DNA from: Sulfurospirillum sp. SCADC
GTDB taxonomy: Bacteria > Campylobacterota > Campylobacteria > Campylobacterales > Sulfurospirillaceae
Reading direction: 5' to 3'
Length of the DNA: 64,000 nt
NCBI RefSeq assembly: GCF_000743525.1
Contig: NZ_JQGK01000017.1
Span: forward strand, 1-64,000
Below, piece after piece: positions 1-64,000 of the stretch. Each line of letters opens with the position of its first letter. The stretch's first letter is position 1. Below the pieces are notes generated by a model that ran no database searches, was not told the origin of the DNA, and saw nothing but the letters and a program-made list of their open reading frames with translations. Both the position numbers and the translations under genes were made by a program.

Positions 1-130
1 GTTATAATATCTCGCTCCATAATCTCGCCTCCCACGGCTTTTTATGGAGTCTCAAGCAATTTTTAGACCCTTCTTCGCAACTAGCAGTTTGGGTTGTAGT
101 ATAATAAATTTACCATAGAAGGAGGATACT
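1..130 (+). promoter_or_regulatory. Upstream region of the DUF748 gene
   Basis: No gene is visible in these first 130 bases. A TATAAT hexamer at 100-105 is a good -10 box for the gene starting at 131; no clear -35 box is seen, which is usual in Campylobacterota. An AAGGAGG ribosome binding site lies 5 bases before the ATG. A second TATAAT-like string near positions 3-8 and a CCATAA/TTATGG inverted repeat around 18-48 may belong to a neighbour outside the window. Confidence 0.5.
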
Positions 131-2995
131 ATGATCAAAAAGTGTCTCAAAAATCTACTGTTCTGGTTGATTTTTCTTCCTTTACTCTACACGTTAAGTG
201 GTTTCGTCATCCTTCCATGGTGGGCACGTACACAACTTCCTAGCCTCATACAAGAGAAATTAGGTCTATCCATTTCGATTGAAAAAGTGTTGTTTAATCC
301 CTTCACCTTTGAGTTACATGTAAACCATTTTGCACTGCACGATACGGCAGGAAACGATGTTGCAACGTTGGAACATCTTTACATCAATTACGATCCAACC
401 TATCTTTTCAAAAAAGAGTTTTTTGTCAAATCACTCCTGCTTGAGCAACCCTTTGTTGACCTTAAAATCGATCCAAAAGGGAATTTGACACTCCTGAGCC
501 TGTTTCCAACAAACCCTTCGAGCGAAAAGAATGCAACCACAGATACGAGCCTAAGCATGCCTTTTATCATCGAACATGTTGACATCCAAAATGCGAAAAC
601 CAACTTTAGTGATGAACGCCCCAGTGAGCCTTTTAAACTCGAAATCGGCCCTATCAATTATGCGGTCAACAATCTTAGTTTTTACAAAGACGATCTAAGT
701 ATTCACGCACTTAAAGTGATGTTGCAAAATGAAGAGAAAATCTCGCTTGCAAGCAGTGCTTCTTTTGATCCACTCAAATTTTATGGTGAACTAAACGTTG
801 CACACCTTCCGCTTTCAAACTTTTGGCGATACGCCCTACCAAGTATGCCAGCAACCCTTACCCAAGGCGAGCTTACCCTTAGAGTTCCTTTTTCCATTGA
901 TTTAAGTAAAGAAAAACCATTGGTCTCTTTAGAAAAAGCCTCCGCTTCTTTAGAGCGTGTTCGCTTAATCGATGATGCAAACAAAACGGTTATTGAAGTA
1001 CCTTCTTTAAGTCTTGCGAATATTGATTTTGACTTGCAGACTTCTACGATTAACATCGAAAAAGCTATGATTACCAAGCCTTTTGTGGACGTCCAATTGG
1101 AAAAAGATTATGCACTAAATTTAGTGCGTCTGTTTACGCCTAAAGGTGCACTAGCGCAGCCAGAAGCACCAACGCCTGCCACGCAAGAGAGTAAAAATGA
1201 GTGGAAATTTGCACTCAAAACGTTCGAAATCCATGAAGCATCTATCGATGTTACCGATAAAAATGTCAAAAGCACGCCTATCCACTTGGCGCCTTTAAAA
1301 TTGACTGCTCAAAACATCACACACGATCAAAACAGCCCTATTAGTTATGATTTTAACAGCACCATAGATTCCACCGCATCTTTAAATGCAAAAGGTATTT
1401 TTATCCCTGCGACGGCTTCGCTTGAGATGGTGATGAATGCCTCTAAACTCTCTTTAGAAAAAGCGCAACCCTACATCACGCTTTTTACAACAACACTTAT
1501 TCAAGACGGTTCCTTATCGCTCACCTCTAAGCTCACCGCTTCGTTTGATCAAAAGCCAATGTTCAAAATCGAAGGAGATGCAACCATCTCGAAATTTTCA
1601 CTTGCGGATAAATTAAAAAACTCACTTGTGGCATGGGAAACGCTTAATGTGAGCAGCATCGCTTACACGCTCTCGCCTGCAACACTTAGCATTCAAAAGA
1701 TCATGCTGGATAAACCGTATATCAATCTTGACATCAAAAAAGATGGCACCACCAATTTTTCCAATCTTTTAAAGACCCCACAAACGCCTGCAAAAACACA
1801 AAAGTCTCAAACGACACAAGATGCGATGTCGATTTATATTGGTGATGTTACGCTTAAGCGAGGAACAACCCATTTTAAAGATGCTTCCTTACTTCTCCCT
1901 TTTGCAACCTTTGCAGATCGCCTCAATGGATCAATGTCAACCCTTGATACCAAAAATACGAAGCCTTCCGTGCTTAAACTCGAAGGAAAAGTCGATAAAT
2001 ATGGCTATGCAAAGATTGATGGATCTGTTTTACCATTTGATTTTAAAAATAGAGCCACGCTTAAAATTCTCTTTAAAAACATCGATATGCCTTCTCTTTC
2101 GCCGTATACGAGCAAATTCATAGGCTATACCATCAAAGAGGGGAAACTCTCTATGGATCTAAATTATAAAATCAAAAAAGGGGTTATGGAAGGTGCCAAT
2201 AAAATCAACCTTGACTCACTACTGTTGGGTGAAAAGATCGAAAGCAAAGATGCAACCAATCTTCCTTTAGGACTTGCCATCGCTATTTTAAAAGATTCCA
2301 AAGGACAAATCGACCTTGACCTTCCCGTCAGTGGCGATCTAAATGACCCTGAATTTCGTTATGGAAGCATTATATGGAAAGCGATTGAAAACCTCATCGG
2401 AAGCATCGCGACCTCTCCATTTAAACTTTTAGGCTCTATACTAGGAATTGAGACAGAAAATCTTAAAAGTATCGATTTTGCGGCGGGTGAATTTGCATTG
2501 ATTGCCTCCGAAGAGGAAAAGATAGAGCAGTATCGTCTGATTTTAGACAAAAGAGCGGAACTCAAGCTTATCATTACGCCAAGCTTCAATGAAACCCTCG
2601 ATACCAAAGCGCTTCAAGAGCAAAATGTTACAGCGCAAATCGAAGCATTGATTCCTAAAAAAAGCAAAGAAGATGATAGTTATGGCAAAGCGATCAAAAA
2701 ACTTTTCCTTCAAAAATACTCAGATGATGCCTACGATCATTTACTGAAAACCTATAAAGAGGAAAATCTAGATATGGGTGCCATTCACGATGCTTTGATC
2801 TCTAAGATTGCAGAAGGTATCACGATTGCACCCGAAGTGCTTCAAAACTTAGCGTTGAAACGCTCCGATACCATCATTCAAACCTTGACGACAAAGTATA
2901 AAATAGCACCTGAAAGATTGATCAAAAATGAGCCTCAAACCAGTGATGCCATTCGTGAAGAGTGGGTGGGATGTCCGATTTCCATCAGTAATTAA
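131..2995 (+). CDS. AsmA-like DUF748 envelope protein
   Basis: A large (954 aa) inner-membrane-anchored periplasmic protein. One hydrophobic segment lies at about residues 10-32, followed by a long beta-rich region with the repeated short blocks typical of DUF748/AsmA-like proteins (phrases such as ASLERVRLID, NKINLDSLLLGEKI and PVSGDLNDPEF near 700-745, the last being the AsmA-type signature). Relatives such as TamB, YhdP and YicH are thought to bridge the periplasm for phospholipid transport or outer-membrane homeostasis; that role is inferred here. The C-terminal 150 residues are charged and helical. The start is supported by a strong AAGGAGG site. A TTACATGTAA palindrome is read as LHV at about residues 62-64. 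The gene ends in a GC-rich hairpin shared with the convergent bcp. Confidence 0.8.
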   Translation: MIKKCLKNLLFWLIFLPLLYTLSGFVILPWWARTQLPSLIQEKLGLSISIEKVLFNPFTFELHVNHFALHDTAGNDVATLEHLYINYDPTYLFKKEFFVKSLLLEQPFVDLKIDPKGNLTLLSLFPTNPSSEKNATTDTSLSMPFIIEHVDIQNAKTNFSDERPSEPFKLEIGPINYAVNNLSFYKDDLSIHALKVMLQNEEKISLASSASFDPLKFYGELNVAHLPLSNFWRYALPSMPATLTQGELTLRVPFSIDLSKEKPLVSLEKASASLERVRLIDDANKTVIEVPSLSLANIDFDLQTSTINIEKAMITKPFVDVQLEKDYALNLVRLFTPKGALAQPEAPTPATQESKNEWKFALKTFEIHEASIDVTDKNVKSTPIHLAPLKLTAQNITHDQNSPISYDFNSTIDSTASLNAKGIFIPATASLEMVMNASKLSLEKAQPYITLFTTTLIQDGSLSLTSKLTASFDQKPMFKIEGDATISKFSLADKLKNSLVAWETLNVSSIAYTLSPATLSIQKIMLDKPYINLDIKKDGTTNFSNLLKTPQTPAKTQKSQTTQDAMSIYIGDVTLKRGTTHFKDASLLLPFATFADRLNGSMSTLDTKNTKPSVLKLEGKVDKYGYAKIDGSVLPFDFKNRATLKILFKNIDMPSLSPYTSKFIGYTIKEGKLSMDLNYKIKKGVMEGANKINLDSLLLGEKIESKDATNLPLGLAIAILKDSKGQIDLDLPVSGDLNDPEFRYGSIIWKAIENLIGSIATSPFKLLGSILGIETENLKSIDFAAGEFALIASEEEKIEQYRLILDKRAELKLIITPSFNETLDTKALQEQNVTAQIEALIPKKSKEDDSYGKAIKKLFLQKYSDDAYDHLLKTYKEENLDMGAIHDALISKIAEGITIAPEVLQNLALKRSDTIIQTLTTKYKIAPERLIKNEPQTSDAIREEWVGCPISISN

Positions 2996-3000
2996 GTGCC

Positions 3001-3030
3001 GTGGGGGGGTTCCATTTTGGAGCCCCCCAC
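3001..3030. terminator. GC-rich hairpin between convergent DUF748 gene and bcp
   Basis: GTGGGGGG pairs with CCCCCCAC around an inner TCCA/TGGA stem and a small T loop. The stem lies 6 bases after the DUF748 stop and 10 bases from the bcp stop, so it can serve both genes. No clear U-tract follows on either strand, so it may act as an mRNA 3'-end stabiliser or a factor-dependent stop. Confidence 0.55.
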
Positions 3031-3039
3031 GCTCCCACG

Positions 3040-3504
3040 TTAACTCAGTGCTTCCAAGGCTTTTTTGACGTCACTTGCATGATCTTTCACCTTAACATTT
3101 GACCATACTTTGGCAATTTTTCCGCTTGGATCAATCAAAAAGGTTGAGCGCACGATGCCCATATATTCTTTGCCACAAAACTTTTTGAGCTGCCAAACTC
3201 CATAGCTTTGTGCCACTTCAGTGCTGACATCCGAAAGCAGTGTTATCTCCAATTTTTGTTTGGCTATGAACTTTTGATGCGACATGGTACTATCAGGGCT
3301 CACGCCTAAAACAACCGCATTTAATCCTTCAAAACTTGGCAGTGCCGCTGTAAAATCGCACGCTTCTGTGGTACATCCAGGTGTGCTATCTTTTGGGTAG
3401 AAGTAAAGGACAATCCATTTACCCTCCAAGTCTCGCAGGGAAATTTCAACATTGTCTTGATTGGGAAGACTAAGATCTGGAGCTTTATCGCCTATGCTTA
3501 ACAT
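3040..3504 (-). CDS. bcp: Thiol peroxidase / peroxiredoxin Bcp
   Basis: Thioredoxin-dependent peroxiredoxin (AhpC/TSA fold) of 154 aa that reduces hydrogen peroxide and organic hydroperoxides in the cytoplasm. The N-terminal IGDKAPDLSLPNQD and the active-site PGCTTEACDF identify the Bcp/PrxQ class: peroxidatic Cys and resolving Cys are 5 residues apart, and the conserved Thr precedes the first. I start at the ATG at 3504 because AAGGA lies 6 bases upstream; an in-frame ATG ten codons earlier (3534) has no good site. Electrons would come from the TrxA/TrxB pair encoded at about 10.7-12.1 kb. A tiny CxxC ORF lies immediately upstream on the same strand. Confidence 0.93.
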   Translation of the reverse strand: MLSIGDKAPDLSLPNQDNVEISLRDLEGKWIVLYFYPKDSTPGCTTEACDFTAALPSFEGLNAVVLGVSPDSTMSHQKFIAKQKLEITLLSDVSTEVAQSYGVWQLKKFCGKEYMGIVRSTFLIDPSGKIAKVWSNVKVKDHASDVKKALEALS

Positions 3505-3535
3505 ATACATTCCTTTATAGATATTTTTCAGCATA

Positions 3536-3673
3536 TTACCACAGATTGTATCTCAGATGTCTCATCCAAGAGGACAAAACGTGGTCTTTTTTTCCAGTGC
3601 CATCCGCTTCTAGCTCAGCAATCGCTCTTCTTGGTATAAAGAAATTATCTTTACATGCAAAGCAACGTTTCAT
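3536..3673 (-). CDS. Small 45-aa CxxC protein (hypothetical)
   Basis: An open frame of 45 codons fills most of the gap between bcp and ilvE. The product begins MKRCFACKDNFF, giving an N-terminal CxxC pair, continues with a mixed charged stretch (RRAIAELEADG) and ends RHLRYNLW followed by TAA. Composition is protein-like rather than random, and the frame is co-directional with bcp, 31 bases upstream of its start. The ribosome binding site is weak (AAAGATAG about 8 bases upstream). I do not recognise the family; a lone CxxC could bind metal or be redox active. A one-mismatch copy of the window's palindrome (TTACATGCAA, 3651-3660) encodes its ACK. It may be chance; conservation would decide. Confidence 0.4.
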   Translation of the reverse strand: MKRCFACKDNFFIPRRAIAELEADGTGKKDHVLSSWMRHLRYNLW

Positions 3674-3745
3674 ACTAAAACTATCTTTAATTAATTTTTG
3701 GATACCATAGTAACTCTTTAGAAAAGACTTTTAAGAAGGTAGAAA

Positions 3746-4660
3746 ATGGATAAAGCACACTACATTTGGATGGATGGTAAACTCGTTGCATGGGATGATG
3801 CAAAAATACATATTTTAACCCATACGCTTCACTATGGTAACGGTGTTTTTGAAGGCACACGTGCTTACATGACCGAAAACGGTTTAGCGATTTTTAAGCT
3901 CAGAGAGCACACCAAACGCTTGCTCAATTCTGCCAAAATCACCCGTATTAAAGCAACCTATTCCCTTGAAGAACTCGAAGCTGCACACATTGAAGTACTA
4001 AGATCCAATAACTTTACGTCCAATGTCTATATTAGACCTCTTATCTATCTAGGATATGGCATTATGGGACTAAACCACGTTCAAGCACCGGTTAATACAG
4101 CGATTGCCGCATGGCAATGGGGCAGTTACCTTGGCGATGATGGCATTGAAAACGGTATTCGCGTGAAAATCTCTTCGTTTACACGTAACCCTGTGAGTTC
4201 AACCATGGGTAAAGCAAAAGCAGCGGCAAATTACCTTAATTCACAAATGGCAAAATACGAAGCTTTAGAAGCAGGTTACGAAGAGGCTTTATTACTTGAT
4301 GAAGATGGATTTATCGCCGAAGGCAGTGGTGAATGTTTCTTTATCGTGAGAAACGGCGTTTTAATTACGCCTCCTAATGACACATCCCTTGAAAGCATTA
4401 CACAAGCTACTGTTTTAGATCTTGCTCGTGAAGCGGGTATCCCGGTTGAACGCAGACGCATTACACGTGATGAGGCGTATATTGCAGATGAGTCCTTCTT
4501 TACAGGGACCGCTGCTGAAGTGACACCGATTAAAGACATCGATAATTATAGCATTGGAGATGGAAAACGAGGGCCTGTAACCAAACAGCTTCAAGATGCC
4601 TATTTTGATGTTGTCTACGGACGCAATCCAAAATACAAACATCTCTTAACCTATATCTAA
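3746..4660 (+). CDS. ilvE: Branched-chain amino acid aminotransferase
   Basis: PLP-dependent class IV aminotransferase (304 aa, the usual length) catalysing the last step of leucine, isoleucine and valine synthesis with glutamate as amino donor. Seen: the FEGTRAY substrate-loop region near 35-41, the PLP lysine K158 in GKAKAAANYLNSQ, and the EGSGECFF and FFTGTAAEV (about 250) cofactor-binding loops. The start ATG is preceded by AAGG with 6 bases spacing. It leads a small plus-strand cluster with the SPFH gene and hisIE; the ilvE/SPFH/bcp neighbourhood is also found in C. jejuni (Cj0268c-Cj0271). Hairpins follow the stop, so read-through into the SPFH gene is probably partial. Confidence 0.95.
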   Translation: MDKAHYIWMDGKLVAWDDAKIHILTHTLHYGNGVFEGTRAYMTENGLAIFKLREHTKRLLNSAKITRIKATYSLEELEAAHIEVLRSNNFTSNVYIRPLIYLGYGIMGLNHVQAPVNTAIAAWQWGSYLGDDGIENGIRVKISSFTRNPVSSTMGKAKAAANYLNSQMAKYEALEAGYEEALLLDEDGFIAEGSGECFFIVRNGVLITPPNDTSLESITQATVLDLAREAGIPVERRRITRDEAYIADESFFTGTAAEVTPIKDIDNYSIGDGKRGPVTKQLQDAYFDVVYGRNPKYKHLLTYI

Positions 4661-4666
4661 ATTTCT

Positions 4667-4733
4667 GCCTCGAAAGAGGCAAGCTTTAGCGCCATAGCGG
4701 CCAACGTAGGTTTTTTAGCAAAGCTAAAAAACC
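4667..4733 (+). terminator. Two hairpins between ilvE and the SPFH gene
   Basis: GCCTC-GAAA-GAGGC (4667-4680) is followed by a perfect 11-bp stem GGTTTTTTAGC / GCTAAAAAACC with an AAA loop (4709-4733). The first has a stable GNRA-type tetraloop. Neither is followed by a long U-run, but the A/T-rich second stem could act as terminator or attenuator. The spacer holds CGCCATAGC (4690-4698), a 9-mer whose complement recurs in the inverted-repeat element at 19.8 kb. Confidence 0.5.
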
Positions 4734-4761
4734 GTATTTAAAATTGAACTAAAGGAAAACT

Positions 4762-5856
4762 ATGCCAGCAGATTTAAACGATTATTTTAAAAAGAAAAAC
4801 GGTGGAGGAAGTGGGAGCAACGGTGGAGGCGATAATGACAATCGCACACCTTTTAATATCGAACCTCCTGATTTTTTAAAAAACCTTGGTAAAAAAGCAG
4901 GGGTTATCTATGTGCTTATCGCCATTATCATTATTGCCGTTATTGCAAAGCCTTTTGTGATTATTAACTCAGGTGAAATGGGGATTAAAGCCACCGCAGG
5001 TAAATTTGAATCAACGCCGATGGAACCAGGTTTTCACCTTTTCATTCCGTTTATTCAACAAGTTTTCATTGTTGATACGAAAGTGCGTATTATGAACTAT
5101 TCATCCACAGAAGATTTGGGTGAAGTGATGCAAAGAGGTTCAGGCATTAAACGCAATGCTGCGATCTCCGTTCTTGATGCAAGAGGTCTTCCAGTTTCGA
5201 TTGAACTCACGGTTCAATACAAGTTAGAGCCAACCACAGCACCACAAACGATTGCAACATGGGGTATGTCATGGGAAGATAAAATCATCAATCCCGTCGT
5301 TCGAGATGTCACACGTGCCGTTATTGGTAAGTTTAACGCTGAGGAACTTCCTCAAAAACGTAATGAAATTGCGGTTAACATTGAAGAAGGAATCCGTAAA
5401 GCGATTGATGCACAACCGGGTCAACCTGTTGAACTCCTAACCATGCAACTTCGTGAAATTGTTTTACCGGTGAAAATTAAAGAGCAAATTGAACGTGTTC
5501 AAGTAGCGAAACAAGAGGTAGAGCGAACACGGTATGAAGTTGAAATCGCTAACCAACAAGCTCTAAAACGTGCCGCTGAGGCAGAAGGTCAAGCCAAAGC
5601 GAGAGAGATTAACGCGCAAGGTCAAGCCAATGCGATTAAAATTGAAGCAGAAGCGGATGCGTATGCCAACAAAAAAATCAGCGACAGTATCTCAACACCT
5701 CTTTTGACACTTAGACAAATTGAAGTGCAAGGAAAGTTTAATGAAGCTCTTCGTGAAAATAAAGATGCCAAAATTTTCCTAACACCTGGTGGTGCCGTGC
5801 CCAATATTTGGGTTGATACGAAAGATAGCCAAAAAGCAGTCAGTATAAGCAAATGA
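4762..5856 (+). CDS. SPFH/Band 7 (prohibitin-like) membrane protein
   Basis: A 364-aa SPFH/prohibitin-family protein. Layout: a hydrophilic Gly/Asn/Ser-rich tail (about 1-45), one membrane segment (about 47-68, [16 protein letters not shown]), the SPFH domain (70-260) and an Ala/Glu-rich coiled coil (260-320) with the EAEGQAKA...EAEADAYA repeats typical of HflK/prohibitin. Such proteins form ring oligomers in the inner membrane and modulate proteases or respiratory complexes; the precise role here is inferred only. The glycine-rich N-terminus resembles HflK, yet no HflC gene is adjacent. Its TGA overlaps the hisIE ATG (ATGA), so the two genes are translationally coupled. Confidence 0.88.
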
Positions 5857-6536
5857 GTTCAACACTTTTAAATTCCATCGATTGGAATGCTTCACCGCTT
5901 CTGCCTGTCATCGTACAAGATGTAACGAGTGGTGAAGTACTGATGCTCGCTTACATGAACCAAGAAGCGCTTGTATTAACACTGCAAACAGGACTTGCAC
6001 ACTACTATTCCAGAAGCCGCCAAAGCCTCTGGAAAAAGGGTGAAACGAGTGGACACTTGCAACACGTTAAAGAAGCCTATTTAGATTGCGATAGCGATAC
6101 CTTATTGCTCAAAGTGGAGCAAGAGGGTGTTGCGTGTCATACGGGGCGCATGTCATGCTTCTTTAACCGCATAGACGTTGAGGAAACACCTAAAGAGCCT
6201 GAAATCACTATTGAAGCGTATTCAATCACCGATAAAATTTACCATATTATTCAAGAACGTAAACAGGCTGATCCTAAAAGTTCTTATGTGGCGTCACTCC
6301 TTCACAAAGGAGATAACAGCATTTTGAAAAAAGTTTTGGAAGAAGCGGGCGAATTTTGTTTTGCATGTAAAGATGGTGATAGTAAAGAGATTGTCTATGA
6401 AGCAGCTGACCTTATGTTCCACGCCCTTGTAGCACTCGGCGCTAAAAATATTCATCCATCACTTATTTCCAAAGAGCTTGAGAGACGCTTTGGTCTGAGT
6501 GGAATGGAGGAGAAAAATAGCCGCAATGAACATTGA
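5853..6536 (+). CDS. hisI: Bifunctional phosphoribosyl-AMP cyclohydrolase / phosphoribosyl-ATP pyrophosphatase
   Basis: HisIE fusion of 227 aa catalysing the second and third steps of histidine biosynthesis. The N-terminal HisI domain (about 1-115) shows [32 protein letters not shown] and the zinc/Mg residues in [11 protein letters not shown] and GVACHTGR. The C-terminal HisE domain (about 125-210) shows [18 protein letters not shown] and [13 protein letters not shown]...[12 protein letters not shown]. The start overlaps the SPFH stop by ATGA. A ribosome binding site for the next gene lies inside its 3' end, so hisIE and the first DUF2393 gene overlap slightly. Confidence 0.96.
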
Positions 6537-7062
6537 TGCCCTTAAATTATCACTATTGACCTATGTGAAACATTTTGGTCTTTATGATTATTTGGCATTT
6601 GGATGGCTCCTTTTTACCTTTTTAGCATTGATTATCTTGGCAAGTTTAATTGCCAAGAAATCCTCCGTTGCCTCACTTTTTATGATTATTATTGCACTGA
6701 TCCTTCTTGTAGTTTCACCTTTTTTTATCAAACTCAAGCTCAGCGAAATCACACGAGCAACCACAACGGAGATCAGTATGGTAAAAAAATTGACTTTTTC
6801 GGATTCTTTGATTGTTGAAGGATTTATTTACAACCATTCCAATAAAGACTTTTCGCTCTGTTTAGTACATACTACTGTTTTCAAACAGAGCAATACAGAA
6901 GGGCTTAAAGCATTTATCAACACATTAAAACCGATCGCGAATCAGTCGATACTAGTAAAACAAGCTCTTCTTAAAGAAGGAGTCATGGAATTCCAAAGTG
7001 TCTTCGATGATTTTGTTTACAGTGGCGATGTGAATGCGTCACTTAAAGCAGAATGCTATTAA
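6526..7062 (+). CDS. DUF2393-like membrane protein 1
   Basis: A 178-aa protein with two membrane segments near the N-terminus (about 20-45 and 52-72 in this start) and a probable extracytoplasmic C-terminal domain. It resembles the DUF2393 family confined to Campylobacterota, whose function is unknown. I choose the ATG at 6526 because GGAGGAG lies upstream; an in-frame ATG at 6499 is deeper inside hisIE. The next gene has the same layout (two TM segments, then a domain with an Nx[11 protein letters not shown]-like strand), so the pair looks like a tandem duplication or heterodimer. Confidence 0.65.
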
Positions 7063-7072
7063 AGGAGTATAG

Positions 7073-7615
7073 ATGACTTATTTTACCCTACTCCATTGGT
7101 TTGCTATGATTGTTATTTTTTTACTCTTAGTTTTGGTCATCATCGTAACGATTCGCAACCATGATGGCAAATCTTCCCTTTATCCACCTATCCTCACTGC
7201 ATTTTTTATTACGCTTATTTTTGCAGCCTTTACTATTTATGGTCTTGATAAATTGACCAAAATTGCACGACTTGAAAATATAGTACAGAAAAAAGTCTTG
7301 ATTAATGAATCATTTTCTATCTCAGGACAAATTCGCAATATTGGTAATTTTAAAATAGGAACATGTGTCTTAGAAGTCAAGATTTCCAATGAATCATTTG
7401 AGCGAGCAGGCACAGAAGGCATCAGTTTTGTTCCAAAATCTGCATTCGATAACCTGTTTAATTGGGGAGAAGAGAGTCATAGTGTTGAGACAACCAAAGA
7501 ATTTGTAATTGCTGAGAATTTACATAAAGGTGAGATGCGTAACTTCACTGTCTTTATGCGTTATCCTCCCTCTTATACAAAACCCTATACACGCTACGAG
7601 CTTTTCTGTCACTGA
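7073..7615 (+). CDS. DUF2393-like membrane protein 2
   Basis: A 180-aa protein with hydrophobic segments at about 7-26 and 39-60, then a 120-residue domain with the phrase SFSISGQIRNIGNFKIGTC, which aligns by eye with [19 protein letters not shown] in the preceding gene. It starts 10 bases after that gene, with AAAGGAG upstream of the ATG, and is surely co-transcribed. The function is unknown. The C-terminal domain looks like a small beta-sandwich of the FxxExGxxxN type used for protein-protein contacts (inference). It ends 9 bases from the stop of the convergent radical SAM gene. Confidence 0.65.
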   Translation: MTYFTLLHWFAMIVIFLLLVLVIIVTIRNHDGKSSLYPPILTAFFITLIFAAFTIYGLDKLTKIARLENIVQKKVLINESFSISGQIRNIGNFKIGTCVLEVKISNESFERAGTEGISFVPKSAFDNLFNWGEESHSVETTKEFVIAENLHKGEMRNFTVFMRYPPSYTKPYTRYELFCH

Positions 7616-7624
7616 TCCGTTACG

Positions 7625-8578
7625 TTAGTAAGCCAACCCCTCTTTTTTTAAGGCTTGACGAATATTAAACATCTGCTGATATTTGGTATAACACCAAGCG
7701 GGAGCAAGCAGTGTCTCATCTTCAATGCCTGCACTCACACGTTGTAACATCACCTCTTTGGGCAAAAGCTTGATCGCTTCAACCAGCGTTTGAATGTAGC
7801 ACTCTTCTGAAATAGGGAAGAACTCTCCTTTTTTAAAATCATTCGCTAAGGCTGTTCGTTTGACAACATACAAAGGGTGAAATTTAAATGAGTGAACACC
7901 AAGTCGAAGGGCAAACTTCACACTTTCCAGCGCCATTTCAGGCGTTTCACCAGGGAGTCCAAAAATCACATGGGCACACATCTTAAGTCCATACCGATGC
8001 GTTAAAGCGATATATTTCTCAATATTACCACTATCATGCCCACGGTTGATGCGTTTAAGTGTCTCATCGGATGAAGATTGTACCCCATATTCCACCCAAA
8101 TTTCATGCTCTTTGGAAAGCTTAGCCAAATACGCAAGTACCTCTTCGTTGATGCTATCGGTACGCGTGCCAATACTAAGGCCAACAACTCCTTCAAAACT
8201 AAGCGCTTTGGTGTAGAGTGCTTGCAGTGTCGCAAGTGGGGCGTAGGTGTTGGTAAAGGATTGAAAATAGATGATAAATTTTTGAGCGCCAAATTTTTTA
8301 GCCAGTACTTTTTTGGTCTTCTTATACTGTGCTTCTAACTGAATGAGTTGAAAGTCTATGTAAGGGTTTTCAGAAGTGGGATTAAGAAAAAATCGCTTGG
8401 GTTGATTGTGCTCTAAATTGGGGCTAAACGATTCATTTTCACAAAAAATACATCCACCGCGTGCAACTGTACCATCGATGTTCGGGCAGGTAAATCCAGA
8501 GATAGAGATGGGGATTTTATACACTTTCTCCCCAAATTTTCTCCTAAAGTACCGCCCTGCGGTTAAAATCTCGCGCAT
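7625..8578 (-). CDS. TIGR01212/YhcC-family radical SAM protein
   Basis: A 317-aa radical SAM enzyme. The cluster-binding motif is the variant CPNIDGTVARGGCIFCEN near residues 30-47 (three Cys in a Cx(11)CxxC spacing, as in this family), followed by YFQSFTNTYAPL, the LSIGTRTDSI motif and WVEYGVQSS, which form the TIM barrel. The family is widespread, YhcC in E. coli, and its reaction is not settled. Its ATG overlaps the purF stop by one base (TAATG), so translation is coupled to purF. Confidence 0.88.
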   Translation of the reverse strand: MREILTAGRYFRRKFGEKVYKIPISISGFTCPNIDGTVARGGCIFCENESFSPNLEHNQPKRFFLNPTSENPYIDFQLIQLEAQYKKTKKVLAKKFGAQKFIIYFQSFTNTYAPLATLQALYTKALSFEGVVGLSIGTRTDSINEEVLAYLAKLSKEHEIWVEYGVQSSSDETLKRINRGHDSGNIEKYIALTHRYGLKMCAHVIFGLPGETPEMALESVKFALRLGVHSFKFHPLYVVKRTALANDFKKGEFFPISEECYIQTLVEAIKLLPKEVMLQRVSAGIEDETLLAPAWCYTKYQQMFNIRQALKKEGLAY

Positions 8579-9915
8579 TATTTAATAAAGTAGTTTCCAT
8601 CAAAGCTAACCAGTGAATAGTTCATATCGTTGCCAATACTCTCTTTAAGCGCTTCAATGCTTAAAAAAGCCAATGAATCTGCTTCAATATACTCTCTGAC
8701 CTCTTCAACACTTTTATTGGCACTAATGAGCTCTTTATAGCTTGGGGTATCAATGCCATACAAACACGGATGCTCAATTGTCGGAGCCGCGATACGCATA
8801 TGTACCTCAGCCGCACCTGCACGTTTGAGTAATTTTACAATCTGGCGTGACGTGGTGCCTCTTACGATACTATCATCAATCACAACGATTTTTTTACCTT
8901 CTAAAATTTTATGAATTGGAGAGAGTTTGAGTTTTACTTTGAGATCACGTACAGCTTGGGTTGGCTCAATGAACGTTCTTCCAACGTAATGATTTCGAAC
9001 AATCGCCATTTCAAAAGGAATACCGCTGGCTTGTGCGTATCCTAACGCCGCACTCACGCCACTATCGGGAACAGGGATCACAAAATCAGCTTCTACGGGA
9101 GCCAGTTCTGCGAGCTTCATACCCATTTTTTTGCGTGCTGCATAAACGTTTTTACCTTCAATGACGCTATCAGGACGTGCAAAATAGATAAATTCAAACG
9201 CACAAATGTGTGGATCGGGCTCAAAAAGTTGAATGCTTTCAAAGGTCTCTTTACCTTGCTGGAAAATAACCATCTCACCGGGTCTAACATCTCTTACAAA
9301 CTCCGCATCCACAAGATCAAGCGCACATGTCTCACTTGCAACGATGTAACCACCCTCTTTCATTTTGCCAATGGATAAAGGACGGACACCGTAACGATCA
9401 CGAATTGCAAACATTTTGGATCTACTTTGAATCAAAAGACAATATGCTCCCTTGATTACATGTAACGCTTCAATGATACGATCTTTAAGTTTACCTTGTT
9501 GAGAACGAGCAATGAGATGAATGATATTTTCGGTATCCATCGAAGATTGGAAAATAGCACCTTGCTCTACCAGTTTACTTCGTACTTCATGCTTATTGAT
9601 CAAATTTCCATTATGAACAATCGAAATATCGCCCAGTTTATAACTAGCAGCAACAGGTTGTGCGTCTCTTACAGAGTCACCTCCTGCGGTGGAATAACGG
9701 TTATGACCGATTGCCATATCGCCATGTAGAAACGAGAGTTTCTCTTCGTTAAAGACTTCGGTCACTAATCCATTGTCCTTAATCGTTCGAATTTTCTTGC
9801 CATCACTGGCACTGATTCCTGTTGCTTCTTGCCCACGATGTTGCATCGCGAACAGAGCATAATAGGCTATCTTAGAAGCATGTTTTACATCAAATACACC
9901 AACAATTGCACACAT
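8578..9915 (-). CDS. purF: Amidophosphoribosyltransferase
   Basis: PurF (445 aa) makes 5-phosphoribosylamine from PRPP and glutamine, the committed step of purine synthesis. The N-terminal Ntn glutaminase domain begins MCAIVGVFD, with Cys2 exposed after Met removal as nucleophile; the short form here has no long propeptide. HNRYSTAGG, HNGNL and DTENI follow. The C-terminal phosphoribosyltransferase domain carries KIVVIDDSIVRGTTS around residue 345. Cysteines that could bind a 4Fe-4S cluster (near CAFEF, and CLYG) are present, but the Bacillus pattern is not complete by eye. The gene lies 18 bases downstream of dapB and is coupled to the radical SAM gene. A TTACATGTAA copy at 9456-9465 encodes LHV. 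Confidence 0.96.
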   Translation of the reverse strand: MCAIVGVFDVKHASKIAYYALFAMQHRGQEATGISASDGKKIRTIKDNGLVTEVFNEEKLSFLHGDMAIGHNRYSTAGGDSVRDAQPVAASYKLGDISIVHNGNLINKHEVRSKLVEQGAIFQSSMDTENIIHLIARSQQGKLKDRIIEALHVIKGAYCLLIQSRSKMFAIRDRYGVRPLSIGKMKEGGYIVASETCALDLVDAEFVRDVRPGEMVIFQQGKETFESIQLFEPDPHICAFEFIYFARPDSVIEGKNVYAARKKMGMKLAELAPVEADFVIPVPDSGVSAALGYAQASGIPFEMAIVRNHYVGRTFIEPTQAVRDLKVKLKLSPIHKILEGKKIVVIDDSIVRGTTSRQIVKLLKRAGAAEVHMRIAAPTIEHPCLYGIDTPSYKELISANKSVEEVREYIEADSLAFLSIEALKESIGNDMNYSLVSFDGNYFIK

Positions 9916-9933
9916 AAGTTCATATCACCTTTT

Positions 9934-10707
9934 TTAAAGACCTAAACAGTCACTAATGGTATAAAGACCATTGGGTTGATTGATGATCCACTTTGCGGCT
10001 TTGATAGCGCCTTTGGCAAAGGTATCACGACTGGTTGCAGTATGGTTCATTTCAATAAATTCGCCATCATTGTAAAATCCTACCGTATGGCGACCTACAA
10101 TGTCACCCCCACGAAGTGCCATGATAGCAATCTCATCTTTAGTGCGCTCGCCAATAAGACCATTACGACCACTGACACGTACATCATCTAAATTAAGACC
10201 TCGTCCACGTGCAGCATGCTCTCCAAGGGTTAATGCCGTACCACTGGGTGCATCTTTTTTAAAACGGTGGTGTTGTTCTACGATTTCGATGTCAAAATCA
10301 CTCAGGCTTTTAGAAGCAAGTTCTACCAAACGGTTGAGTACGGCTACCCCTAAGGACATATTCGTTGAGTAAAGAATAGGCATATTGTTCGCCGCTTCTT
10401 TTAAGAGATTTTGTTGATGTTCATTCAGCCCTGTAGTGCCAATGACGAGAGGAGTAGGATGTTTCAGTGCATTTTCAAGCAGCGTTTCACACCCCATAGC
10501 AATGGTAAAGTCAATGACAACCGCACTTTTTTGTAACAGTTCTTCAACATCATCCGTGACAATCACTTCTTTGGGAAGCGTAAAGTTAAAATCTTCCAGT
10601 GCATGCAAAACATGGGGTCTTGCCTCTTTATCTTTAATGAGGTTTTCAATCAGTAATCTGCCTACCCTACCGGTTGAGCCATGGATTCCAACATCTATCA
10701 TTCGCAT
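9934..10707 (-). CDS. dapB: 4-hydroxy-tetrahydrodipicolinate reductase
   Basis: DapB (257 aa) reduces HTPA with NAD(P)H in lysine and diaminopimelate synthesis. Seen: the Rossmann motif VGIHGSTGRVGRLL at the N-terminus, VIDFTIAMG, IGTTGLNEHQ, and the catalytic/substrate-binding EQHHRFKKDAPSGTALTLGE near 155-175. Two in-frame ATGs (10707 and 10701) share one AAGGAAAG site, so the true start may be either. The gene sits 9 bases after trxB and before purF in a minus-strand run. Confidence 0.95.
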   Translation of the reverse strand: MRMIDVGIHGSTGRVGRLLIENLIKDKEARPHVLHALEDFNFTLPKEVIVTDDVEELLQKSAVVIDFTIAMGCETLLENALKHPTPLVIGTTGLNEHQQNLLKEAANNMPILYSTNMSLGVAVLNRLVELASKSLSDFDIEIVEQHHRFKKDAPSGTALTLGEHAARGRGLNLDDVRVSGRNGLIGERTKDEIAIMALRGGDIVGRHTVGFYNDGEFIEMNHTATSRDTFAKGAIKAAKWIINQPNGLYTISDCLGL

Positions 10708-10716
10708 CTTTCCTTC

Positions 10717-11652
10717 TTAATGGTTCACATATTCTAAGGCTTGAATGCCTGCCGTTGCGCCATCACCTGCAGCACAGACGACTTGCTTTGAAGCTTTAAT
10801 TCTTAAATCACCTGCCGCAAAAAGTCCTTTGACAGAGGTGTGCATATTAAGATCAACCACCACATTGCCGTTTTCATCCATATCGCATAAAAAGCTACCA
10901 TCGTCTTGTTTTAAAATTGCATTGTTGACATTCATTCCAACAAAGACAAAGACACCAGGAACCGCAATATCACGCTCTTTGCCTTCAGCATCAACGACAA
11001 TAATGCCATTTAAGCCCATTTTGTCACCATACGCTTTTTTCACTGTCGCATTTAAAATAAGTTCAATTTTTGGGTTATTTTTAACTTTTTCGATGGTACT
11101 TGGGCTGGCTCTAAACGTATCACGTCTGTGAACAAGATAAACTTTTGAGCAGATATGGGAGAGATAAAGCGCCTCTTCAAGAGCAGTGTCACCGCCACCT
11201 AGGGCTACAACTTCTTTGTTTTTATAAAAAAAGCCATCACAGGTCGCGCAGGTGCTTACCCCTTTTCCAAAAAACTCAGCTTCACCTTCGAACTTAGCTT
11301 TTTTAGGTGTACTTCCTGTACACACAATCACGCTTTTCGCCAGTTCACTTTTGCCACCCGCTAATGCTATTGTAAAGCTACCATCCGCATTTTTAGAGAT
11401 ACGAGTTACTTCATCCATTGCATGTTTAAGACCAAAGCGCATACACTGTTCTGACCAAGGTGCCATAAAGTCTAAACCACTGAGTATTTCTGCACTCCCT
11501 GGATAATTCTCGATTTCACTACTACTGGTAATCTGTCCACCAGGGAGTCCTTTTTCAAACATCACCACATTTTTTAAACCACCGCGTGTTGCGTACAATC
11601 CGGCACTAAGACCTGCTGGGCCGCCGCCAATAATTGCTAGATCTAACATCAT
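10717..11652 (-). CDS. trxB: Thioredoxin reductase
   Basis: FAD-containing thioredoxin-disulfide reductase (311 aa). The N-terminal FAD-binding [15 protein letters not shown], redox-active CATCDG near residues 135-140, the NADPH-binding [11 protein letters not shown] and the C-terminal [20 protein letters not shown] are all present. It transfers electrons from NADPH to TrxA, encoded 124 bases upstream on the same strand. Both of the first two codons are ATG, so the start is ambiguous by one residue. A modest hairpin between trxA and trxB suggests partial termination or processing between them. Confidence 0.97.
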
Positions 11653-11741
11653 TTTTCCTTATCTTTTTTAGAATGACCGAATGACACGTTGTATACATAC
11701 TCGTATAGATCATGTTTATGGTGCAAAAGAGGTAACGTAGT

Positions 11742-11765
11742 CAAGGAAGTCGTTAAACTCCCTTG
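11742..11765 (-). terminator. Weak hairpin between trxA and trxB
   Basis: On the minus strand CAAGGGAGT pairs with ACTTCCTTG (one G-U pair) across a 6-base loop, 12 bases after the trxA stop. No U-run follows, so it is more likely an attenuating or RNA-processing stem than a full terminator. Confidence 0.35.
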
Positions 11766-11776
11766 CAAAATTTTAA

Positions 11777-12094
11777 TTAAAGAAGTGAATTAATTTTATC
11801 CGCTAAAACTTGTTTTGATGATGCACCAATCATTTGATCTACTAACTCACCATTTTTAAAGAAAAGGATTGTTGGAATAGATCTGATACCATATTTGATC
11901 GCAACATCTTGCTCTTCATCCGTATTGACTTTGCAAATTTTTGCTTTGCCTTCAAAATCACCTGCTAATTCATCAATCACAGGAGCGATCATACGACAAG
12001 GTCCACACCAAGGTGCCCAAAAGTCTACTAAGGCTACGCCCTCTGCTACGGTACTATCAAAATTTGATGCGTTCAACTCTAAATATTTTCCCAT
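11777..12094 (-). CDS. trxA: Thioredoxin
   Basis: Classical 105-aa cytoplasmic thioredoxin with the active site FWAPWCGPCRMIAP near residues 26-39, the conserved Asp before it and the cis-Pro in IRSIPTILFF. It reduces ribonucleotide reductase, methionine sulfoxide reductase and peroxiredoxins such as the bcp product. A TATAAT box on the minus strand (complement of 12130-12135) lies 35 bases upstream, and an AGGGG site precedes the ATG, so trxA probably has its own promoter. Confidence 0.97.
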   Translation of the reverse strand: MGKYLELNASNFDSTVAEGVALVDFWAPWCGPCRMIAPVIDELAGDFEGKAKICKVNTDEEQDVAIKYGIRSIPTILFFKNGELVDQMIGASSKQVLADKINSLL

Positions 12095-12179
12095 CTTTTT
12101 CCCCTAAAACGTTATTTTATAGATGATCAATTATACTCACTCTAACTTTAAAATTACCATAGTGGATAAAGTTATTTTT

Positions 12180-12506
12180 TTAGTAACTAATATTTTTTAT
12201 TATTTCAATAGTTTCGGGTGTCACCAAAATAGCATCAATTTGATAATCATATGAATTGGGGTGCGTTAGCAAATAATAGTGAATTGTTTTGATGATTTTT
12301 GCCATTTTAGAAGGGGTGATACGCGTAATGGGATCGTATATTTGTGAAAATTTCACTTCGCAAAAATGAAGGGTATTCTCTTTACATGTAATAATATCTA
12401 TCTCGCCAAATTTCGAGTGAAAATTGCGTGCGAGGATCGCATGTCCCTCTTTTTTGAGATAGGAAGAAGCCTTCTCTTCGGCCTCTTTTCCTATCATCAC
12501 ACTCAT
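12180..12506 (-). CDS. YraN/UPF0102 endonuclease-fold protein
   Basis: A 108-aa member of the UPF0102 (YraN) family with a Holliday-junction-resolvase-like, PD-(D/E)XK-type fold. Seen: GKEAEEKASSYL at the N-terminus and the catalytic-type series FGEIDIITCKENTLHFCEVKFS (E, D and ExK), which is cut into two halves by the palindrome copy at 12382-12391 (read as TCK). Family members are linked to DNA processing, but the biological substrate is not established. The stop directly abuts the hom start region: hom ends at 12507 and this gene begins at 12506. Confidence 0.88.
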   Translation of the reverse strand: MSVMIGKEAEEKASSYLKKEGHAILARNFHSKFGEIDIITCKENTLHFCEVKFSQIYDPITRITPSKMAKIIKTIHYYLLTHPNSYDYQIDAILVTPETIEIIKNISY

Positions 12507-13778
12507 TTACGACTCGATACGAATCATTGCAGGCTTAAGCTCAACAAATTCTAATTGGCTAAGCTCGTGGAGTGCTTTTTGAATATCACTCTCTTTACAG
12601 GTATGGGTTGAGAAAAGCAATACCGCTCGCTCCTCTTTTTTCACATCTTGTTTTTGTAAAAAACTGCTGATGGAGATAGAGTGTCTTCCCAAAATCTCAG
12701 AGATTTTAGAGAGAACACCAATTTTATCTTCCACCGTGACACGAATGTAATACTGTGTGCAAATATCATCCCGATTCATCAGTGTCAATCCACTTTTCTC
12801 AAGCGGTTTGATAAATCCAAGCATCGGTGAGTTTTGCGTATGACGTGCAATGTCAATGAGGTCTGAGACAACGGCACTCGCCGTAGCACTTCCCCCAGCG
12901 CCTGGTCCATAATACATCGTCTCACCAACGCGATCACCGATAACGCTGATGCCATTCATCACACCATCCACTTTAGCAATCATCTGCTTAATAGGTACAA
13001 GGGCAGGATGCACGCGCAGCTCGACTTGATCACCACTTTTCTTTGCAATCGTTAGCAATTTGATGTTGTACCCAAACTCTTTGGCAAAATAGATGTCTTC
13101 ACTGTTGATATGCTCAATACCTTCGATCAAAATCTCTTCAGGTTTCACATCAATGCCATAGGCGATGCTGGCTAAAATAAGCAGTTTATGCGCCGCATCA
13201 AATCCACCGACATCAAACGTTGGATCGGCTTCTGCATATCCTAGCGCTTGCGCTTCTCTTAAAACATCTGCAAATTCTGCTTTTTCATTCATCATTTTGG
13301 TCAAAATGAAATTACATGTACCATTCATAATGCCTTTAATGGCTTCAATGTGATTGGCACTTAACCCCTCACGCAATGCTTTAATAATTGGAATTCCACC
13401 CGCCACACTGGCTTCATAGCCTATCGGAGTATCGCCAGCAAGATCGCGTAATTCATAGCGGTGATACGCCAAAAGTGCTTTATTGGCGGTGACAACGGCT
13501 TTTTTGTTTTTGAGTGCACGCGTGACAATTTTATACGCTTCATCCACGCCACCCATGAGTTCAACCACAACATCGACTTCGGGATTGTCTAAAACGTCAT
13601 TGACATCACTGCTCAAAGGGATGTTCGCATCCCTTTTTTTGCTTACATCTTTAACGACACCGATAATAGGAACAATTTTTTTGCCACTGCGCGCTGTGAT
13701 AATGTCTTCATTCTCTTGTAAAATTTTAACAACGTGGCTACCAACGGTTCCTACGCCTATAATTCCAACTCTGATCAT
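12507..13778 (-). CDS. hom: Homoserine dehydrogenase
   Basis: Monofunctional homoserine dehydrogenase (423 aa) that reduces aspartate semialdehyde to homoserine for threonine and methionine. It has the N-terminal NAD(P)-binding VGIIGVGTVGSHV, the central MNGTCNFILTKM and AEADPTFDVGGFDAAHKL catalytic region (about 170-215), and a C-terminal ACT domain (about 345-420) beginning VEDKIGVLSKISEIL, which suggests threonine feedback control as in the family. It is packed between yraN and the aminotransferase gene, 3 bases downstream of the latter. Confidence 0.96.
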   Translation of the reverse strand: MIRVGIIGVGTVGSHVVKILQENEDIITARSGKKIVPIIGVVKDVSKKRDANIPLSSDVNDVLDNPEVDVVVELMGGVDEAYKIVTRALKNKKAVVTANKALLAYHRYELRDLAGDTPIGYEASVAGGIPIIKALREGLSANHIEAIKGIMNGTCNFILTKMMNEKAEFADVLREAQALGYAEADPTFDVGGFDAAHKLLILASIAYGIDVKPEEILIEGIEHINSEDIYFAKEFGYNIKLLTIAKKSGDQVELRVHPALVPIKQMIAKVDGVMNGISVIGDRVGETMYYGPGAGGSATASAVVSDLIDIARHTQNSPMLGFIKPLEKSGLTLMNRDDICTQYYIRVTVEDKIGVLSKISEILGRHSISISSFLQKQDVKKEERAVLLFSTHTCKESDIQKALHELSQLEFVELKPAMIRIES

Positions 13779-13781
13779 TCT

Positions 13782-14993
13782 TTAACCTTCTAAACTCTTC
13801 AAATACTTCTTAATATTACGTGCTGCTTGGCGGATTCTGTTCTCATTTTCGATAAGAGCAATTCTCACATAACCATCCCCACTCTCGCCAAAACCAATAC
13901 CAGGGCTCACAGCAATTTTTGCCTCTTGAAGCAGCTGTTTTGCAAACTCCATACTGCCTAAATGTACTGCAACTTTAGGAATTTTCGCCCACACAAACAT
14001 CGTTGATTGTGGTTTTTCCATTGGCCAACCTGCATTGTTAAAGCTCTCTACTAAAACATCACGACGTTTTTGATAAGTTGCACGGATTTCATCGACACAT
14101 TCTTGTGGACCATCCAGTGCCACGGTTGAAGCGACTTGAATTGGCGTAAACATACCATAATCAAACCATGATTTGATTTTTTGAAGTGCGCCCACCAGTT
14201 TTTTATTGCCAACAACAAAACCAACACGCCAGCCTGCCATATTGTAACTTTTGGAAAGCGTATAGCACTCAACTGCTACATCTTTTGCACCCTCGACTTG
14301 AAAAATGGAAGGTGTCTCATAGCCATCAAACGATAAATCTGCATACGCAATATCGCTGATGATGTAAAAGCGCTCCTCTTTAGCATACGCAACTAACTCT
14401 TCGTAAAACGAGACATCGGTGGTCACACAGGTGGGGTTATGTGGAAAATTGACGACAACAAATTTTGGTTTTGGCGCTGATTCTTTAAACACTTTTTTAA
14501 GTTTTGCAAAAAAGAGCTCTTTATCCAAGACATATTTTTCATCATAATCGAGGCTAAATTTATGAACATTTCCGCCTGCAATCATAAACGCATAAGCATG
14601 AATCGGATACGCAGGATCAGGCACAACGGCAACATCCCCTGGATTCATAATCGCTTGGGCTAAATGTACAAATCCCTCTTTACTGCCTAATGTTGCAACC
14701 GCTTCGGTGTTAGGATCAAGCGTAACACCGTATTTACGTGCATACCAATTGCAAATGGCCAATCGTAATTTGTAAATACCCTTGCTCACAGAATAGCCAT
14801 GAGTGCCATCTTTTTGAGCAGACTCTACTAGCTTGTCAATAATATGCTGTGGGGTTCTTCCATCGGGATTGCCCATCGAAAAGTCGATAATATCATCACC
14901 TGCATGGCGTGCAGCTAATTTTAACTCATTAATTTCGGCAAAAACATACCCTGGTAATCTATCAATCGTATTAAATCTAATCTCATCAAACAT
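13782..14993 (-). CDS. Class I/II aminotransferase, LL-DAP / alanine type
   Basis: PLP-dependent fold-type I aminotransferase of 403 aa. Seen: DFSMGNPDGRTPQHI near the N-terminus, VVNFPHNPTC (about 180), SDIAYADLSFDG and the PLP lysine in YTLSKSYNMAGWRVGF near 248. This sub-family is usually annotated as LL-diaminopimelate aminotransferase or AlaC-type glutamate-pyruvate aminotransferase; the C. jejuni counterpart is Cj0150c, also next to hom. Because dapB is present a few genes away, a DAP role is plausible but not shown. The stop is 3 bases from the hom start. Confidence 0.85.
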   Translation of the reverse strand: MFDEIRFNTIDRLPGYVFAEINELKLAARHAGDDIIDFSMGNPDGRTPQHIIDKLVESAQKDGTHGYSVSKGIYKLRLAICNWYARKYGVTLDPNTEAVATLGSKEGFVHLAQAIMNPGDVAVVPDPAYPIHAYAFMIAGGNVHKFSLDYDEKYVLDKELFFAKLKKVFKESAPKPKFVVVNFPHNPTCVTTDVSFYEELVAYAKEERFYIISDIAYADLSFDGYETPSIFQVEGAKDVAVECYTLSKSYNMAGWRVGFVVGNKKLVGALQKIKSWFDYGMFTPIQVASTVALDGPQECVDEIRATYQKRRDVLVESFNNAGWPMEKPQSTMFVWAKIPKVAVHLGSMEFAKQLLQEAKIAVSPGIGFGESGDGYVRIALIENENRIRQAARNIKKYLKSLEG

Positions 14994-15006
14994 CTTTATT
15001 CTCCTA

Positions 15007-15822
15007 TCACTCTTTTACATGTAAAGATAATCCATGTTTTATATTCTCAAGCATAAAAGCATCGCCAATCTTCAAATACGTGGCATTGCTAGGAACTTTT
15101 AGCTTCAGCGTTCGTGTCGATTCTTCCGATTTAACATCACTGAGTAGATGCAAATTCTCATCAAAAAAGACAACATCGGGGAACCAACGATCACCTGCGT
15201 GAACCGTTATGGTGACCTCTCTCATATTTTTTACATCAATCCAATAGGGCTTTAAAGGCTTGCCTAAGGGTGTTGTCACACCACTTTCTATCTTTTTGGC
15301 GCCCAGATAAGCGTTGCTTGAATCGATGTCATAAAACCAGTAATGGTCTTCATTTTTTACGATATTCGTTACAGTGCATCCTCTAGCCTCAAGGGCATTC
15401 GCGAAGGCTTCGGGATCAACGATATGCTCGGTTTGAAGGTAAATCTCCCATACAAAACCCGCACTATCGCGCAAGGCATTGTTTGTTAAAAAATAGTTAT
15501 ACCCCATTGCTTCAAGGGATTCATTGACAATTTTGAGAAAAATCAGTGGATCACTGTGCGTACGAAACGCTAAACGTAACTGTACGGGTCTATCATACAA
15601 GAGTTGCAGTAGCCCATTTTTTTTAAGCGTTGAGATTACTTTAACACTGTCCACTTCACCATTGGGTTTAACAAAGGTGCTATTTTGTGCAAAAAGTACT
15701 TGAATAAGATTTTTTTGTGTTTCGTATTTTGAAGCACCCACAAAACTTCGAATCTTCTCTTGAAGGCTCTGCGCTCCAAATAAAGAGAGTGAAAGGATGA
15801 GAATAAGCCATAATTTTTTCAC
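15007..15822 (-). CDS. Periplasmic protein, Cj0151c-like (unknown function)
   Basis: A 271-aa exported protein. A classical signal peptide occupies residues 1-18 (KKLWLILILSLSLFGAQS, with cleavage probably after FGA), and there is no further membrane segment. The rest is a mixed alpha/beta domain ending in a beta-rich region. Position between the aminotransferase and an HTH-membrane protein gene matches the C. jejuni gene Cj0151c. It overlaps the next gene upstream by 4 bases (ATGA type). The last residues, SLHVKE, come from the palindrome copy at 15015-15024, showing that the motif can occupy a protein's C-terminus. Confidence 0.7.
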   Translation of the reverse strand: MKKLWLILILSLSLFGAQSLQEKIRSFVGASKYETQKNLIQVLFAQNSTFVKPNGEVDSVKVISTLKKNGLLQLLYDRPVQLRLAFRTHSDPLIFLKIVNESLEAMGYNYFLTNNALRDSAGFVWEIYLQTEHIVDPEAFANALEARGCTVTNIVKNEDHYWFYDIDSSNAYLGAKKIESGVTTPLGKPLKPYWIDVKNMREVTITVHAGDRWFPDVVFFDENLHLLSDVKSEESTRTLKLKVPSNATYLKIGDAFMLENIKHGLSLHVKE

Positions 15823-16745
15823 CAGTTTTTGCCTCGATTGAGCTCTATAAATTTCTCTTCAGAGATTTTTTTCATCACACCATTTTCCACTAAGAAACGG
15901 GTTGATCCTTGTTCGCTAAAGTCTTCCACACTTCCATCGTAGGAGAGTTTGAAAAAGCCATTCCCGGTTTTGATGATTTGGTGCTTCGTTAAATCAATGG
16001 TCATATTTTGGTCATTGGTACTCTCTTGACGACTAAAGGTATCAAGATTAACACGGCCGATCCAAATGCGTTTTGTTGGCATAATGATTGCACTGTTTTG
16101 AGACACGGTATTGATCAAAGTTGTGTTCGATTCTGGAAGCATTGGAAGCGGTATAGTACTGGACGCATTACTGTCGTTTCCTTCTGCTTTACGTGTTAAA
16201 TTCTCATCAATACTAACCACAACAGCTTCGACGGTGCTGTTGCTACTGTTGGTTTCAACAACACGCTCTTCTACTTTGACGCCCAAGGATGTCGCGGCTT
16301 CTTGAACAACAGGTGCACTTTGAAACGCACTGGTCTGATTGGTTTCGATTTTTGCTTTATCCAACAGAGCCATAAGATCGATATTAATCTCGCCTTTGAA
16401 GATAGAGATCACACCAAAGAGACCTGCTACTAGAAAGATGAACAAAAAGAGCCATGCCCCTTTTTTAGAAGCACGATCACTTTTAGCGCGAATAAAAATT
16501 TTATCTTTATGGGAATCCTCTTCAACGCTGTGCTCTGACCAATAATCATAAAAGCCTTCAAGCCAATCGGTTAAATCAAGCTTGTACTCACGTGAAATAA
16601 TTTTAACAAAACCCAATGTGTTGATTTTGTTGAGCTTGTCATATTGATTGTTGATCATATATTCAAGTTGCTTGACTTCAATGTGCGTTCTTTTGCAAAC
16701 CTCTTGCAAACCAATCTTTTCTAAGACCTTAATATCCTTATCCAT
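15819..16745 (-). CDS. Bitopic membrane protein with N-terminal HTH-like domain, Cj0152c-like
   Basis: A 308-aa protein with an N-terminal helical domain of about 75 residues that reads like a helix-turn-helix (IGLQEVCKRTHIEVKQLEYM), one membrane segment (about 100-118, WLFLFIFLVAGLFGVISIF) and a 190-residue periplasmic part rich in Ser/Thr/Asn before a small beta domain. The layout resembles RodZ, a cell-shape protein, but similarity to RodZ is not clear enough to name it. I start at the ATG at 16745, with AGGA 6 bases upstream; the start sits inside the last codons of rlmB (8-base overlap). An upstream in-frame start at 16781 would lie further inside rlmB. Confidence 0.7.
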   Translation of the reverse strand: MDKDIKVLEKIGLQEVCKRTHIEVKQLEYMINNQYDKLNKINTLGFVKIISREYKLDLTDWLEGFYDYWSEHSVEEDSHKDKIFIRAKSDRASKKGAWLFLFIFLVAGLFGVISIFKGEINIDLMALLDKAKIETNQTSAFQSAPVVQEAATSLGVKVEERVVETNSSNSTVEAVVVSIDENLTRKAEGNDSNASSTIPLPMLPESNTTLINTVSQNSAIIMPTKRIWIGRVNLDTFSRQESTNDQNMTIDLTKHQIIKTGNGFFKLSYDGSVEDFSEQGSTRFLVENGVMKKISEEKFIELNRGKNW

Positions 16746-17421
16746 TGGCAATCCTATCACACAGTACCGCAGCTGCTGCACTCACATTTAAAGAGTCAAA
16801 TGCTCTTGCCATTTTGATTGAAACCATTGTGTCTAATCGCTCTTTTACTTTAGGAGACAAGCCCTTGCCTTCACTTCCCATAATCAACGCCCGTTTGGCT
16901 GCGAAGGTGACCTCTTTCACATCAACACCACTCATGTCCGCACCATAGAGTGTAAACCCTATTTGTTTGAGTTCATTGAGCATATCACGTGTTGAAGGGC
17001 ACAATGCAATGGGCAATTCAAACGCTGCTGCACTGCTGGTACGTAAAATGGCTTCTAAATTGCATGTTTTCATACCACTTAAAATCAAGCCATCTGCACC
17101 AAAGGCATACGCACTACGTACAATAGCACCAATATTTCCCACATCGGTTACTTCATCCAAAATGACTAAAAACGAGCCATGCTTGATCTCATTAAACGAA
17201 ACAAGTTCAAGATCCTTAATCTCAGCAATAAAGCCTTGATGGTTTCCCCCATGACACAGTGCTTGTGCTTTTCGCTCATCAATGGTGCAGATCTTTTGCG
17301 TAACACGCGCAATCTGCGAGAAGAGCTTGGTGTCACACTTCTTGGGTAAGAAGACCGTTTCAATCCTTGAAGGATAGTGATTTAACAGATGTAAAAAGAG
17401 TTGTTTTCCATAGATTATCAT
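16738..17421 (-). CDS. rlmB: TrmH/SpoU-family 23S rRNA 2'-O-ribose methyltransferase (RlmB-like)
   Basis: A 227-aa SPOUT-class methyltransferase. An N-terminal substrate-binding L30e-like domain (1-70) is followed by the knotted catalytic domain with motif 1 (VTDVGNIGAIVRSAYAFGAD), motif 2 (ALIMGSEGKGLS) and motif 3 (SIKMARAFDSLNVSAAAAV) at the C-terminus. RlmB methylates G2251 of 23S rRNA; assignment to that site is by family only. I start at MIIYGKQ (17421), as usual in the family, rather than six codons upstream. Position next to rsmI, rpmE and rsmE makes this a ribosome-maturation cluster. Confidence 0.88.
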   Translation of the reverse strand: MIIYGKQLFLHLLNHYPSRIETVFLPKKCDTKLFSQIARVTQKICTIDERKAQALCHGGNHQGFIAEIKDLELVSFNEIKHGSFLVILDEVTDVGNIGAIVRSAYAFGADGLILSGMKTCNLEAILRTSSAAAFELPIALCPSTRDMLNELKQIGFTLYGADMSGVDVKEVTFAAKRALIMGSEGKGLSPKVKERLDTMVSIKMARAFDSLNVSAAAAVLCDRIANG

Positions 17422-17512
17422 GGCAATTATTGTATCCAAACTGGCTTAAAATAATACTAGCTTAAATCTAAAATACCTTCTTTAGAAGTTTACATGTAAC
17501 AAAATAGGGACA
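17422..17512. other. Short gap between rsmI and rlmB with a palindrome copy
   Basis: The gap holds the palindrome TTACATGTAA at 17490-17499 and a small CTTC-TTTA-GAAG hairpin (17478-17489) directly next to it. No promoter is obvious. Confidence 0.4.
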
Positions 17513-18325
17513 TTAATTTTGAAGTTTCGTATACCACTCTTTGATGCTCTCACCCGTGAGTTTAGAAAGCAGTTTGGCTTTTTGTTTGGGAAGAAGGTCA
17601 AGATCGATCAAATCTTCTTTGGTAATGGCTTCGCCACCGTGCTTTATTTCAGGCGTAATCACCACAACCCATTCACCTTTAAGATTCGCCGTTTTGGATG
17701 CTTGTTGCACTTCAAGTGCGGTTCCAAAAAAACGTTTTTCATACAATTTGGTTGCCTCTTTGATCGCAAATATTGGACGATTGGGAGCAAACTGGGCGAG
17801 CTCTTCGATCAATTTTTCAATCCGGTGAGGCGATTCATACACAATGACGGCGTAAGGGGAGTTCAACACTTCAAACAGCTCGTTTTGACGGTCCATTCCT
17901 TTGTGCGATAAAAAGCCATAAAACAAAAATTGATGGGTTTTAATACCGCTGGTGACATAGGCAAGTAAAGCCGCATTCGCTCCTGGGAGAATTTCATACG
18001 CTAGGGCATTTGCTTGGCAAAAACGCACCAATGCAGCTCCTGGATCGCTAATACCGGGCATGCCTGCATCACTGAGATAGCCTACATGCTCTTCAAAGAT
18101 TTTTTTATCAATGGTAGATAAAACAGCCTCTTCGTTGTGTGAGTGCATGGAGATAAAATTTTGGATCTGAAACGTTACGTTATGTCTTTGAGCAAGGAGG
18201 GAGAGAAGTCTTTTGGTGATTCTGGTGTCTTCGCAGAAAAGGGTTTTGCACTCCGCTAAAAGTTTAAGACTTCTAACGGAGATGTCATCTAAGTTTCCTA
18301 TAGGGGTAGGAATGAAATAGATCAA
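17513..18325 (-). CDS. rsmI: 16S rRNA (cytidine(1402)-2'-O)-methyltransferase
   Basis: RsmI (270 aa), a tetrapyrrole-methylase-fold enzyme that 2'-O-methylates C1402 in the 30S decoding centre. The N-terminus FIPTPIGNLDDISVRSL, the CEDTRITKRLL motif, SDAGMPGISDPGAALVRF (about 90-107) and YESPHRIEKLIEEL are diagnostic. It lies 12 bases downstream of rpmE and leads toward rlmB. Confidence 0.96.
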   Translation of the reverse strand: MIYFIPTPIGNLDDISVRSLKLLAECKTLFCEDTRITKRLLSLLAQRHNVTFQIQNFISMHSHNEEAVLSTIDKKIFEEHVGYLSDAGMPGISDPGAALVRFCQANALAYEILPGANAALLAYVTSGIKTHQFLFYGFLSHKGMDRQNELFEVLNSPYAVIVYESPHRIEKLIEELAQFAPNRPIFAIKEATKLYEKRFFGTALEVQQASKTANLKGEWVVVITPEIKHGGEAITKEDLIDLDLLPKQKAKLLSKLTGESIKEWYTKLQN

Positions 18326-18337
18326 TGGGTTTAAGAA

Positions 18338-18538
18338 CTATTTTAAGCTGTATTTTTTCTTAAATTTCTCAACACGACCTGCAGCATCTACGATCTTCTC
18401 ACTGCCCGTGAAGAACGGATGGCATGAGCTGCAAATATCAATTCTTAACTCGGCTTTGTTGGACATAGTCTCGAAACTATTTCCACATGCGCATGTTACA
18501 ACGCATGGTACATATTCTGGATGAATATCTTTTTTCAT
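18338..18538 (-). CDS. rpmE: 50S ribosomal protein L31
   Basis: Ribosomal protein L31, 66 aa, of the zinc-binding (C+) type: Cys residues in VTCACGNSF and [11 protein letters not shown] form the metal site. C+ L31 can be swapped for a zinc-free paralogue under zinc limitation in bacteria with a Zur regulon, which is relevant given the znu locus at 51.4 kb, but no C- paralogue is in this window. AAGGAAAAGC precedes the ATG. Confidence 0.97.
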
Positions 18539-18635
18539 AATGCTTTTCCTTAATTGTTCATAAAAATAAAATCTATTATTTGGCGCGTCTTGCCAAAGGG
18601 TGCAAATTATAGCACAAAAGATTCATTATTTCAAG

Positions 18636-19304
18636 TCATGCCAATATTTTGGAAGCCGCAGCCACCACAGCCGTCTCACTTCGTAAAATAGTCTTACATG
18701 TAAGACCCACAATCGGCTGATTTTGAAGCACGATTCGCTCTTTTGGACTAAATCCACCCTCTGGTCCAATCAAAATTGAACTAACGGCTTCATCACCACG
18801 TAATTGGACCTCTGAAAAGTCCAAGACATGACTTTTCGGATACGCATCTAAGTAGGTTTGAAGCGAAGCAAACACTTCGATCTGCATTAGCAGACTTCGT
18901 CCACACTGTTGGGAAGAGTTAATCAAAATGCGCTTCATGCGCTCCAAATCGAGCTTATGCCCTTTTTGTGAAAATTCGGCATAGACAAAACTGATCTTAG
19001 AAACACCGAGTTCATTGAGCATCGGAAGTGTCTTTTCAATGATCTTAGGATCGATGATACTCCAGCCTACATGTAAAACGTTTGAAGGCACTAGGAGCAA
19101 CTCTTTTTGGGAAACCAATGCTAGTTCAGCCTCTTTTTTACCAATCTGGGTAATTTCATACGCATAGATAAAAGCATCTTCCAAATTACGCCAAAAAAGC
19201 TTCTCCCCCACACTGATGCGACGCACTTTAAAAAGATGTTCGTACTCTCTCGTATCTACTTTAAGGATTGGCTCACCGGCACTGGGATGATAGACAAATT
19301 GCAT
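18636..19304 (-). CDS. rsmE: 16S rRNA (uracil(1498)-N3)-methyltransferase
   Basis: RsmE (222 aa), a SPOUT methyltransferase acting on U1498 of 16S rRNA. The N-terminal PUA-like domain (EYEHLFKVRRISVGEKLFWR) is followed by the catalytic domain with SQQCGRS, ILIGPEGGFSPKE near 178 and the C-terminal ILRSETAVVAA knot motif. The start abuts the stop of the upstream membrane-protein gene without a gap. The palindrome at 18694-18703 encodes LTCKT. Confidence 0.95.
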   Translation of the reverse strand: MQFVYHPSAGEPILKVDTREYEHLFKVRRISVGEKLFWRNLEDAFIYAYEITQIGKKEAELALVSQKELLLVPSNVLHVGWSIIDPKIIEKTLPMLNELGVSKISFVYAEFSQKGHKLDLERMKRILINSSQQCGRSLLMQIEVFASLQTYLDAYPKSHVLDFSEVQLRGDEAVSSILIGPEGGFSPKERIVLQNQPIVGLTCKTILRSETAVVAAASKILA

Positions 19305-19715
19305 TTAATGTACCGTATAAAAAAGCGCACTGGTAAGAGCGAGTGCCAGTAAATCAAGCGTGTATTTTTTAATGGCATAGCGTTTGTAAGCGCTTTGAGA
19401 CGCTTCGGTTCGCTCCAATCTTTTGTACATTTTATGCCCTCTGATTCCAAAAGCGACAATGCCAACCCAAACGACAATCATCACCCACACCGAAAGCGAA
19501 AAGGTAAATTGACGCACTGCCATGACGATAATGCCGGTGAAAAAGATGGCGGAGAGCACAATGTAGTATTGAGGGGCGATGAGTTCAAGTCTTTTGGAGA
19601 GCTTGAGAAATGTTTTGTCACTTGTGAGCAAATAGAGATTAAGGGCGATCAGTACGACTAAAAGGATGATGAAAACCAAATGCAGTTGACTCGATAGTTG
19701 GATCAGTTCTTCCAT
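19305..19715 (-). CDS. Four-helix integral membrane protein, Cj0157c-like
   Basis: A 136-aa hydrophobic protein with four predicted membrane segments (about 10-28, 48-66, 72-92 and 117-134) and short basic loops such as RGHKMYKRLERTE. The function is unknown. Location directly upstream of rsmE matches C. jejuni Cj0157c. It is the first gene of the minus-strand ribosome-maturation run, and its promoter must lie in or next to the inverted-repeat element upstream. Confidence 0.65.
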   Translation of the reverse strand: MEELIQLSSQLHLVFIILLVVLIALNLYLLTSDKTFLKLSKRLELIAPQYYIVLSAIFFTGIIVMAVRQFTFSLSVWVMIVVWVGIVAFGIRGHKMYKRLERTEASQSAYKRYAIKKYTLDLLALALTSALFYTVH

Positions 19716-19739
19716 AATGAAAAATCCTTTAAAAAATAA

Positions 19740-19905
19740 TAGACTTCTTTCATAACCCTTGAAAAGATAAAGAGTTTGCTTAGAGTACGTTAATTTTTGA
19801 AACTCAAAATTGAGTCATAGCCGAAGCTATGGCGATGTTTTTAGTTTCAAAAAGTGATGCGCTATCAGCGATACTCTTTTTTCAACGGGTTATAAAAGAA
19901 GTCTA
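19740..19905. repeat. 166-bp nested inverted-repeat element
   Basis: Outer arms of 33-36 bases (19740-19775 and 19873-19905; TAGACTTCTT... with ...AAGAAGTCTA) are nearly complementary. Inside them TTTTTGAAACT (19794-19804) pairs perfectly with AGTTTCAAAAA (19843-19853), and inside that CATAGC-CGAA-GCTATG (19816-19831) forms a tetraloop hairpin next to the palindrome ACTCAAAATTGAGT. The whole folds as one long cruciform or RNA stem. It lies between divergent genes and carries no ORF. It may be a small non-autonomous mobile element (MITE) or a structured RNA. Confidence 0.7.
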
Positions 19906-19928
19906 ATCTCAGATTTTACCCATTTTAG

Positions 19929-19934
19929 TATAAT
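19929..19934 (+). promoter_or_regulatory. -10 box of moeA
   Basis: TATAAT lies 27 bases before the moeA ATG, and AAGG sits 7 bases before the start codon. The box lies just outside the inverted-repeat element. Confidence 0.6.
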
Positions 19935-19961
19935 AGTACCCATAAATCACAAGGTTAAACC

Positions 19962-21116
19962 ATGCCTATTTCGTACCAAGAAGCGCTTCAGATTATTCAA
20001 ACACAAATTCAACCTTTACATGTAAACCAAACATTGCCTCTTTTAAAAGCGATCAACCGCATTTCCAGTAGCGATGTTTACGCCAAATTTGCGTTACCGA
20101 AACATCCGATGAGCCTGAAAGAAGGCTATGGTATTGCGTTTGAGCCAAGTACCCTTACCTACACACTTTTAAATCCACCCTATCCTACGCCCATCCCGTT
20201 GGGGTACGGTGTTAGGCTTTCCACGGGGGAGAGTATTCCCGAAGGTGCCGATACGATTATTGCCGAAGAAGATGTCCTTTTTGAGCACAATGAGTGCATC
20301 AAAATTCCTTTACATGTAAGCCAATCTCAGCACATTAAAAAAGAGGGAGAAGACATTGCTAAAGGCGAATTACTGCTGAAAAAATATGAGCGTATCAGTG
20401 CGCAAAAAATCACAGCCCTCGCAGCCCAAGGCATTACTAAAGTCCAAGCGGTACAAAAACCGATGGTAAGTATTTTAAGCATTGGCTCCCAACTCGCCTC
20501 GGGTGAAATCCACAACTCAAACGCAATGAGTTTAGCCGCACGGGTCGTCGAATTGGGGGGAAACGTCGGTGAGATTGTGATTTGCGAAGAGGATGACGCT
20601 CAGATTTTAAAGACATTGCAGACACTCGTAACCAAAGCAGATTGCGTTATTACAACGGGAGCACTGAGTCGTCACGATGCGATGCGTCGCCTCTTAGAGA
20701 CTCAAACACTTATTCCTCTGTTTCACCAAGTCCGCATTACACCTGCCAAACCCAGTGCGCTGACGCTTTTTGAAAACACGCCTATTTTACACCTTCCAGG
20801 ACTCCCACTGGGGTGCATGTTGGGGTTTGAAATGCTGGGCGTTCCACTACTTCGGCACCTGCAACATCGACCTTGCATTATTCCTAATTTCATTACCTGC
20901 ATCAACCAAAAACGCCTTACATGTAAAGATAATTCGATGAGTGCCATTCCGGGCTACAGCGATGGAAGACATTTTGTATGCGCGCCCTATTACGAGGCAG
21001 GGCGACTTAATATCCTCAGCCAATGCAATGGTTATACCTTAAGCGAAGGCAAAGAGAGCATCGAAGAAGGCGAAGAGATCTCCTTCTTCTATTTTACTCA
21101 TCCACCCGTTTCGTAA
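19962..21116 (+). CDS. Divergent MoeA-family molybdopterin molybdenumtransferase
   Basis: A 384-aa protein with the overall MoeA layout: N-terminal linker, beta domain (50-145), MogA-like domain (165-300) and C-terminal barrel (305-384). MoeA inserts molybdenum into molybdopterin. Several canonical motifs are altered: the MDGYA loop reads LKEGYGI, STGDEL reads SIGSQLASG, GGVSVGxxD reads GALSRHDAM, and KPGKP reads TPAKP, while [16 protein letters not shown] and LPGLPLG are retained. It may be a specialised or weakened paralogue. Three palindrome copies (20016, 20310 and 20917) lie inside it. Its 3' end overlaps moaA (opposite strand) by 19 bases. Confidence 0.8.
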
Positions 21117-22066
21117 AAGGCGCGACTTGATGTCTCATTTTGATCATCATCGCTCCATTTATTCTTTTCAGGTTTATTGCGCAATACCTCTTTTAAAATC
21201 TCAGCAGCAGCGGCCACGTCGCCTTTATGCACCGCATCTTTGATGCTCATTGCTTCATCAAAGTAAAGACAGGGAATCAACATGCCCTCAGCCGTGAGGC
21301 GAATGCGGTTACAATCTTCACAAAAATCGTGTTTGTGTGGGTCGATAATGCCAAAAACATAGCCATCATCCAGCTCAAACAGATGCGCAGGACTTGGTCC
21401 CACACGGCCTATCCCTTTAAAGGGGTATCGTTGTGCAATCATTGCTTGCACTTCATTTCCACTCAGACCTTTGAGTTGCTCTTTGGCATGGGTGTTTTCC
21501 ATGTATTCGATAAAGCGAATCGACATACCGCGCGCTTTGGCATATTCGAGTACATCCAAAACCTCATCGGCGTTAATGCCTTTGATGGGCACCATGTTAA
21601 TTTTAACGTTCAACCCCACACGAAGTGCTTCTTCAATGCCTGCTTGCACTTTGGCTAAGACGTCTTTTTGCGCCATTTTACTGGCGACCTCAGGTTTCAG
21701 ACTGTCCAATGAAATGTTAACGCGTTGAAGTCCAGCATTTTTGAGTTTTTGCGCCGCATCTTTGAGTAAAAAACCGTTGGTTGTAAGCGCCAAATCCAAC
21801 CCACTCTTATGCTGATTGATCATGGCGATAAATTTATCTAAATCGGTTCTTAAAAGAGGTTCGCCTCCCGTGATTCTGATCTTGGTGATGCCTTCATCAA
21901 TGGCGACTTTGACAAATAAAAATAGTTCTTCAAAGCTCAGTAAATTCTCTTTAGGCACCCATGAAAAGGGCTTTTCAGGCATACAGTACTGACACCTAAA
22001 ATTACACCTCTCGGTTACGGAAACCCTTAAATAAGTGACGTTTCTTCCAAATCCATCCACTAACAT
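21098..22066 (-). CDS. moaA: GTP 3',8-cyclase MoaA
   Basis: Radical SAM enzyme (322 aa) for the first step of molybdenum cofactor synthesis. The N-terminal cluster motif CNFRCQYC, the ITGGEPLLR motif, the C-terminal second cluster [20 protein letters not shown] and the terminal Gly-Gly (YETGG) are all present. I choose the ATG at 22066 because AAGGA stands 6 bases upstream and the product then starts [14 protein letters not shown], as in the family; the longer frame from 22153 has no site. A minus-strand TATAAT (complement of 22098-22103) fits as promoter. It is convergent with moeA, and their 3' ends overlap. Confidence 0.96.
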
Positions 22067-22222
22067 TTTTGTTCCTTGTTGCTTTAATGCGGAGGCTATT
22101 ATACATAAATATCCACAATATAGATTGTTAAAAATGGTTATCAGAACTTTCAAGCTATTTTTAAAAATGATTGAGCTAGAATGTGTGACATTTTTTAAAT
22201 AACCTTTGCAAGGAGTCTAGGT

Positions 22223-22735
22223 ATGCAAAAGCCTATTCCCAATAATAAGGAACATACGGTCAGTGCGGATGCGTTTTTAGTTTCTAAAACCGATACCCAT
22301 GGCAAAGTCACTTACTGCAATGAACCTTTCATCAAAATCGTAGGTGCGAGCGAACAAGAAATTCTTGGTAAACCACACAGTATTATTCGTCATCCTGACA
22401 TGCCTCGCATTATTTTTAAACTCTTATGGGATCATGTCAAAAATAAAGAGGAGATTTTTGCGTATGTTAAAAATCTCAGTTTTGATGGAGGCTATTACTG
22501 GGTGTATGCCAATGTCACCGCTTCAACCGATTCATCAGGCAACATTATTGGCTATTACTCCATCAGACGCAAAGCCAATCCTAAAGCGTTAGAGATTATC
22601 AAGCCTTTGTACGCCAAATTACTTGAACTGGAAAAAACGGGCGGCATGGACGTTTCTTTTGCCTATCTTACCAATCTACTCAATGAAAAAGGAGTGAGTT
22701 ATGAAGAACTTTCTAACACGTTGCAACGATTATAA
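22223..22735 (+). CDS. Aer/CetB-type PAS domain protein
   Basis: A 170-aa soluble protein with one PAS domain (about 15-120): [47 protein letters not shown]. The IIRHPDMP and YWV motifs are typical of FAD-binding Aer-like PAS domains that sense redox state. It overlaps by 35 bases with a membrane chemoreceptor that lacks a sensor domain; this matches the CetB/CetA split energy-taxis receptor of C. jejuni. The short helical tail (130-170) would contact the receptor's HAMP region (inference). AAGGAG precedes the ATG. Confidence 0.85.
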
Positions 22736-24146
22736 ACTCTTTCTTTTAACGCTTCTTCTTTTTATAATACTCGGAGCCTATTATGATGATTTTACCGAGA
22801 GTTTTACAACCTCAGGATTACTTCTAGGTGTTGGTGTCGGCTCTTTTTTTGGTAGTCGTAAGACCATGCAATGTGATACCGTAACCTATGAAAAAGTACT
22901 CAATGTTGTTAAAGAAGCTGCTAAAGGTAACTTAGAACCACGCATCGTTAATGTCGATCCACATCAACCAATGGGTGAAGTAGCGTATGCTATCAATGAT
23001 CTTTTAGATCAAACGGAAGCCTTGATGAGAGAAACGAAAACGTCCATCGAGTCAGCGGGGCAAGGAAAAACATATCGCAATATTTTCAACGAAGGTTTTC
23101 GTGGACTTTTTGCTATTAATGCACGGTATCTCTCTGAAGGTGTTAAAGGTATTTCCGAGGGACAAAAAGGCAAAGCGAGAGGCATGCTCTCTTCTGCACT
23201 TTCTGATCTTGGCGGTGGTAGCAAAGGTATCACTAGCATCCAACATGATCTTTTTACAAGCATTGAGGAGATGGCAAAAATTACTGAAATGTCAAAATCC
23301 ACCGCTAAAAAATCTGATGATAGTTTACGAACCGTTATGGTGTTATCCAATGATATTAAAGAATTACTTGAACTTCTCATGAGTACTAACGAAGCAATCA
23401 CCTCACTTAGTGAGCGTACGAATGAAATCTCTTCTGTCGTCAATCTTATTAAAGATATTGCCGATCAAACCAATTTATTGGCACTCAATGCCGCAATTGA
23501 AGCAGCACGTGCAGGAGAACATGGACGTGGATTTGCCGTTGTTGCTGATGAAGTAAGAAAATTAGCAGAACGCACACAAAAAGCAACACAAGAAATTGCT
23601 ATAACCATTCAAACCCTGCAACAAGAGACCAATGGTATTCACTCCAATTCAGATCGTATTAGTGTGATTGCAAATTACAGTGGGCAAAATGTTATACAAT
23701 TTGAAGAGGCTTTAAAAGAGTTTAATAAAGATGCGAATGTAACAGCCAATATCTCTTACTCACTTGATAGTAAAATTAGAACTACATTGGCTAAAACAGA
23801 TCATATTCTCTGTAAAACAAATACCTATGAGGAAGTTCTTAACGAAAGAGCAGATGGAAAATTTGTTAAGAATGAAAACTGTAAATTTAGAGCATGGCAT
23901 ACTAGTCCTATTATCAAAGAACGCTTCAACCGTACAAAATCCTACCATATGCTCGAAGCACCACTTTCACAAATTATTGAGTGTATGAACGAAAATGAGC
24001 AATTGGCAAAAATAGGCTATGACGTGAATAATGTTGCACAGTATATTAATGTTTTTAAAAAACTAGAAGCAGGTAGTGCAACCCTTCTTGCAACACTGGA
24101 TAAAATGGTGGAAGAACACACAGAAGAGCTTAAACGCGCAATTTGA
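22701..24146 (+). CDS. CetA-like methyl-accepting chemotaxis protein with C-terminal CZB domain
   Basis: A 481-aa receptor. Two closely spaced membrane segments (about 12-28 and 35-50) leave practically no periplasmic domain. A HAMP-like stretch (55-115), a signalling hairpin with [20 protein letters not shown] (about 250-270) and [18 protein letters not shown] follow. The last 110 residues read as a CZB (chemoreceptor zinc-binding) domain: [20 protein letters not shown] and YDVNNVAQ supply the usual Cys/His set. Start chosen with AAGGAG 6 bases upstream, inside the PAS gene. It likely relays the redox signal of the PAS partner to CheW/CheA; zinc or hypochlorite sensing via CZB is family knowledge only. 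Confidence 0.85.
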
Positions 24147-24161
24147 TACACATAACATTAA

Positions 24162-24190
24162 AAAGTAAGAGGACTAAATCCTCTTACTTT
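24162..24190. terminator. Bidirectional terminator between MCP and 24184 genes
   Basis: A perfect 12-bp stem AAAGTAAGAGGA / TCCTCTTACTTT with a CTAAA loop. It follows the plus-strand receptor gene by 15 bases and overlaps the stop codon of the convergent minus-strand gene. Short A and T runs flank it on both sides, so it fits intrinsic termination in both directions. Confidence 0.75.
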
Positions 24191-24699
24191 AAATTTGCCA
24201 GTTTTAATACCAAATCAACTTCACCGATGCCAATGCGTAAATCTTTCGCAATTTCGGCTTCGCTTCTGCCTTTGGCATATTGAGAGACAATCACTTTTTC
24301 ATTCGAACTTGAAGGCGAAGAGGAGGCAAATCCCATCTCTTTGGTACGGCTCTCCAAACGATCAATGCGACCACTTTGCTCATCTCTGAAATTCTGCATA
24401 ATTTTTTCAACATCTTGCAAAGAAGCTACCAACGGAAACACACTTTGATGAATCTCCTCTTTAACACTTCCAAGAATCTTACTCTCCAACGCCTTAGCAT
24501 CCAAGGCAGGCTCTTTGGAAGCGGAGGTGAGTTCGTTTAATGTCTTGTTGAGCACATGATTTTGGTAGTTCAGCTCTTCAATGCTTTTTTCATAAATCAT
24601 CAGTTTTTTATTGACCTCGATATCGCGAATATAGACCATCAAAAAGATGATCACCACAAGGGCGGCTAATGCTATAAAGGCGAGGGTTTCAATACTCAC
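24184..24699 (-). CDS. Membrane-anchored coiled-coil protein with C-terminal HTH-like segment
   Basis: A 171-aa protein: N-terminal membrane segment (about 5-23), a charged coiled coil (25-125) and a C-terminal segment (140-171, AKGRSEAEIAKDLRIGIGEV) that reads as a small helix-turn-helix of the kind found in flagellar/DUF6115-like proteins. The equivalent position in C. jejuni is Cj0162c. It overlaps the upstream gene by 11 bases. The function is unknown. The C-terminal segment may bind protein rather than DNA, since the protein is membrane-tethered. Confidence 0.65.
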   Translation of the reverse strand: MSIETLAFIALAALVVIIFLMVYIRDIEVNKKLMIYEKSIEELNYQNHVLNKTLNELTSASKEPALDAKALESKILGSVKEEIHQSVFPLVASLQDVEKIMQNFRDEQSGRIDRLESRTKEMGFASSSPSSSNEKVIVSQYAKGRSEAEIAKDLRIGIGEVDLVLKLANLK

Positions 24700-25219
24700 T
24701 TTGATGTCCTTTCATTTGGCGTATCATGACACGCTCACACGCGACCATATACGCGTTCCAATCGTTCTCATCGTCTTCGTGCATCATCACTATTTTACCG
24801 ACATTTTCACTGTGTGCTTCAAAAAAAATCGGAATCTGACGCCTTGGGAACGTTGGCATATCAATGCGTGCATAATAGCTCTCGTTTGGTTTTAAAACGT
24901 CGCTATCAAACGCTATGTAGCCATGCCCAATCGCTTTGAGATTTCCGTGCATCGCTAAGGGCACATACAAAGGTGTGTCACTGGTCGACAGATGGGTCAG
25001 TTTATCGATTTTTCGGTGCAGTTCAATTAACAGTGTTAAGAGAACCTGATCGCTCGCTTCGGCTTCTTTGCGAATTTTAGACGATTTGAGCCAAAGCCCT
25101 AAGGGGTCATCATTGATCTGCAAAAGTGCGTAATACTCTTGCAGGAATGGTGCATTCTCCACATCACTTGGTTCAAAAGCGATCTTTAAAAAAGCGGTCA
25201 CAAAACGGATGTTTTCCAT
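24689..25219 (-). CDS. Hypothetical protein, possibly PilZ-like (Cj0163c position)
   Basis: A 176-aa soluble protein. The N-terminal half is helical (LLTLLIELHRKIDKL), and the C-terminal half is beta-rich with the phrases HGNLKAIGHGYIAFDSDVL and ESYYARIDMP, which resemble a divergent PilZ barrel lacking the RxxxR ligand motif. If it is PilZ-like, it probably does not bind cyclic di-GMP. It lies between the coiled-coil gene and the mqnP-like gene, 2 bases from the latter, so the three genes form an operon. Confidence 0.5.
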   Translation of the reverse strand: MENIRFVTAFLKIAFEPSDVENAPFLQEYYALLQINDDPLGLWLKSSKIRKEAEASDQVLLTLLIELHRKIDKLTHLSTSDTPLYVPLAMHGNLKAIGHGYIAFDSDVLKPNESYYARIDMPTFPRRQIPIFFEAHSENVGKIVMMHEDDENDWNAYMVACERVMIRQMKGHQSEY

Positions 25220-25221
25220 AT

Positions 25222-26091
25222 TTAGAGCCTATCTAAAAAAATCAGGGCAAAAAAGATGATGCCCAAATAGCCATTGAGCGTGAAAAAGGCGCGATCAATT
25301 TTGGAAAAATCTTTAAGCACAATGCGGTGTTCAAAAAAGAGCACGATCGCAGAAATCACAACGCCCACATACGCCAAAAATCCAAGATTGGCACTGAGCA
25401 CAAACAAGAACCAAAAGAGTACGGTTTGGGCATGAAACAGGCGCGAGATAAAAAAAGTCGCCTCTTGTCCAAAGCGTGAAGGAATCGAGAAAAGTCCATT
25501 GGCTTTATCGTATTCCATATCTTGCAAAGAATAGAGCAGATCAAACCCTGCCACCCAGTACATCACGCCAATGGAGAGTAAAATCGACCACAATGGAATG
25601 GACTCTTGAATCGCCACAACACCTGCGATGGGAGCAAGTCCCAACGAAACCCCAAGTACCAAATGCGCATACGGAGAAAAACGTTTGAAGAGCGAATATC
25701 CGCCCAAAATAACCAAAATAGGAATGCTCAGATAAAACGCAAGATCATTAATACAATAGGCAACCACGATAAAAACAATGGCATTGAGTGCTATAAAAAG
25801 CTGCATATTGAACGTACCAATGCGTCCATCAACACTCGGGCGATTGGCGGTTCGTGGATTGTATTTATCAATATCGCGATCGGCATAACGATTAAATGCC
25901 ATTGCAAAATTTCGTGCACTCACCGCGGCTAAAAGTCCTAAAATCAATAGTTTAAATCCAAACCAAATAGAACCATTTACAGCTTTAGACGAGACTATCA
26001 TCGCCACGAAAATAAAAGGAAGTGCGAAAACGGAGTGTTTAAAGACGATCAAATCACTAATATCTTTGAGTTTGAGCCAGAGTTGTTGCAA
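25222..26091 (-). CDS. UbiA-family prenyltransferase, probably MqnP of the futalosine menaquinone pathway
   Basis: A 289-aa polytopic membrane protein with about eight or nine helices and the two Asp-rich prenyl-diphosphate motifs of the UbiA family: NRYADRDIDKYN (about 67-78) and DLLYSLQDMEYDKANG (about 183-198). It attaches the polyprenyl chain to the aromatic head group. Campylobacterota make menaquinone by the futalosine route, so MqnP is the likely identity rather than 4-hydroxybenzoate transferase UbiA. This would supply the quinone used by the Nuo complex encoded downstream in the window. Confidence 0.85.
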   Translation of the reverse strand: MQQLWLKLKDISDLIVFKHSVFALPFIFVAMIVSSKAVNGSIWFGFKLLILGLLAAVSARNFAMAFNRYADRDIDKYNPRTANRPSVDGRIGTFNMQLFIALNAIVFIVVAYCINDLAFYLSIPILVILGGYSLFKRFSPYAHLVLGVSLGLAPIAGVVAIQESIPLWSILLSIGVMYWVAGFDLLYSLQDMEYDKANGLFSIPSRFGQEATFFISRLFHAQTVLFWFLFVLSANLGFLAYVGVVISAIVLFFEHRIVLKDFSKIDRAFFTLNGYLGIIFFALIFLDRL

Positions 26092-26147
26092 TACTAACCT
26101 TTACGTTTAAGATGGCTTGATTTTACAACAAAACCCTTTAAAAGTGT

Positions 26148-26153
26148 TATAAT
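26148..26153 (+). promoter_or_regulatory. Extended -10 box of miaA
   Basis: TG-T-TATAAT (26145-26153) is an extended -10 promoter in the divergent gap between the mqnP-like gene and miaA. It predicts a leader of about 65 bases. A one-mismatch palindrome copy (TGACATGTAA) lies in the leader near 26206-26215. Confidence 0.55.
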
Positions 26154-26223
26154 TGCACGCACAGCACCGCTAAAAGGCGCAAAAGTACAACAAGTACTCA
26201 AACTGACATGTAAGAGAAACTCA

Positions 26224-27120
26224 TTGAAAACCATCGCTATTTTAGGACCTACTGCTTCAGGTAAAACAGCTCTTTCCATTGAATTGGCACTGAAGTATAA
26301 CGCATATAGTGTATCGCTTGATTCACTGAGCATTTATAAAGAGATTGACATTGCTTCTGCGAAACCCTCTCTTGCGGAGCGCCAAGGGGTAAAGCATTTT
26401 GGGATGGATATTCTTTTGCCCAGCGAGCATTTTGATGTCACGATGTTTTTTGAGCTCTTCCAAGACGCTAAAGAGGAAGCCTTGCGTGAGGGGAAACATC
26501 TGATCATCGTAGGAGGAACAGGTTTTTACCTCAAAGCGATGATGGAAGGACTGAGTATCAAGCCTGAAATATCTTTACATGTAAAAGAGAAAATCGATCA
26601 TCTCTTGATGGATTTAGAAGCATCGTATGCGCTTATACGCGCGCACGATGAGGCATTTGCGCGCAAAATTGCGTCCAATGATCGTTACCGCATCGAGAAA
26701 TGGTTGGAGATCTTTTTGACAACAGGTGAAATCCCCTCAGCCTATCTTTTACATGCCAAGCAAGCGCCTCTCATTAAAGAGATTGCCCTGTTTGAAATCG
26801 ATACGCCACGAGAAATTCTTGCGCAAAGAATTGCACTGCGCACGCAGAACATGCTCACACAAGGGCTGGTGGATGAAGTCTTTGGGTTGGAAAAACGGTA
26901 CAGCAGAGCACCGCAGTGTATGAAAGCGATTGGCATCAAAGAGGTGTTGGAGTATTTCGATGGGAAACTTACGTTTAATGAACTGGCTGAGCGCATTAGC
27001 TTGAATACAATTCATTTAGCCAAACGTCAACGCACTTTCAATGCTTCGCAATTTCCACCGCATCCCAAAGGTGATCTGAAGGATATTTTTGACGCCATTG
27101 AAACGCATTTTAAATCTTAA
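26224..27120 (+). CDS. miaA: tRNA dimethylallyltransferase
   Basis: MiaA (298 aa) prenylates A37 of tRNAs reading UNN codons. The N-terminal P-loop GPTASGKTALS, DSLSIYKEIDIASAKPS, VGGTGFYLKA and the C-terminal KRQRTFNASQF region are all present. The start codon is TTG (26224), weakly supported by AAGAG about 8 bases upstream; there is no ATG that would keep the P-loop, so the TTG is needed. A low-efficiency start may limit expression. The palindrome at 26575-26584 encodes SLHVKE. Confidence 0.95.
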   Translation: MKTIAILGPTASGKTALSIELALKYNAYSVSLDSLSIYKEIDIASAKPSLAERQGVKHFGMDILLPSEHFDVTMFFELFQDAKEEALREGKHLIIVGGTGFYLKAMMEGLSIKPEISLHVKEKIDHLLMDLEASYALIRAHDEAFARKIASNDRYRIEKWLEIFLTTGEIPSAYLLHAKQAPLIKEIALFEIDTPREILAQRIALRTQNMLTQGLVDEVFGLEKRYSRAPQCMKAIGIKEVLEYFDGKLTFNELAERISLNTIHLAKRQRTFNASQFPPHPKGDLKDIFDAIETHFKS

Positions 27121-27144
27121 CAACGATAAAGGTAATCTCATTAA

Positions 27145-28563
27145 ATGAAAATAATCGACCAAAACTACATCAACGGCGAATTCAAAAAAATTGATTCGAC
27201 CAAAAGCTTAACGCTGAAAAATCCTACAACCGAAGAGGAAATCGCACAGATTTATTTAAGCACGCCTGCTGCAATGGAGGAAGCCATTCACTGTGCCGCC
27301 ACAACCTTTGAATCGTTTTCACACACATCGGTTGAGGAGCGAATGGAGATTTTACAGCGCATTCATGATGAACTGATCCAGCACGAAGAGAGACTCATTA
27401 ACTTAGCCGTTTTAGAATTTGGTGCAACGATTACCACAACGCGCAGACGCACTAAAAACGCTATCAATCTCTTTTTAGCAATCAAAGAAGAGCTTAAGAG
27501 CTACGATTTCGTTAAAAAAGATGACTACTCCATAACGATCAAAGAGGGCGTGGGCGTCATTGGCGTGATCATTCCGTGGAATGCCAATCTAGCGCATTTA
27601 TGTAGCAATATCGCTCCTGCTATCGCACTGGGATGCACCCTTGTGATCAAGCCCAGTGAATTTAATGCCCTTGAAACTCAAGCATTCTTAGAGTGTTTGC
27701 ACAGAGCCCATATTCCCAAAGGCGTTATCAATGTCGTTCATGGAACAGGCGAGTGTGTCGGTGAAGTGTTAACAAAACACCCACTTGTCAATGCTATTTC
27801 ATTTATTGGCAGTACCAAAACGGGCAAAAAGATTTTTGAAAACTGCTCAAAAACCATTAAACGCATGACCCTCGAACTGGGTGGAAAATCCCCAACGGTA
27901 CTTTTAGAAGATGCCGATTTTGCCAAAGTAATTCCGCATGTTTTAAGCAGTGCCTATAGCAATAGTGGGCAAGCGTGCCATGCAGGCAGTAGACTGTTAG
28001 TCCCCAAAGCGAAACTGAATGAGGTCAAACTACTCCTCCTTGAAACGATCCAAAAGCTCACCATCAGCGATCCAAAAAACGAAGAGACCAAGATTGGTCC
28101 GATGATCAACCAAACCCAATTTAATACCGTACAAAATTACATCCAAAGTGGTATCAAAGAGGGAGCGCAGCTTTTGTGTGGAGGGCTTGGAAGAGTTCAA
28201 GGGTTTGAGAAAGGCTATTTTGTCAAGCCAACCGTCTTTATCTGCCAAGATCAAACATTGAAAATCGTGCAAGAAGAGATCTTTGGCCCCGTTTTATGCG
28301 TTCTACCTTACGAGACTGAAGCAGAAGCGCTCGTTATGGCAAACGACACTCTTTTTGGGCTCTCTGCATATGTCTTTTCAAGCGATGAGACGAAGGCGTA
28401 TGAATTTGCAAAGCAGATACGAAGTGGAAGGGTTCTGATCAATACTGCTGCATCAAAGGCAAAAAACCCTCCCTTTGGTGGCATGAAACAATCAGGTCTA
28501 GGCAGAATGGGTGGACGCTACTCTATGGACGCCTTTTGCGAGATAAAGTCGATACTGTTTTAA
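27145..28563 (+). CDS. NAD(P)-dependent aldehyde dehydrogenase
   Basis: An aldehyde dehydrogenase superfamily protein (472 aa). The cofactor fold holds IIPWNANLAHL and IKPSEFNALE. The general base Glu is in TLELGGKSP (about 247-255) and the catalytic Cys in SNSGQACHAGSR (about 277-288). FGPVLCVLPYE and FGGMKQSGLGRMGG complete the family signature. The substrate is not predictable. It lies 24 bases downstream of miaA and is probably co-transcribed with it, and its stop is 3 bases from the convergent pflA stop, leaving no space for a terminator. Confidence 0.92.
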   Translation: MKIIDQNYINGEFKKIDSTKSLTLKNPTTEEEIAQIYLSTPAAMEEAIHCAATTFESFSHTSVEERMEILQRIHDELIQHEERLINLAVLEFGATITTTRRRTKNAINLFLAIKEELKSYDFVKKDDYSITIKEGVGVIGVIIPWNANLAHLCSNIAPAIALGCTLVIKPSEFNALETQAFLECLHRAHIPKGVINVVHGTGECVGEVLTKHPLVNAISFIGSTKTGKKIFENCSKTIKRMTLELGGKSPTVLLEDADFAKVIPHVLSSAYSNSGQACHAGSRLLVPKAKLNEVKLLLLETIQKLTISDPKNEETKIGPMINQTQFNTVQNYIQSGIKEGAQLLCGGLGRVQGFEKGYFVKPTVFICQDQTLKIVQEEIFGPVLCVLPYETEAEALVMANDTLFGLSAYVFSSDETKAYEFAKQIRSGRVLINTAASKAKNPPFGGMKQSGLGRMGGRYSMDAFCEIKSILF

Positions 28564-28566
28564 CAC

Positions 28567-30963
28567 CTACGGCATTAAATCAAGATTTTGTTGGCAGATG
28601 CTTTTCCATGAGCTGTTATCGTTAATGGCGACGCATTGTGCAAAATACGATTTGGCTTTCACCGCATCTTGCAATTTTAAACTGAGCTCTCCGGCTTGGT
28701 AAAAGAGTCGTATTCTCTCTTTAGGTATTAAGTTTTGAGGCACAAGCGACTCTGCGACACGTAACGCCTCTTCATCTCGACCCAAACGCTTCAACGCATC
28801 CATATAGCTAAACTCCAAGGTTGGGCTAAGGGCTGTGGATTTAAACTTCGTTTGCATCTCACGGCTTGCTTCGGCATACGTCACCAGTAAAAGATCATTT
28901 TTCGCGTCACTCGCCATTTTCACAATCTCATAATAAATATCCAAATTGCTCGCTTCATCAGGATAGAGAATTTTAATACTCTCCGCCAAAGAGGCTGCGC
29001 CTTCAAGGTTTTTAAGTTTGACCAATGAGAAGAAAAGATCGCGAATCGTCTCTAGCCCTATTTTTTCCCTGAGTGAAAATGAGAGGGTTTTAAGATCCTC
29101 TTTAAAGGCAAGGGCTTCTTGGTATTTTCCCATTTTAAAGAGTGCTTGTACCTCTTTTTGTGCCCAGTAGTACCTACTTGCAAGAGCGTTGTCTTTAAGA
29201 TGTGTTGTTGAAATCTCCCTAGCGCGATCAAAGCGCGATACGCGCATAAAGCATTGAAAAAGCTTCTCTTCGTGTTCAGACTCAGTAATTTGGAGTTTGT
29301 AGGTTTCGATCAGATTAACCGTATTTTGACATTCATCTTTTTGAAGCTCTCTAAGTGCCAATGCTTTTGCTGCTTCATAAACCAACTCTTCAGGTTTAAT
29401 ATCAAAGCGATCGGGTACTCGCTCAAGCTCTTTTTGAAGGGTTAAAACTTCTTCAAATCGTTGCTGTTTGAGCAATAATTTTGCTTTTTCTAGCAGTGCT
29501 TTTTGCCCAATCTCATTGTTATATTTTTCAATCAATTTATCATAGTAATTGGCAAGTTTTGTCTCATTGTTTTCGTTCAGTTTAAAAAAGAGTTCATCCA
29601 AACTCTCACTCACTTCTTGCACATAATCACCACTGTTTTTATAATCATTTAAGTACTCTTGATAACGTGCATGTGCCGCTTCTACTTCATTGGCTTTGGC
29701 ATGCCAATCTCCACTCTCTTTGAGTAACAGCTCTCGATTATCGTCTCGTTTAGAGGAATTTTCTAAGAGCAAATCGGTAATCTTCGCCGCTAAGTCATAC
29801 AGATGATGTTCAAAAAGTCTGCGTGCCAACTTATAGCTTGCCTCTTTGTCTTTGAGCAAATAGTGCGCATTGACATTAAGCACTTTAAGCAGATACTCTT
29901 TTGCCTCTTTCATCTTACCCGCATCCATCTGATGATCACTCAAACGTATCGCCGCTTCGGATGCGATGTCCAAATCTTGCGCACTAAAGAGCACATCGAG
30001 GTAGAGTTTCATCGCCTTATCTTTCTCTTTTTTAAGGAAAAGGTTATCCGCATAGAGCAAAATGGCACGTTTGGTAAAAAGACTATCGGGATGTTCACTG
30101 ATTAAAATATCAATGAAATAGTTGGTATCTGATTTGGCGCCACTTTTGATATACGCTTTGGTCATCAACATTAAAACTTCAGGGATATTTTCATCACTGG
30201 CAAACTCTTTGGTCCACCGTTTTCCCACAGTGATAATGTCATTTTCATTGAAAGCGAGATTATCAGATTTGTCTTCACTTTTCGCACTTAAGATTTTATC
30301 CATAGCACGCATCTGATACAGTTCCAGTTCACTTCTGAAAATAGAATTAGGGAAAAGCGTTAAAACGCGTTTGACATCTTTCACCACACTCTCATAGTAG
30401 CCACTCTCATACGACTGCTTAATCTCTAAATAGAGCCCTATGTCTTTACTTTGCGCATAGGAGATCGGAGCACCATTGAGATCAAGTGCGCCGATGTAAG
30501 GCTTTTGATATTTGGGAAATTCCACGGGAAAATCGATCCCATCTTGGACACTTTTTTCTTCGTAAAGTGGTTTTTCTTGAAGAAGAATGGTCCAGTGGCT
30601 GTAAAGCTTCTCTTGAGGCTTCGTTAGAATCTCACTGGTCGTATAAAGGCTCTCTTCTACAGGAATTAGCTTTGAATCGACTTTAGGCTCAATCGTAACG
30701 TAAAAAATACCCTCTTTTTCATAAAAATCAAGCTCAACCAACTTCATTTTCTTCGATTCTATGGGTTTATCAATGGGCCGATTGATCGTACAAATGTAGT
30801 GTTTTTTATCGAGGGCATCCGGAATGGTTTGGCATAAAAAGGGCTTTGCATCCATTACATGTAAGATGGCATAATTCACCCTACTCTCTTTTCCACTGTT
30901 TAAAACAATCTCCAAAGCGAAGAGTTGTACCGATACTAAAAGGAAGATTAAAATAGATTTCAT
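28567..30963 (-). CDS. pflA: Paralysed flagellum protein PflA (TPR motor scaffold)
   Basis: A 798-aa exported protein. A signal peptide (1-16, ending VQLFA) is followed by a beta-rich N-terminal domain (to about 165) and a long array of TPR/SEL-like helical repeats (170-798). Length, layout and location directly after nuoN match C. jejuni Cj1565c PflA (788 aa), which with PflB builds the medial disk of the high-torque periplasmic flagellar motor scaffold. The ATG follows an extended -10 box by 6 bases with no ribosome binding site, so the mRNA may be leaderless. The palindrome at 30855-30864 encodes LHV. Confidence 0.88.
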   Translation of the reverse strand: MKSILIFLLVSVQLFALEIVLNSGKESRVNYAILHVMDAKPFLCQTIPDALDKKHYICTINRPIDKPIESKKMKLVELDFYEKEGIFYVTIEPKVDSKLIPVEESLYTTSEILTKPQEKLYSHWTILLQEKPLYEEKSVQDGIDFPVEFPKYQKPYIGALDLNGAPISYAQSKDIGLYLEIKQSYESGYYESVVKDVKRVLTLFPNSIFRSELELYQMRAMDKILSAKSEDKSDNLAFNENDIITVGKRWTKEFASDENIPEVLMLMTKAYIKSGAKSDTNYFIDILISEHPDSLFTKRAILLYADNLFLKKEKDKAMKLYLDVLFSAQDLDIASEAAIRLSDHQMDAGKMKEAKEYLLKVLNVNAHYLLKDKEASYKLARRLFEHHLYDLAAKITDLLLENSSKRDDNRELLLKESGDWHAKANEVEAAHARYQEYLNDYKNSGDYVQEVSESLDELFFKLNENNETKLANYYDKLIEKYNNEIGQKALLEKAKLLLKQQRFEEVLTLQKELERVPDRFDIKPEELVYEAAKALALRELQKDECQNTVNLIETYKLQITESEHEEKLFQCFMRVSRFDRAREISTTHLKDNALASRYYWAQKEVQALFKMGKYQEALAFKEDLKTLSFSLREKIGLETIRDLFFSLVKLKNLEGAASLAESIKILYPDEASNLDIYYEIVKMASDAKNDLLLVTYAEASREMQTKFKSTALSPTLEFSYMDALKRLGRDEEALRVAESLVPQNLIPKERIRLFYQAGELSLKLQDAVKAKSYFAQCVAINDNSSWKSICQQNLDLMP

Positions 30964-30969
30964 GCGTGC

Positions 30970-30978
30970 ATTATAGCA
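30970..30978 (-). promoter_or_regulatory. Extended -10 box of pflA, leaderless start
   Basis: On the minus strand TGC-TATAAT is followed by 6 bases and then the ATG. Transcription from the normal distance would start at or next to the A of the ATG. The box directly follows the nuoN terminator stem, so pflA can be expressed independently of nuo. Confidence 0.6.
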
Positions 30979-30979
30979 A

Positions 30980-31004
30980 AATAAGGGGTTTTTCGCCCCT
31001 TATT
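30980..31004 (-). terminator. Terminator of the nuo operon
   Basis: On the minus strand AATAAGGGG pairs with CCCCTTATT across a 7-base loop and is followed by TTTTGC. The stem overlaps the nuoN stop codon and precedes the pflA promoter. Confidence 0.75.
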
Positions 31005-32490
31005 AAAAACCGCTAGCGATCACATATTTGGTAATAACCGTTAATAAAGGCTCCACGAAAACAATCGCAAAAATAGTGAAAATAACCGCCACACCCACAA
31101 TGACTTTTAACGGGGTTGAAGCATTGGTAGCATACAGCTTTGCATCCGCAGTAACCGGCTCTTTTAAGAACATGTAAATGACCAGTTTCATGTAGTAGTA
31201 CACCGCAATAGCACTGTTGAGTGCGATGATAACCGCTAAGAAAATAAACTCACTGTTAATCGCAGCACTGATCAGATAGAGCTTACCCCAAAAAACGGAA
31301 AACGGAGGCATACCGGCAAGGGCAAACATGAAAATGCCCATAATCGTTGCCGTTGTTGGCATAATCTTAACCAAGCCTGAAAACTTAGTATAGGGGTGTT
31401 GGTAACGCTCATCCCAAAGATTTTTGCGATGGCGTACAATCCAAAGCATCGTAAATGCGCCAAGGTTGGTAAACATAAAAAGCGTCCAGTAGAGAAACAG
31501 AGCCGTATTGGCTTGCGTTGTTCCAATAAGAATTGCTGCCATCATAAAACCCGCATGCGAAATGGAACTAAAGGCTAGCATGCGTTTAACATCTTCTTGT
31601 ACCAATGCGGTCAGATTGGCTAATGTCATTGTAAGCACAACGGCTGCGTAAAGAATGTGCTCGACCCATACCACACCCGAAGATACCAGCATCTCAAACA
31701 AACGCATCGCAACCACAAACCCTGCAATTTTTGGCACAACGGACATATACCCAGCCAGTGGCGCTGAACTTCCCTCGTAGACATCAGGCGTCCATGTGTG
31801 TGATGGCACCAAGGAGAGTTTAAATCCAAGCGCACCCAGCATAAATACCGTTGCCGCTAGCACACCAATGAGTGGCTCAAAATGACGTGCCATCAGTACT
31901 TTTTCGATCTGATAAATCTCAACACTCCCCGTAAGAGCGTAAAAAATCAGTGCAGACATGCCGTAAAATCCAGCCGCCAATGCGCCCATAGTAAAGTATT
32001 TAATCGCTGCTTCAAAGGCTTTAGCACGGTTGTGCAGCGCAATGAGTGTGTAAAGAGCAAGGCTTGAAGTCTCCAGTCCAATAAAAATCAAAATGAGGTT
32101 ATCGCTGACCACCATACATTGGAACCCTACGATCATAAACATAAAAAGAGCGTAAAATTCTGCCATTCTAAACTCTCTAAAATGACGATGGCTTAACGAG
32201 AGCGGTAAGAAAAGAGCCGAAGCGACTAAGATAATGACCTGCGCAATTATGGCAATGCCATCGACCAAAAGTACATCAAAAAATCCGCGTGCAGGCCCTG
32301 TATAGCCAATCACTGCGCCGAAATCTAAGATAATAAAGAGCACCGTAATCATCGTTAAAAAACTACGATTAAGCCCTTTAACCGCCAAATCAGCACAAAT
32401 AACCGCTAAGGCACCCACAACCAAGATTGCCATAGGAAGAAGTGCAGGCAGATTGAGGCTTGCAACATCAATTAAGATAGGCTCTAGCAT
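31003..32490 (-). CDS. nuoN: NADH-quinone oxidoreductase subunit N
   Basis: Proton-pumping antiporter-like subunit (495 aa, about 14 helices) of respiratory complex I. Landmarks are HNRAKAFEAAIKYFTMG, SHTWTPDVYEGSSAP and the discontinuous-helix lysines in VKRMLAFSSISHAGFM. It is the last gene of the nuo operon and overlaps nuoM by 1 base. A terminator overlaps its stop. Confidence 0.97.
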   Translation of the reverse strand: MLEPILIDVASLNLPALLPMAILVVGALAVICADLAVKGLNRSFLTMITVLFIILDFGAVIGYTGPARGFFDVLLVDGIAIIAQVIILVASALFLPLSLSHRHFREFRMAEFYALFMFMIVGFQCMVVSDNLILIFIGLETSSLALYTLIALHNRAKAFEAAIKYFTMGALAAGFYGMSALIFYALTGSVEIYQIEKVLMARHFEPLIGVLAATVFMLGALGFKLSLVPSHTWTPDVYEGSSAPLAGYMSVVPKIAGFVVAMRLFEMLVSSGVVWVEHILYAAVVLTMTLANLTALVQEDVKRMLAFSSISHAGFMMAAILIGTTQANTALFLYWTLFMFTNLGAFTMLWIVRHRKNLWDERYQHPYTKFSGLVKIMPTTATIMGIFMFALAGMPPFSVFWGKLYLISAAINSEFIFLAVIIALNSAIAVYYYMKLVIYMFLKEPVTADAKLYATNASTPLKVIVGVAVIFTIFAIVFVEPLLTVITKYVIASGF

Positions 32491-34016
32491 TAGTTTGTTC
32501 CTCCTATGGTATTGGCTTTAAACAGCAGCTCTTTGGTCTCTTGCAGCACCGCTTTTTGGTCCATCAGTACGAGCATCTTTTGAACACTCATATCGATCAC
32601 ACTGAGCACAGGTTTGGGATAAATGCCTAAAATGGCAACCAATGCCACTAATGGAATGAGTGCGGTTAACTCTTTGGCATTCAGATCTTTGAGTGTTTTA
32701 TTTTCAGCATGGACGACTTCACCAAAAAAAGATTTTTTATACAAAACCAACATGTAAACTGCGCCCAAAATAATGCCTGTTCCTGCCAATAAGGTCATCA
32801 CCCAACTGATACGGTAAAATCCAACTAACGATAAAAATTCCCCAACAAATCCGATGGAAAGAGGAAGTCCAACAGAGGCCATCAGCATAATGCCGTAGAT
32901 AGTTGCGAAATTTGGCATCACCGAAGCCAGACCTCCAAAATCACTCATAAGCTTTGTATGGCGGCGATCATAAATAACTCCTACCAGCATAAACAGAGCC
33001 CCACTCACGATACCATGGCTTAGCATCAAGAAGATAGAGCCTGTAATGCCCTCAGCGTTCATAGCAAACGTTCCAAGAACAACAATCCCCATATGTGAAA
33101 TCGAACTGTACGCAATAACCTGTTTCATATCTTTTTGCGCGTACGCAATCATCGCCGCATAAATCACCATAATGATACAAATCACCGCCACAGGGATCAG
33201 AAAATAGACTGACGCATCCGGGAAGAGTGGAAGTGAAAAACGCACAAAACCGTAACTTCCCATTTTAAGAAGCACGGCTGCTAGGATGATCGAACCAATC
33301 GTTGGGGCTTGACCGTGCGCATACGGTAACCATGTATGAAACGGAAACATCGGCACTTTAATTGCAAACGCTAAGAAGAAGGCTCCAAAAAGCCATAATT
33401 GCGTTTCAAAAGGCACTTGCAACAAGTACCAATCTGGCAATGCAAAACTCCAAATTCCCGTTGCTTCGTGGTATAAAAAGCCCATATACAAGATGCCCAC
33501 GAGCATTAAAACAGAACCTGCAAAAGTGTAGAGAAAAAATTTGATCGCTGCGTACATACGGTTCACACTTCCCCATGCACCAATGATATAGAGCATCGGC
33601 ACCAATGAGAGTTCCCAAAAAGCGTAAAACCAGATCACATCCAAGATCACAAACACACCCACCATCGTCATCTCTAAAAAAAGCACGGAGATAATCAAGT
33701 TTTTAATCTCTTTTTCGATACTCAGCGCAATGAGTGCAATCATCGTAATAAAGGTCGATAAAATCACTAAGAAGAGTGAAATACCGTCTACACCGAGATA
33801 GTAACTCATACCATAACTTGAGATAAAAGGATAATACTCGACAAATTGATAGCCAGCATTGGTGCTATCATAGCCAATCCATAAAATAATCGAAAGAAAA
33901 AACTCAATGGCACTGACACTAATACCATATGCCCGAATACTCTCTTTAGCGACCAAAAAGCCTAAGAGTCCTGCCATTGCTGGGAAAAATACAAGAAGTG
34001 ATAAAATATGTTCCAT
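32490..34016 (-). CDS. nuoM: NADH-quinone oxidoreductase subunit M
   Basis: Antiporter-like complex I subunit (508 aa). Landmarks are YFLGVDGISLFLVILS-like helix IV (YYLGVDGISL), the conserved Glu in FYAFWELSLVPM, KVPMFPFHTWLPYAH and KDMKQVIAYSSISHMG. It starts 10 bases after nuoL. The C-terminal helix is followed by a charged tail. Confidence 0.97.
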   Translation of the reverse strand: MEHILSLLVFFPAMAGLLGFLVAKESIRAYGISVSAIEFFLSIILWIGYDSTNAGYQFVEYYPFISSYGMSYYLGVDGISLFLVILSTFITMIALIALSIEKEIKNLIISVLFLEMTMVGVFVILDVIWFYAFWELSLVPMLYIIGAWGSVNRMYAAIKFFLYTFAGSVLMLVGILYMGFLYHEATGIWSFALPDWYLLQVPFETQLWLFGAFFLAFAIKVPMFPFHTWLPYAHGQAPTIGSIILAAVLLKMGSYGFVRFSLPLFPDASVYFLIPVAVICIIMVIYAAMIAYAQKDMKQVIAYSSISHMGIVVLGTFAMNAEGITGSIFLMLSHGIVSGALFMLVGVIYDRRHTKLMSDFGGLASVMPNFATIYGIMLMASVGLPLSIGFVGEFLSLVGFYRISWVMTLLAGTGIILGAVYMLVLYKKSFFGEVVHAENKTLKDLNAKELTALIPLVALVAILGIYPKPVLSVIDMSVQKMLVLMDQKAVLQETKELLFKANTIGGTN

Positions 34017-34026
34017 CCTCTGCTCC

Positions 34027-35883
34027 CTAAACCATTGGTCTGTAAACGAAGGCTAAAATGAGTAAGCCAATCATACCAACCACCATCCACCTAAGCATGT
34101 CTGAGAGGTTACCGCTTTGCATTTTTCTGCTTTTTTCACCTGTGGAGTACACCATTTTTGCAATTAAATCCACTGTCAAATCCACCACTTTCGTATCAAT
34201 TTTTTGCCATGCAAAGTTTGCTAAAGCACTAAAAGGACGCATAATATAAAGCTCATAAAGTTTGGGTATATAGTATTGGTTGCTTAAAAGCTTGTAGCAA
34301 AAACGCTCTTCCCATGATTTGGGAAAGCCTCCACGTCGGTACATGTAAACGGCAAACGCAATGCCGCTGAGTGCAATGCCTAAGGTTGCGGCAATAAGCA
34401 GGGCTTCTGTGCCGTGTTCGATATGAATCTCATACTGAGCCAAAAGACGCGTTACAAACCCTTCAAACGTATGCTCCAAAAATCCTGACACAATGGCTAA
34501 AAGCCCTAAAGGAAGGAGTGCGTAAATGACAAACGGTTGCGCTTCATGCGGATGAATGCCATACTTTTCATACTCTTTTTCACCAAAGAAAACGAGCATG
34601 ACCAAACGGAAACTGTAAAATGCTGTGAGTCCTGCACCGATGAAAAGGGCAAACCATAAAAAGTATGCCCCTTCATTAAAGGCAACTTCTAAGATTTTAT
34701 CTTTGGAGAAAAAGCCTGCAAAGGGATAGATGCCCGCGAGTGCTACCGAAGCCACACTCATCAAAATCGCGGTGGCTTTCATAGAGCCATACAAGCCACC
34801 CATCTTTTTGATGTTGAGTTCATCGTGCATTGCGTGCATAACGTTACCCGCACCCAAGAATAACAGTGATTTAAAGAAGGCATGTGTCATCAAGTGAAAC
34901 AGTGCAATCCAATACGCCCCAAGTCCTGCTGCTACAAACATATAACCCAGTTGGGAAAGCGTTGAGTAGGCGATAATGCGTTTAAGATCGTTATTGACCA
35001 GCGCCATTGAAGCGGCAAAAAGTGCTACAAATGCTCCTAGTGATGCGATGGCAAAGCCCACATCAGGAATCAGCGTATAAAGCTCTCCACAACGAATGAC
35101 CAGATACACCCCTGCGGTTACCATCGTTGCTGCGTGGATCAATGCTGAAACCGGTGTTGGACCTTCCATCGCATCAGCAAGCCATGTGTGGAGGGGAAAC
35201 TGTGCTGATTTACCCATCGCACCGATAAAGAGAAAGAGTCCAATCGTTGCGAGGAGCGTAGAATCCATCGTTTTGAGACTCGCAAAAAACTCGTCGTATT
35301 GGAAAGATCCCACACTCCAGTAGATCAAGAAAAGCCCCATAAGCATGCCAAGATCGGCAATGCGGTTCATGATAAATGCTTCATTTGCTGCCCAAGAGGC
35401 AGAGTGTTTGTGGTACCAAAAACCAATAAGAAGCCATGAACAAAGCCCCACACCTTCCCAACCAATGAAAAGACCGACAAAGTTGTCACTCATGACCAAA
35501 ATCATCATCGAAAAAACGAAAGCGGAGAGGTAAGAGAAGAAGCGGTTAAAGCTTTTATCATGATCCATATAGCCAATCGAATAGATATGAACGATGGTGG
35601 AGACCAGTGTGACCGTGACCATCATAATAACGGAGACTTCATCGACCACAAAACCAAAAGGAATTTCCAAATTACCTGCCGAAATCCAGTCCATCATGCT
35701 TACATGTAAAGGACCGTAGGTGTTCACATCGATGAGTAACACAAAGGAGGCAATCATCGAAATCGCAATAAGCAACGAAGCCACAATGCCCGTAAAAAGC
35801 ATCTTAGGACGCGCCGCAAACAAGGCTACAAACAAAGAACTTGCCAAGGGCGCAAAAAGTGCGGTATAAAGATAATTTTCCAT
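34027..35883 (-). CDS. nuoL: NADH-quinone oxidoreductase subunit L
   Basis: The largest antiporter-like complex I subunit (618 aa), with the long lateral helix at the C-terminus. Seen: FIGWEGVGLCSWLLIGFW, QFPLHTWLADAMEGPTPVS (about 228-246), HAATMVTAGVYL and LKRIIAYSTLSQLGYM. The palindrome at 35700-35709 encodes PLHVS, and a near copy (GTACATGTAA) lies at 34339-34348. It starts 2 bases after nuoK. Confidence 0.97.
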   Translation of the reverse strand: MENYLYTALFAPLASSLFVALFAARPKMLFTGIVASLLIAISMIASFVLLIDVNTYGPLHVSMMDWISAGNLEIPFGFVVDEVSVIMMVTVTLVSTIVHIYSIGYMDHDKSFNRFFSYLSAFVFSMMILVMSDNFVGLFIGWEGVGLCSWLLIGFWYHKHSASWAANEAFIMNRIADLGMLMGLFLIYWSVGSFQYDEFFASLKTMDSTLLATIGLFLFIGAMGKSAQFPLHTWLADAMEGPTPVSALIHAATMVTAGVYLVIRCGELYTLIPDVGFAIASLGAFVALFAASMALVNNDLKRIIAYSTLSQLGYMFVAAGLGAYWIALFHLMTHAFFKSLLFLGAGNVMHAMHDELNIKKMGGLYGSMKATAILMSVASVALAGIYPFAGFFSKDKILEVAFNEGAYFLWFALFIGAGLTAFYSFRLVMLVFFGEKEYEKYGIHPHEAQPFVIYALLPLGLLAIVSGFLEHTFEGFVTRLLAQYEIHIEHGTEALLIAATLGIALSGIAFAVYMYRRGGFPKSWEERFCYKLLSNQYYIPKLYELYIMRPFSALANFAWQKIDTKVVDLTVDLIAKMVYSTGEKSRKMQSGNLSDMLRWMVVGMIGLLILAFVYRPMV

Positions 35884-35885
35884 AC

Positions 35886-36188
35886 TTACCCTTTCATCAT
35901 CTGAAGACTGTTAAGATCAACCGAGCCATTGCGTTTGTACCATAAAATGAGAAGTCCAAGCCCGACAGCGACTTCACTTGCTGCAACGGCAATGATAAAA
36001 AAGGCGAAGAGTTGACCGCTTAGATCATTGTAATATTTGGAAACCGCTACAAACCCTACGTTAATCGCATTGAGTAAAATCTCGGTTGAGAAAAAAAGCA
36101 TTAAAAGGTTTGTTCGACGCATCACACCGACAAGCCCAATGGAAAATAAAATACCTGTTAAAATAAAATAGTGTGTTAAGGTGATCAT
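35886..36188 (-). CDS. nuoK: NADH-quinone oxidoreductase subunit K
   Basis: Small three-helix complex I membrane subunit (100 aa) with the buried Glu residues in FSTEILLNAINVGFV and AASEVAVGLGLLI that form part of the proton path. It overlaps nuoJ by 4 bases (ATGA). Confidence 0.96.
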   Translation of the reverse strand: MITLTHYFILTGILFSIGLVGVMRRTNLLMLFFSTEILLNAINVGFVAVSKYYNDLSGQLFAFFIIAVAASEVAVGLGLLILWYKRNGSVDLNSLQMMKG

Positions 36189-36739
36189 CTGCCCTCCTTT
36201 ACATCTTCGAGATCTTCATCTTCGATGGCTAAATACTCATCCATTTTTTTACTTGCAAGCACAATGCCTGAGATCATCGCAACCAAAAGCATGATGGCGG
36301 CTAATTCAAACGGGACTAAGTATTTGGTAAATAAAACAACGCCGATCATCTGAACATTGCCCACACCCTCAATGCTAGGATACAGTGCTTCCACACTCTC
36401 CCCCACAAGCGGTGCGCATAAAATGGCAACCACCAAAACAGCACTGGCAATGGAGAGACTGTAGGCGATTTTTTTGGAGCGCATCTTTTCTGAAACATCA
36501 CGTGTTGTATCAAAAAACATCATACCAAACGCGTAAAGTGCCATAATAGCGCCCGAATAAACGACGATTTGAACGACCCCTAAAAACTCAGCATCCAAGA
36601 TAAAAAAGAAGCCCGAGATAAAGATCATGCCACCTGCTAGTGCGCTCATCGCATAGAGTGCATTACGACTCGTCACCACAATTCCAAACATACCGATGGT
36701 CAATGCGGCAAAAACATAAAATGCTATAACTTCATACAT
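36185..36739 (-). CDS. nuoJ: NADH-quinone oxidoreductase subunit J
   Basis: Five-helix complex I membrane subunit (184 aa) with the helix-3 signature VQIVVYSGAIMALYAFGMM, which contains the pi-bulge Tyr. The C-terminal tail is acidic (EDEDLEDVKEGR). It lies 7 bases after nuoI. Confidence 0.96.
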   Translation of the reverse strand: MYEVIAFYVFAALTIGMFGIVVTSRNALYAMSALAGGMIFISGFFFILDAEFLGVVQIVVYSGAIMALYAFGMMFFDTTRDVSEKMRSKKIAYSLSIASAVLVVAILCAPLVGESVEALYPSIEGVGNVQMIGVVLFTKYLVPFELAAIMLLVAMISGIVLASKKMDEYLAIEDEDLEDVKEGR

Positions 36740-36746
36740 GGCTACC

Positions 36747-37361
36747 TCAATACGCTAATGGTGTCTGTTTCACAGCTTCATCGGCATTATCACTCAATGC
36801 ACCAAATCCTGGAAACTCTTTTTGTTCGTTGGCTCTAAAGGTATCAAGTGGCGTTAACATATCCGCTTTGAGACCAAAATGTGCCCGTTGCTCACTCGCA
36901 TTTTCATACTCCACGCCATGCACGATGGCAAGTTCAGGACAGACCTCAGCGCAATACCCACAAAAGATACAACGCCCGAAGTTGATGCTGTACTCACTCA
37001 CCACTTTGCGACTTTTCTCATCAATATGCGTGTCCATGCGAATACAATTTGAAATACAAATTTTCTCACACAACCCACACCCGATGCAGCGCTCACTCCC
37101 GCTTTCAAACAGACGAAGCAAACGGTGAATGGCGCGGTACCGTGGACTCATCTCCATTTTTTGCGCAGGGTACTGAATCGTGTGAATGTCAAAGCGAATC
37201 ATCTCCCGAAAGACTATCCAAAGACCGACAAAAAGCTCGCCTTTGAGGGTACGTTTGACCACTTTTTGAAACGCTTGCCATCCTGTTTCAGGCGCTTTTT
37301 CACCCTCAAAGAAGATGTATCCAGGAGAAATATTGCGTTGTTTAAAATCTTTTAATTCCAT
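36747..37361 (-). CDS. nuoI: NADH-quinone oxidoreductase subunit I
   Basis: Ferredoxin-like complex I subunit (204 aa) with two 4Fe-4S motifs, CIGCGLCEKICISNCI (about 92-107) and CIFCGYCAEVCPELAI (about 131-146), holding clusters N6a and N6b on the way to N2. The N-terminal half (FQKVVKRTLKGELFVGLW) docks to the membrane arm. The first ligand set ends CISNCI instead of the usual CPxxCI, a small change in the Pro position. Confidence 0.96.
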   Translation of the reverse strand: MELKDFKQRNISPGYIFFEGEKAPETGWQAFQKVVKRTLKGELFVGLWIVFREMIRFDIHTIQYPAQKMEMSPRYRAIHRLLRLFESGSERCIGCGLCEKICISNCIRMDTHIDEKSRKVVSEYSINFGRCIFCGYCAEVCPELAIVHGVEYENASEQRAHFGLKADMLTPLDTFRANEQKEFPGFGALSDNADEAVKQTPLAY

Positions 37362-37370
37362 TCCATCCCC

Positions 37371-38363
37371 CTAAATCAGCACAAAGCCCGTGATCAAAAT
37401 ATTGACCACCGCTAAAGGCATTAAGACTTTCCAACAGACCCACATCAACTGATCGGGTCTAATGTGTGGCCATGCGGCTCTTACCCATAAAAATAAAAAG
37501 ACCCAAAAAGAGACTTTGATTAACATCATTACCGCACCAGGGATAAACCAAAGCGAATTGTAACCACCCATAAAAAGAATGCTCACCAGCACTGAAATCG
37601 TGATCATATTGGCATATTCACCAATGAAAAAGAGACCCCAACGCATGCCTGAATACTCTGTCGCATACCCAGCCACCACTTCAGCTTCAAACTCAATCGT
37701 ATCAAACGGCGCACGATTGGTTTCCATAAAACCTGCCATCGCAAACAAAATAAAGGCTAAAGGTTGTTTCCAAATCAACCAATGCGTGATCCCACCGACT
37801 TGATAGTCATTAATATCAATCAAAGAGAGTGAGCCTATCATCATAATGGGTGCCAGAACGGATAAGCCCGTGACCACTTCAAAGGAGAGCATCTGAATAA
37901 CAGCGCGCGCCGCACCTAAAAGTGACCATTTGTTGGCACTGCTCATACCAGCCAGTAGAGGTCCGTAAATACCGACCGATGCCACGCCCATCACATACAA
38001 AAGCGCTACGTTAATGTCGGAGATAATCGGATGAATCACATACCCAAACAGCGTAAATTCAGGAAAATAAGGAACCGCTGCCATCGCCACAAAGGCTGTT
38101 GTTGCAGCAATCACAGGAGCGATCATGAAAATAGGCTTCACAGCATTTTGAGGCACAATGTCCTCTTTGGTGAAGAGTTTAATACCATCAGCGGCCAGTT
38201 GCAATAATCCATACGGTCCTACATTCATGGGTCCTAGACGGCGTTGCATAAAGGCTAACACTTTGCGTTCAATAAACGTTGCAAACCCTGCCATACCTGC
38301 AACCACCGCGACAACAATGACGGCTTTGACAAGGGTTTCAACCAAAACGGCTGTTTCAAACAT
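37371..38363 (-). CDS. nuoH: NADH-quinone oxidoreductase subunit H
   Basis: Eight-helix complex I subunit (330 aa) forming much of the quinone chamber. Landmarks are ERKVLAFMQRRLGPMNVGPYGLLQ, the E-channel acidic loop ETNRAPFDTIEFEAEVVAGY and the C-terminal WVRAAWPHIRPDQLM. I use the ATG at 38363, with AGGAG 6 bases upstream; a TTG two codons earlier is less likely. The start lies inside the nuoG 3' end (8-base overlap). Confidence 0.96.
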   Translation of the reverse strand: MFETAVLVETLVKAVIVVAVVAGMAGFATFIERKVLAFMQRRLGPMNVGPYGLLQLAADGIKLFTKEDIVPQNAVKPIFMIAPVIAATTAFVAMAAVPYFPEFTLFGYVIHPIISDINVALLYVMGVASVGIYGPLLAGMSSANKWSLLGAARAVIQMLSFEVVTGLSVLAPIMMIGSLSLIDINDYQVGGITHWLIWKQPLAFILFAMAGFMETNRAPFDTIEFEAEVVAGYATEYSGMRWGLFFIGEYANMITISVLVSILFMGGYNSLWFIPGAVMMLIKVSFWVFLFLWVRAAWPHIRPDQLMWVCWKVLMPLAVVNILITGFVLI

Positions 38364-40833
38364 GTTCAACTCCTTTAATCACGACGTGAGCGAAACGATA
38401 TCCCTCTTTAAAAAACGGTGCGGTATCGATTTTGGTATCAAATGTTGGAAGATACGCGATCAATCCGTCGATCATCTTCTCTTCTTTGACCGCAATCACT
38501 AATTTCGCACCTGCTTCATTTTCTACGGTTACGACCGCACCATCGTGAAGACTTTTGGCTTCCAAGAAAGCCGTTGATGCGTACAGCGCGCCTGCTTCAC
38601 TGAGTTGATGCGCTTTGTTGGTAAAGGCGCTAAACTGATGCACAGGGTTGGCTCTGTAAACCACATCGCCCTCTTTACATGTAAAGCTTGAAATGGGTTC
38701 TACTTCATCTTTACATGTAAAGGTTTGAAGCTCAAGTGCATAGCCACGATTTTCAGTGCCATCGTTTTCAAAACGATTCGGCAAGTGATCAAATTTCTCG
38801 GCTTTAAAGCCTTTTTCACTCGGCAAATACGGCGTATAATCAATCGTCCACTCCGCTTCTAAGCCCACGGCATTGGCGATGTCATTGAGACAATAGCCTT
38901 TAAATGGCAGTGCTGCATTGGTCGGAACGACGCGTTTGTTCATCGACGTAAACGTCCCTTCTTGTTGATTGAGAGCTGGCATATCCAAATCACCTTTGCC
39001 CAGTGCACTTAACGTAAAGTCGCCTTTGACGTTATAACCTAAACTAAAGTTTCCTTTGGCATCGTCCAAATCACAGATAAGTGAAACACCCAGTGTGTTG
39101 GTGCGAGACGGAATAATGAGCAGTTTAAACGCGGTAAATCGCTCGATCAAACCTAACAGTTTCGCGATATTTTCTGCTCGTGGATGATTGAAAAGGTCTT
39201 CACCTGCGATCAAACTAAAGCTATCTTTTTTATCTAAAAGTTTGGTGATTTTTTCCACCAAATCCGCTTCAGCGCCAATGAGTTCAATCAAAGCATTGGT
39301 ATCGACTTCGATCTCTTTATCTACCATTTTCGTGATGGTTTTAACAACCTCTTTCTCTTCGCCGCTCTCTTCGTCTTTCACCATCTCTTTAATGTCTTCT
39401 TTGACGCTCTCTTGAATGGTTTTTTTCTCTATGGTGTGGAAAGAGGTAAGATAGTCAACAACACTTTTTGGCATCGTCTCTTTGTCGCCAAAAAGATCAA
39501 GGAGAAGATACGCAATCGCCTCTTCAGCGCCAATTTTATGCGTAATGCTCAGTAAGTTTTTAGAGTACGCTGAAACGATTGGGTCTGCCACAGGGTGGAA
39601 ATAAAGTCCAGCACCTTTGTTCATACCAATGGCGTTATTCATTGCATAGCCTGCATTAGGACTGTCGGTCTTAATCGCAGTCCCAAAACTCACGACAAAA
39701 TTGCTCTCAGAAACAGACTTCAAATCCCCACTGTAAAGGTTTGAACCTGCGGTACTTGCAAAATGTTTGAGGAAGTTTTGATACGCTTTGGCATCTTCGT
39801 TCACGAGTTTAAAGCCAAATTTCTCTTTGAGTTTTTGTAAAATCAACGCTTCTTCATTGGTAATGTAGCTGTCAAAAACGATGGTATCGACGTTGGTTTG
39901 AAGCAGTTCCACCACGCGTGCAAAGGCAGTTTCATCTTTACATGTAACCTCGTTTTGGAAGTCAAAACCATAGCGCGCTGCGGCATGTAATGGTGCGTAG
40001 TTATGATCGCTATTGACACGGTAAATCTTAGGTTCTGGATTGCTCGTACTCGTGTGTTTGACATCGTAATACAAAAGTGAACAGTCACTGCTGTGTGGGT
40101 TTGCCGCTGGGATTTTTTTCAGTTCCCACGCATTGGACGTGTATTGGAAGTCTGAGCCTACGAGTGCACCCACTGGACACACCGCTGTACACTCGCCACA
40201 CTGCGTACAGTCGAGTGTTTCAGCCCCACTGGCGATACCGATGATCGACTTTTGGAGTTTATTCCACATCGCATAGGCGTCTTTTTCGGTTTTATCTTTC
40301 CATGTTTTATCAAGCTCTGCACCACCGCGAGGAACGGTTTTTAAGGCGGATTCACCGATCATATCTTTACAGACGGTGACACAGCGCTCACAGACGATAC
40401 AGAGTGATGCGTCGTAATGGATTTTGCCCCACTGTTTCGTTGGGCGATGCGTATCGGCGATGCAGTGATGTTGGCTGTCCACGCCCATGTGCAAGGTGTA
40501 GTTTTGCAGTTCACACTCACCACTTTGATCGCACACGCCACACTCTAAGGGATGGTTAATGTCGTAAATCTCCATGATCGCTCGACGCTCTTTTTCGATC
40601 TCTTCGGTTTTCGTGATGACGTTCATGCCCTCTTTGGCACGCGCGTTACAACTGTACGCTCGCTTGCCATCGATGTCTACTAAACACAAACGACACGCTA
40701 AGGTTGGTGAACAATTCGTCACATAACAGAGCGCTGGGATAAAAATATCGTTTCTGCGCGCAACGCCTAAAACGTACTCACCTTCTGTCGCGGTATACTG
40801 TTTTCCATCTATGGTTATTAAAACATCGCTCAT
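38356..40833 (-). CDS. nuoG: NADH-quinone oxidoreductase subunit G
   Basis: Iron-sulfur subunit (825 aa) of the peripheral arm. The N-terminal 2Fe-2S domain (CYVTNCSPTLACRLCLVDID, C in YSCNARA), the HxxxC-type site (HPLECGVCDQSGECELQ) and two 4Fe-4S sets (CIVCERCVTVC; CTQCGECTAVCPVGAL) are present, followed by a molybdopterin-oxidoreductase-like but cofactor-free domain. A lysine/glutamate-rich stretch at about 465-530 (KEMVKDEESGEEKEVVKT) looks inserted. Three palindrome copies (38685, 38711, 39938) give repeated FTCK/VTCK phrases, two of them only 26 bases apart. It overlaps the upstream subunit gene by 4 bases. Confidence 0.95.
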   Translation of the reverse strand: MSDVLITIDGKQYTATEGEYVLGVARRNDIFIPALCYVTNCSPTLACRLCLVDIDGKRAYSCNARAKEGMNVITKTEEIEKERRAIMEIYDINHPLECGVCDQSGECELQNYTLHMGVDSQHHCIADTHRPTKQWGKIHYDASLCIVCERCVTVCKDMIGESALKTVPRGGAELDKTWKDKTEKDAYAMWNKLQKSIIGIASGAETLDCTQCGECTAVCPVGALVGSDFQYTSNAWELKKIPAANPHSSDCSLLYYDVKHTSTSNPEPKIYRVNSDHNYAPLHAAARYGFDFQNEVTCKDETAFARVVELLQTNVDTIVFDSYITNEEALILQKLKEKFGFKLVNEDAKAYQNFLKHFASTAGSNLYSGDLKSVSESNFVVSFGTAIKTDSPNAGYAMNNAIGMNKGAGLYFHPVADPIVSAYSKNLLSITHKIGAEEAIAYLLLDLFGDKETMPKSVVDYLTSFHTIEKKTIQESVKEDIKEMVKDEESGEEKEVVKTITKMVDKEIEVDTNALIELIGAEADLVEKITKLLDKKDSFSLIAGEDLFNHPRAENIAKLLGLIERFTAFKLLIIPSRTNTLGVSLICDLDDAKGNFSLGYNVKGDFTLSALGKGDLDMPALNQQEGTFTSMNKRVVPTNAALPFKGYCLNDIANAVGLEAEWTIDYTPYLPSEKGFKAEKFDHLPNRFENDGTENRGYALELQTFTCKDEVEPISSFTCKEGDVVYRANPVHQFSAFTNKAHQLSEAGALYASTAFLEAKSLHDGAVVTVENEAGAKLVIAVKEEKMIDGLIAYLPTFDTKIDTAPFFKEGYRFAHVVIKGVEHV

Positions 40834-41672
40834 TGCTCTGCCTTCACTATTTTTACTACATGGTAGGGATAGCTCGAATCCGCTTTCGCACAGGGCATTA
40901 AAGCGATCACGCCTTTTAAACTATCGTCGCGAACAAAGGTACGCGGATAGACCTCTTGGTTGATAGCAACCGTGATTTTGTCGTTGTTTTGCACTTTGGC
41001 TGCCATTTGAAACTGAGCGGAACCTATAAGCAGATGCTCTTCATCCACTCGTGTTACAGGGCATTGATAGACCACAACCCCGTCAAAACTTTTTAGATTT
41101 TCAACCGCGTTTAAAACGCTCTCATTTTGTGATGAGACAATCATTTCAGGTGTGCTACCCACAACAAGCAATTTTGCTTTGCCAAACTTTGCGATCAATC
41201 CTGCAAGATGTGCAATAGAAGCAGCTTGTGGATGACGGATCAGATCATCTCCTAAAACAATCAGCACACGGTGAGCTTCTTGATACAACGCTTCAATCTC
41301 TTCGATCTCTTCTTCGCCTAGATTGCTCTCCGCACTGATGTAACCCTCATCGAGTTCTTCAAAATAGTTTTGAACAGTTTCAGGAAGCTTTACATGTAAA
41401 AGAAAACTTTTGGCAAGAAGCGCCAATACACCCTCTTCGGCACCGACTTCGTAACGGCTAAAAAATGTACTTTTTTCAACCAAAGCAGGATCTTCCATCG
41501 TAAAGAGATAGACCACTTTAGCTGTACTCGCACTCACCTTTTCTAAAAGTGTTGTGTCATGGCGCGAAGGCAGTGTTCCCACGCAAATCATAAGATCAAA
41601 TCCTTTACATGTAAACGCAAAAGAGTCATTACTTGACTGATTTAAGGCTTCTATAAATTGCTTTTTGACCAT
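40830..41672 (-). CDS. Complex I accessory subunit replacing NuoF (Cj1574c/HP1265-like)
   Basis: A 280-aa protein at the nuoF position, but without the NuoF FMN- or NADH-binding motifs and without its 4Fe-4S Cys set. The sequence has a loose alpha/beta look (VLIVLGDDLIRHPQAASI, AKLLVVGSTPEM) resembling part of the NuoG domain that follows. In C. jejuni the counterpart Cj1574c is needed for flavodoxin-driven electron entry into complex I, so NADH is probably not the donor here. Two palindrome copies (41390 and 41605) lie in it. It overlaps nuoG by 4 bases. Confidence 0.85.
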   Translation of the reverse strand: MVKKQFIEALNQSSNDSFAFTCKGFDLMICVGTLPSRHDTTLLEKVSASTAKVVYLFTMEDPALVEKSTFFSRYEVGAEEGVLALLAKSFLLHVKLPETVQNYFEELDEGYISAESNLGEEEIEEIEALYQEAHRVLIVLGDDLIRHPQAASIAHLAGLIAKFGKAKLLVVGSTPEMIVSSQNESVLNAVENLKSFDGVVVYQCPVTRVDEEHLLIGSAQFQMAAKVQNNDKITVAINQEVYPRTFVRDDSLKGVIALMPCAKADSSYPYHVVKIVKAEQ

Positions 41673-41912
41673 CTATGCTACTTCACTTTTCACTTTTTTA
41701 ACGACAATCGTCCAATCGGCTTCATTGAACTTCAACGAATTCATCAGTGTCCAACCTGCCTCTTTAATCACATCCGCGCTTTTTTGGATCGGAGAAAAAT
41801 CACCGATCTCAAACATAAAGATGGACACTTCGCCCATAGCAGTCTCGTCGATGATCTCAAGCATACGTCCGTAAAAATCATCCCCTAAATGGCGTAAATC
41901 ATACCGTTGCAT
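41673..41912 (-). CDS. Complex I accessory subunit replacing NuoE (Cj1575c/HP1264-like)
   Basis: A 79-aa protein occupying the nuoE position. It has no Cys at all, so it cannot hold the N1a 2Fe-2S cluster of NuoE. The sequence is a compact alpha/beta fold (MLEIIDETAMGEVSIFMFE). It is specific to Campylobacterota and sits directly between nuoD and the NuoF replacement, adjoining both (9 bases and 0 bases). It probably helps dock the alternative electron donor (inference). Confidence 0.85.
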   Translation of the reverse strand: MQRYDLRHLGDDFYGRMLEIIDETAMGEVSIFMFEIGDFSPIQKSADVIKEAGWTLMNSLKFNEADWTIVVKKVKSEVA

Positions 41913-41921
41913 GTGCTTCTC

Positions 41922-43148
41922 CTATCTGTCAATTTCGCCAAAGACGATGTTCGCGTTACCAATGATCGCAACCACGTCGGCTAAATATTCACCCACTAAA
42001 ATCTCTTGTAACAGTGCCGTATGGAAAAAACTTGGCGCTCGAAGCTTCAACCTGTAAGGATACGGATCGCCTTGAGAGTTGATGTAAAAACCAAGTTCGC
42101 CTTTAGGCGATTCGGTCGCCACATACACTTCACCCACAGGTGGACGCATGCCTTGTGTCACAAGGACAAAATGCTGCATCAACGAGTAATTTTGCGTCAT
42201 AATCTGCTCTTTGGGTGCAGAGATATATTGAGGCGCATGTGCCATGATTTCAGGTGATGTTTCCTCATACATTGGAATGAGTTGCTTAAGGATGCGAACA
42301 CTTTGGCGCATCTCTTCCATATGCAGTTTATACCGTCCGTAACTATCACAGGTCGTACTCACAGGCACATCAAACTCCACTTCATCGTAGAGCTCGTACG
42401 GCTCTTCTTTGCGAATATCCCATGCGATGCCCGAACCTCTGAGCATCGGGCCACTACAGCCCCAGCTTTGCGCTTGCTCAGGGGTGACAATACCGACATC
42501 TTCCAAACGCATTTTCCAGATACGATTTTGATCTAACAAGCCTTCGTAATCTGCAATATCAAGTGGCAAATGGTTAATGAATTTATTGAGCCCATCAATC
42601 CAACCTTTAGGCAAATCCAGTGGCACACCACCGATTCTCACCGAAGAGTGCGTCAAACGCGCGCCACAATAGTCTTCGATCAAATCCAGTGTGTACTCCC
42701 TTTCTCTAAAGGTGTAAAGGAAAATCGTCATCGCGCCCACGTCAAGCGCATGCGTTGCGAGCCAAAAAAGGTGCGAAGAGATGCGGTTGAGCTCTAAAAG
42801 CATCATACGAATCACTTTAGCCCGACGTGGCACTTCAAGCCCGATGAGTTTTTCAACCGAGAGCGCAAAGCCGTAGTTATTGGCTGTTGCGGCGATGTAG
42901 TCCATTCGATCGGTTGTTGGCAAGAATTCGTTGTAGATCATATTCTCCGCCATCTTCTCCATACCGCGGTGCAAATAACCAATATCAGGCGTTGCTTTAC
43001 TCACTTTTTCGCCATCGAGTTCCAAAATCAGACGAAGCTGCCCATGTGCGCTGGGATGCTGTGGACCAAAGTTGACGATCATGTGGTTATCTTCACGCTC
43101 AAAAGCGATATTCTCAAAAAAAGGTTTTAGGCGATTGACTTTTTGCAT
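41922..43148 (-). CDS. nuoD: NADH-quinone oxidoreductase subunit D
   Basis: The 49-kDa quinone-binding subunit (408 aa), related to hydrogenase large subunits. Seen: [32 protein letters not shown] with the quinone-site His, [13 protein letters not shown] and [25 protein letters not shown] with the conserved C-terminal Arg. It is separate from NuoC, unlike in E. coli. It lies 2 bases downstream of nuoC. Confidence 0.97.
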
Positions 43149-43150
43149 GA

Positions 43151-43951
43151 TTAATATCTCTCTTTCAGGGTTATAGCATCTTCTTTTTTGAGTTTTTTCA
43201 CGATAAACACGCCACCCTCTTCTTGGTAATCGGTCACTGTTTTTTCTTGGCTTGGTTCAGCACCAAAAGGAACTTCGTGGTTGAGGTGTGCAAAACGGTA
43301 CGTATCGTTCACATCCACGCGCGCACTGTCACGCTCTTCAGGGCCTATGATGTCGCGGTACTCTTTGCCAAAAATCTTGTCGATCTCATACCATTGCGCC
43401 ACTTCATCCCCCTGCAATGGATAGGTTTTGCGAAGCGGATGATCATACCAATCATCGGGCATTAAAATACGTTTCATATAGGGATGTCCGCTGATAATGA
43501 CGCCAAACATATCGTACATCTCGCGCTCCGCCCAATCGGCACTTTTGTAAACACCAATCACGCTTTTAAGCACCTCTTTCTCTTTAATAAAACATTTCAC
43601 ACGCATGCGTTTACGCTTTGAGGTGGAGAGCATTTGGTAAAAAATCTCAAATTCGCCGCTTTTGGCTAACCAGTCAATCGCACTGTGTTCGCTTAAAAAG
43701 TTATAAGAAAGCTCATCTCTAAGGGTTTGTAAAACACTCACGTTATCTTTTGGGTCAATGTAAACAACCAGTTGCCCTTTTTGAATATAGGCCTCTTGAA
43801 TCTCAAATTTTGTTTTTAAAACAGATAAATCGTTTGCAAAAACGTCATCGCTCTCCACGGCTTCTTTAGGAATTTGGGGTGCCACGAAGTAACGATCGTT
43901 GTAATACGACTTTTTTTGAACATTGTGTTTATCGCTGTAACTTCTCATCAT
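43151..43951 (-). CDS. nuoC: NADH-quinone oxidoreductase subunit C
   Basis: The 30-kDa complex I subunit (266 aa). An extra N-terminal stretch of about 80 residues precedes the conserved domain, which contains [24 protein letters not shown] and [20 protein letters not shown]. The tail (235-266) is rich in Lys/Glu. It overlaps nuoB by 4 bases. Confidence 0.96.
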
Positions 43952-44457
43952 ACCAACCTTTTAGGTTCTAATCTGCGTGATGCTTTCTCGGTGCGGATTT
44001 TCTTTTGTAGCAACATAAGTGCGTATTGAAGGGTTTCAGGACGTGGCGCACAGCCTGGTAAATAAATATCCACAGGAATAATGCGATCAGCCCCTTGAAC
44101 GGTTGCGTAGGTGTTGAACATACCCCCCGTATTGGCACAACTTCCCATGCTAATGACCCATTTTGGATCGGGCATTTGATCGTACAAACGACGCATAAAT
44201 GGCGCATGTTTTTTGGTCAAGGTTCCTGCGATCACGATGACATCGGCTTGTCTAGGACTCGCTCTAAAAATCGTTCCAAAACGGTCAAAGTCATAACGAC
44301 TCGCCCCCGTTGCCATCATCTCAATCGCACAACAGGCAAGCCCGTAGGTGAGTGGCCAAAGCGAGTTACTTCTACCCCATTGAACCAGTTTATCGACTGT
44401 GGTAAGTGCCACAGGAAGTCCTGCTTCTTGAAGGTAATTTATCTTATGCTGTGCCAT
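43948..44457 (-). CDS. nuoB: NADH-quinone oxidoreductase subunit B
   Basis: The subunit carrying terminal cluster N2 (169 aa). The ligand set is visible: adjacent Cys in LACCAIEMM, Cys in MGSCANTGG and Cys in [23 protein letters not shown] is also conserved. I start at the ATG at 44457 with AGGAG 7 bases upstream; a longer in-frame start at 44478 lies deeper in nuoA. It overlaps nuoA by 19 bases. Confidence 0.96.
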
Positions 44458-44837
44458 TCGAGCGCTCCTTTTTTCCATGCGTATGCAAAACCAATGGTTA
44501 AAATAATGACAAATAAAATCATCTCAACAAACCCAAACATTCCCAGAGCTTTAAAATCCACTGCCCATGGAAACATAAAGATAATCTCGACATCAAACAA
44601 AATAAACAAAAGCGCAAACAGGTAAAAATGTGCCGAAATTTTATTGGGCTGTTTGGTCACTTCGGGACCGCATTCGTAAATGCTGAGTTTGAGTTTTTCC
44701 GTATCGAGTCGCGCCATTTTACGGCTAACGACACGTGCTAAGACGGTAATGCCATAAAAGACAACAGCGCCAAAAACAAGGAGGAAAAAAGCTCCAAAGT
44801 AGGGATGGGCAAAATCCATATGCGACAAAGGGGTCAT
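44439..44837 (-). CDS. nuoA: NADH-quinone oxidoreductase subunit A
   Basis: Three-helix complex I subunit (132 aa) with the family motif YECGPEV...[21 protein letters not shown], including the invariant acidic residues of helix 2. I start at the ATG at 44837, with AAGGA 6 bases upstream; upstream ATGs (44843 and 44855) fit the site less well. It is the first gene of the nuo operon, with a promoter 19 bases upstream. Confidence 0.95.
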
Positions 44838-44855
44838 TATCATTCCTTCATTCAT

Positions 44856-44864
44856 TTTATAACA
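44856..44864 (-). promoter_or_regulatory. Promoter of the nuo operon
   Basis: On the minus strand TG-T-TATAAA forms an extended -10 box 18 bases before the nuoA ATG, predicting a very short leader containing AAGGA. The hairpin and palindrome copy at 44872-44898 cover the -20 to -50 region, so anything binding the palindrome could influence this promoter. Confidence 0.55.
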
Positions 44865-44871
44865 AATCCAT

Positions 44872-44918
44872 CTGAGTGCTTTACATGTAAGCACTCAGAA
44901 AGGCTTGCTTAAGCCTTT
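44872..44918. terminator. Double hairpin upstream of nuoA
   Basis: AAAGGCTT-GCTT-AAGCCTTT (44899-44918) overlaps the stop codon of the AAA ATPase gene. Next to it CTGAGTGC and GCACTCAG (44872-44879 and 44891-44898) flank a TTACATGTAA palindrome, making a nested stem. The pair separates the ATPase gene from the nuo promoter. Confidence 0.6.
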
Positions 44919-46650
44919 AATTCATAAATCCAACGGATTTTGCATCACCAAAGGCGCCTTTGGTTTCGCGGTCAATCGAGAGTTTAAAATCTTCAAACGT
45001 AAACAGCGGTTGCGCTTTAGCAGCGACTTTAAGCGCTGTATTTTTAAGCACGACTTTGATCTGTCCTCCTGTGAGCGGGTACGAAGCGAGTTTTTCAATA
45101 TCCAATCCCTCTTCATAGGTAGCATTTTCAGGTAAAAGCTTTTTCCACAGTTCAATTCGCTGTTTCACATCAGGCTTTTCAAAGGCAATTTTATAGTCAA
45201 AACGCCTTGAAAATGCAGGATCGATCGTCTCTAAAAGGTTTGTTGTTGCAATAAGTAGTCCATCAAAACGCTCAATCTGCTCTAAAAAGATATTTTGCAT
45301 CTGATTGTGCATTTTATCGGCACTTGCGCCACTGTCGGTTGAGCGTGCACTTAAGAATTGATCCGCCTCATTTAAAAGTAAAAGAGGCTCACTTTTCGTC
45401 TTTTTGCACAGCTCTTTGTACGTATCAAAAATACTGCGTACATTTTTTTCACTCTCGCCAACATACTTGGAGAGAATCTTGGAACAGTCAAAACTGAGCA
45501 CGCGCTTTTTCATCGACTTCGCTAAAGAAAGGGCTGTCATCGTTTTACCCGTCCCCGGAGCGCCGTAGAGAATAATCTTCGCATCAATGCCACTACGACG
45601 CTCTTTGATGCCCCATTCGCGCAGTAACTTCACCACATTTTTATCAATTTGTTTGAGTAAATTATCGAGAACTTCTTTGGTTTTGGGATGCAAGATGACA
45701 TCATCCAAATTGGTCTTAGGGTCGATCAGTTCAAAAAGTTCCTGCTCACCAATGAGCATATCAAGCTTAATTTTCTTGCTTTTTTTCTCTTTATTGGGGT
45801 GCATGATCTTTTGCAAAATCTCTTCGGAGATGAAAAAGCTTCGCGTCACGCCACCAAAGGTGCTCAGCATCTCATCGTAATCAATAATGAGATTTTCGAT
45901 GAGTTTTGAGCCCTCTTCAAGTAAGGAACGATTTTTAATCTTCTCATAATCATCGACGCTGATCAGGCTAATGAGCGTATTCATATCGCGTAAACTTTCA
46001 AACTCACCGGCATACTCCTCTTTAAGAAGGGCTAAAAAAATGAGCTGCTCTTTAGGGCTTAACTCATTTTCTTTGAAAATATTTTCAACGATGATCTCAT
46101 TTTGTGTGACTTTGATACGCTCAACAATCCGACTTTCTAAAAGGTCGAGTTTATTTTTAAGACGTCCAATGCTTGGTGAATTTTCCGTTGCATTGTGTTT
46201 GGTTTGGCTTAGTTTTTGATACAGCTCTATTCGGAAAAACTGATCTTTAAGATATTCAAGATGATCGGCGTAAGGCGTAACATCTGGTAACACAACCTCT
46301 AAGGTGCCCTCTTCCAAAAGCTTTAAAAAAGCAGAACTCAGTGTAACACTACTGTTTAAAAGTTCTAAGTTGGAGACATCCATGATCTTTGAACTCAAAA
46401 AATTGTTTTGCACAATCCATCCTTGCTCGATCAACTCTTTGACCAACGAGAGTTTTTGCAGATGCGCATACTTCTTATCGCCAAAAAGCTTAATCAAAAT
46501 CTCTCCAACACCAAGGTCAACGGAGCCTTGTACGTACTCTTTGGTCATTAATTGTAAAAATTTTGCTTCGTCAATCGAACATTTAAGATGCTCATAAATT
46601 GTGGATGTTTGAACCGTTTTACTCTCTAAAAAATCTATCAAATACTGCAA
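44917..46650 (-). CDS. AAA family ATPase (COG0464-type)
   Basis: A 577-aa protein with a helical N-terminal region of about 320 residues and a C-terminal AAA domain: Walker A GAPGTGKTMTALSLAK (about 358), Walker B LLLLNEADQFLS with Asn where most AAA proteins have Asp, a sensor/arginine region IATTNLLETIDPAFSRRFD and the small lid domain (LASYPLTGGQIKVVL). The NEAD Walker B is also found in other COG0464 members, so activity is not excluded. The substrate is unknown. The start is TTG (46650) with AAAGG 7 bases upstream. It ends at a hairpin before nuoA and has its own promoter region. Confidence 0.85.
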   Translation of the reverse strand: MQYLIDFLESKTVQTSTIYEHLKCSIDEAKFLQLMTKEYVQGSVDLGVGEILIKLFGDKKYAHLQKLSLVKELIEQGWIVQNNFLSSKIMDVSNLELLNSSVTLSSAFLKLLEEGTLEVVLPDVTPYADHLEYLKDQFFRIELYQKLSQTKHNATENSPSIGRLKNKLDLLESRIVERIKVTQNEIIVENIFKENELSPKEQLIFLALLKEEYAGEFESLRDMNTLISLISVDDYEKIKNRSLLEEGSKLIENLIIDYDEMLSTFGGVTRSFFISEEILQKIMHPNKEKKSKKIKLDMLIGEQELFELIDPKTNLDDVILHPKTKEVLDNLLKQIDKNVVKLLREWGIKERRSGIDAKIILYGAPGTGKTMTALSLAKSMKKRVLSFDCSKILSKYVGESEKNVRSIFDTYKELCKKTKSEPLLLLNEADQFLSARSTDSGASADKMHNQMQNIFLEQIERFDGLLIATTNLLETIDPAFSRRFDYKIAFEKPDVKQRIELWKKLLPENATYEEGLDIEKLASYPLTGGQIKVVLKNTALKVAAKAQPLFTFEDFKLSIDRETKGAFGDAKSVGFMN

Positions 46651-46754
46651 TACAAAGCCTTTTAATCCGTAGTAAAAATATTTTTATACGACTACATGGA
46701 AATATATGATGGCAAGATGATGATAAAATAACCCTTTGATTAAAAAGTTAATCT

Positions 46755-48323
46755 CTATCTTTTACGTAAAATTCCACCATTTTTAACATTTTCCTTTAAA
46801 ACTCGCTTTAGAACCTTACCCGTTGCATTCTTAGGAAGCTCTTCAACAAAGTAAATATGCTTCGGTAGCTTAAAATTTGCCACATGTTGCTTAAGGTAAG
46901 CGCGTAATTCACTTTCTTGAAGTTCCACACCCTCTTGGAGTTGAATAAAGGCCAAAACCTCTTCATCGTTGGTCTGTTCATTTCTGAGTCCGATAACCGC
47001 AACGGCATCAACACCTTCGTATTTGTAGATAACTTCTTCGATTTCTCTAGGATAAATGTTAATTCCTTTAGAGATAATCAGATCTTTTTTACGATCCACA
47101 ATATAAATAAAGCCATCGCCATCTTTTTTACCCAAATCACCACTCAAAAGCCAGCCATTGATGATGGTCTCATCGGTCGCATCAGCATGATTAAGGTAGC
47201 CTTGCATCACGCAATCGCCTTTCACCATAATTTCACCCACTTCGCCCGTTTTGACCTCAACACGCTCTTCATTGACGATTTTCACTTCGTAACTGGGGAG
47301 CGGTAAGCCAACAGAGAGCGGTTTTTGATGATCCAGTCGGTTCACACACACCGCAGGTGAGCACTCACTGAGTCCATAACCTTCTAAAAGCGTCGCTTTT
47401 TTAAACTTGGCATTAAAATCATTCAAGGATTGCTCACTGAGTGGCGCACTGCCTGAGATAAAAATACGCACTTGATTGAACCACATAAAATACCATGGAA
47501 TTTTTGCTTTTAAAAGCGCGTTGTACAAGGTTGGAACACCCAGAAAAATGGTCACACGTTTAAGCAGGGTCTGTTTAAGCACATTCGCAAAAGGAAAAAC
47601 CGAGCGCACAATGACAATGCTCGAACAGGTAAAGAGAGGCAAAAGCACCATAATGGAGAGTGTAAAGCTGTGAAACATCGGTAAAAAAACGATGAAACGA
47701 TCTTTACATGTAATGTGAAATGATTCGGCTCCGGAGATCGCATTGGAGAAAATATTGCGATACGAGAGCATGGCACCTTTGGGTTTTCCCGTCGTGCCAG
47801 AGGTGTAAACGATACACGCCAAATCATTTAATGTTGGTTTGTTGGCGACGTCACCATTCCGATCTACGCTTGCATCAATTTCGCTAAAGCTGTAATTGCG
47901 TTCATCCAAATGCGGATAATCATCGCACCAAATGATCTTTTCAATCTTGGTCGTATCCAGTAAGTTTTTGGTCTCATTGGCAAATGAGGCGGAGCAGACG
48001 AGCATTTTGGCACTGCAATCATTCAAAATATACTCAAACTCCTCTTTTTTCAAAAAGGTATTCAGAGGTACGGCAATCGCTCCAATCTTCGTAATCGCAA
48101 ACAAAGAGACAATAAACTCCACCGAGTTGCCGACAATCATGGCAACCCGATCCCCACTTTTGATACTGCTAAATTCCAAGAAACGCGCAAACGTATCGAT
48201 GTGATGCTTGAGCTTCACATACGATACTTTATGATCATCCATAAAAATAGCCGTTTTTTTAGGATCATTTTTAGCATTCGCTTCCATGATCTCATAAAAA
48301 TTTTGATACGGATAGATGAGCAT
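46755..48323 (-). CDS. Acyl-CoA synthetase (AMP-forming, FadD-like)
   Basis: An ANL-superfamily adenylating enzyme (522 aa). The P-loop YTSGTTGKPKGAMLSYRN (about 173-190), the LEGYGLSECSPAV motif (about 310), SGDLGKKDGDGFIYIVDR (about 392) and the C-terminal catalytic Lys in KNATGKVLKRVL are all present. It probably activates medium- or long-chain fatty acids. The gene lies 2 bases after a FadL-type porin gene, which supports fatty-acid uptake. The palindrome at 47704-47713 encodes ITCKD. Confidence 0.9.
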   Translation of the reverse strand: MLIYPYQNFYEIMEANAKNDPKKTAIFMDDHKVSYVKLKHHIDTFARFLEFSSIKSGDRVAMIVGNSVEFIVSLFAITKIGAIAVPLNTFLKKEEFEYILNDCSAKMLVCSASFANETKNLLDTTKIEKIIWCDDYPHLDERNYSFSEIDASVDRNGDVANKPTLNDLACIVYTSGTTGKPKGAMLSYRNIFSNAISGAESFHITCKDRFIVFLPMFHSFTLSIMVLLPLFTCSSIVIVRSVFPFANVLKQTLLKRVTIFLGVPTLYNALLKAKIPWYFMWFNQVRIFISGSAPLSEQSLNDFNAKFKKATLLEGYGLSECSPAVCVNRLDHQKPLSVGLPLPSYEVKIVNEERVEVKTGEVGEIMVKGDCVMQGYLNHADATDETIINGWLLSGDLGKKDGDGFIYIVDRKKDLIISKGINIYPREIEEVIYKYEGVDAVAVIGLRNEQTNDEEVLAFIQLQEGVELQESELRAYLKQHVANFKLPKHIYFVEELPKNATGKVLKRVLKENVKNGGILRKR

Positions 48324-48325
48324 CT

Positions 48326-49546
48326 TTAAAACTTATATTTGAGTGATGCGGTTAAAAGATGGGCAGATGAATCGGTAAAGGTACCTGATGGCGCTACCGA
48401 TGTTCCTCCCTTATAATTACTTACGGTTCGATCTTCTTTATCGTCATAAAGGTACGCCAAGCCCACTTTAAGATTTTGACTCATGGCGTATTCAAAGCCA
48501 ATGGAGTAAAGTTTTGCATCCGAATCAGGAAGCTCGAAACCGAGGGTATTGCTTGGAGCGGGTGATTTATCGATCGCAAAACCAAGCATCATTTTGAGAT
48601 TGTCGGTGCATTGATGACTTAACCCAATACGATACGCATTAGCATCTTTCCAATTTTTTGCAATAGGGTTATCAAATCCAGCCATAGCCGTAGCGGTTAA
48701 ATCAACATCATAGTTAAAATCTAAATCTTTATAACTTGACCAATAGGTTCGCTCAAACACAAATTCTACCGTTGTTTTTTCATAGGTATATGCTGCTGCT
48801 AATGCTAATGAGGCAGGAAGAGGAATCGTTACACTTGCACCGCCATTATACAGCCCACTAACAAGTGTAGCATCACCTTCAACGCTCAAATCTACTTTAG
48901 AGCGATACGTTGCAGCTAAGGTAACATCTTTAATCGGCTTGTAACTGAGGGCTAGATTGTAACCAAAGTCAATCGAATCACCGGTCAAATCCCTGTTTGC
49001 TAAAGAACCAAGTCCGGAAGCATCACTTTTTACCACACCATCGGTATAAACACCACGCAAACCAAAGCCCAATGAGAGTTGCTCATTCACAAGATAACTC
49101 ACTGTTGGGTTAACTTCAATAACCGTTAATGTAAACTCTTCAGAACTTGCTTTCGCAAAGGCTTCATCCCAGCGTTTTGAAAGACCAGCCGGTGCTGTAA
49201 TAGAAAGACCGTAACGCCAATTGCCCACCATTGGTGAGACATAATGCAAGTTTGGCATTAAAAATTCTTCTTCTTTAGAATTTCCATCCATCGAAGAGAC
49301 AGCACCATCAAAATTAACTTCGGGTAGATTAATATACGTTAATGCAACCTCCGTGTAAGCACCGTTTGCCATAAAAGACATGTTTGCAGGGTTATAATAA
49401 CTCGCATCTGCGCCATTGGCACTAGCGACATACGCCGCACTAAGTGCTACTGAGTTTAAAGATTGTTCAGGGATACGGTATCCTGAAGCCAAAAGCGTCG
49501 CCGCACTCAAACTGAGTAACGTAGCAACTCTTACCGTTTGTGTCAT
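48326..49546 (-). CDS. OmpP1/FadL/TodX outer-membrane porin
   Basis: A 406-aa outer-membrane beta-barrel with a signal peptide (1-21, ending LLASG) and the FadL hallmark near the mature N-terminus (SLNSVALSAAYVASANGADASYYNPANMSFM region, with the conserved NPAN), plus a C-terminal Phe (ASLKYKF) for Bam recognition. The family moves hydrophobic molecules such as fatty acids or hydrocarbons across the outer membrane. It is followed after 2 bases by the acyl-CoA synthetase, forming a probable import-and-activation pair. No beta-oxidation genes are seen nearby. Confidence 0.92.
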   Translation of the reverse strand: MTQTVRVATLLSLSAATLLASGYRIPEQSLNSVALSAAYVASANGADASYYNPANMSFMANGAYTEVALTYINLPEVNFDGAVSSMDGNSKEEEFLMPNLHYVSPMVGNWRYGLSITAPAGLSKRWDEAFAKASSEEFTLTVIEVNPTVSYLVNEQLSLGFGLRGVYTDGVVKSDASGLGSLANRDLTGDSIDFGYNLALSYKPIKDVTLAATYRSKVDLSVEGDATLVSGLYNGGASVTIPLPASLALAAAYTYEKTTVEFVFERTYWSSYKDLDFNYDVDLTATAMAGFDNPIAKNWKDANAYRIGLSHQCTDNLKMMLGFAIDKSPAPSNTLGFELPDSDAKLYSIGFEYAMSQNLKVGLAYLYDDKEDRTVSNYKGGTSVAPSGTFTDSSAHLLTASLKYKF

Positions 49547-49565
49547 AAGTTGTCCTTAAAATATT

Positions 49566-50408
49566 TTAGTGAGTAAAACTATAAAGCAGTGCAATTTCTT
49601 CTGCCCATAGTGAATCGTCGATTGTTTCAAGTATTAAAGGAATGTCATCCATACGTTCATCGTTCATGATAAACTTAAATGGTTCTAACCCTAATTTCCC
49701 CTTGCCAATAGAGTCATGTCTATCAACGTGAGTGCCCAAATCTGGCTTAGAATCATTGAGGTGCATCCCTTTGAGGTACTTAAATCCGACGATTGTAGCA
49801 AATTTTTCCATCGTTTGCCTATAAGCCTCTTCACTTCTTATATCGTAACCTGAAGTAAACAGATGGCAGGTATCGATGCAAACCCCGACACGTTCTTGAT
49901 CGATGGCGTGCTCCATAAGATAGCCTAAATGTTCCATTTTGTAACCCATATTGCTCCCTTGTCCTGCGGTATTTTCCACAACCAAGGTCACACCATTTGT
50001 GTGACGCAACACTTCATTCATAGAAGCGCTAATGAGCTCTAAACATGCCTCTTCGCTGATCTGTTTGAGATGACTCCCTGGGTGAAAATTGAGCTTATCA
50101 AGCCCTAAAGCTTCACAGCGTTTGACCTCATCCAAGAACGCATTCAACGATTTTTCACGTGCTTCAAGTTCTGGATGCCCCAAATTGATGAGATAGCTAT
50201 CGTGAGGAAGCACATGTTTGGGTAAAATCTCTGCTTTTTCCAACTCCGCTTTAAAACGGTCAATCTCTTCTTGGGTTAAAGACTTTCCTTCCCATTGACG
50301 TTGATTTTTAGTAAAGAGTGCGAACGCTTTGGCTCCAATTTTTGTGGCATTGATAGGAGCATTAAAAACTCCGCCACTGGCACTCACATGTGCCCCAACA
50401 AATTTCAT
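49566..50408 (-). CDS. nfo: Endonuclease IV
   Basis: AP endonuclease Nfo (280 aa), a zinc-dependent TIM-barrel base-excision-repair enzyme that cleaves 5' to abasic sites. Family signatures are visible: [38 protein letters not shown] and [20 protein letters not shown], supplying the trinuclear zinc ligands. It lies 10 bases after the lipoprotein gene. Confidence 0.97.
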
Positions 50409-50418
50409 GAAAATTCCT

Positions 50419-50910
50419 TTATGGCAATGGTTTGAGACGTATTAAAATACCGTTTTTGGTATCTCTAAAGCTAAGGGTTTGCCCTTTTATTGTGTAGATA
50501 AGATGGCTGTTGGAAAACTCCAAATCTTGTTCAAATCCTTGAGGAGTTCTACGAAGGTTTTTACCATCATAAAGAGGATGCCACAGGAGAATATCGTACA
50601 TTAAGTCTGCGTAATGTTCCTCTTGAAAAAACTGCTGATTAAAGGCAAGCTTATCCAAACATCGCCCATCTAAACAGACATAATTTCCTATAATTTCAAG
50701 ATTGAAAAGCACATTGCCCGCAGAGAAAATCTGCACATTTGCATAATTTTCTCCTTTGTTAATAAAGCCTGTATCGGAAAGTGCGATCTGTTTGTTTTTA
50801 ATCGTAATCGCATACGCTTCAGAAGTCGTAATCGTCTTTTTTACGGCACACCCACTTAAAAAGAGCATGGCTAAAAAGCTTACATGTAAAAGTTTTTTCA
50901 CGAATGACAC
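50419..50910 (-). CDS. Predicted lipoprotein of unknown function
   Basis: A 163-aa lipoprotein: signal sequence with lipobox LFLSGC, so Cys21 would be lipidated. The mature part is a small beta-rich domain; two Cys close together ([11 protein letters not shown], about 78-86) could form a disulfide. I do not recognise a family. Its start overlaps the end of the Fur-family gene by 13 bases, so translation is coupled to the regulator; a role in metal or envelope stress is a guess from context only. The palindrome at 50880-50889 encodes LHV in the signal peptide. Confidence 0.7.
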
Positions 50911-51269
50911 TCCTTACATGTACCTTTTAAAACGATACTGGTTACTTCACCCTCCACCTTGCCAAGATCGACCTCCATACAGGTGATTTTATGGCACTGC
51001 TCGCAAATAAAATGGGCATGCGTCGTGCTAGAGAGTTCAAAATACCATTTACGATCATCCGACTCGAACTTATGCACCATGCCCAACTCTTCAAACTTAG
51101 CGATGTTGCGGTAAAACGTTGCTTTGTCCATTTTCACGCTCATGTGCTCTTTGATCTGCTCGTAATTCAGAGGGCTATTAGCCACTTTGAGCACTTCTAA
51201 AATCGAAGCGCGCGCGGTTGTAAATTTGATGTCGTATTGTTGAAACACGTTTTGAAGCTGTTCGCTCAT
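50898..51269 (-). CDS. Fur-family metalloregulator (Zur- or PerR-like)
   Basis: A 123-aa member of the Fur superfamily. The N-terminal winged helix (YDIKFTTARASILEVL; DKATFYRNIAKFEELGMV) is followed by a short dimerisation domain with THAHFICEQC, then CMEVD and a final CKEC. The two CxxC pairs form the structural zinc site, and the His/Glu residues of the regulatory site are partly present. I start at the ATG at 51269 with GGGGA upstream, which drops 17 residues of an unlikely extension. Divergent position to znuACB and the palindromes between them favour Zur; Fur or PerR is not excluded. Confidence 0.85.
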   Translation of the reverse strand: MSEQLQNVFQQYDIKFTTARASILEVLKVANSPLNYEQIKEHMSVKMDKATFYRNIAKFEELGMVHKFESDDRKWYFELSSTTHAHFICEQCHKITCMEVDLGKVEGEVTSIVLKGTCKECHS

Positions 51270-51345
51270 CGTTTCCCCTTTGGGATGAAATCTAAGAAAT
51301 AGTACCCAATTTTTTTTCATATACGATTAAAGAATCATTCTAAGT

Positions 51346-51400
51346 CACAACTAAGTTGCATTGGATTAAGATTGCATCCAAATTATGCAACTAAGTCGCA
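51346..51400. promoter_or_regulatory. Two palindromic operator candidates between the Fur-family gene and znuA
   Basis: CACAACTAAGTTGCA (51346-51360) and TGCAACTAAGTCGCA (51386-51400) are near-perfect copies of the palindrome TGCAACT-A-AGTTGCA, centred 40 bp apart. The second overlaps the likely znuA transcription start (AATTAT at 51381-51386 is a possible -10 box) and ends 11 bases before the chosen znuA ATG. Between them lies a TTGGAT/ATCCAA inverted repeat (51361-51381). This is the arrangement expected for a metal-dependent repressor acting on znuACB and perhaps on its own gene. Confidence 0.6.
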
Positions 51401-51411
51401 AAGGAAACAGC

Positions 51412-52305
51412 ATGAAATACATTTTTCTTCTCTTTACCCTTCTCTTTGGTTCACTCTTAAGTGCCGCTCAGACCGTCACGGTCAGCATTTTGCCTCAAAA
51501 ATATTTTGTGGAACAGATTGCAAAAGATTTTTTACATGTAAACGTTATGGTAACACCAGGATCAAGCCCTCATACGTATGAGCCTAAACCTTCACAAATG
51601 AAAGAGCTTGCCAGCTCAGATGCTTACTTTAGCATCGGCGATGGGTTTGAAAAAGCGTGGCTTCCTAAGTTTCAAAGCACCAATCCTAAAATGCTGATGG
51701 TCGATACGATTAAAGGGATTGATAAAATTGCAATGGCAGAACATCATCACGATGACGAAGAAAAATCCGATTCTAAAAAAGAGGCGCATCACGATCACGA
51801 GCATCAGCATGAAGCAGGTGAACTTGATCCACATGTTTGGCTAGATCCTATTTTGGTCAAAACTCAGGCTAAAAATATTTATGAAGCCCTTGTCAGCCTT
51901 TATCCTGAACACAAAAATGAATTCACACACAATTACGACGCATTTATTGCCTCGTTGGATGCACTTGATGCGACACTTCGAAGTACCCTAAGCGAGGTCA
52001 AAAATCGTAAATTTATCGTTTTCCACCCTTCCTTTGGCTATTTTGCTAAGCGCTATGATTTAGAGCAAATCGCCATCGAAGTACATGGGAAAGAGCCAAA
52101 AGCGAGTGAACTTGCCCATTTGATTGAAGAGGCAAAAGAGGAGAATGTTAAAGTTGTTTTTGTCGCACCACAATTCTCACAAAAAAGTGCCCAAACGATT
52201 GCCAAACAAATCAATGGAAAAACACTCACCATTGATCCACTCTCCGATAAATGGAGTGAAAATCTTTTAAGCATCGCAAAAATCTTTCAATCAGAACTAA
52301 AATGA
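51412..52305 (+). CDS. znuA: Zinc ABC transporter substrate-binding protein
   Basis: Periplasmic zinc-binding protein (297 aa) of the cluster A-I metal family. A signal peptide (1-19, ending LLSAAQ) is followed by HTYEPKPSQMKELASSD, a His/Asp/Glu-rich loop (about 108-140, with EHHHDDEEKS and HHDHEHQHEAG) typical of ZnuA, and DPHVWLDP with the metal-binding His, then HPSFGYFAKRY. I start at the ATG at 51412, with AAAGGA 6 bases upstream; an upstream in-frame ATG at 51385 falls in the operator. The palindrome at 51532-51541 encodes LHV. Confidence 0.95.
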   Translation: MKYIFLLFTLLFGSLLSAAQTVTVSILPQKYFVEQIAKDFLHVNVMVTPGSSPHTYEPKPSQMKELASSDAYFSIGDGFEKAWLPKFQSTNPKMLMVDTIKGIDKIAMAEHHHDDEEKSDSKKEAHHDHEHQHEAGELDPHVWLDPILVKTQAKNIYEALVSLYPEHKNEFTHNYDAFIASLDALDATLRSTLSEVKNRKFIVFHPSFGYFAKRYDLEQIAIEVHGKEPKASELAHLIEEAKEENVKVVFVAPQFSQKSAQTIAKQINGKTLTIDPLSDKWSENLLSIAKIFQSELK

Positions 52306-52317
52306 TATAATCGCTTT

Positions 52318-53079
52318 ATGCAAAACGATATTCAGATCAATCACCTCTATTTTAGTTATGATGGCGCTACCGTACTGGAGGACATTAACCTCCAGTACAA
52401 CACGAGCGAATTTTTAGCCATTATTGGGCCCAACGGTGGCGGTAAAAGCACCCTCTTAAAAATGATGATCGGCTTGCTTGAGCCTGAACGTGGCGAAGTG
52501 CTACTTTTTGGTGAAAAACCTTTACATGTAAGCCATGAAATTGCCTATGTTCCCCAAGACACCATCGCCAATAAAGACTTTCCCATCAAAGTGATGGACG
52601 TCGTGCTGATGGGCAGACTCTCAAAGTCTAAAGCCTTTGCCACCTATTCAAAAGAAGATCGCGCGATTGCGCTCTCTATGCTTGAAAAAGTGGGGATGCA
52701 AGGCTTTGAAAATCAAAAGATCAACACGCTCTCAGGCGGACAGCGCCAACGCGTTTTCATCGCCCGTGCTCTGGCGTGTGAAGCCAAAATTATGTTTTTG
52801 GATGAACCAACTGCCAGCATCGACACTGCAGGACAGATCAGTATGTTTAAACTGCTTAAATCGCTCAATGAAACAGTCGGCATCGTCATCATTAGCCACG
52901 ACATCAATGTAGCGCTCAATTACGCCACCAAAGTTGTCCATATCAACAAAACGCTCTTCGTCCACGATGTACCTAAAACTCAAAATTTTAAAGTCTTTGA
53001 AAATCAAAACGAACACGTCTGCCCTGTTGAGCTCATCAGCGCAACCCGTTGCAATCACTTCCCCAAAGAGCTTGCATGA
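52318..53079 (+). CDS. znuC: Zinc ABC transporter ATP-binding protein
   Basis: ABC ATPase (253 aa) energising zinc import. Walker A GPNGGGKSTLLKMM, Q-loop YVPQDT, signature LSGGQRQRVFIARAL, Walker B IMFLDEPTAS and H-loop IISHDI are all intact. It lies 12 bases after znuA and overlaps znuB by 4 bases. The C-terminal tail contains Cys and His (ATRCNHF), as in many ZnuC proteins. The palindrome at 52522-52531 encodes PLHVS. Confidence 0.95.
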   Translation: MQNDIQINHLYFSYDGATVLEDINLQYNTSEFLAIIGPNGGGKSTLLKMMIGLLEPERGEVLLFGEKPLHVSHEIAYVPQDTIANKDFPIKVMDVVLMGRLSKSKAFATYSKEDRAIALSMLEKVGMQGFENQKINTLSGGQRQRVFIARALACEAKIMFLDEPTASIDTAGQISMFKLLKSLNETVGIVIISHDINVALNYATKVVHINKTLFVHDVPKTQNFKVFENQNEHVCPVELISATRCNHFPKELA

Positions 53080-53882
53080 TGGATATTTTAAGCTTTGATT
53101 TTATGCAAAACGCGCTTTGGGCATCTTTATTAGTCAGCATTATTTGTGGTGTCATTGGGACATTGATCGTCATTAATCGTATGGTGTTTATTGCAGGTGG
53201 TATTGCGCATGGATCGTACGGGGGGATTGGGTTGGCACTTTATTTTGGCATCGCGCCCATGCTAGGTGCTTCGCTTTTTGCGCTCTTTTTAGGAGCCATT
53301 ATCGCGTACATAACACATCAAAACAACGCACGACTGGATTCACTGATTGGTGTTTTGTGGGCATTTGGTATGGCATTGGGCATTATTATGACCGATTTAA
53401 CGCCTGGGTACAATGTGGATTTGATGAGTTATCTTTTTGGTGCGATTTTATCGGTTGCTCCTGAAGATCTTTACGGCATGAGTGCTGTGTTGGTGTTGGT
53501 TTTAGCGTTTGCCATTGTCTTTTACAAGCAGCTTTTAGCCATGAGTTTTGATGCGCAATTTGCCAAACTTCGAGGCATCAATGTCACACTGCTCTATGTT
53601 GCTTTGGTTTTAATGGTAGCGCTAGGTGTTGTCATTATCATTCGCGCGGTGGGGCTCATTTTAGTCATTGCGCTGCTGACGATTCCTCCGTATATTGCCG
53701 AAAAATTCACCAATTCCGTAGGTGGCATGATGGTGGCATCTTCGCTTCTTTCAGCCCTTTTTTGTACCCTTGGGCTTTACCTCTCGTACCGCTTCAACCT
53801 CAGTGGTGGCGCTTCCATCATCCTCGTCGCAACCACGCTTTTTTTCCTACAACTTTTATACAGCAGATTGACCAAAGCTTAG
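53076..53882 (+). CDS. znuB: Zinc ABC transporter permease
   Basis: Membrane permease (268 aa, about 8 helices) of the ABC-3 metal family. GGIAHGSYGGIGLALYFG (about 40), DRVFSxTPGYN-like TDLTPGYNVDLMSYLFG and RGINVTLLYVALVLMV near 160-180 are family landmarks. I use the ATG at 53076, whose ATGA overlaps the znuC stop; the next codon is also ATG. It ends in an 18-bp perfect hairpin shared with the convergent exporter gene. Confidence 0.94.
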   Translation: MMDILSFDFMQNALWASLLVSIICGVIGTLIVINRMVFIAGGIAHGSYGGIGLALYFGIAPMLGASLFALFLGAIIAYITHQNNARLDSLIGVLWAFGMALGIIMTDLTPGYNVDLMSYLFGAILSVAPEDLYGMSAVLVLVLAFAIVFYKQLLAMSFDAQFAKLRGINVTLLYVALVLMVALGVVIIIRAVGLILVIALLTIPPYIAEKFTNSVGGMMVASSLLSALFCTLGLYLSYRFNLSGGASIILVATTLFFLQLLYSRLTKA

Positions 53883-53918
53883 AGCGCATGCAAACCTTCG
53901 TTTGCATGCGCTCTAAGC
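53877..53918. terminator. Strong bidirectional terminator between znuB and the EamA gene
   Basis: GCTTAGAGCGCATGCAAA pairs perfectly with its complement across CCTTCG, giving an 18-bp stem that starts at the znuB stop codon. A second small stem AGCAC-CAAAA-GTGCT (53916-53930) lies beside it. No T-run follows closely; stem strength alone may stop polymerase or protect 3' ends of both convergent mRNAs. Confidence 0.75.
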
Positions 53919-53932
53919 ACCAAAAGTGCTAA

Positions 53933-54835
53933 TTAAAGCCTACTCGTTCGTCTTCGGTACTGTTCAATAAAATAAGAGCCTAGTTCCGCAATCACCATAC
54001 CGCATAAAATCATCCCAGCCCCACACATTTGAGAAAAGCTTAGAAGCTCATTCGCAAAATAGTAACCAAAAATCCCCGCACTCACAGGCTCCATCGTAAA
54101 GATAATAGCCGTTTTTGCTGCAGTTGTAAAGCGCTGCATCGCTGTTTGAACCCAAAAGGCAAAAATGGTCGCAAAAATAACCGTAATTGCAATAGCATTG
54201 ATAAAAAGCAGATCCATTTGAGGCGGAACAATAGAGCCTTCCAAGACAATGCCACCCAGCAAAGAGCAGGTAGCTACGGTTAAAAACTGAATGCTCACCA
54301 AAAGATAGACACTGTGTTTTCGAGAAAGATGCCCCGTAAAGACGATATGCAGTGCAAACATTATCGCGCAGATAAACGCATACAGTTCGCCTAACGAGAG
54401 TCCAATCTCACTGTTAAGCGTTAAAAAATAGAGCCCAATGGCTGCCACAATAGCGCCTAAAGAGGAGAAAACCGAAGCTTTATGTTTAAAAATAAGATAC
54501 GAAGCAAATGGAACCACAATCACATTCAGTCCTGTAATAAATCCAACGGTTGAAGAGTAGGTATAGGTCAATGCAAAGGTTTGAAACGCATAGCCTAAAA
54601 ACATAAAAAGACCCAAAAGTATTCCTGCTTTTAAAACCTCTTTGTTGATCAAACGCAGATGTTTAAACGAAATGAGCGCCATCAAAAGACCCGCTAAGAA
54701 AAAGCGCCAAAATAAAAACGTGTAGACCGGTGTTTCATTGACCGCAGCTTGTACCACAAAAAAGGTACTTCCCCACGCTACAGCTACCATCAAAAGTAAA
54801 AAATCTGCACCCAATTCTCGCAATTTATGACTCAT
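53933..54835 (-). CDS. EamA/DMT-family transporter
   Basis: A 300-aa drug/metabolite-type transporter with ten predicted helices in two EamA repeats (the second from about 145). VAVAWGSTFFVVQAAV near the N-terminus and FTMEPVSAGIFGYYF in the second half are typical. Substrates vary from amino acids to nucleotides and cannot be told. I start at the ATG at 54835 (MSHKLREL) with GAGG upstream; a longer frame from 54880 is possible. It is a single-gene unit convergent with znuB. Confidence 0.88.
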   Translation of the reverse strand: MSHKLRELGADFLLLMVAVAWGSTFFVVQAAVNETPVYTFLFWRFFLAGLLMALISFKHLRLINKEVLKAGILLGLFMFLGYAFQTFALTYTYSSTVGFITGLNVIVVPFASYLIFKHKASVFSSLGAIVAAIGLYFLTLNSEIGLSLGELYAFICAIMFALHIVFTGHLSRKHSVYLLVSIQFLTVATCSLLGGIVLEGSIVPPQMDLLFINAIAITVIFATIFAFWVQTAMQRFTTAAKTAIIFTMEPVSAGIFGYYFANELLSFSQMCGAGMILCGMVIAELGSYFIEQYRRRTSRL

Positions 54836-54961
54836 CACCACACACCTCACACCATAGATAAAATCGGCATTGTAGCACAATGAAGTGTGAAATACAGAAT
54901 ACCTACACTCAAAAATTTTCTGATATGGAAAATTTCCTTTACCTCATTTGTCAGAACATGC

Positions 54962-54967
54962 TATAAT
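54962..54967 (+). promoter_or_regulatory. Extended -10 box of the cytochrome c gene
   Basis: TGC-TATAAT (54959-54967) is followed by a leader of about 50 bases and a GGAGG site before the ATG at 55021. Confidence 0.55.
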
Positions 54968-55020
54968 CCAAACTTAGTAAAATATTTTTATGACTATTTA
55001 ATTTTTGGAGGCTTTGAGTC

Positions 55021-55335
55021 ATGGTTCAACACATTAAAATCTCCCTTTTTTCTCTTGTTTTACTTTGTTCCTTTTTAGACGCGGCAAGCAACGGTGAAAC
55101 GCTTTTTAAACAGTGTGCAGGTTGTCATGGAGCAGACGGACGCAATAAAGCTTTTGGCAAAAGTGGTATCATCGCAGGTCAAGATGCTGAGGTGCTGCTA
55201 GAGAGCCTTAAATATTATAAAGAGACCGAATTTAAAACACATGGAACCTCTTTGGTCATGTCTAAACAGGTTAAAAATATGAATCTACAGGATCTTCAAG
55301 ATATAGCAACCTATGTCTCCAAATTGCCAAAATAG
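55021..55335 (+). CDS. Periplasmic monohaem cytochrome c (class I, c553-like)
   Basis: A 104-aa cytochrome: signal peptide (1-21, ending CSFLDAAS), haem-binding CAGCH at about 31-35 with the following GADGR, and a likely distal Met in the loop LVMSKQVKNM. Size and layout match the c553-type electron shuttle Cj1153 of C. jejuni, which passes electrons between the bc1 complex and terminal oxidases or peroxidases. It is a single-gene unit. A palindrome copy lies about 80 bases after the stop. Confidence 0.92.
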   Translation: MVQHIKISLFSLVLLCSFLDAASNGETLFKQCAGCHGADGRNKAFGKSGIIAGQDAEVLLESLKYYKETEFKTHGTSLVMSKQVKNMNLQDLQDIATYVSKLPK

Positions 55336-55458
55336 CGTTTACGCACTCTACAATGCCTTGTTGAGGTGAAAAAGTCTCCCTAAATTCTTATAATCTCAAG
55401 GATTTTTGCACTTTTTTACATGTAAGAACTCCTTTATCTTACTTTTATATTCTACTGC
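55336..55458. other. Intergenic region after cytochrome c
   Basis: No ORF or RNA gene is recognised. It contains a palindrome copy TTACATGTAA (55416-55425) after a T-run, possibly part of the cytochrome c 3' end. It leads into the promoter of the ABC transporter operon. Confidence 0.4.
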
Positions 55459-55636
55459 TACAATTATGCGCAACGCCATTTAATATAGACTTCTTACAAA
55501 ACACATTTTGCAAGAAGAAAAAGCACTAAAGATGCGGGGGCATTGCGTCTTGCAAAACGCAGTGTTAATGTAGTCTTTAAAGCTTTGCTATCAAGATGTG
55601 TAAAAAGTTCTGCAAGAACTCGAATGAAAGGTTTGA
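55459..55636 (+). promoter_or_regulatory. Promoter and structured leader of the amino-acid ABC operon
   Basis: An extended -10 box TGC-TACAAT (55456-55464) predicts a start near 55471 and a leader of about 165 bases. Three stems follow: CTTCTT-A-CAAAA / TTTTG-C-AAGAAG (55490-55517), CATTGCGT / ACGCAGTG with loop CTTGCAAA (55541-55564) and AGTTC-TGCAA-GAACT (55606-55620). CGCAACGCC (55469-55477) can alternatively pair with GGCATTGCG (55539-55547), so two folds are possible. Two tiny frames lie in it: 13 codons (55532-55573) and 14 codons (55596-55640). The first ten bases share TAGACTTCTT with the element at 19.7 kb. No known riboswitch class is recognised. Confidence 0.5.
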
Positions 55637-55640
55637 ATGA
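55596..55640 (+). CDS. Possible 14-aa leader peptide (Cys- and Lys-rich)
   Basis: A frame encoding [14 protein letters not shown] ends in TGA overlapping the ATG of the ABC ATPase gene (ATGA). It holds 2 Cys, 4 Lys and 2 Glu codons in 14. No good ribosome binding site is visible upstream of its ATG, so translation is uncertain. If used, it would couple to the transporter gene, in the style of amino-acid-sensing leader peptides. Confidence 0.25.
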
Positions 55641-56377
55641 GTCAAGCGATCGTGCGCATGGAAAATGTCAATAAATATTATGACGCGTTTCATGTGCTTA
55701 AAAATATTAATTTTTCCGTTACCGAAGGTGAAATCGTTGTCATTTGCGGTCCTAGTGGCAGTGGCAAATCAACATTGATTCGCTGTATGAATAAACTTGA
55801 AGAGATTGATAGTGGTGAAATTGTCATCGATGACTACAATCTTTACGATAGAAAAACCAATATCAATCAAGTCCGTGCTGAGACAGGTATGGTCTTTCAG
55901 CACTTCAATCTTTTCCCCCATTTAACAATTTTGGAAAATATTACTATCGCGCAACGTAAAGTTAAAGGGATGAGCAAACACGATGCCAACGAAGCAGCGC
56001 TTAAATTATTAGAGCGTGTTGGACTCGTGCATAAAGCAGAAGGCTATCCTAATGAGCTGAGTGGCGGTCAAAAACAGCGTGTTGCCATTGCGAGAACACT
56101 TGCAATGAAGCCTAAAATTATCCTCTTTGATGAACCAACCAGTGCGCTTGATCCTGAGATGATCGGTGGTGTTTTGGATGTTATGCGCGAACTTGCTCAT
56201 GAGAACTATACAATTGTATGCGTAACGCATGAAATGGGCTTTGCTAAAGAAGTCAGTGATCGCATCGTCTTTATGGATGAGGGTGTCATTATAGAAGAGG
56301 CAACCCCTGAAGCTTTTTTTGCCAACCCCAAAACAGAACGTGCTCAAAAATTTTTACAAGAGATATTAACCCATTAA
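55637..56377 (+). CDS. Polar amino-acid ABC transporter ATP-binding protein
   Basis: GlnQ/HisP-type ATPase (246 aa): Walker [17 protein letters not shown]-loop [12 protein letters not shown], signature [15 protein letters not shown], Walker [15 protein letters not shown] and H-loop CVTHEMGF. It is the first gene of an ATPase, binding protein, permease operon. AAAGG lies 5 bases before the ATG. The substrate (glutamine, glutamate, cystine or another polar amino acid) cannot be set from this subunit. Confidence 0.95.
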
Positions 56378-56401
56378 AAACCAAATCTTTAAGGAGTAGC
56401 A

Positions 56402-57202
56402 ATGAAAAAACTTTTAGCAGCATTACTTGTAATGCTAGGTATTAACGCTATGGCTGATGACATCAACCTATGGCAAAAATCAACCCTCAACAGCATCGTG
56501 CAAAAAGGGGTTTTAACAGTAGGCTTGGAGCCTGGTTATATGCCATTTGAGATGAAAGACAAACAAGGCAACATCATCGGTTTTGATGTAGATATAGCGA
56601 ATGAAATGGCAAAAGCCATGGGAGTTAAACTCCAACTGGTTCCCACAGCATGGGATGGCATTATTGCAGGACTTTTGACCGGTAAATATGACATCATTAT
56701 GTCCGGTATGACGATTACTCAAGAAAGAAACCTCAAAATCAACTTTGCAGATCCTTACATCAGTGTGGGTCAAACCATTCTTGCTTCCAAAAAACATGCC
56801 GGTAAAAAATGGAGTGATTTGGATAAACCAGAATACACCATCGTCACAAAAATTGGTGTAACCGGTGAAATCGCCACACGTAAAATGTTTAAAAAAGCAA
56901 AAATCAGAACCTTTGAAACCGAAGCAGATGCAGCACAAGAAGTGCTTAATGGCAATGCGGATGGAATGGTCTATGACAAACCTTACAATGCTATCTTCTT
57001 CGCTGAAAAAGGTGCCGATAAGTTAGCCCACCTTAGTGATGAACTAACCTATGAACCTCTTGGTTTTGCCATTCGTAAAGGCGATCCAGATTTTCTTAAC
57101 TGGCTCAACAACTTCCTAAATCAAGCTAAAAATGATGGTACGTACAAAAAAATCTACGACAGATGGTTTGCAGATACCGCTTGGCAAAAAAAGGTAATGT
57201 AA
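56402..57202 (+). CDS. Amino-acid ABC transporter substrate-binding protein
   Basis: Periplasmic solute-binding protein (266 aa, SBP_bac_3 family). A signal peptide (1-18, ending INAMA) lacks a lipobox Cys, so the protein is soluble. GVLTVGLEPGYMPFEMKD, IIGFDVDIANEMAKAMG, GKYDIIMSGMTITQERN and FADPYISVGQT are the ligand-binding signatures; the Asp in GNADGMVYDKP contacts the amino group. The absence of Cys does not help with specificity. AAGGAG precedes the ATG. Confidence 0.94.
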   Translation: MKKLLAALLVMLGINAMADDINLWQKSTLNSIVQKGVLTVGLEPGYMPFEMKDKQGNIIGFDVDIANEMAKAMGVKLQLVPTAWDGIIAGLLTGKYDIIMSGMTITQERNLKINFADPYISVGQTILASKKHAGKKWSDLDKPEYTIVTKIGVTGEIATRKMFKKAKIRTFETEADAAQEVLNGNADGMVYDKPYNAIFFAEKGADKLAHLSDELTYEPLGFAIRKGDPDFLNWLNNFLNQAKNDGTYKKIYDRWFADTAWQKKVM

Positions 57203-57205
57203 CCA

Positions 57206-58171
57206 GTGGCAAAGACAAAACAAAATCTTTTGCACAATAAAGCATTCGGTCATTTTATGGCCGTTGCTTTTTATGTTGCATTTGGCTACTTGCTCTTTAC
57301 GGCAGCTTCAAATATGAACTACATTTGGAAGTGGACAAGTGTACCGCAATACTTTGCCTATGAAAAAACGCAAACTATTACAGCACCGCTTGATGGTGTC
57401 ATCCAATTGCATGGTTCCACATTGATTATTCAAGGACACGATGACAGCAAAGAGGTTACCATCGACTCAGAGTATGCTTTGAGTGTTAAAGACGGTGATA
57501 GTGTTTATGAAAATGACACCCTTGCTAAAAAAACATCGATGCAAATGGGTCCTTTATTGGAAGGGTTGCTTGTAACACTTGAGATTTCAGGTCTTGCTGC
57601 GATTTTAGCCTTTTCGATAGGCTCATTGCTTGCTTTTATGCGTATCTCAAATTATCAATTTTTAAAAGATATTGCAACGGTTTACATTGCAGTGATTCGA
57701 GGAACGCCTCTTCTGGTTCAAATTTTTATCTTCTATTTTATTATTGCTACGATCTTTGAGCTTGAACGTTTTCTAGCAGGTGCCGTATCACTCGGACTTT
57801 TCTTTGGAGCTTACATTGCAGAGGTTTTACGAGGTGCGATTCAATCCATTGATAAAGGGCAATACGAAGCTGCAAAATCTTTGGGTATGAACTATACGCA
57901 AACAATGATTTATATTATTATGCCTCAAGCACTCAAACGTGCACTCCCGACCTTGGTAGGAGAGATGATCGCGCTTGTTAAAGACTCTTCACTCGTCTCT
58001 GTTATCTCCATCACCGACTTAACCAAAGTAGGTCGCGAGATTGTTGCAAACACCTTCTCGCCTTTTGAAACATGGCTTATTATTGCTGCCGTCTATTTTG
58101 CAATTACCTTTTTGCTCTCTATACTCGGACATAAAATCGAAATGAAAATGAAAAAACAAGGTGGTATGTAA
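57206..58171 (+). CDS. Amino-acid ABC transporter permease with N-terminal extension
   Basis: HisMQ-type permease (321 aa). The C-terminal 220 residues carry the canonical five-helix permease: GLLVTLEISGLAAILAF, AVIRGTPLLVQIFIFYF, GAYIAEVLRGAIQSIDKGQYEAA (EAA loop) and PQALKRALPTLVGEMIALVKDSSL. The first 110 residues are unusual: one membrane segment (about 15-32) and a small extracytoplasmic beta domain (35-105) that normal GlnP proteins lack. The start is GTG (57206) after AAGG. It ends at a hairpin shared with the PilZ gene. Confidence 0.92.
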   Translation: MAKTKQNLLHNKAFGHFMAVAFYVAFGYLLFTAASNMNYIWKWTSVPQYFAYEKTQTITAPLDGVIQLHGSTLIIQGHDDSKEVTIDSEYALSVKDGDSVYENDTLAKKTSMQMGPLLEGLLVTLEISGLAAILAFSIGSLLAFMRISNYQFLKDIATVYIAVIRGTPLLVQIFIFYFIIATIFELERFLAGAVSLGLFFGAYIAEVLRGAIQSIDKGQYEAAKSLGMNYTQTMIYIIMPQALKRALPTLVGEMIALVKDSSLVSVISITDLTKVGREIVANTFSPFETWLIIAAVYFAITFLLSILGHKIEMKMKKQGGM

Positions 58172-58190
58172 GCGTCAAAGCTTACCTACC
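58163..58190. terminator. Hairpin between permease and PilZ gene
   Basis: GGTATGTAAGC pairs with GCTTACCTACC (one mismatch) around GTCAAA. The stem starts within the permease stop region and ends 2 bases from the stop of the convergent PilZ gene, so it can terminate both. Confidence 0.6.
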
Positions 58191-58191
58191 A

Positions 58192-59343
58192 TCACACCCT
58201 ATATTCGTTTAATTCGTTACGCAAATCTTCTAAAATTTCACGCTCTCGTTTGGTAATATAGTGTAGTATCTTCTCACTCATCTCACGATTGGGAAGAATA
58301 CGCATACAGTAACGATAAGAGTCTTTGTACTCAATCACATTAATGACTTCACCTTGAACGGCTATCTTTTTATCGCCATCCATAGAGATAGAAGCGCTGT
58401 TGAGTTCAAATTCAACCAGAACTTTTGCACCGACAAAAATGCCATTATTTTCACTGCTCACCACACCCAACCCGTTCATAGAGAGGTCATACAAACGCCC
58501 TATGGTTTGCATGTTACCAAATTGATGCAGATAAACATTGGCGATAATATCAGGATGCACACGAATAAACTCACGTTGCAGTGCAGGCATATTTAAAAGA
58601 TAGATAAAGTTTTTTAACACGACCGTATTGTTTTGAAAATCACTGTAAACAATATCGGCTTTGAGGTGTTTATTAAAATAGTTATTTTTAACAATAAATG
58701 CTTGCCCATCCAGTTTCATCGCAATTTCTTGCAATTGATCGATGCGAAAGGCTACCTGTTCACCTTCAATGTCTACAATACTCGCTTCTGAGCTGATCGG
58801 AACCCCTTTATAGAGGTTAAGAAACGTAACGCTTTGATGATCATCCCTCATTGTATGAAAAGCTTCAATGATATTGTTGGTGGGGGTAAACATCACATCG
58901 CTGCTAAAGCTGACATCAAAGGCAGCTGTGGGGTTGCACACTTTAGGCGTCACATTACTCTCTAGGAGAGTGATAAAATGACTCACGCAACCGATCAAAA
59001 GTTCCACCTGTGGATCAATCGCTTGCTTGCGTGCAAAGGAGAGATAATTTTCAATCAAATAAAAAAGACTGCGATTGATCAAAAAACCAATCATCACACT
59101 ATCGTGTCGCATACGAACAAAAAGATCTTCTCTGATTTCTTCAATATCACTGTCACGCTTAAATAATCCATGATAAATACTCAAGGCGATCTCTTTTGCC
59201 TCATCTTTACTCATAGTTTTATCGTAATGTACACACAAGCAGGTAAAATACTCTGCAAAAGAGAGTTCACACTCTTTCAAAAAAAGCGCAGAAGCAGCTA
59301 AAAATTTCTCTTTGTCGCTGAAGGAGATAACTTCTTTTTCCAT
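58192..59343 (-). CDS. PilZ domain protein with long N-terminal region
   Basis: A 383-aa protein. The N-terminal 170 residues are helical and unrecognised; a middle beta region (170-265) resembles the YcgR-N type flavour of PilZ proteins. The PilZ domain (about 270-370) shows RLYDLSMNGLGVVSSEN (DxSxxG motif), but the preceding RxxxR is not obvious. It is likely a cyclic di-GMP or degenerate effector in motility or adhesion. It stands alone on the minus strand, with its own upstream gap of about 38 bases to the histidine kinase gene. Confidence 0.75.
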   Translation of the reverse strand: MEKEVISFSDKEKFLAASALFLKECELSFAEYFTCLCVHYDKTMSKDEAKEIALSIYHGLFKRDSDIEEIREDLFVRMRHDSVMIGFLINRSLFYLIENYLSFARKQAIDPQVELLIGCVSHFITLLESNVTPKVCNPTAAFDVSFSSDVMFTPTNNIIEAFHTMRDDHQSVTFLNLYKGVPISSEASIVDIEGEQVAFRIDQLQEIAMKLDGQAFIVKNNYFNKHLKADIVYSDFQNNTVVLKNFIYLLNMPALQREFIRVHPDIIANVYLHQFGNMQTIGRLYDLSMNGLGVVSSENNGIFVGAKVLVEFELNSASISMDGDKKIAVQGEVINVIEYKDSYRYCMRILPNREMSEKILHYITKREREILEDLRNELNEYRV

Positions 59344-59381
59344 CGTAGTGTCCCATTAATGATGATTTTGGCTTGATTATA

Positions 59382-60317
59382 TCATTTTTTATTCAGAAGA
59401 TGTGAAATATCTAAAACGACTTCCGTCCCTATATTTTTTTGCGAATTAATCCGCATGGTAATTTTAAATTCATCACAATAGGCTTTAACAAGGCTAAGCC
59501 CTATGCCATATCCTTCCTTGGTTGTATCGGCTTGATAGTAACGATCAAACGCCAAAAAGAGCTCCGCTTCGCTCATACCAAGACCTTGATCTTTAATGAC
59601 AAGATTCTCTTTTTCTTGAAAGATGTGAATCTCATTATGATCTTTATTGTATTTCAATGCGTTATGGAGAAGATTTGAAATAACTTTGGCAAAGCCATGT
59701 TTATCGGCAAAAATTTCTACATGTAAAACCGTACACATAATATTAATGCCTTCTGCGACCTCTTTTTGCTTTTCAATCACACTTAAAATGAGCTCGTCTA
59801 AGTAAAATTTTTCGCGAACGTCTTCTAAAATCTCTTTTTTGATGTAATAATCCACCTCTGTATAAAGTGCATACAGATCTTTGCTTGCTAAATCGATACG
59901 CCCTAAACGTTTGAGCTTCTTCTCATCGTGCTCATCCGCTTGAAGCATCTGAAGATTGGCATTGATGACAGAAAGCGGAATGTTGAGTTCATGAAGCGTA
60001 TCTTTGAGTAAAATATCTAAAAAACGGTTAGTTTTCAAAAGAGTAGAGAGACACGATGTTACCGTTACATACCCAACAACTATCGCAAACAAAACGCTTA
60101 ACCCTAGTATCCAAACCCATGAGTCAATCCAAAAACACAGCAACGCTGTAAAGGTCATGCAGGCAAACAGACTGATACTCAACCCAATAATCGTTCGAAC
60201 TAAAAAATAATGACCACTACTTCTCAAAACGATACCCAATTCCTCGAATATTAACAATGACTTCTTTGCCAAAAATCTTTTTAAGATTGTTGATATAAAC
60301 GCGAATAGAGCCTTCAT
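59382..60317 (-). CDS. Sensor histidine kinase
   Basis: A 311-aa kinase with two membrane segments (about 42-63 and 68-89) joined by a very short loop, so there is no periplasmic sensor. The phosphoacceptor is H109 in LHELNIPLSVI. The ATPase domain has N-box SNLLHNALKYN, G1 IKDQGLGMSE and G2 GYGIGLSLVK. The frame open from 60317 overlaps the response regulator gene by 101 bases; a TTG at 60227 (residue 31) would cut the overlap to 11 bases and may be the true start. It pairs with the adjacent regulator. The stimulus is unknown. Confidence 0.85.
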   Translation of the reverse strand: MKALFAFISTILKRFLAKKSLLIFEELGIVLRSSGHYFLVRTIIGLSISLFACMTFTALLCFWIDSWVWILGLSVLFAIVVGYVTVTSCLSTLLKTNRFLDILLKDTLHELNIPLSVINANLQMLQADEHDEKKLKRLGRIDLASKDLYALYTEVDYYIKKEILEDVREKFYLDELILSVIEKQKEVAEGINIMCTVLHVEIFADKHGFAKVISNLLHNALKYNKDHNEIHIFQEKENLVIKDQGLGMSEAELFLAFDRYYQADTTKEGYGIGLSLVKAYCDEFKITMRINSQKNIGTEVVLDISHLLNKK

Positions 60318-60882
60318 TAATCTCTTCGCTGCTGCTCCAAAGGCGCTCGTGAATCATCTCTTTGGTCACCACGTTTCCACGCTCTTTGACAAGTAAGTAG
60401 AGTAGTTCAAAATCTTTGAGGTTAATATCAAGCTCCTCTTTATTGTAAAAAAGACGCTTACGGGCAAGATTGAGTTTATACGCTTCATCGATGCTTAGCC
60501 AATCATCCACAATCCCTTTTGCACGCGCAAGCAATGCTTTAATGCGAAGCAATACCTCTTCCAAATCAAACGGTTTTTTGATGTAGTCATCCCCACCTAA
60601 CATAAAACCTTTTGCAAGGCTCTCTTGATCATTCAGCGATGTGACAAAAATAGCAGGGGTTCGATCGCCTGCCGCACGGAGCTCTTTTAAAAAGTCAAAG
60701 CCATTCATATCCGGCACTTTGACATCTAAAAGATAGAGATCAAATTTATGTTCATAACACTGCTTCAGCGCTTCTTTCCCACTTTTCACCAACGTACATT
60801 CATATCCATGCCCACTCAAAAAATCTTCGAGCGTTTGAAGCAGTAGCGTGTTATCTTCTAGAATGAGAATTTTATAGGACAT
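60217..60882 (-). CDS. OmpR-family response regulator
   Basis: A 221-aa regulator: receiver domain (1-120) with acidic pocket ILEDN, phosphoacceptor D53 in YLLDVKVPD, Thr in FVTSLND and Lys in YIKKPF; winged-helix DNA-binding domain (125-221) with DLKDFELLYLLV, EMIHERLW and RVYINNLKKIFG. I use the ATG at 60882 with GGAG 8 bases upstream, rather than a GTG three codons earlier. The start lies inside the pyrC 3' end. It acts with the kinase encoded next to it. Confidence 0.93.
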   Translation of the reverse strand: MSYKILILEDNTLLLQTLEDFLSGHGYECTLVKSGKEALKQCYEHKFDLYLLDVKVPDMNGFDFLKELRAAGDRTPAIFVTSLNDQESLAKGFMLGGDDYIKKPFDLEEVLLRIKALLARAKGIVDDWLSIDEAYKLNLARKRLFYNKEELDINLKDFELLYLLVKERGNVVTKEMIHERLWSSSEEINEGSIRVYINNLKKIFGKEVIVNIRGIGYRFEK

Positions 60883-61879
60883 GTGTGACACTCCAAGCTA
60901 ATGTTTCGTTTGCAAACATAGGAACAACGTCACCATAACTGTGTGTGACTACAAAAGGTATTTTTTCTAAAATAACCTCTTTATAGGGGGCTTTATAGTT
61001 ATAAATGGTTTGTGCATTGTTACTCACAAACGCTTGCAGGTTTGCTAAAGCGTTATGTTTGTCAAAGAGTTCGACCAAAGCCTGCAGCGCGATGGGTGCT
61101 GTAAAAACACCTGCTGCACATCCACAGCACTCTTTCTTATGAACCGGATGCGGCGCAGAATCAGAGCCAAACATCACTTTAGGATGGGCTTTAAGGCTTA
61201 CATGTAAAAGCGCGTCTCTGTCTTCATAACGCTTCGCAATCGGTTTACAAAACAGATGCGGTTGCAACATGCCGCCAGCCACATCATCTAATGTGATTAA
61301 AAGATGATGGAGCGTAATCGTGGCATAAAGATTTTCGTATTTGTCCAAAAGTGCCACACTCTCTTTGATCGTAATGTGCTCCATCACAATTTTGAGTTTA
61401 GGAAAAGCCATTGCTAGACTTTCATAGATGGAGCCAAACTCTTTTTCGCGGTCCATTACAAACCCATTGGTTTCTCCGTGTACGCATAAAATGAGTCCCA
61501 AATCACTCATCGCTTCCAATACAGGACGCAAAACGTCGATGTCCATGCTTGCCACACCGCCCTCAGAATTGGTCGTAATCCCTGAAGGATAGAGCTTCAA
61601 CGCTTTTACATGTAACGCTGCTTTTTCTAAAAATTCGCGCGTATAATCTGAGCGAAAAAAAAGTGTCATCAAAGGCTCAAACACATTGTTACCAATGGCA
61701 CTCATAATGCGCTTTTTATAGGCAATGACTGACTCAATGGTCGTAATAGGAGGAACAACATTGGGCATAATGATACCGCCCACAAAGCTGTGCGCACTCA
61801 AAGATGCCACCACCTTTAGCATCGCTTCATCACGTAAATGCAGGTGCATATCAAGAGGAGAGATCAGAGTGTGGGTCAT
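60872..61879 (-). CDS. pyrC: Dihydroorotase
   Basis: Class II PyrC (335 aa), the zinc amidohydrolase of pyrimidine synthesis. Metal ligands are visible: HLHLRD near residue 12, the carbamylated Lys in KALKLYPSGITTNS, His in LCVHGET and MEHI, and Asp in GSDSAPHP. Two palindrome copies (61198 and 61606) encode LHV. The 3' end overlaps the response regulator start by 11 bases. Confidence 0.95.
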   Translation of the reverse strand: MTHTLISPLDMHLHLRDEAMLKVVASLSAHSFVGGIIMPNVVPPITTIESVIAYKKRIMSAIGNNVFEPLMTLFFRSDYTREFLEKAALHVKALKLYPSGITTNSEGGVASMDIDVLRPVLEAMSDLGLILCVHGETNGFVMDREKEFGSIYESLAMAFPKLKIVMEHITIKESVALLDKYENLYATITLHHLLITLDDVAGGMLQPHLFCKPIAKRYEDRDALLHVSLKAHPKVMFGSDSAPHPVHKKECCGCAAGVFTAPIALQALVELFDKHNALANLQAFVSNNAQTIYNYKAPYKEVILEKIPFVVTHSYGDVVPMFANETLAWSVTHVL

Positions 61880-61959
61880 TAGAGATGCCTTTTTGGTTTT
61901 AATTATATCAAAGCAAGCCCAAAATGTTATACTTCCATCAAAAATGATAAGGCATACCT

Positions 61960-62979
61960 ATGGAATATCGTTACATTGGGAAAAGTGGTCTACGCGTAAC
62001 ACCTATTTGTATGGGAACGATGAGTTTTGGTAGCTGGAGCGATAAAGCTGAATCCTTCAAAATTTTGGATACGGCATACGATCGGGGCATTAATTTTTTT
62101 GATACCGCGGAAGTGTATCCGGTTCCTCCACGTGGTGACTATGCTGGAGAGACTGAGAAAATCATTTCTGAGTGGCTTGCGACCAAACCACGTGAAAGCA
62201 TCATCTTAGCCACGAAAATAGCAGGTGCTGCAAACGGCTGGTTTGTGCCACCCATTCGTTATGGACTCACCGCAATTGATCGTTTTCACATTCAACGCGC
62301 TGTGGAAGGAAGTTTAAAACGTCTCAAAATAGACTATATCGACCTTTACCAAGTGCATTGGCCCGATGAGCTCGTTCCCAAAGAAGAGTCGATGCGAGCA
62401 CTCGACGAACTGGTTAAAAGCGGAAAAGTACGCTACCTCGGCACCTCCAATGACTCAGCGTATGGACTCACCAAATCAAACACGATTGCTCAGTATGAAA
62501 AACTCGCTCGCTTTGAGTCGATCCAAAACAACTTCTCACTGCTCAATCCACGCTTTTTGGATGAACTTTCCAACATCTGCCGTAAAGAAAATGTCTCACT
62601 GCTTCCTTACTCACCAATGGCAGGCGGTGTTTTGAGTGGTAAATACAACCAAGCCTTCATCGACCCCAAAAGTCGTTTTGGTGAGTACCTTCAAGCAGGA
62701 GAACCCAGACAAAAAGCGATGTACAAACGTTTTGTCAATGAAAAATCACTCGTAGCAACCGCTAAGTACATTGAAATTGCCAAACAATACAGCATGAGCC
62801 CGGTTACACTCGCCGTTGCATGGAGCATGCACTTTGATTTTGTCGCCTCCACCATCATCGGAGCACGTTACGCCACACAACTTGAAGAGAGTTTTAAAGC
62901 GCTTGAACTCAAGCTCACACCTGAGATTTTAAACGAATGTGAAAAAGTGCAAAAAGAGATTTTATACCCGATGGGGTGA
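61960..62979 (+). CDS. Aldo/keto reductase
   Basis: A 339-aa NADPH-dependent aldo/keto reductase of the Tas/YajO type. Catalytic tetrad: Asp and Tyr in FFDTAEVYPVP, Lys in ILATKI and His in YQVHWPDE. LGTSNDSAYG, IQNNFSLLNPR and IIGARYATQLEES bind the cofactor. It lies in a divergent position to pyrC, with about 80 bases between them. It ends in a hairpin made from two palindrome copies. Confidence 0.93.
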   Translation: MEYRYIGKSGLRVTPICMGTMSFGSWSDKAESFKILDTAYDRGINFFDTAEVYPVPPRGDYAGETEKIISEWLATKPRESIILATKIAGAANGWFVPPIRYGLTAIDRFHIQRAVEGSLKRLKIDYIDLYQVHWPDELVPKEESMRALDELVKSGKVRYLGTSNDSAYGLTKSNTIAQYEKLARFESIQNNFSLLNPRFLDELSNICRKENVSLLPYSPMAGGVLSGKYNQAFIDPKSRFGEYLQAGEPRQKAMYKRFVNEKSLVATAKYIEIAKQYSMSPVTLAVAWSMHFDFVASTIIGARYATQLEESFKALELKLTPEILNECEKVQKEILYPMG

Positions 62980-62980
62980 G

Positions 62981-63013
62981 TTTACATGTAAGGTTTTCAG
63001 CCTTACATGTAAA
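62981..63013. terminator. Terminator-like stem built from two palindrome copies
   Basis: TTTACATGTAAGG and CCTTACATGTAAA form a perfect 13-bp stem with a 7-base TTTTCAG loop, right after the aldo/keto reductase stop and 6 bases from the amt stop. A short A/T tract follows on the plus strand. The two TTACATGTAA copies are at 62982-62991 and 63003-63012. Either half can also fold on itself. Confidence 0.75.
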
Positions 63014-63019
63014 AAATTT

Positions 63020-64000
63020 TTAGACTTTTGATTTGGCAAATTCTGGGTATGCTTCTAAACCACACTCTTCGAGATCAAGCCCTACGTATTCATGTTCTTC
63101 GTCACTTCTTAGACCAATCATTTTTTTAATTAGAACAAACGCAATATAGGAAATTGGGAAGGTAAACAATCCTGTTAACGCAATGCCTTTTAGTTGTGCA
63201 AGCAGTGAAAAATCGGCAAAGAGTGCTACGGCAAGTGTACCCCAAATGCCATTGACCAAATGCACAGAAAGCGCTCCTACGGGATCATCAATTTTGAATT
63301 TATCAAAGAGTGGAACAGCAAAAACGACTAAAGTTCCACCGATGGCACCAATGACAATCGGCTCCCAAAGTCCAACTACATCGGCACTCGCCGTGATAGC
63401 CACAAGACCGCCCAAAGCGCCATTGAGTATCATCGTAATGTCCAGTTTTTTATACTGAAAATAGATAATCACCGCAGCACTGATTGCGCCTGCAAGTCCT
63501 GCGGTGTTGGTATTAACAATGATGAGCCCCACAAGGTCGGCATTGTCAACACTGGAGATGTGAAAAGCACTGCCACCGTTAAAACCAAACCAACCGATCC
63601 AAAGCAACATCGCACCAAGGGTGACCAGTGGAATGTTAGATGCAGGAATGGCACGTACCTGTCCCTCTTTTCCATAACGCCCTCGCCTTGCGCCTAAGAC
63701 CAAAATGCCTGCTAGCAGTGCCCAGCCACCTACAGAGTGAATGACCGTACAGCCTGCAAGATCATGCACCTCTTTTAAAAAGCCTCCACCCCAAATCGCA
63801 TTGCCTACCATCGGATAGATAAATCCACTCATTAAGACCGCAAAGATCATAAAAGGGATGATGCGAATACGCTCACTCACACCACCACTCATAATCGAAA
63901 CGGTTTTACTGACAAATGCCATCTGAAAGAGGAAATAAGCATACGCACTGTAGCCCTCAACGGCAACACCGTTTATAAAAAGGCCACTTCCACCAAACAT
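63020..64000 (-). CDS. amt: Ammonium transporter, 3' part only
   Basis: Amt family channel; 326 residues are in the window, and the N-terminal part (roughly the first two to three helices, about 100 residues) lies beyond the right edge. The internal Met at the edge should not be taken as the start. Seen: AFVSKTVSIMSGGVSERI, GCTVIHSVGGWALLAGI with the pore His, WFGFNGGSAF, and the C-terminal regulatory tail ending LDLEECGLEAYPEFAKSKV, which in Amt proteins couples subunits and contacts GlnK. Confidence 0.95.
   Translation of the reverse strand: MFGGSGLFINGVAVEGYSAYAYFLFQMAFVSKTVSIMSGGVSERIRIIPFMIFAVLMSGFIYPMVGNAIWGGGFLKEVHDLAGCTVIHSVGGWALLAGILVLGARRGRYGKEGQVRAIPASNIPLVTLGAMLLWIGWFGFNGGSAFHISSVDNADLVGLIIVNTNTAGLAGAISAAVIIYFQYKKLDITMILNGALGGLVAITASADVVGLWEPIVIGAIGGTLVVFAVPLFDKFKIDDPVGALSVHLVNGIWGTLAVALFADFSLLAQLKGIALTGLFTFPISYIAFVLIKKMIGLRSDEEHEYVGLDLEECGLEAYPEFAKSKV

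What the first reader, a model, noticed from the sequence alone, without database searches (positions are those of the whole stretch)
314..63012. A highly iterated 10-bp palindrome, TTACATGTAA, 27 copies in 64 kb
Seen: 27 exact copies at listed positions, about one per 2.4 kb; with 40 % GC composition about 0.2 would be expected. Copies lie in unrelated genes on both strands and are tolerated in coding sequence as LHV or TCK; none uses the third frame, which would give Tyr-Met-stop. Five are intergenic, more than the few percent of intergenic sequence would give. Known parallels: DNA uptake sequences of Neisseria and Pasteurellaceae have similar density and form terminator pairs; HIP1 of cyanobacteria is palindromic and lies in genes. 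Campylobacter and Helicobacter are competent but have no known uptake sequence. Inference: this is an undescribed uptake, methylation or chromosome-organising signal of this lineage.
Basis: partly seen in the sequence, partly recalled or inferred. Interest (0 to 1): 0.92.

Follow-up and report, generated by a model that had tools for sequence, protein, structure and literature searches.

The report
Palindromic self-DNA signal in Sulfurospirillum
A ten-letter palindrome is written about 1,300 times into the chromosome of this Sulfurospirillum bacterium, and the DNA around the copies is tuned to the turns of the double helix; it most resembles the 'self' labels by which some bacteria choose which DNA to take up, though its function has not been tested.

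Summary
TTACATGTAA: 27 copies in the window (0.13 expected), 1,309 in the genome (reversed control 1), 49-1,496 in 24 of 24 genomes of the genus, Sulfurospirillum. The core TACATGTA is enriched in some genomes of all five sampled genera of the family and in five genomes of one other family.

Copies stay letter-for-letter in place between genomes 77% identical (19 of 23; background 11%), yet a relative at 81% kept 0 of 23. Perfect copies outnumber one-off copies. Flanking A/T content oscillates every 11.2 bp, in phase with the dyad, out to at least 78 bp, strongest at third codon positions; the cyanobacterial HIP1 sites tested do not.

Within the genus, dense motif goes with a solitary D12 adenine methyltransferase; six low-density genomes lack it at its usual place. 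There are exceptions.

Best reading: a DNA uptake sequence analogous to USS/DUS, but palindromic, symmetrically phased and probably methylation-marked (0.5). Chief rival: a DNA-wrapping, chromosome-organising site (0.27). Function is inferred; uptake, binding and methylation were not measured.

The parts
314..323 (.). TTACATGTAA in ORF 131-2995 (AsmA/DUF748 protein), frame LHV
   Evidence: identical in G002 and G003, no aligned sequence in the other ten
9456..9465 (.). TTACATGTAA in ORF 8578-9915, LHV
   Evidence: identical in G006, G007, G002
12382..12391 (.). TTACATGTAA in ORF 12180-12506, xTCx
   Evidence: identical in G006, G007
15015..15024 (.). TTACATGTAA in ORF 15007-15822, LHV
   Evidence: identical in G006, G007, G001, G002, G003, G017, G013
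17490..17499 (.). TTACATGTAA, intergenic
   Evidence: identical in G006, G007, G001, G002, G003, G021, G022
18694..18703 (.). TTACATGTAA in ORF 18636-19304, xTCx
   Evidence: identical in G006, G007, G001, G002, G003, G013
20016..20025 (.). TTACATGTAA in moeA-like ORF 19962-21116, LHV
20310..20319 (.). TTACATGTAA in moeA-like ORF, LHV
20917..20926 (.). TTACATGTAA in moeA-like ORF, xTCx
26575..26584 (.). TTACATGTAA in ORF 26224-27120, LHV
30855..30864 (.). TTACATGTAA in ORF 28567-30963, LHV
35700..35709 (.). TTACATGTAA in ORF 34027-35883, LHV
38675..38684 (.). TTACATGTAA in ORF 38356-40833 (Fer2 and NADH-G_4Fe-4S domains), xTCx
38711..38720 (.). TTACATGTAA in ORF 38356-40833, xTCx; 36 bp from the previous copy
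39938..39947 (.). TTACATGTAA in ORF 38356-40833, xTCx
41390..41399 (.). TTACATGTAA in ORF 40830-41672, LHV
41605..41614 (.). TTACATGTAA in ORF 40830-41672, xTCx
44881..44890 (.). TTACATGTAA, intergenic
47704..47713 (.). TTACATGTAA in ORF 46755-48323, xTCx
50880..50889 (.). TTACATGTAA in ORF 50419-50910, LHV
51532..51541 (.). TTACATGTAA in ORF 51385-52305, LHV
52522..52531 (.). TTACATGTAA in ORF 52318-53079, LHV
55416..55425 (.). TTACATGTAA, intergenic
   Evidence: identical in G007, no aligned sequence in the other eleven
61198..61207 (.). TTACATGTAA in ORF 60872-61879, LHV
61606..61615 (.). TTACATGTAA in ORF 60872-61879, LHV
62982..62991 (.). TTACATGTAA, left arm of an intergenic hairpin pair between converging ORFs (aldo/keto reductase 61960-62979 + and 63020-64000 -)
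63003..63012 (.). TTACATGTAA, right arm of the same pair; the pair folds as one hairpin (-18.1 kcal/mol, z -4.5), terminator-like

Best explanation
TTACATGTAA (core TACATGTA) is most likely a DNA uptake sequence: a self-recognition signal, scattered over the chromosome, that a competence receptor of the cell surface reads so that DNA of close kin is taken up in preference to foreign DNA. The signal is a strict palindrome inside about 160 bp of helically phased DNA. I infer that the receptor grips the palindrome as a symmetric site and that the phased A/T flanks curve the DNA there, easing a bent loop into the uptake pore. Biased uptake and recombination would keep copies perfect and in place, and copies would decay once a lineage stops using the signal. 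A solitary D12 adenine methyltransferase, whose target I infer to lie in the palindrome (perhaps CATG), likely marks self copies, as the D12 enzyme CtsM does at RAATTY in C. jejuni. Shown here: abundance, strict consensus, conservation in place, loss in some lineages, lineage variants, depletion in the acquired DNA examined, intergenic and hairpin-pair copies, phased flanks, and the methyltransferase association within the genus. Inferred: uptake, receptor, loop entry, methylation and its target.
For: (1) Density 1,309 per 2.66 Mb, evenly spread: 8-14 per 20 kb in 18 of 20 stretches of the complete chromosome G003; compare 1,465 USS cores in H. influenzae and 1,892 DUS in N. meningitidis (PMC7811141, passages). 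(2) Strong consensus: 121 perfect against 33 one-off (10 expected) in 264 kb of G000, 197 against 37 (17.5 expected) in 400 kb of G003; the one-off excess lies mostly at the outermost base. PMC1626085 (passages) calls this excess of perfect copies a puzzling attribute shared by USS and DUS and unlike regulatory sites. (3) Conserved in place: 22/23, 23/24, 18/23, 19/23, 16/22 aligned window sites identical in G006, G007, G001, G002, G003 against backgrounds .41.42.18.11.10 (binomial p 5e-8 or smaller); DUS are likewise more conserved than their surroundings (PMC2397512, passages). (4) Depleted in acquired DNA: 1 site in the 20-kb stretch of G003 that holds two IS21-type gene pairs, a SIR2 and an AbiEii gene; 4 in the 39.9-kb plasmid pSDCE1 and 29 in 200 kb of pSulSP, where 436 per Mb would give about 17 and 87. 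(5) Intergenic excess; of the 8 intergenic pairs closer than 60 bp in the two samples, 7 fold into one hairpin joining both copies. (6) Lineage variants: T(T/G)ACATGTAA in G010 and G014, (T/C)TACATGTA(A/G) in G266; 6 of the 8 G014 sites altered in G010 carry the same T-to-G at position 2 or its mirror. (7) Helically spaced A/T flanks; USS have two AT segments about 12 positions apart (PMC1626085), whose rigid, bent shape goes with uptake (PMC7811141). (8) Of 19 genus genomes at least 90% complete, the 12 with a methyltransferase at least 57% identical to that of G000 have 362-512 copies per Mb, the other 7 have 19-389; six of those 7 lack the gene at its usual place.
Against: No uptake measurement, no receptor found, no methylation data. 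USS and DUS are not palindromes. Phasing to 78 bp or more on each side exceeds the 31-bp USS. ComEC is found in 41 of 44 family genomes whatever their motif density, so motif loss is not explained by ComEC loss. The methyltransferase link is imperfect: G013, G098, G144, G266 and G224 have the core motif without a close homologue; G059, G295 and G289 have a homologue with 28, 104 and 165 cores; strong homologues occur in many families without the motif. The pSulSP count includes a region present twice, and the density of its own host chromosome is not known.
Confidence: 0.5

Rival explanations
1. Chromosome-organising wrapping site: a dimeric nucleoid protein, or DNA gyrase, grips the palindrome and wraps or bends the helically phased 160 or more bp around itself, setting supercoiling or nucleoid folding about once per 2 kb.
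For: Symmetric A/T oscillation, period 11.2 bp, phase zero at the dyad, amplitude 0.057 against 0.006 in controls with the same weak/strong letters; still 0.036+-0.006 at 66-78 bp, and seen further out without a matched control; largest at third codon positions, 0.098+-0.005, against 0.050 and 0.028 at first and second; not significant at other ACATGT sites of the same genomes, except G010 at 0.016+-0.007. E. coli gyrase sites have a 130-bp motif with 10.75-bp G/C periodicity and are enriched downstream of highly transcribed operons (PMC6379681, passages). A period above 10.5 bp fits a right-handed path (inference).
Against: Gyrase centre preferences -4G, -2A, +1G (PMC12324340, passages) are not those of this palindrome; the signal decays smoothly and runs past 66 bp; density is flat across the region where GC skew changes sign in G003; a relative lives with 49 copies (G009); lineage variants and near-absence of decayed inner copies are less expected of a binding site.
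Confidence: 0.27
2. HIP1-type palindrome maintained by its methyltransferase, for example through methyl-directed repair, without uptake or wrapping.
For: Palindrome with internal CATG; a solitary D12 methyltransferase tracks density in the genus and, in family f17, is present in 4 of 5 motif-bearing and 2 of 23 other genomes (p 0.003); deviations fall at the outermost base, as reported for HIP1.
Against: HIP1 in 200 kb of Synechocystis plasmids has no phasing (222 flanks, -0.005+-0.006 at 11.2 bp, best of all periods 0.007) where this motif has 0.06+-0.005; motif without a close homologue of the enzyme and enzyme without the motif both occur.
Confidence: 0.13
3. Operator of an ordinary regulator, a mobile repeat, or a composition artefact.
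For: Some copies form terminator-like hairpins.
Against: 73 to 75% of sampled copies are in called ORFs; the 27 window contexts look unrelated beyond the first flanking bases (by eye); reversed control 1 and order-3 Markov expectation 0.31 against 121.
Confidence: 0.03

Closest known systems
Pasteurellaceae uptake signal sequence (USS)
   Same: Genome-wide density, strict core with more perfect than one-off copies, helically spaced AT flanks, clade-specific variants, hairpin pairs (here; USS: passages).
   Different: USS is asymmetric with AT segments on one side; this is a palindrome with symmetric phasing to 78 bp or more. Uptake not tested here.
Neisseria DNA uptake sequence (DUS)
   Same: Iterated, conserved in place above its surroundings, rare in recently acquired genes (here; DUS: passages).
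   Different: DUS is not a palindrome and has no flanking motif.
C. jejuni CtsM-methylated RAATTY uptake requirement
   Same: Same order; the RAATTY enzyme is a D12 N6-adenine methyltransferase (passage of PMC4294202), as is the enzyme here. The profile A1 of the enzyme here matches 29 of 29 genomes of family f11, mostly at E 1e-44 to 1e-57; that f11 is Campylobacteraceae is an inference.
   Different: RAATTY is a common hexamer (28,058 motif places in one strain), not a rare iterated 10-mer; a RAATTY-like target for the enzyme here is neither shown nor excluded.
Cyanobacterial HIP1
   Same: Iterated palindrome, associated with orphan methyltransferases, deviations at the ends.
   Different: GC-rich; no helical phasing of flanks in the sites tested.
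DNA gyrase binding motif of E. coli
   Same: Symmetric periodic base composition on both sides of a centre.
   Different: Period 10.75 against 11.2, flanks end near 66 bp, other centre bases, degenerate centre.

Membership tests
DNA uptake sequence (USS/DUS) | About one copy per 1-2 kb, chromosome-wide | tested here: met
[quoted passage not shown]
   121:33 and 197:37
DNA uptake sequence (USS/DUS) | Conserved in place above background in kin | tested here: met
   lost in G009
DNA uptake sequence (USS/DUS) | Rare in acquired DNA | tested here: met
   one island stretch and two plasmids only
DNA uptake sequence (USS/DUS) | Hairpin pairs between genes | tested here: met
   7 of 8 close intergenic pairs fold jointly; termination itself not tested
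DNA uptake sequence (USS/DUS) | Competence apparatus present | tested here: inconclusive
   only ComEC sought, 41 of 44 genomes
DNA uptake sequence (USS/DUS) | Biased uptake of DNA bearing the sequence | not testable with these tools
   needs a transformation assay
DNA uptake sequence (USS/DUS) | Specific surface receptor | not tested
   no candidate sought by profile
HIP1-type palindrome | Cognate methyltransferase in every motif-rich genome | tested here: inconclusive
   G013, G098, G144, G266, G224 lack a close homologue of this enzyme; an unrelated enzyme of the same specificity is not excluded
HIP1-type palindrome | Deviations concentrated at the outer bases | tested here: met
C. jejuni methylation-dependent uptake | D12 N6-adenine methyltransferase | tested here: met
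   PF02086, E 5.7e-41; solitary as far as read by eye
C. jejuni methylation-dependent uptake | Methylated motif required for uptake | not testable with these tools
   no methylome or uptake data
Gyrase binding motif | Periodic flanks on both sides | tested here: met
Gyrase binding motif | Centre preferences -4G, -2A, +1G | tested here: not met
   motif and flank letters against the passage in PMC12324340

The most novel reading that the evidence does not exclude
Each copy is the dyad of a DNA-wrapping unit of about 160 bp or more, roughly 1,300 per chromosome: a nucleosome-like positioning code in a bacterium, written largely through synonymous codon choice, read by an unknown protein and perhaps switched by methylation of its centre.
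Probability: 0.27. Interest if true: 0.95.

Novelty: new variant of a known kind. Interest (0 to 1): 0.83.

Why it matters
If it is an uptake sequence, it adds an iterated uptake signal in the order that holds Campylobacter and Helicobacter, unlike USS and DUS in being palindromic and apparently coupled to a methyltransferase; related species that lost both enzyme and motif make the drive-versus-selection question directly testable. If it is a wrapping site, it shows DNA-level selection on codon choice over some 8% of the chromosome (1,309 copies of 160 bp). Either way, the phased flanks give a quantitative feature that separates this element from the HIP1 sites tested.

Tried and rejected
Chance or composition: rejected. 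Methyltransferase as sole cause: rejected, because of exceptions both ways. HIP1 membership: weakened by absent phasing. Gyrase as reader: centre bases and extent do not fit. Loss of ComEC as cause of motif loss: not supported. EcoRI-type methyltransferase PF13651 as a CtsM counterpart: found in 26 of 298 genomes of the order and 3 of 29 of family f1, uninformative. Site spacing in phase with 11.2 bp: weak (79 pairs, Rayleigh p 0.016 at 11.2, eleven periods tried). Bias to repair genes: a mutY-like gene has 5 sites, a photolyase and a priA-like gene 3 each, but over-dispersion across 652 ORFs is slight, so only a hint. Solved structures of the methyltransferase: none at E 1 or better. NCBIfam gives no specificity. 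Against the phasing result: the controls AATATT (0.018) and TTTAAA (0.0085) show a little of it, so part of the motif's amplitude may be generic to AT-rich palindromes; it is not established in G122 and G144; the fall where sites are lost is consistent in direction for G009 and G017 but each single difference is modest against its standard errors, and small lost sets (4-9 sites) in other genomes show no clear fall. The literature searches listed no paper that, by title and abstract, treats this motif as an iterated signal; of the 18 papers holding the letters I saw the listing only.

Full report
What is there. TTACATGTAA occurs 27 times in the window where dinucleotide shuffles give 0.13. The whole genome (G000, 2.66 Mb, 38 contigs) has 1,309 copies and one copy of the reversed control. 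Relatives of the window's first gene include named Sulfurospirillum records, and the genus g1 of the search holds S. cavolei UCH003 (G010, same length as NZ_AP014724.1). All 24 genomes of the genus searched carry it, at 49 to 1,496 copies. In 298 genomes of the order, counts above 15 occur only in the window's own family f1 and in five genomes of family f17. The 8-mer core TACATGTA shows more: above 1,000 in 17 of 25 f1 genomes outside genus g2, 28-491 in the four g2 genomes sampled, 99-848 in those five f17 genomes, and at most 61 elsewhere, with reversed controls of 0-74.

Shape of the signal. In 264 kb of G000, 121 perfect copies stand against 33 one-off copies (10 expected); in 400 kb of G003, 197 against 37 (17.5 expected). 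The one-off excess lies mostly at the outermost base; the inner three of each half are near background. Just outside, A is preferred at +1 and T is nearly excluded at +2. Lineages differ: T(T/G)ACATGTAA in G010 and G014, T or C at the outer base in G266, ACATGT at 983 per Mb with looser flanks in G194.

Flanks. Around 629 TACATGTA sites of nine genomes the A/T content rises and falls with the helix. Against controls with the same weak/strong letter pattern the amplitude is 0.057 to 0.006, period 11.2 bp, and 0.049 to 0.004-0.007 beyond 20 bp (536 sites of 12 genomes; 135 of them had no partner in the flank-matched control and were dropped there). The phase is zero at the dyad. The amplitude falls from 0.087 near the core to 0.036 at 66-78 bp (five genomes). 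Third codon positions carry it most (0.098+-0.005; first 0.050, second 0.028; outside ORFs 0.037), so it is the DNA, more than the protein, that is shaped. Single genomes agree: 0.025-0.076 in 13 of 14 with 50 or more flanks at TACATGTA, G144 being 0.016+-0.011. Other ACATGT sites show none that is significant save 0.016+-0.007 in G010. Where sites were lost the phasing is lower than in the genome that kept them, in 20 of 20 (overlapping) comparisons, for example 0.080 to 0.039 for G009, whereas sites of G000 kept in G001, G002 and G003 go from 0.077-0.079 to 0.060-0.068; the difference is suggestive, not decisive. HIP1 sites in 200 kb of Synechocystis plasmids show none (-0.005+-0.006).

Conservation. 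Over the aligned window, sites are letter-identical in G006 22 of 23, G007 23 of 24, G001 18 of 23, G002 19 of 23, G003 16 of 22, against background 10-mers of .41.42.18.11 and .10; in G017 9 of 22, G013 10 of 16, G021 5 of 20, G022 1 of 14, G010 2 of 22, G014 6 of 22 and G009 0 of 23. Sites without aligned sequence (3-5 of 27 in the close genomes, up to 13 in distant ones) were left out. G001 and G009 are about as far from G000 (82.6 and 80.9% identity; tree), but G001 keeps 18 of 23 and G009 none; counted from G001, G009 keeps 0 of 24 and G017 8 of 25. So the constraint is real and can be lost.

Place. The copies are evenly spread on the complete chromosome G003, 8-14 per 20 kb in 18 of 20 stretches; one has 5 and one has 1, the latter holding IS21-type, SIR2 and AbiEii genes at 33.7% G+C. 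Plasmids hold fewer than 436 per Mb would give: 4 in 39.9 kb and 29 in 200 kb, the latter counting a region that is present twice. About a quarter of copies lie in the 6-8% of DNA without a called ORF. The window's pair at 62982/63003 between converging genes folds into one hairpin (-18.1 kcal/mol, z -4.5); so do 6 of the 7 other intergenic pairs closer than 60 bp in the two samples.

The methyltransferase. Much of the genus has a D12 N6-adenine methyltransferase (PF02086), solitary as far as read, between the same neighbours. Of 19 genus genomes at least 90% complete, 12 have it at 57% identity or more to that of G000 and carry 362-512 copies per Mb; the other seven carry 19-389 (the five less complete genomes G012, G015, G018, G019, G020 were left out). 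G009, G017, G021, G022, G010 and G014 lack it at that place, where some 420-515 bp stand for some 1,310-1,350; the place was not found in G013. G010 and G014 have a 51%-identical copy elsewhere. The trees group G009 and G017 with G001, which has the gene; FastTree joins G001 with G017, IQ-TREE leaves the three unresolved, so two losses are likely. Exceptions to the association are listed in the Against line. In f17, 4 of 5 motif-bearing genomes and 2 of 23 others have a homologue at E below 1e-100 (p 0.003, not corrected for kinship). Some phage relatives are named 'ulcer associated adenine specific DNA methyltransferase', the name, as I recall, of the H. pylori CATG enzyme; CATG specificity is only an inference. 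The C. jejuni RAATTY enzyme is also D12 class (PMC4294202, passage).

Weighing. Uptake sequences share density, excess of perfect over one-off copies, conservation in place, scarcity in acquired DNA, hairpin pairs, clade variants and, for USS, helically spaced AT flanks (passages of PMC1626085, PMC2397512, PMC7811141). Each of these was met in what could be sampled here. What is new is the palindrome, the symmetric and long phasing, and the methyltransferase. The length of the phasing is the best argument for the wrapping rival. No measurement of uptake, binding or methylation exists here, so the function stays an inference.

Noticed in passing
L091:210-6436 (G000:C5): Cas9-like, Cas1 and Cas2 genes lie directly beside the solitary methyltransferase in the window's genome; other genus loci compared have other genes there.
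   Followed up: partly
L110, L281-L283 (G059, genus g2): This genome keeps the methyltransferase, has ACATGT at only 70 per Mb, and shows an excess of ATCATGAT (20 against 6.2), perhaps another CATG-centred palindrome.
   Followed up: no
L178:10108-11061: A mutY-like gene of G003 holds 5 copies; similar spacings appear in the site lists of G001 and G002. A photolyase and a priA-like gene hold 3 each.
   Followed up: partly
L198:1692-2732 and 20494-21355: S. diekertiae plasmid pSDCE1 carries a second methyltransferase gene of this kind with 4 TACATGTA inside it, next to IS21 genes, and a cluster of 5 at its lexA-like gene.
   Followed up: no
L285, L286 (pSulSP 56-97 kb and 102-143 kb): The annotated reductive dehalogenase and cobamide region appears twice on this plasmid.
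   Followed up: no
L224, L230 (IMGVR_UViG_3300044699_000025): A viral contig with TACATGTA copies 13 and 26 bp apart in a row.
   Followed up: no
L268-L270 (G194, family f17): ACATGT reaches 983 per Mb, the highest of the sampled genomes, with looser flanks.
   Followed up: no
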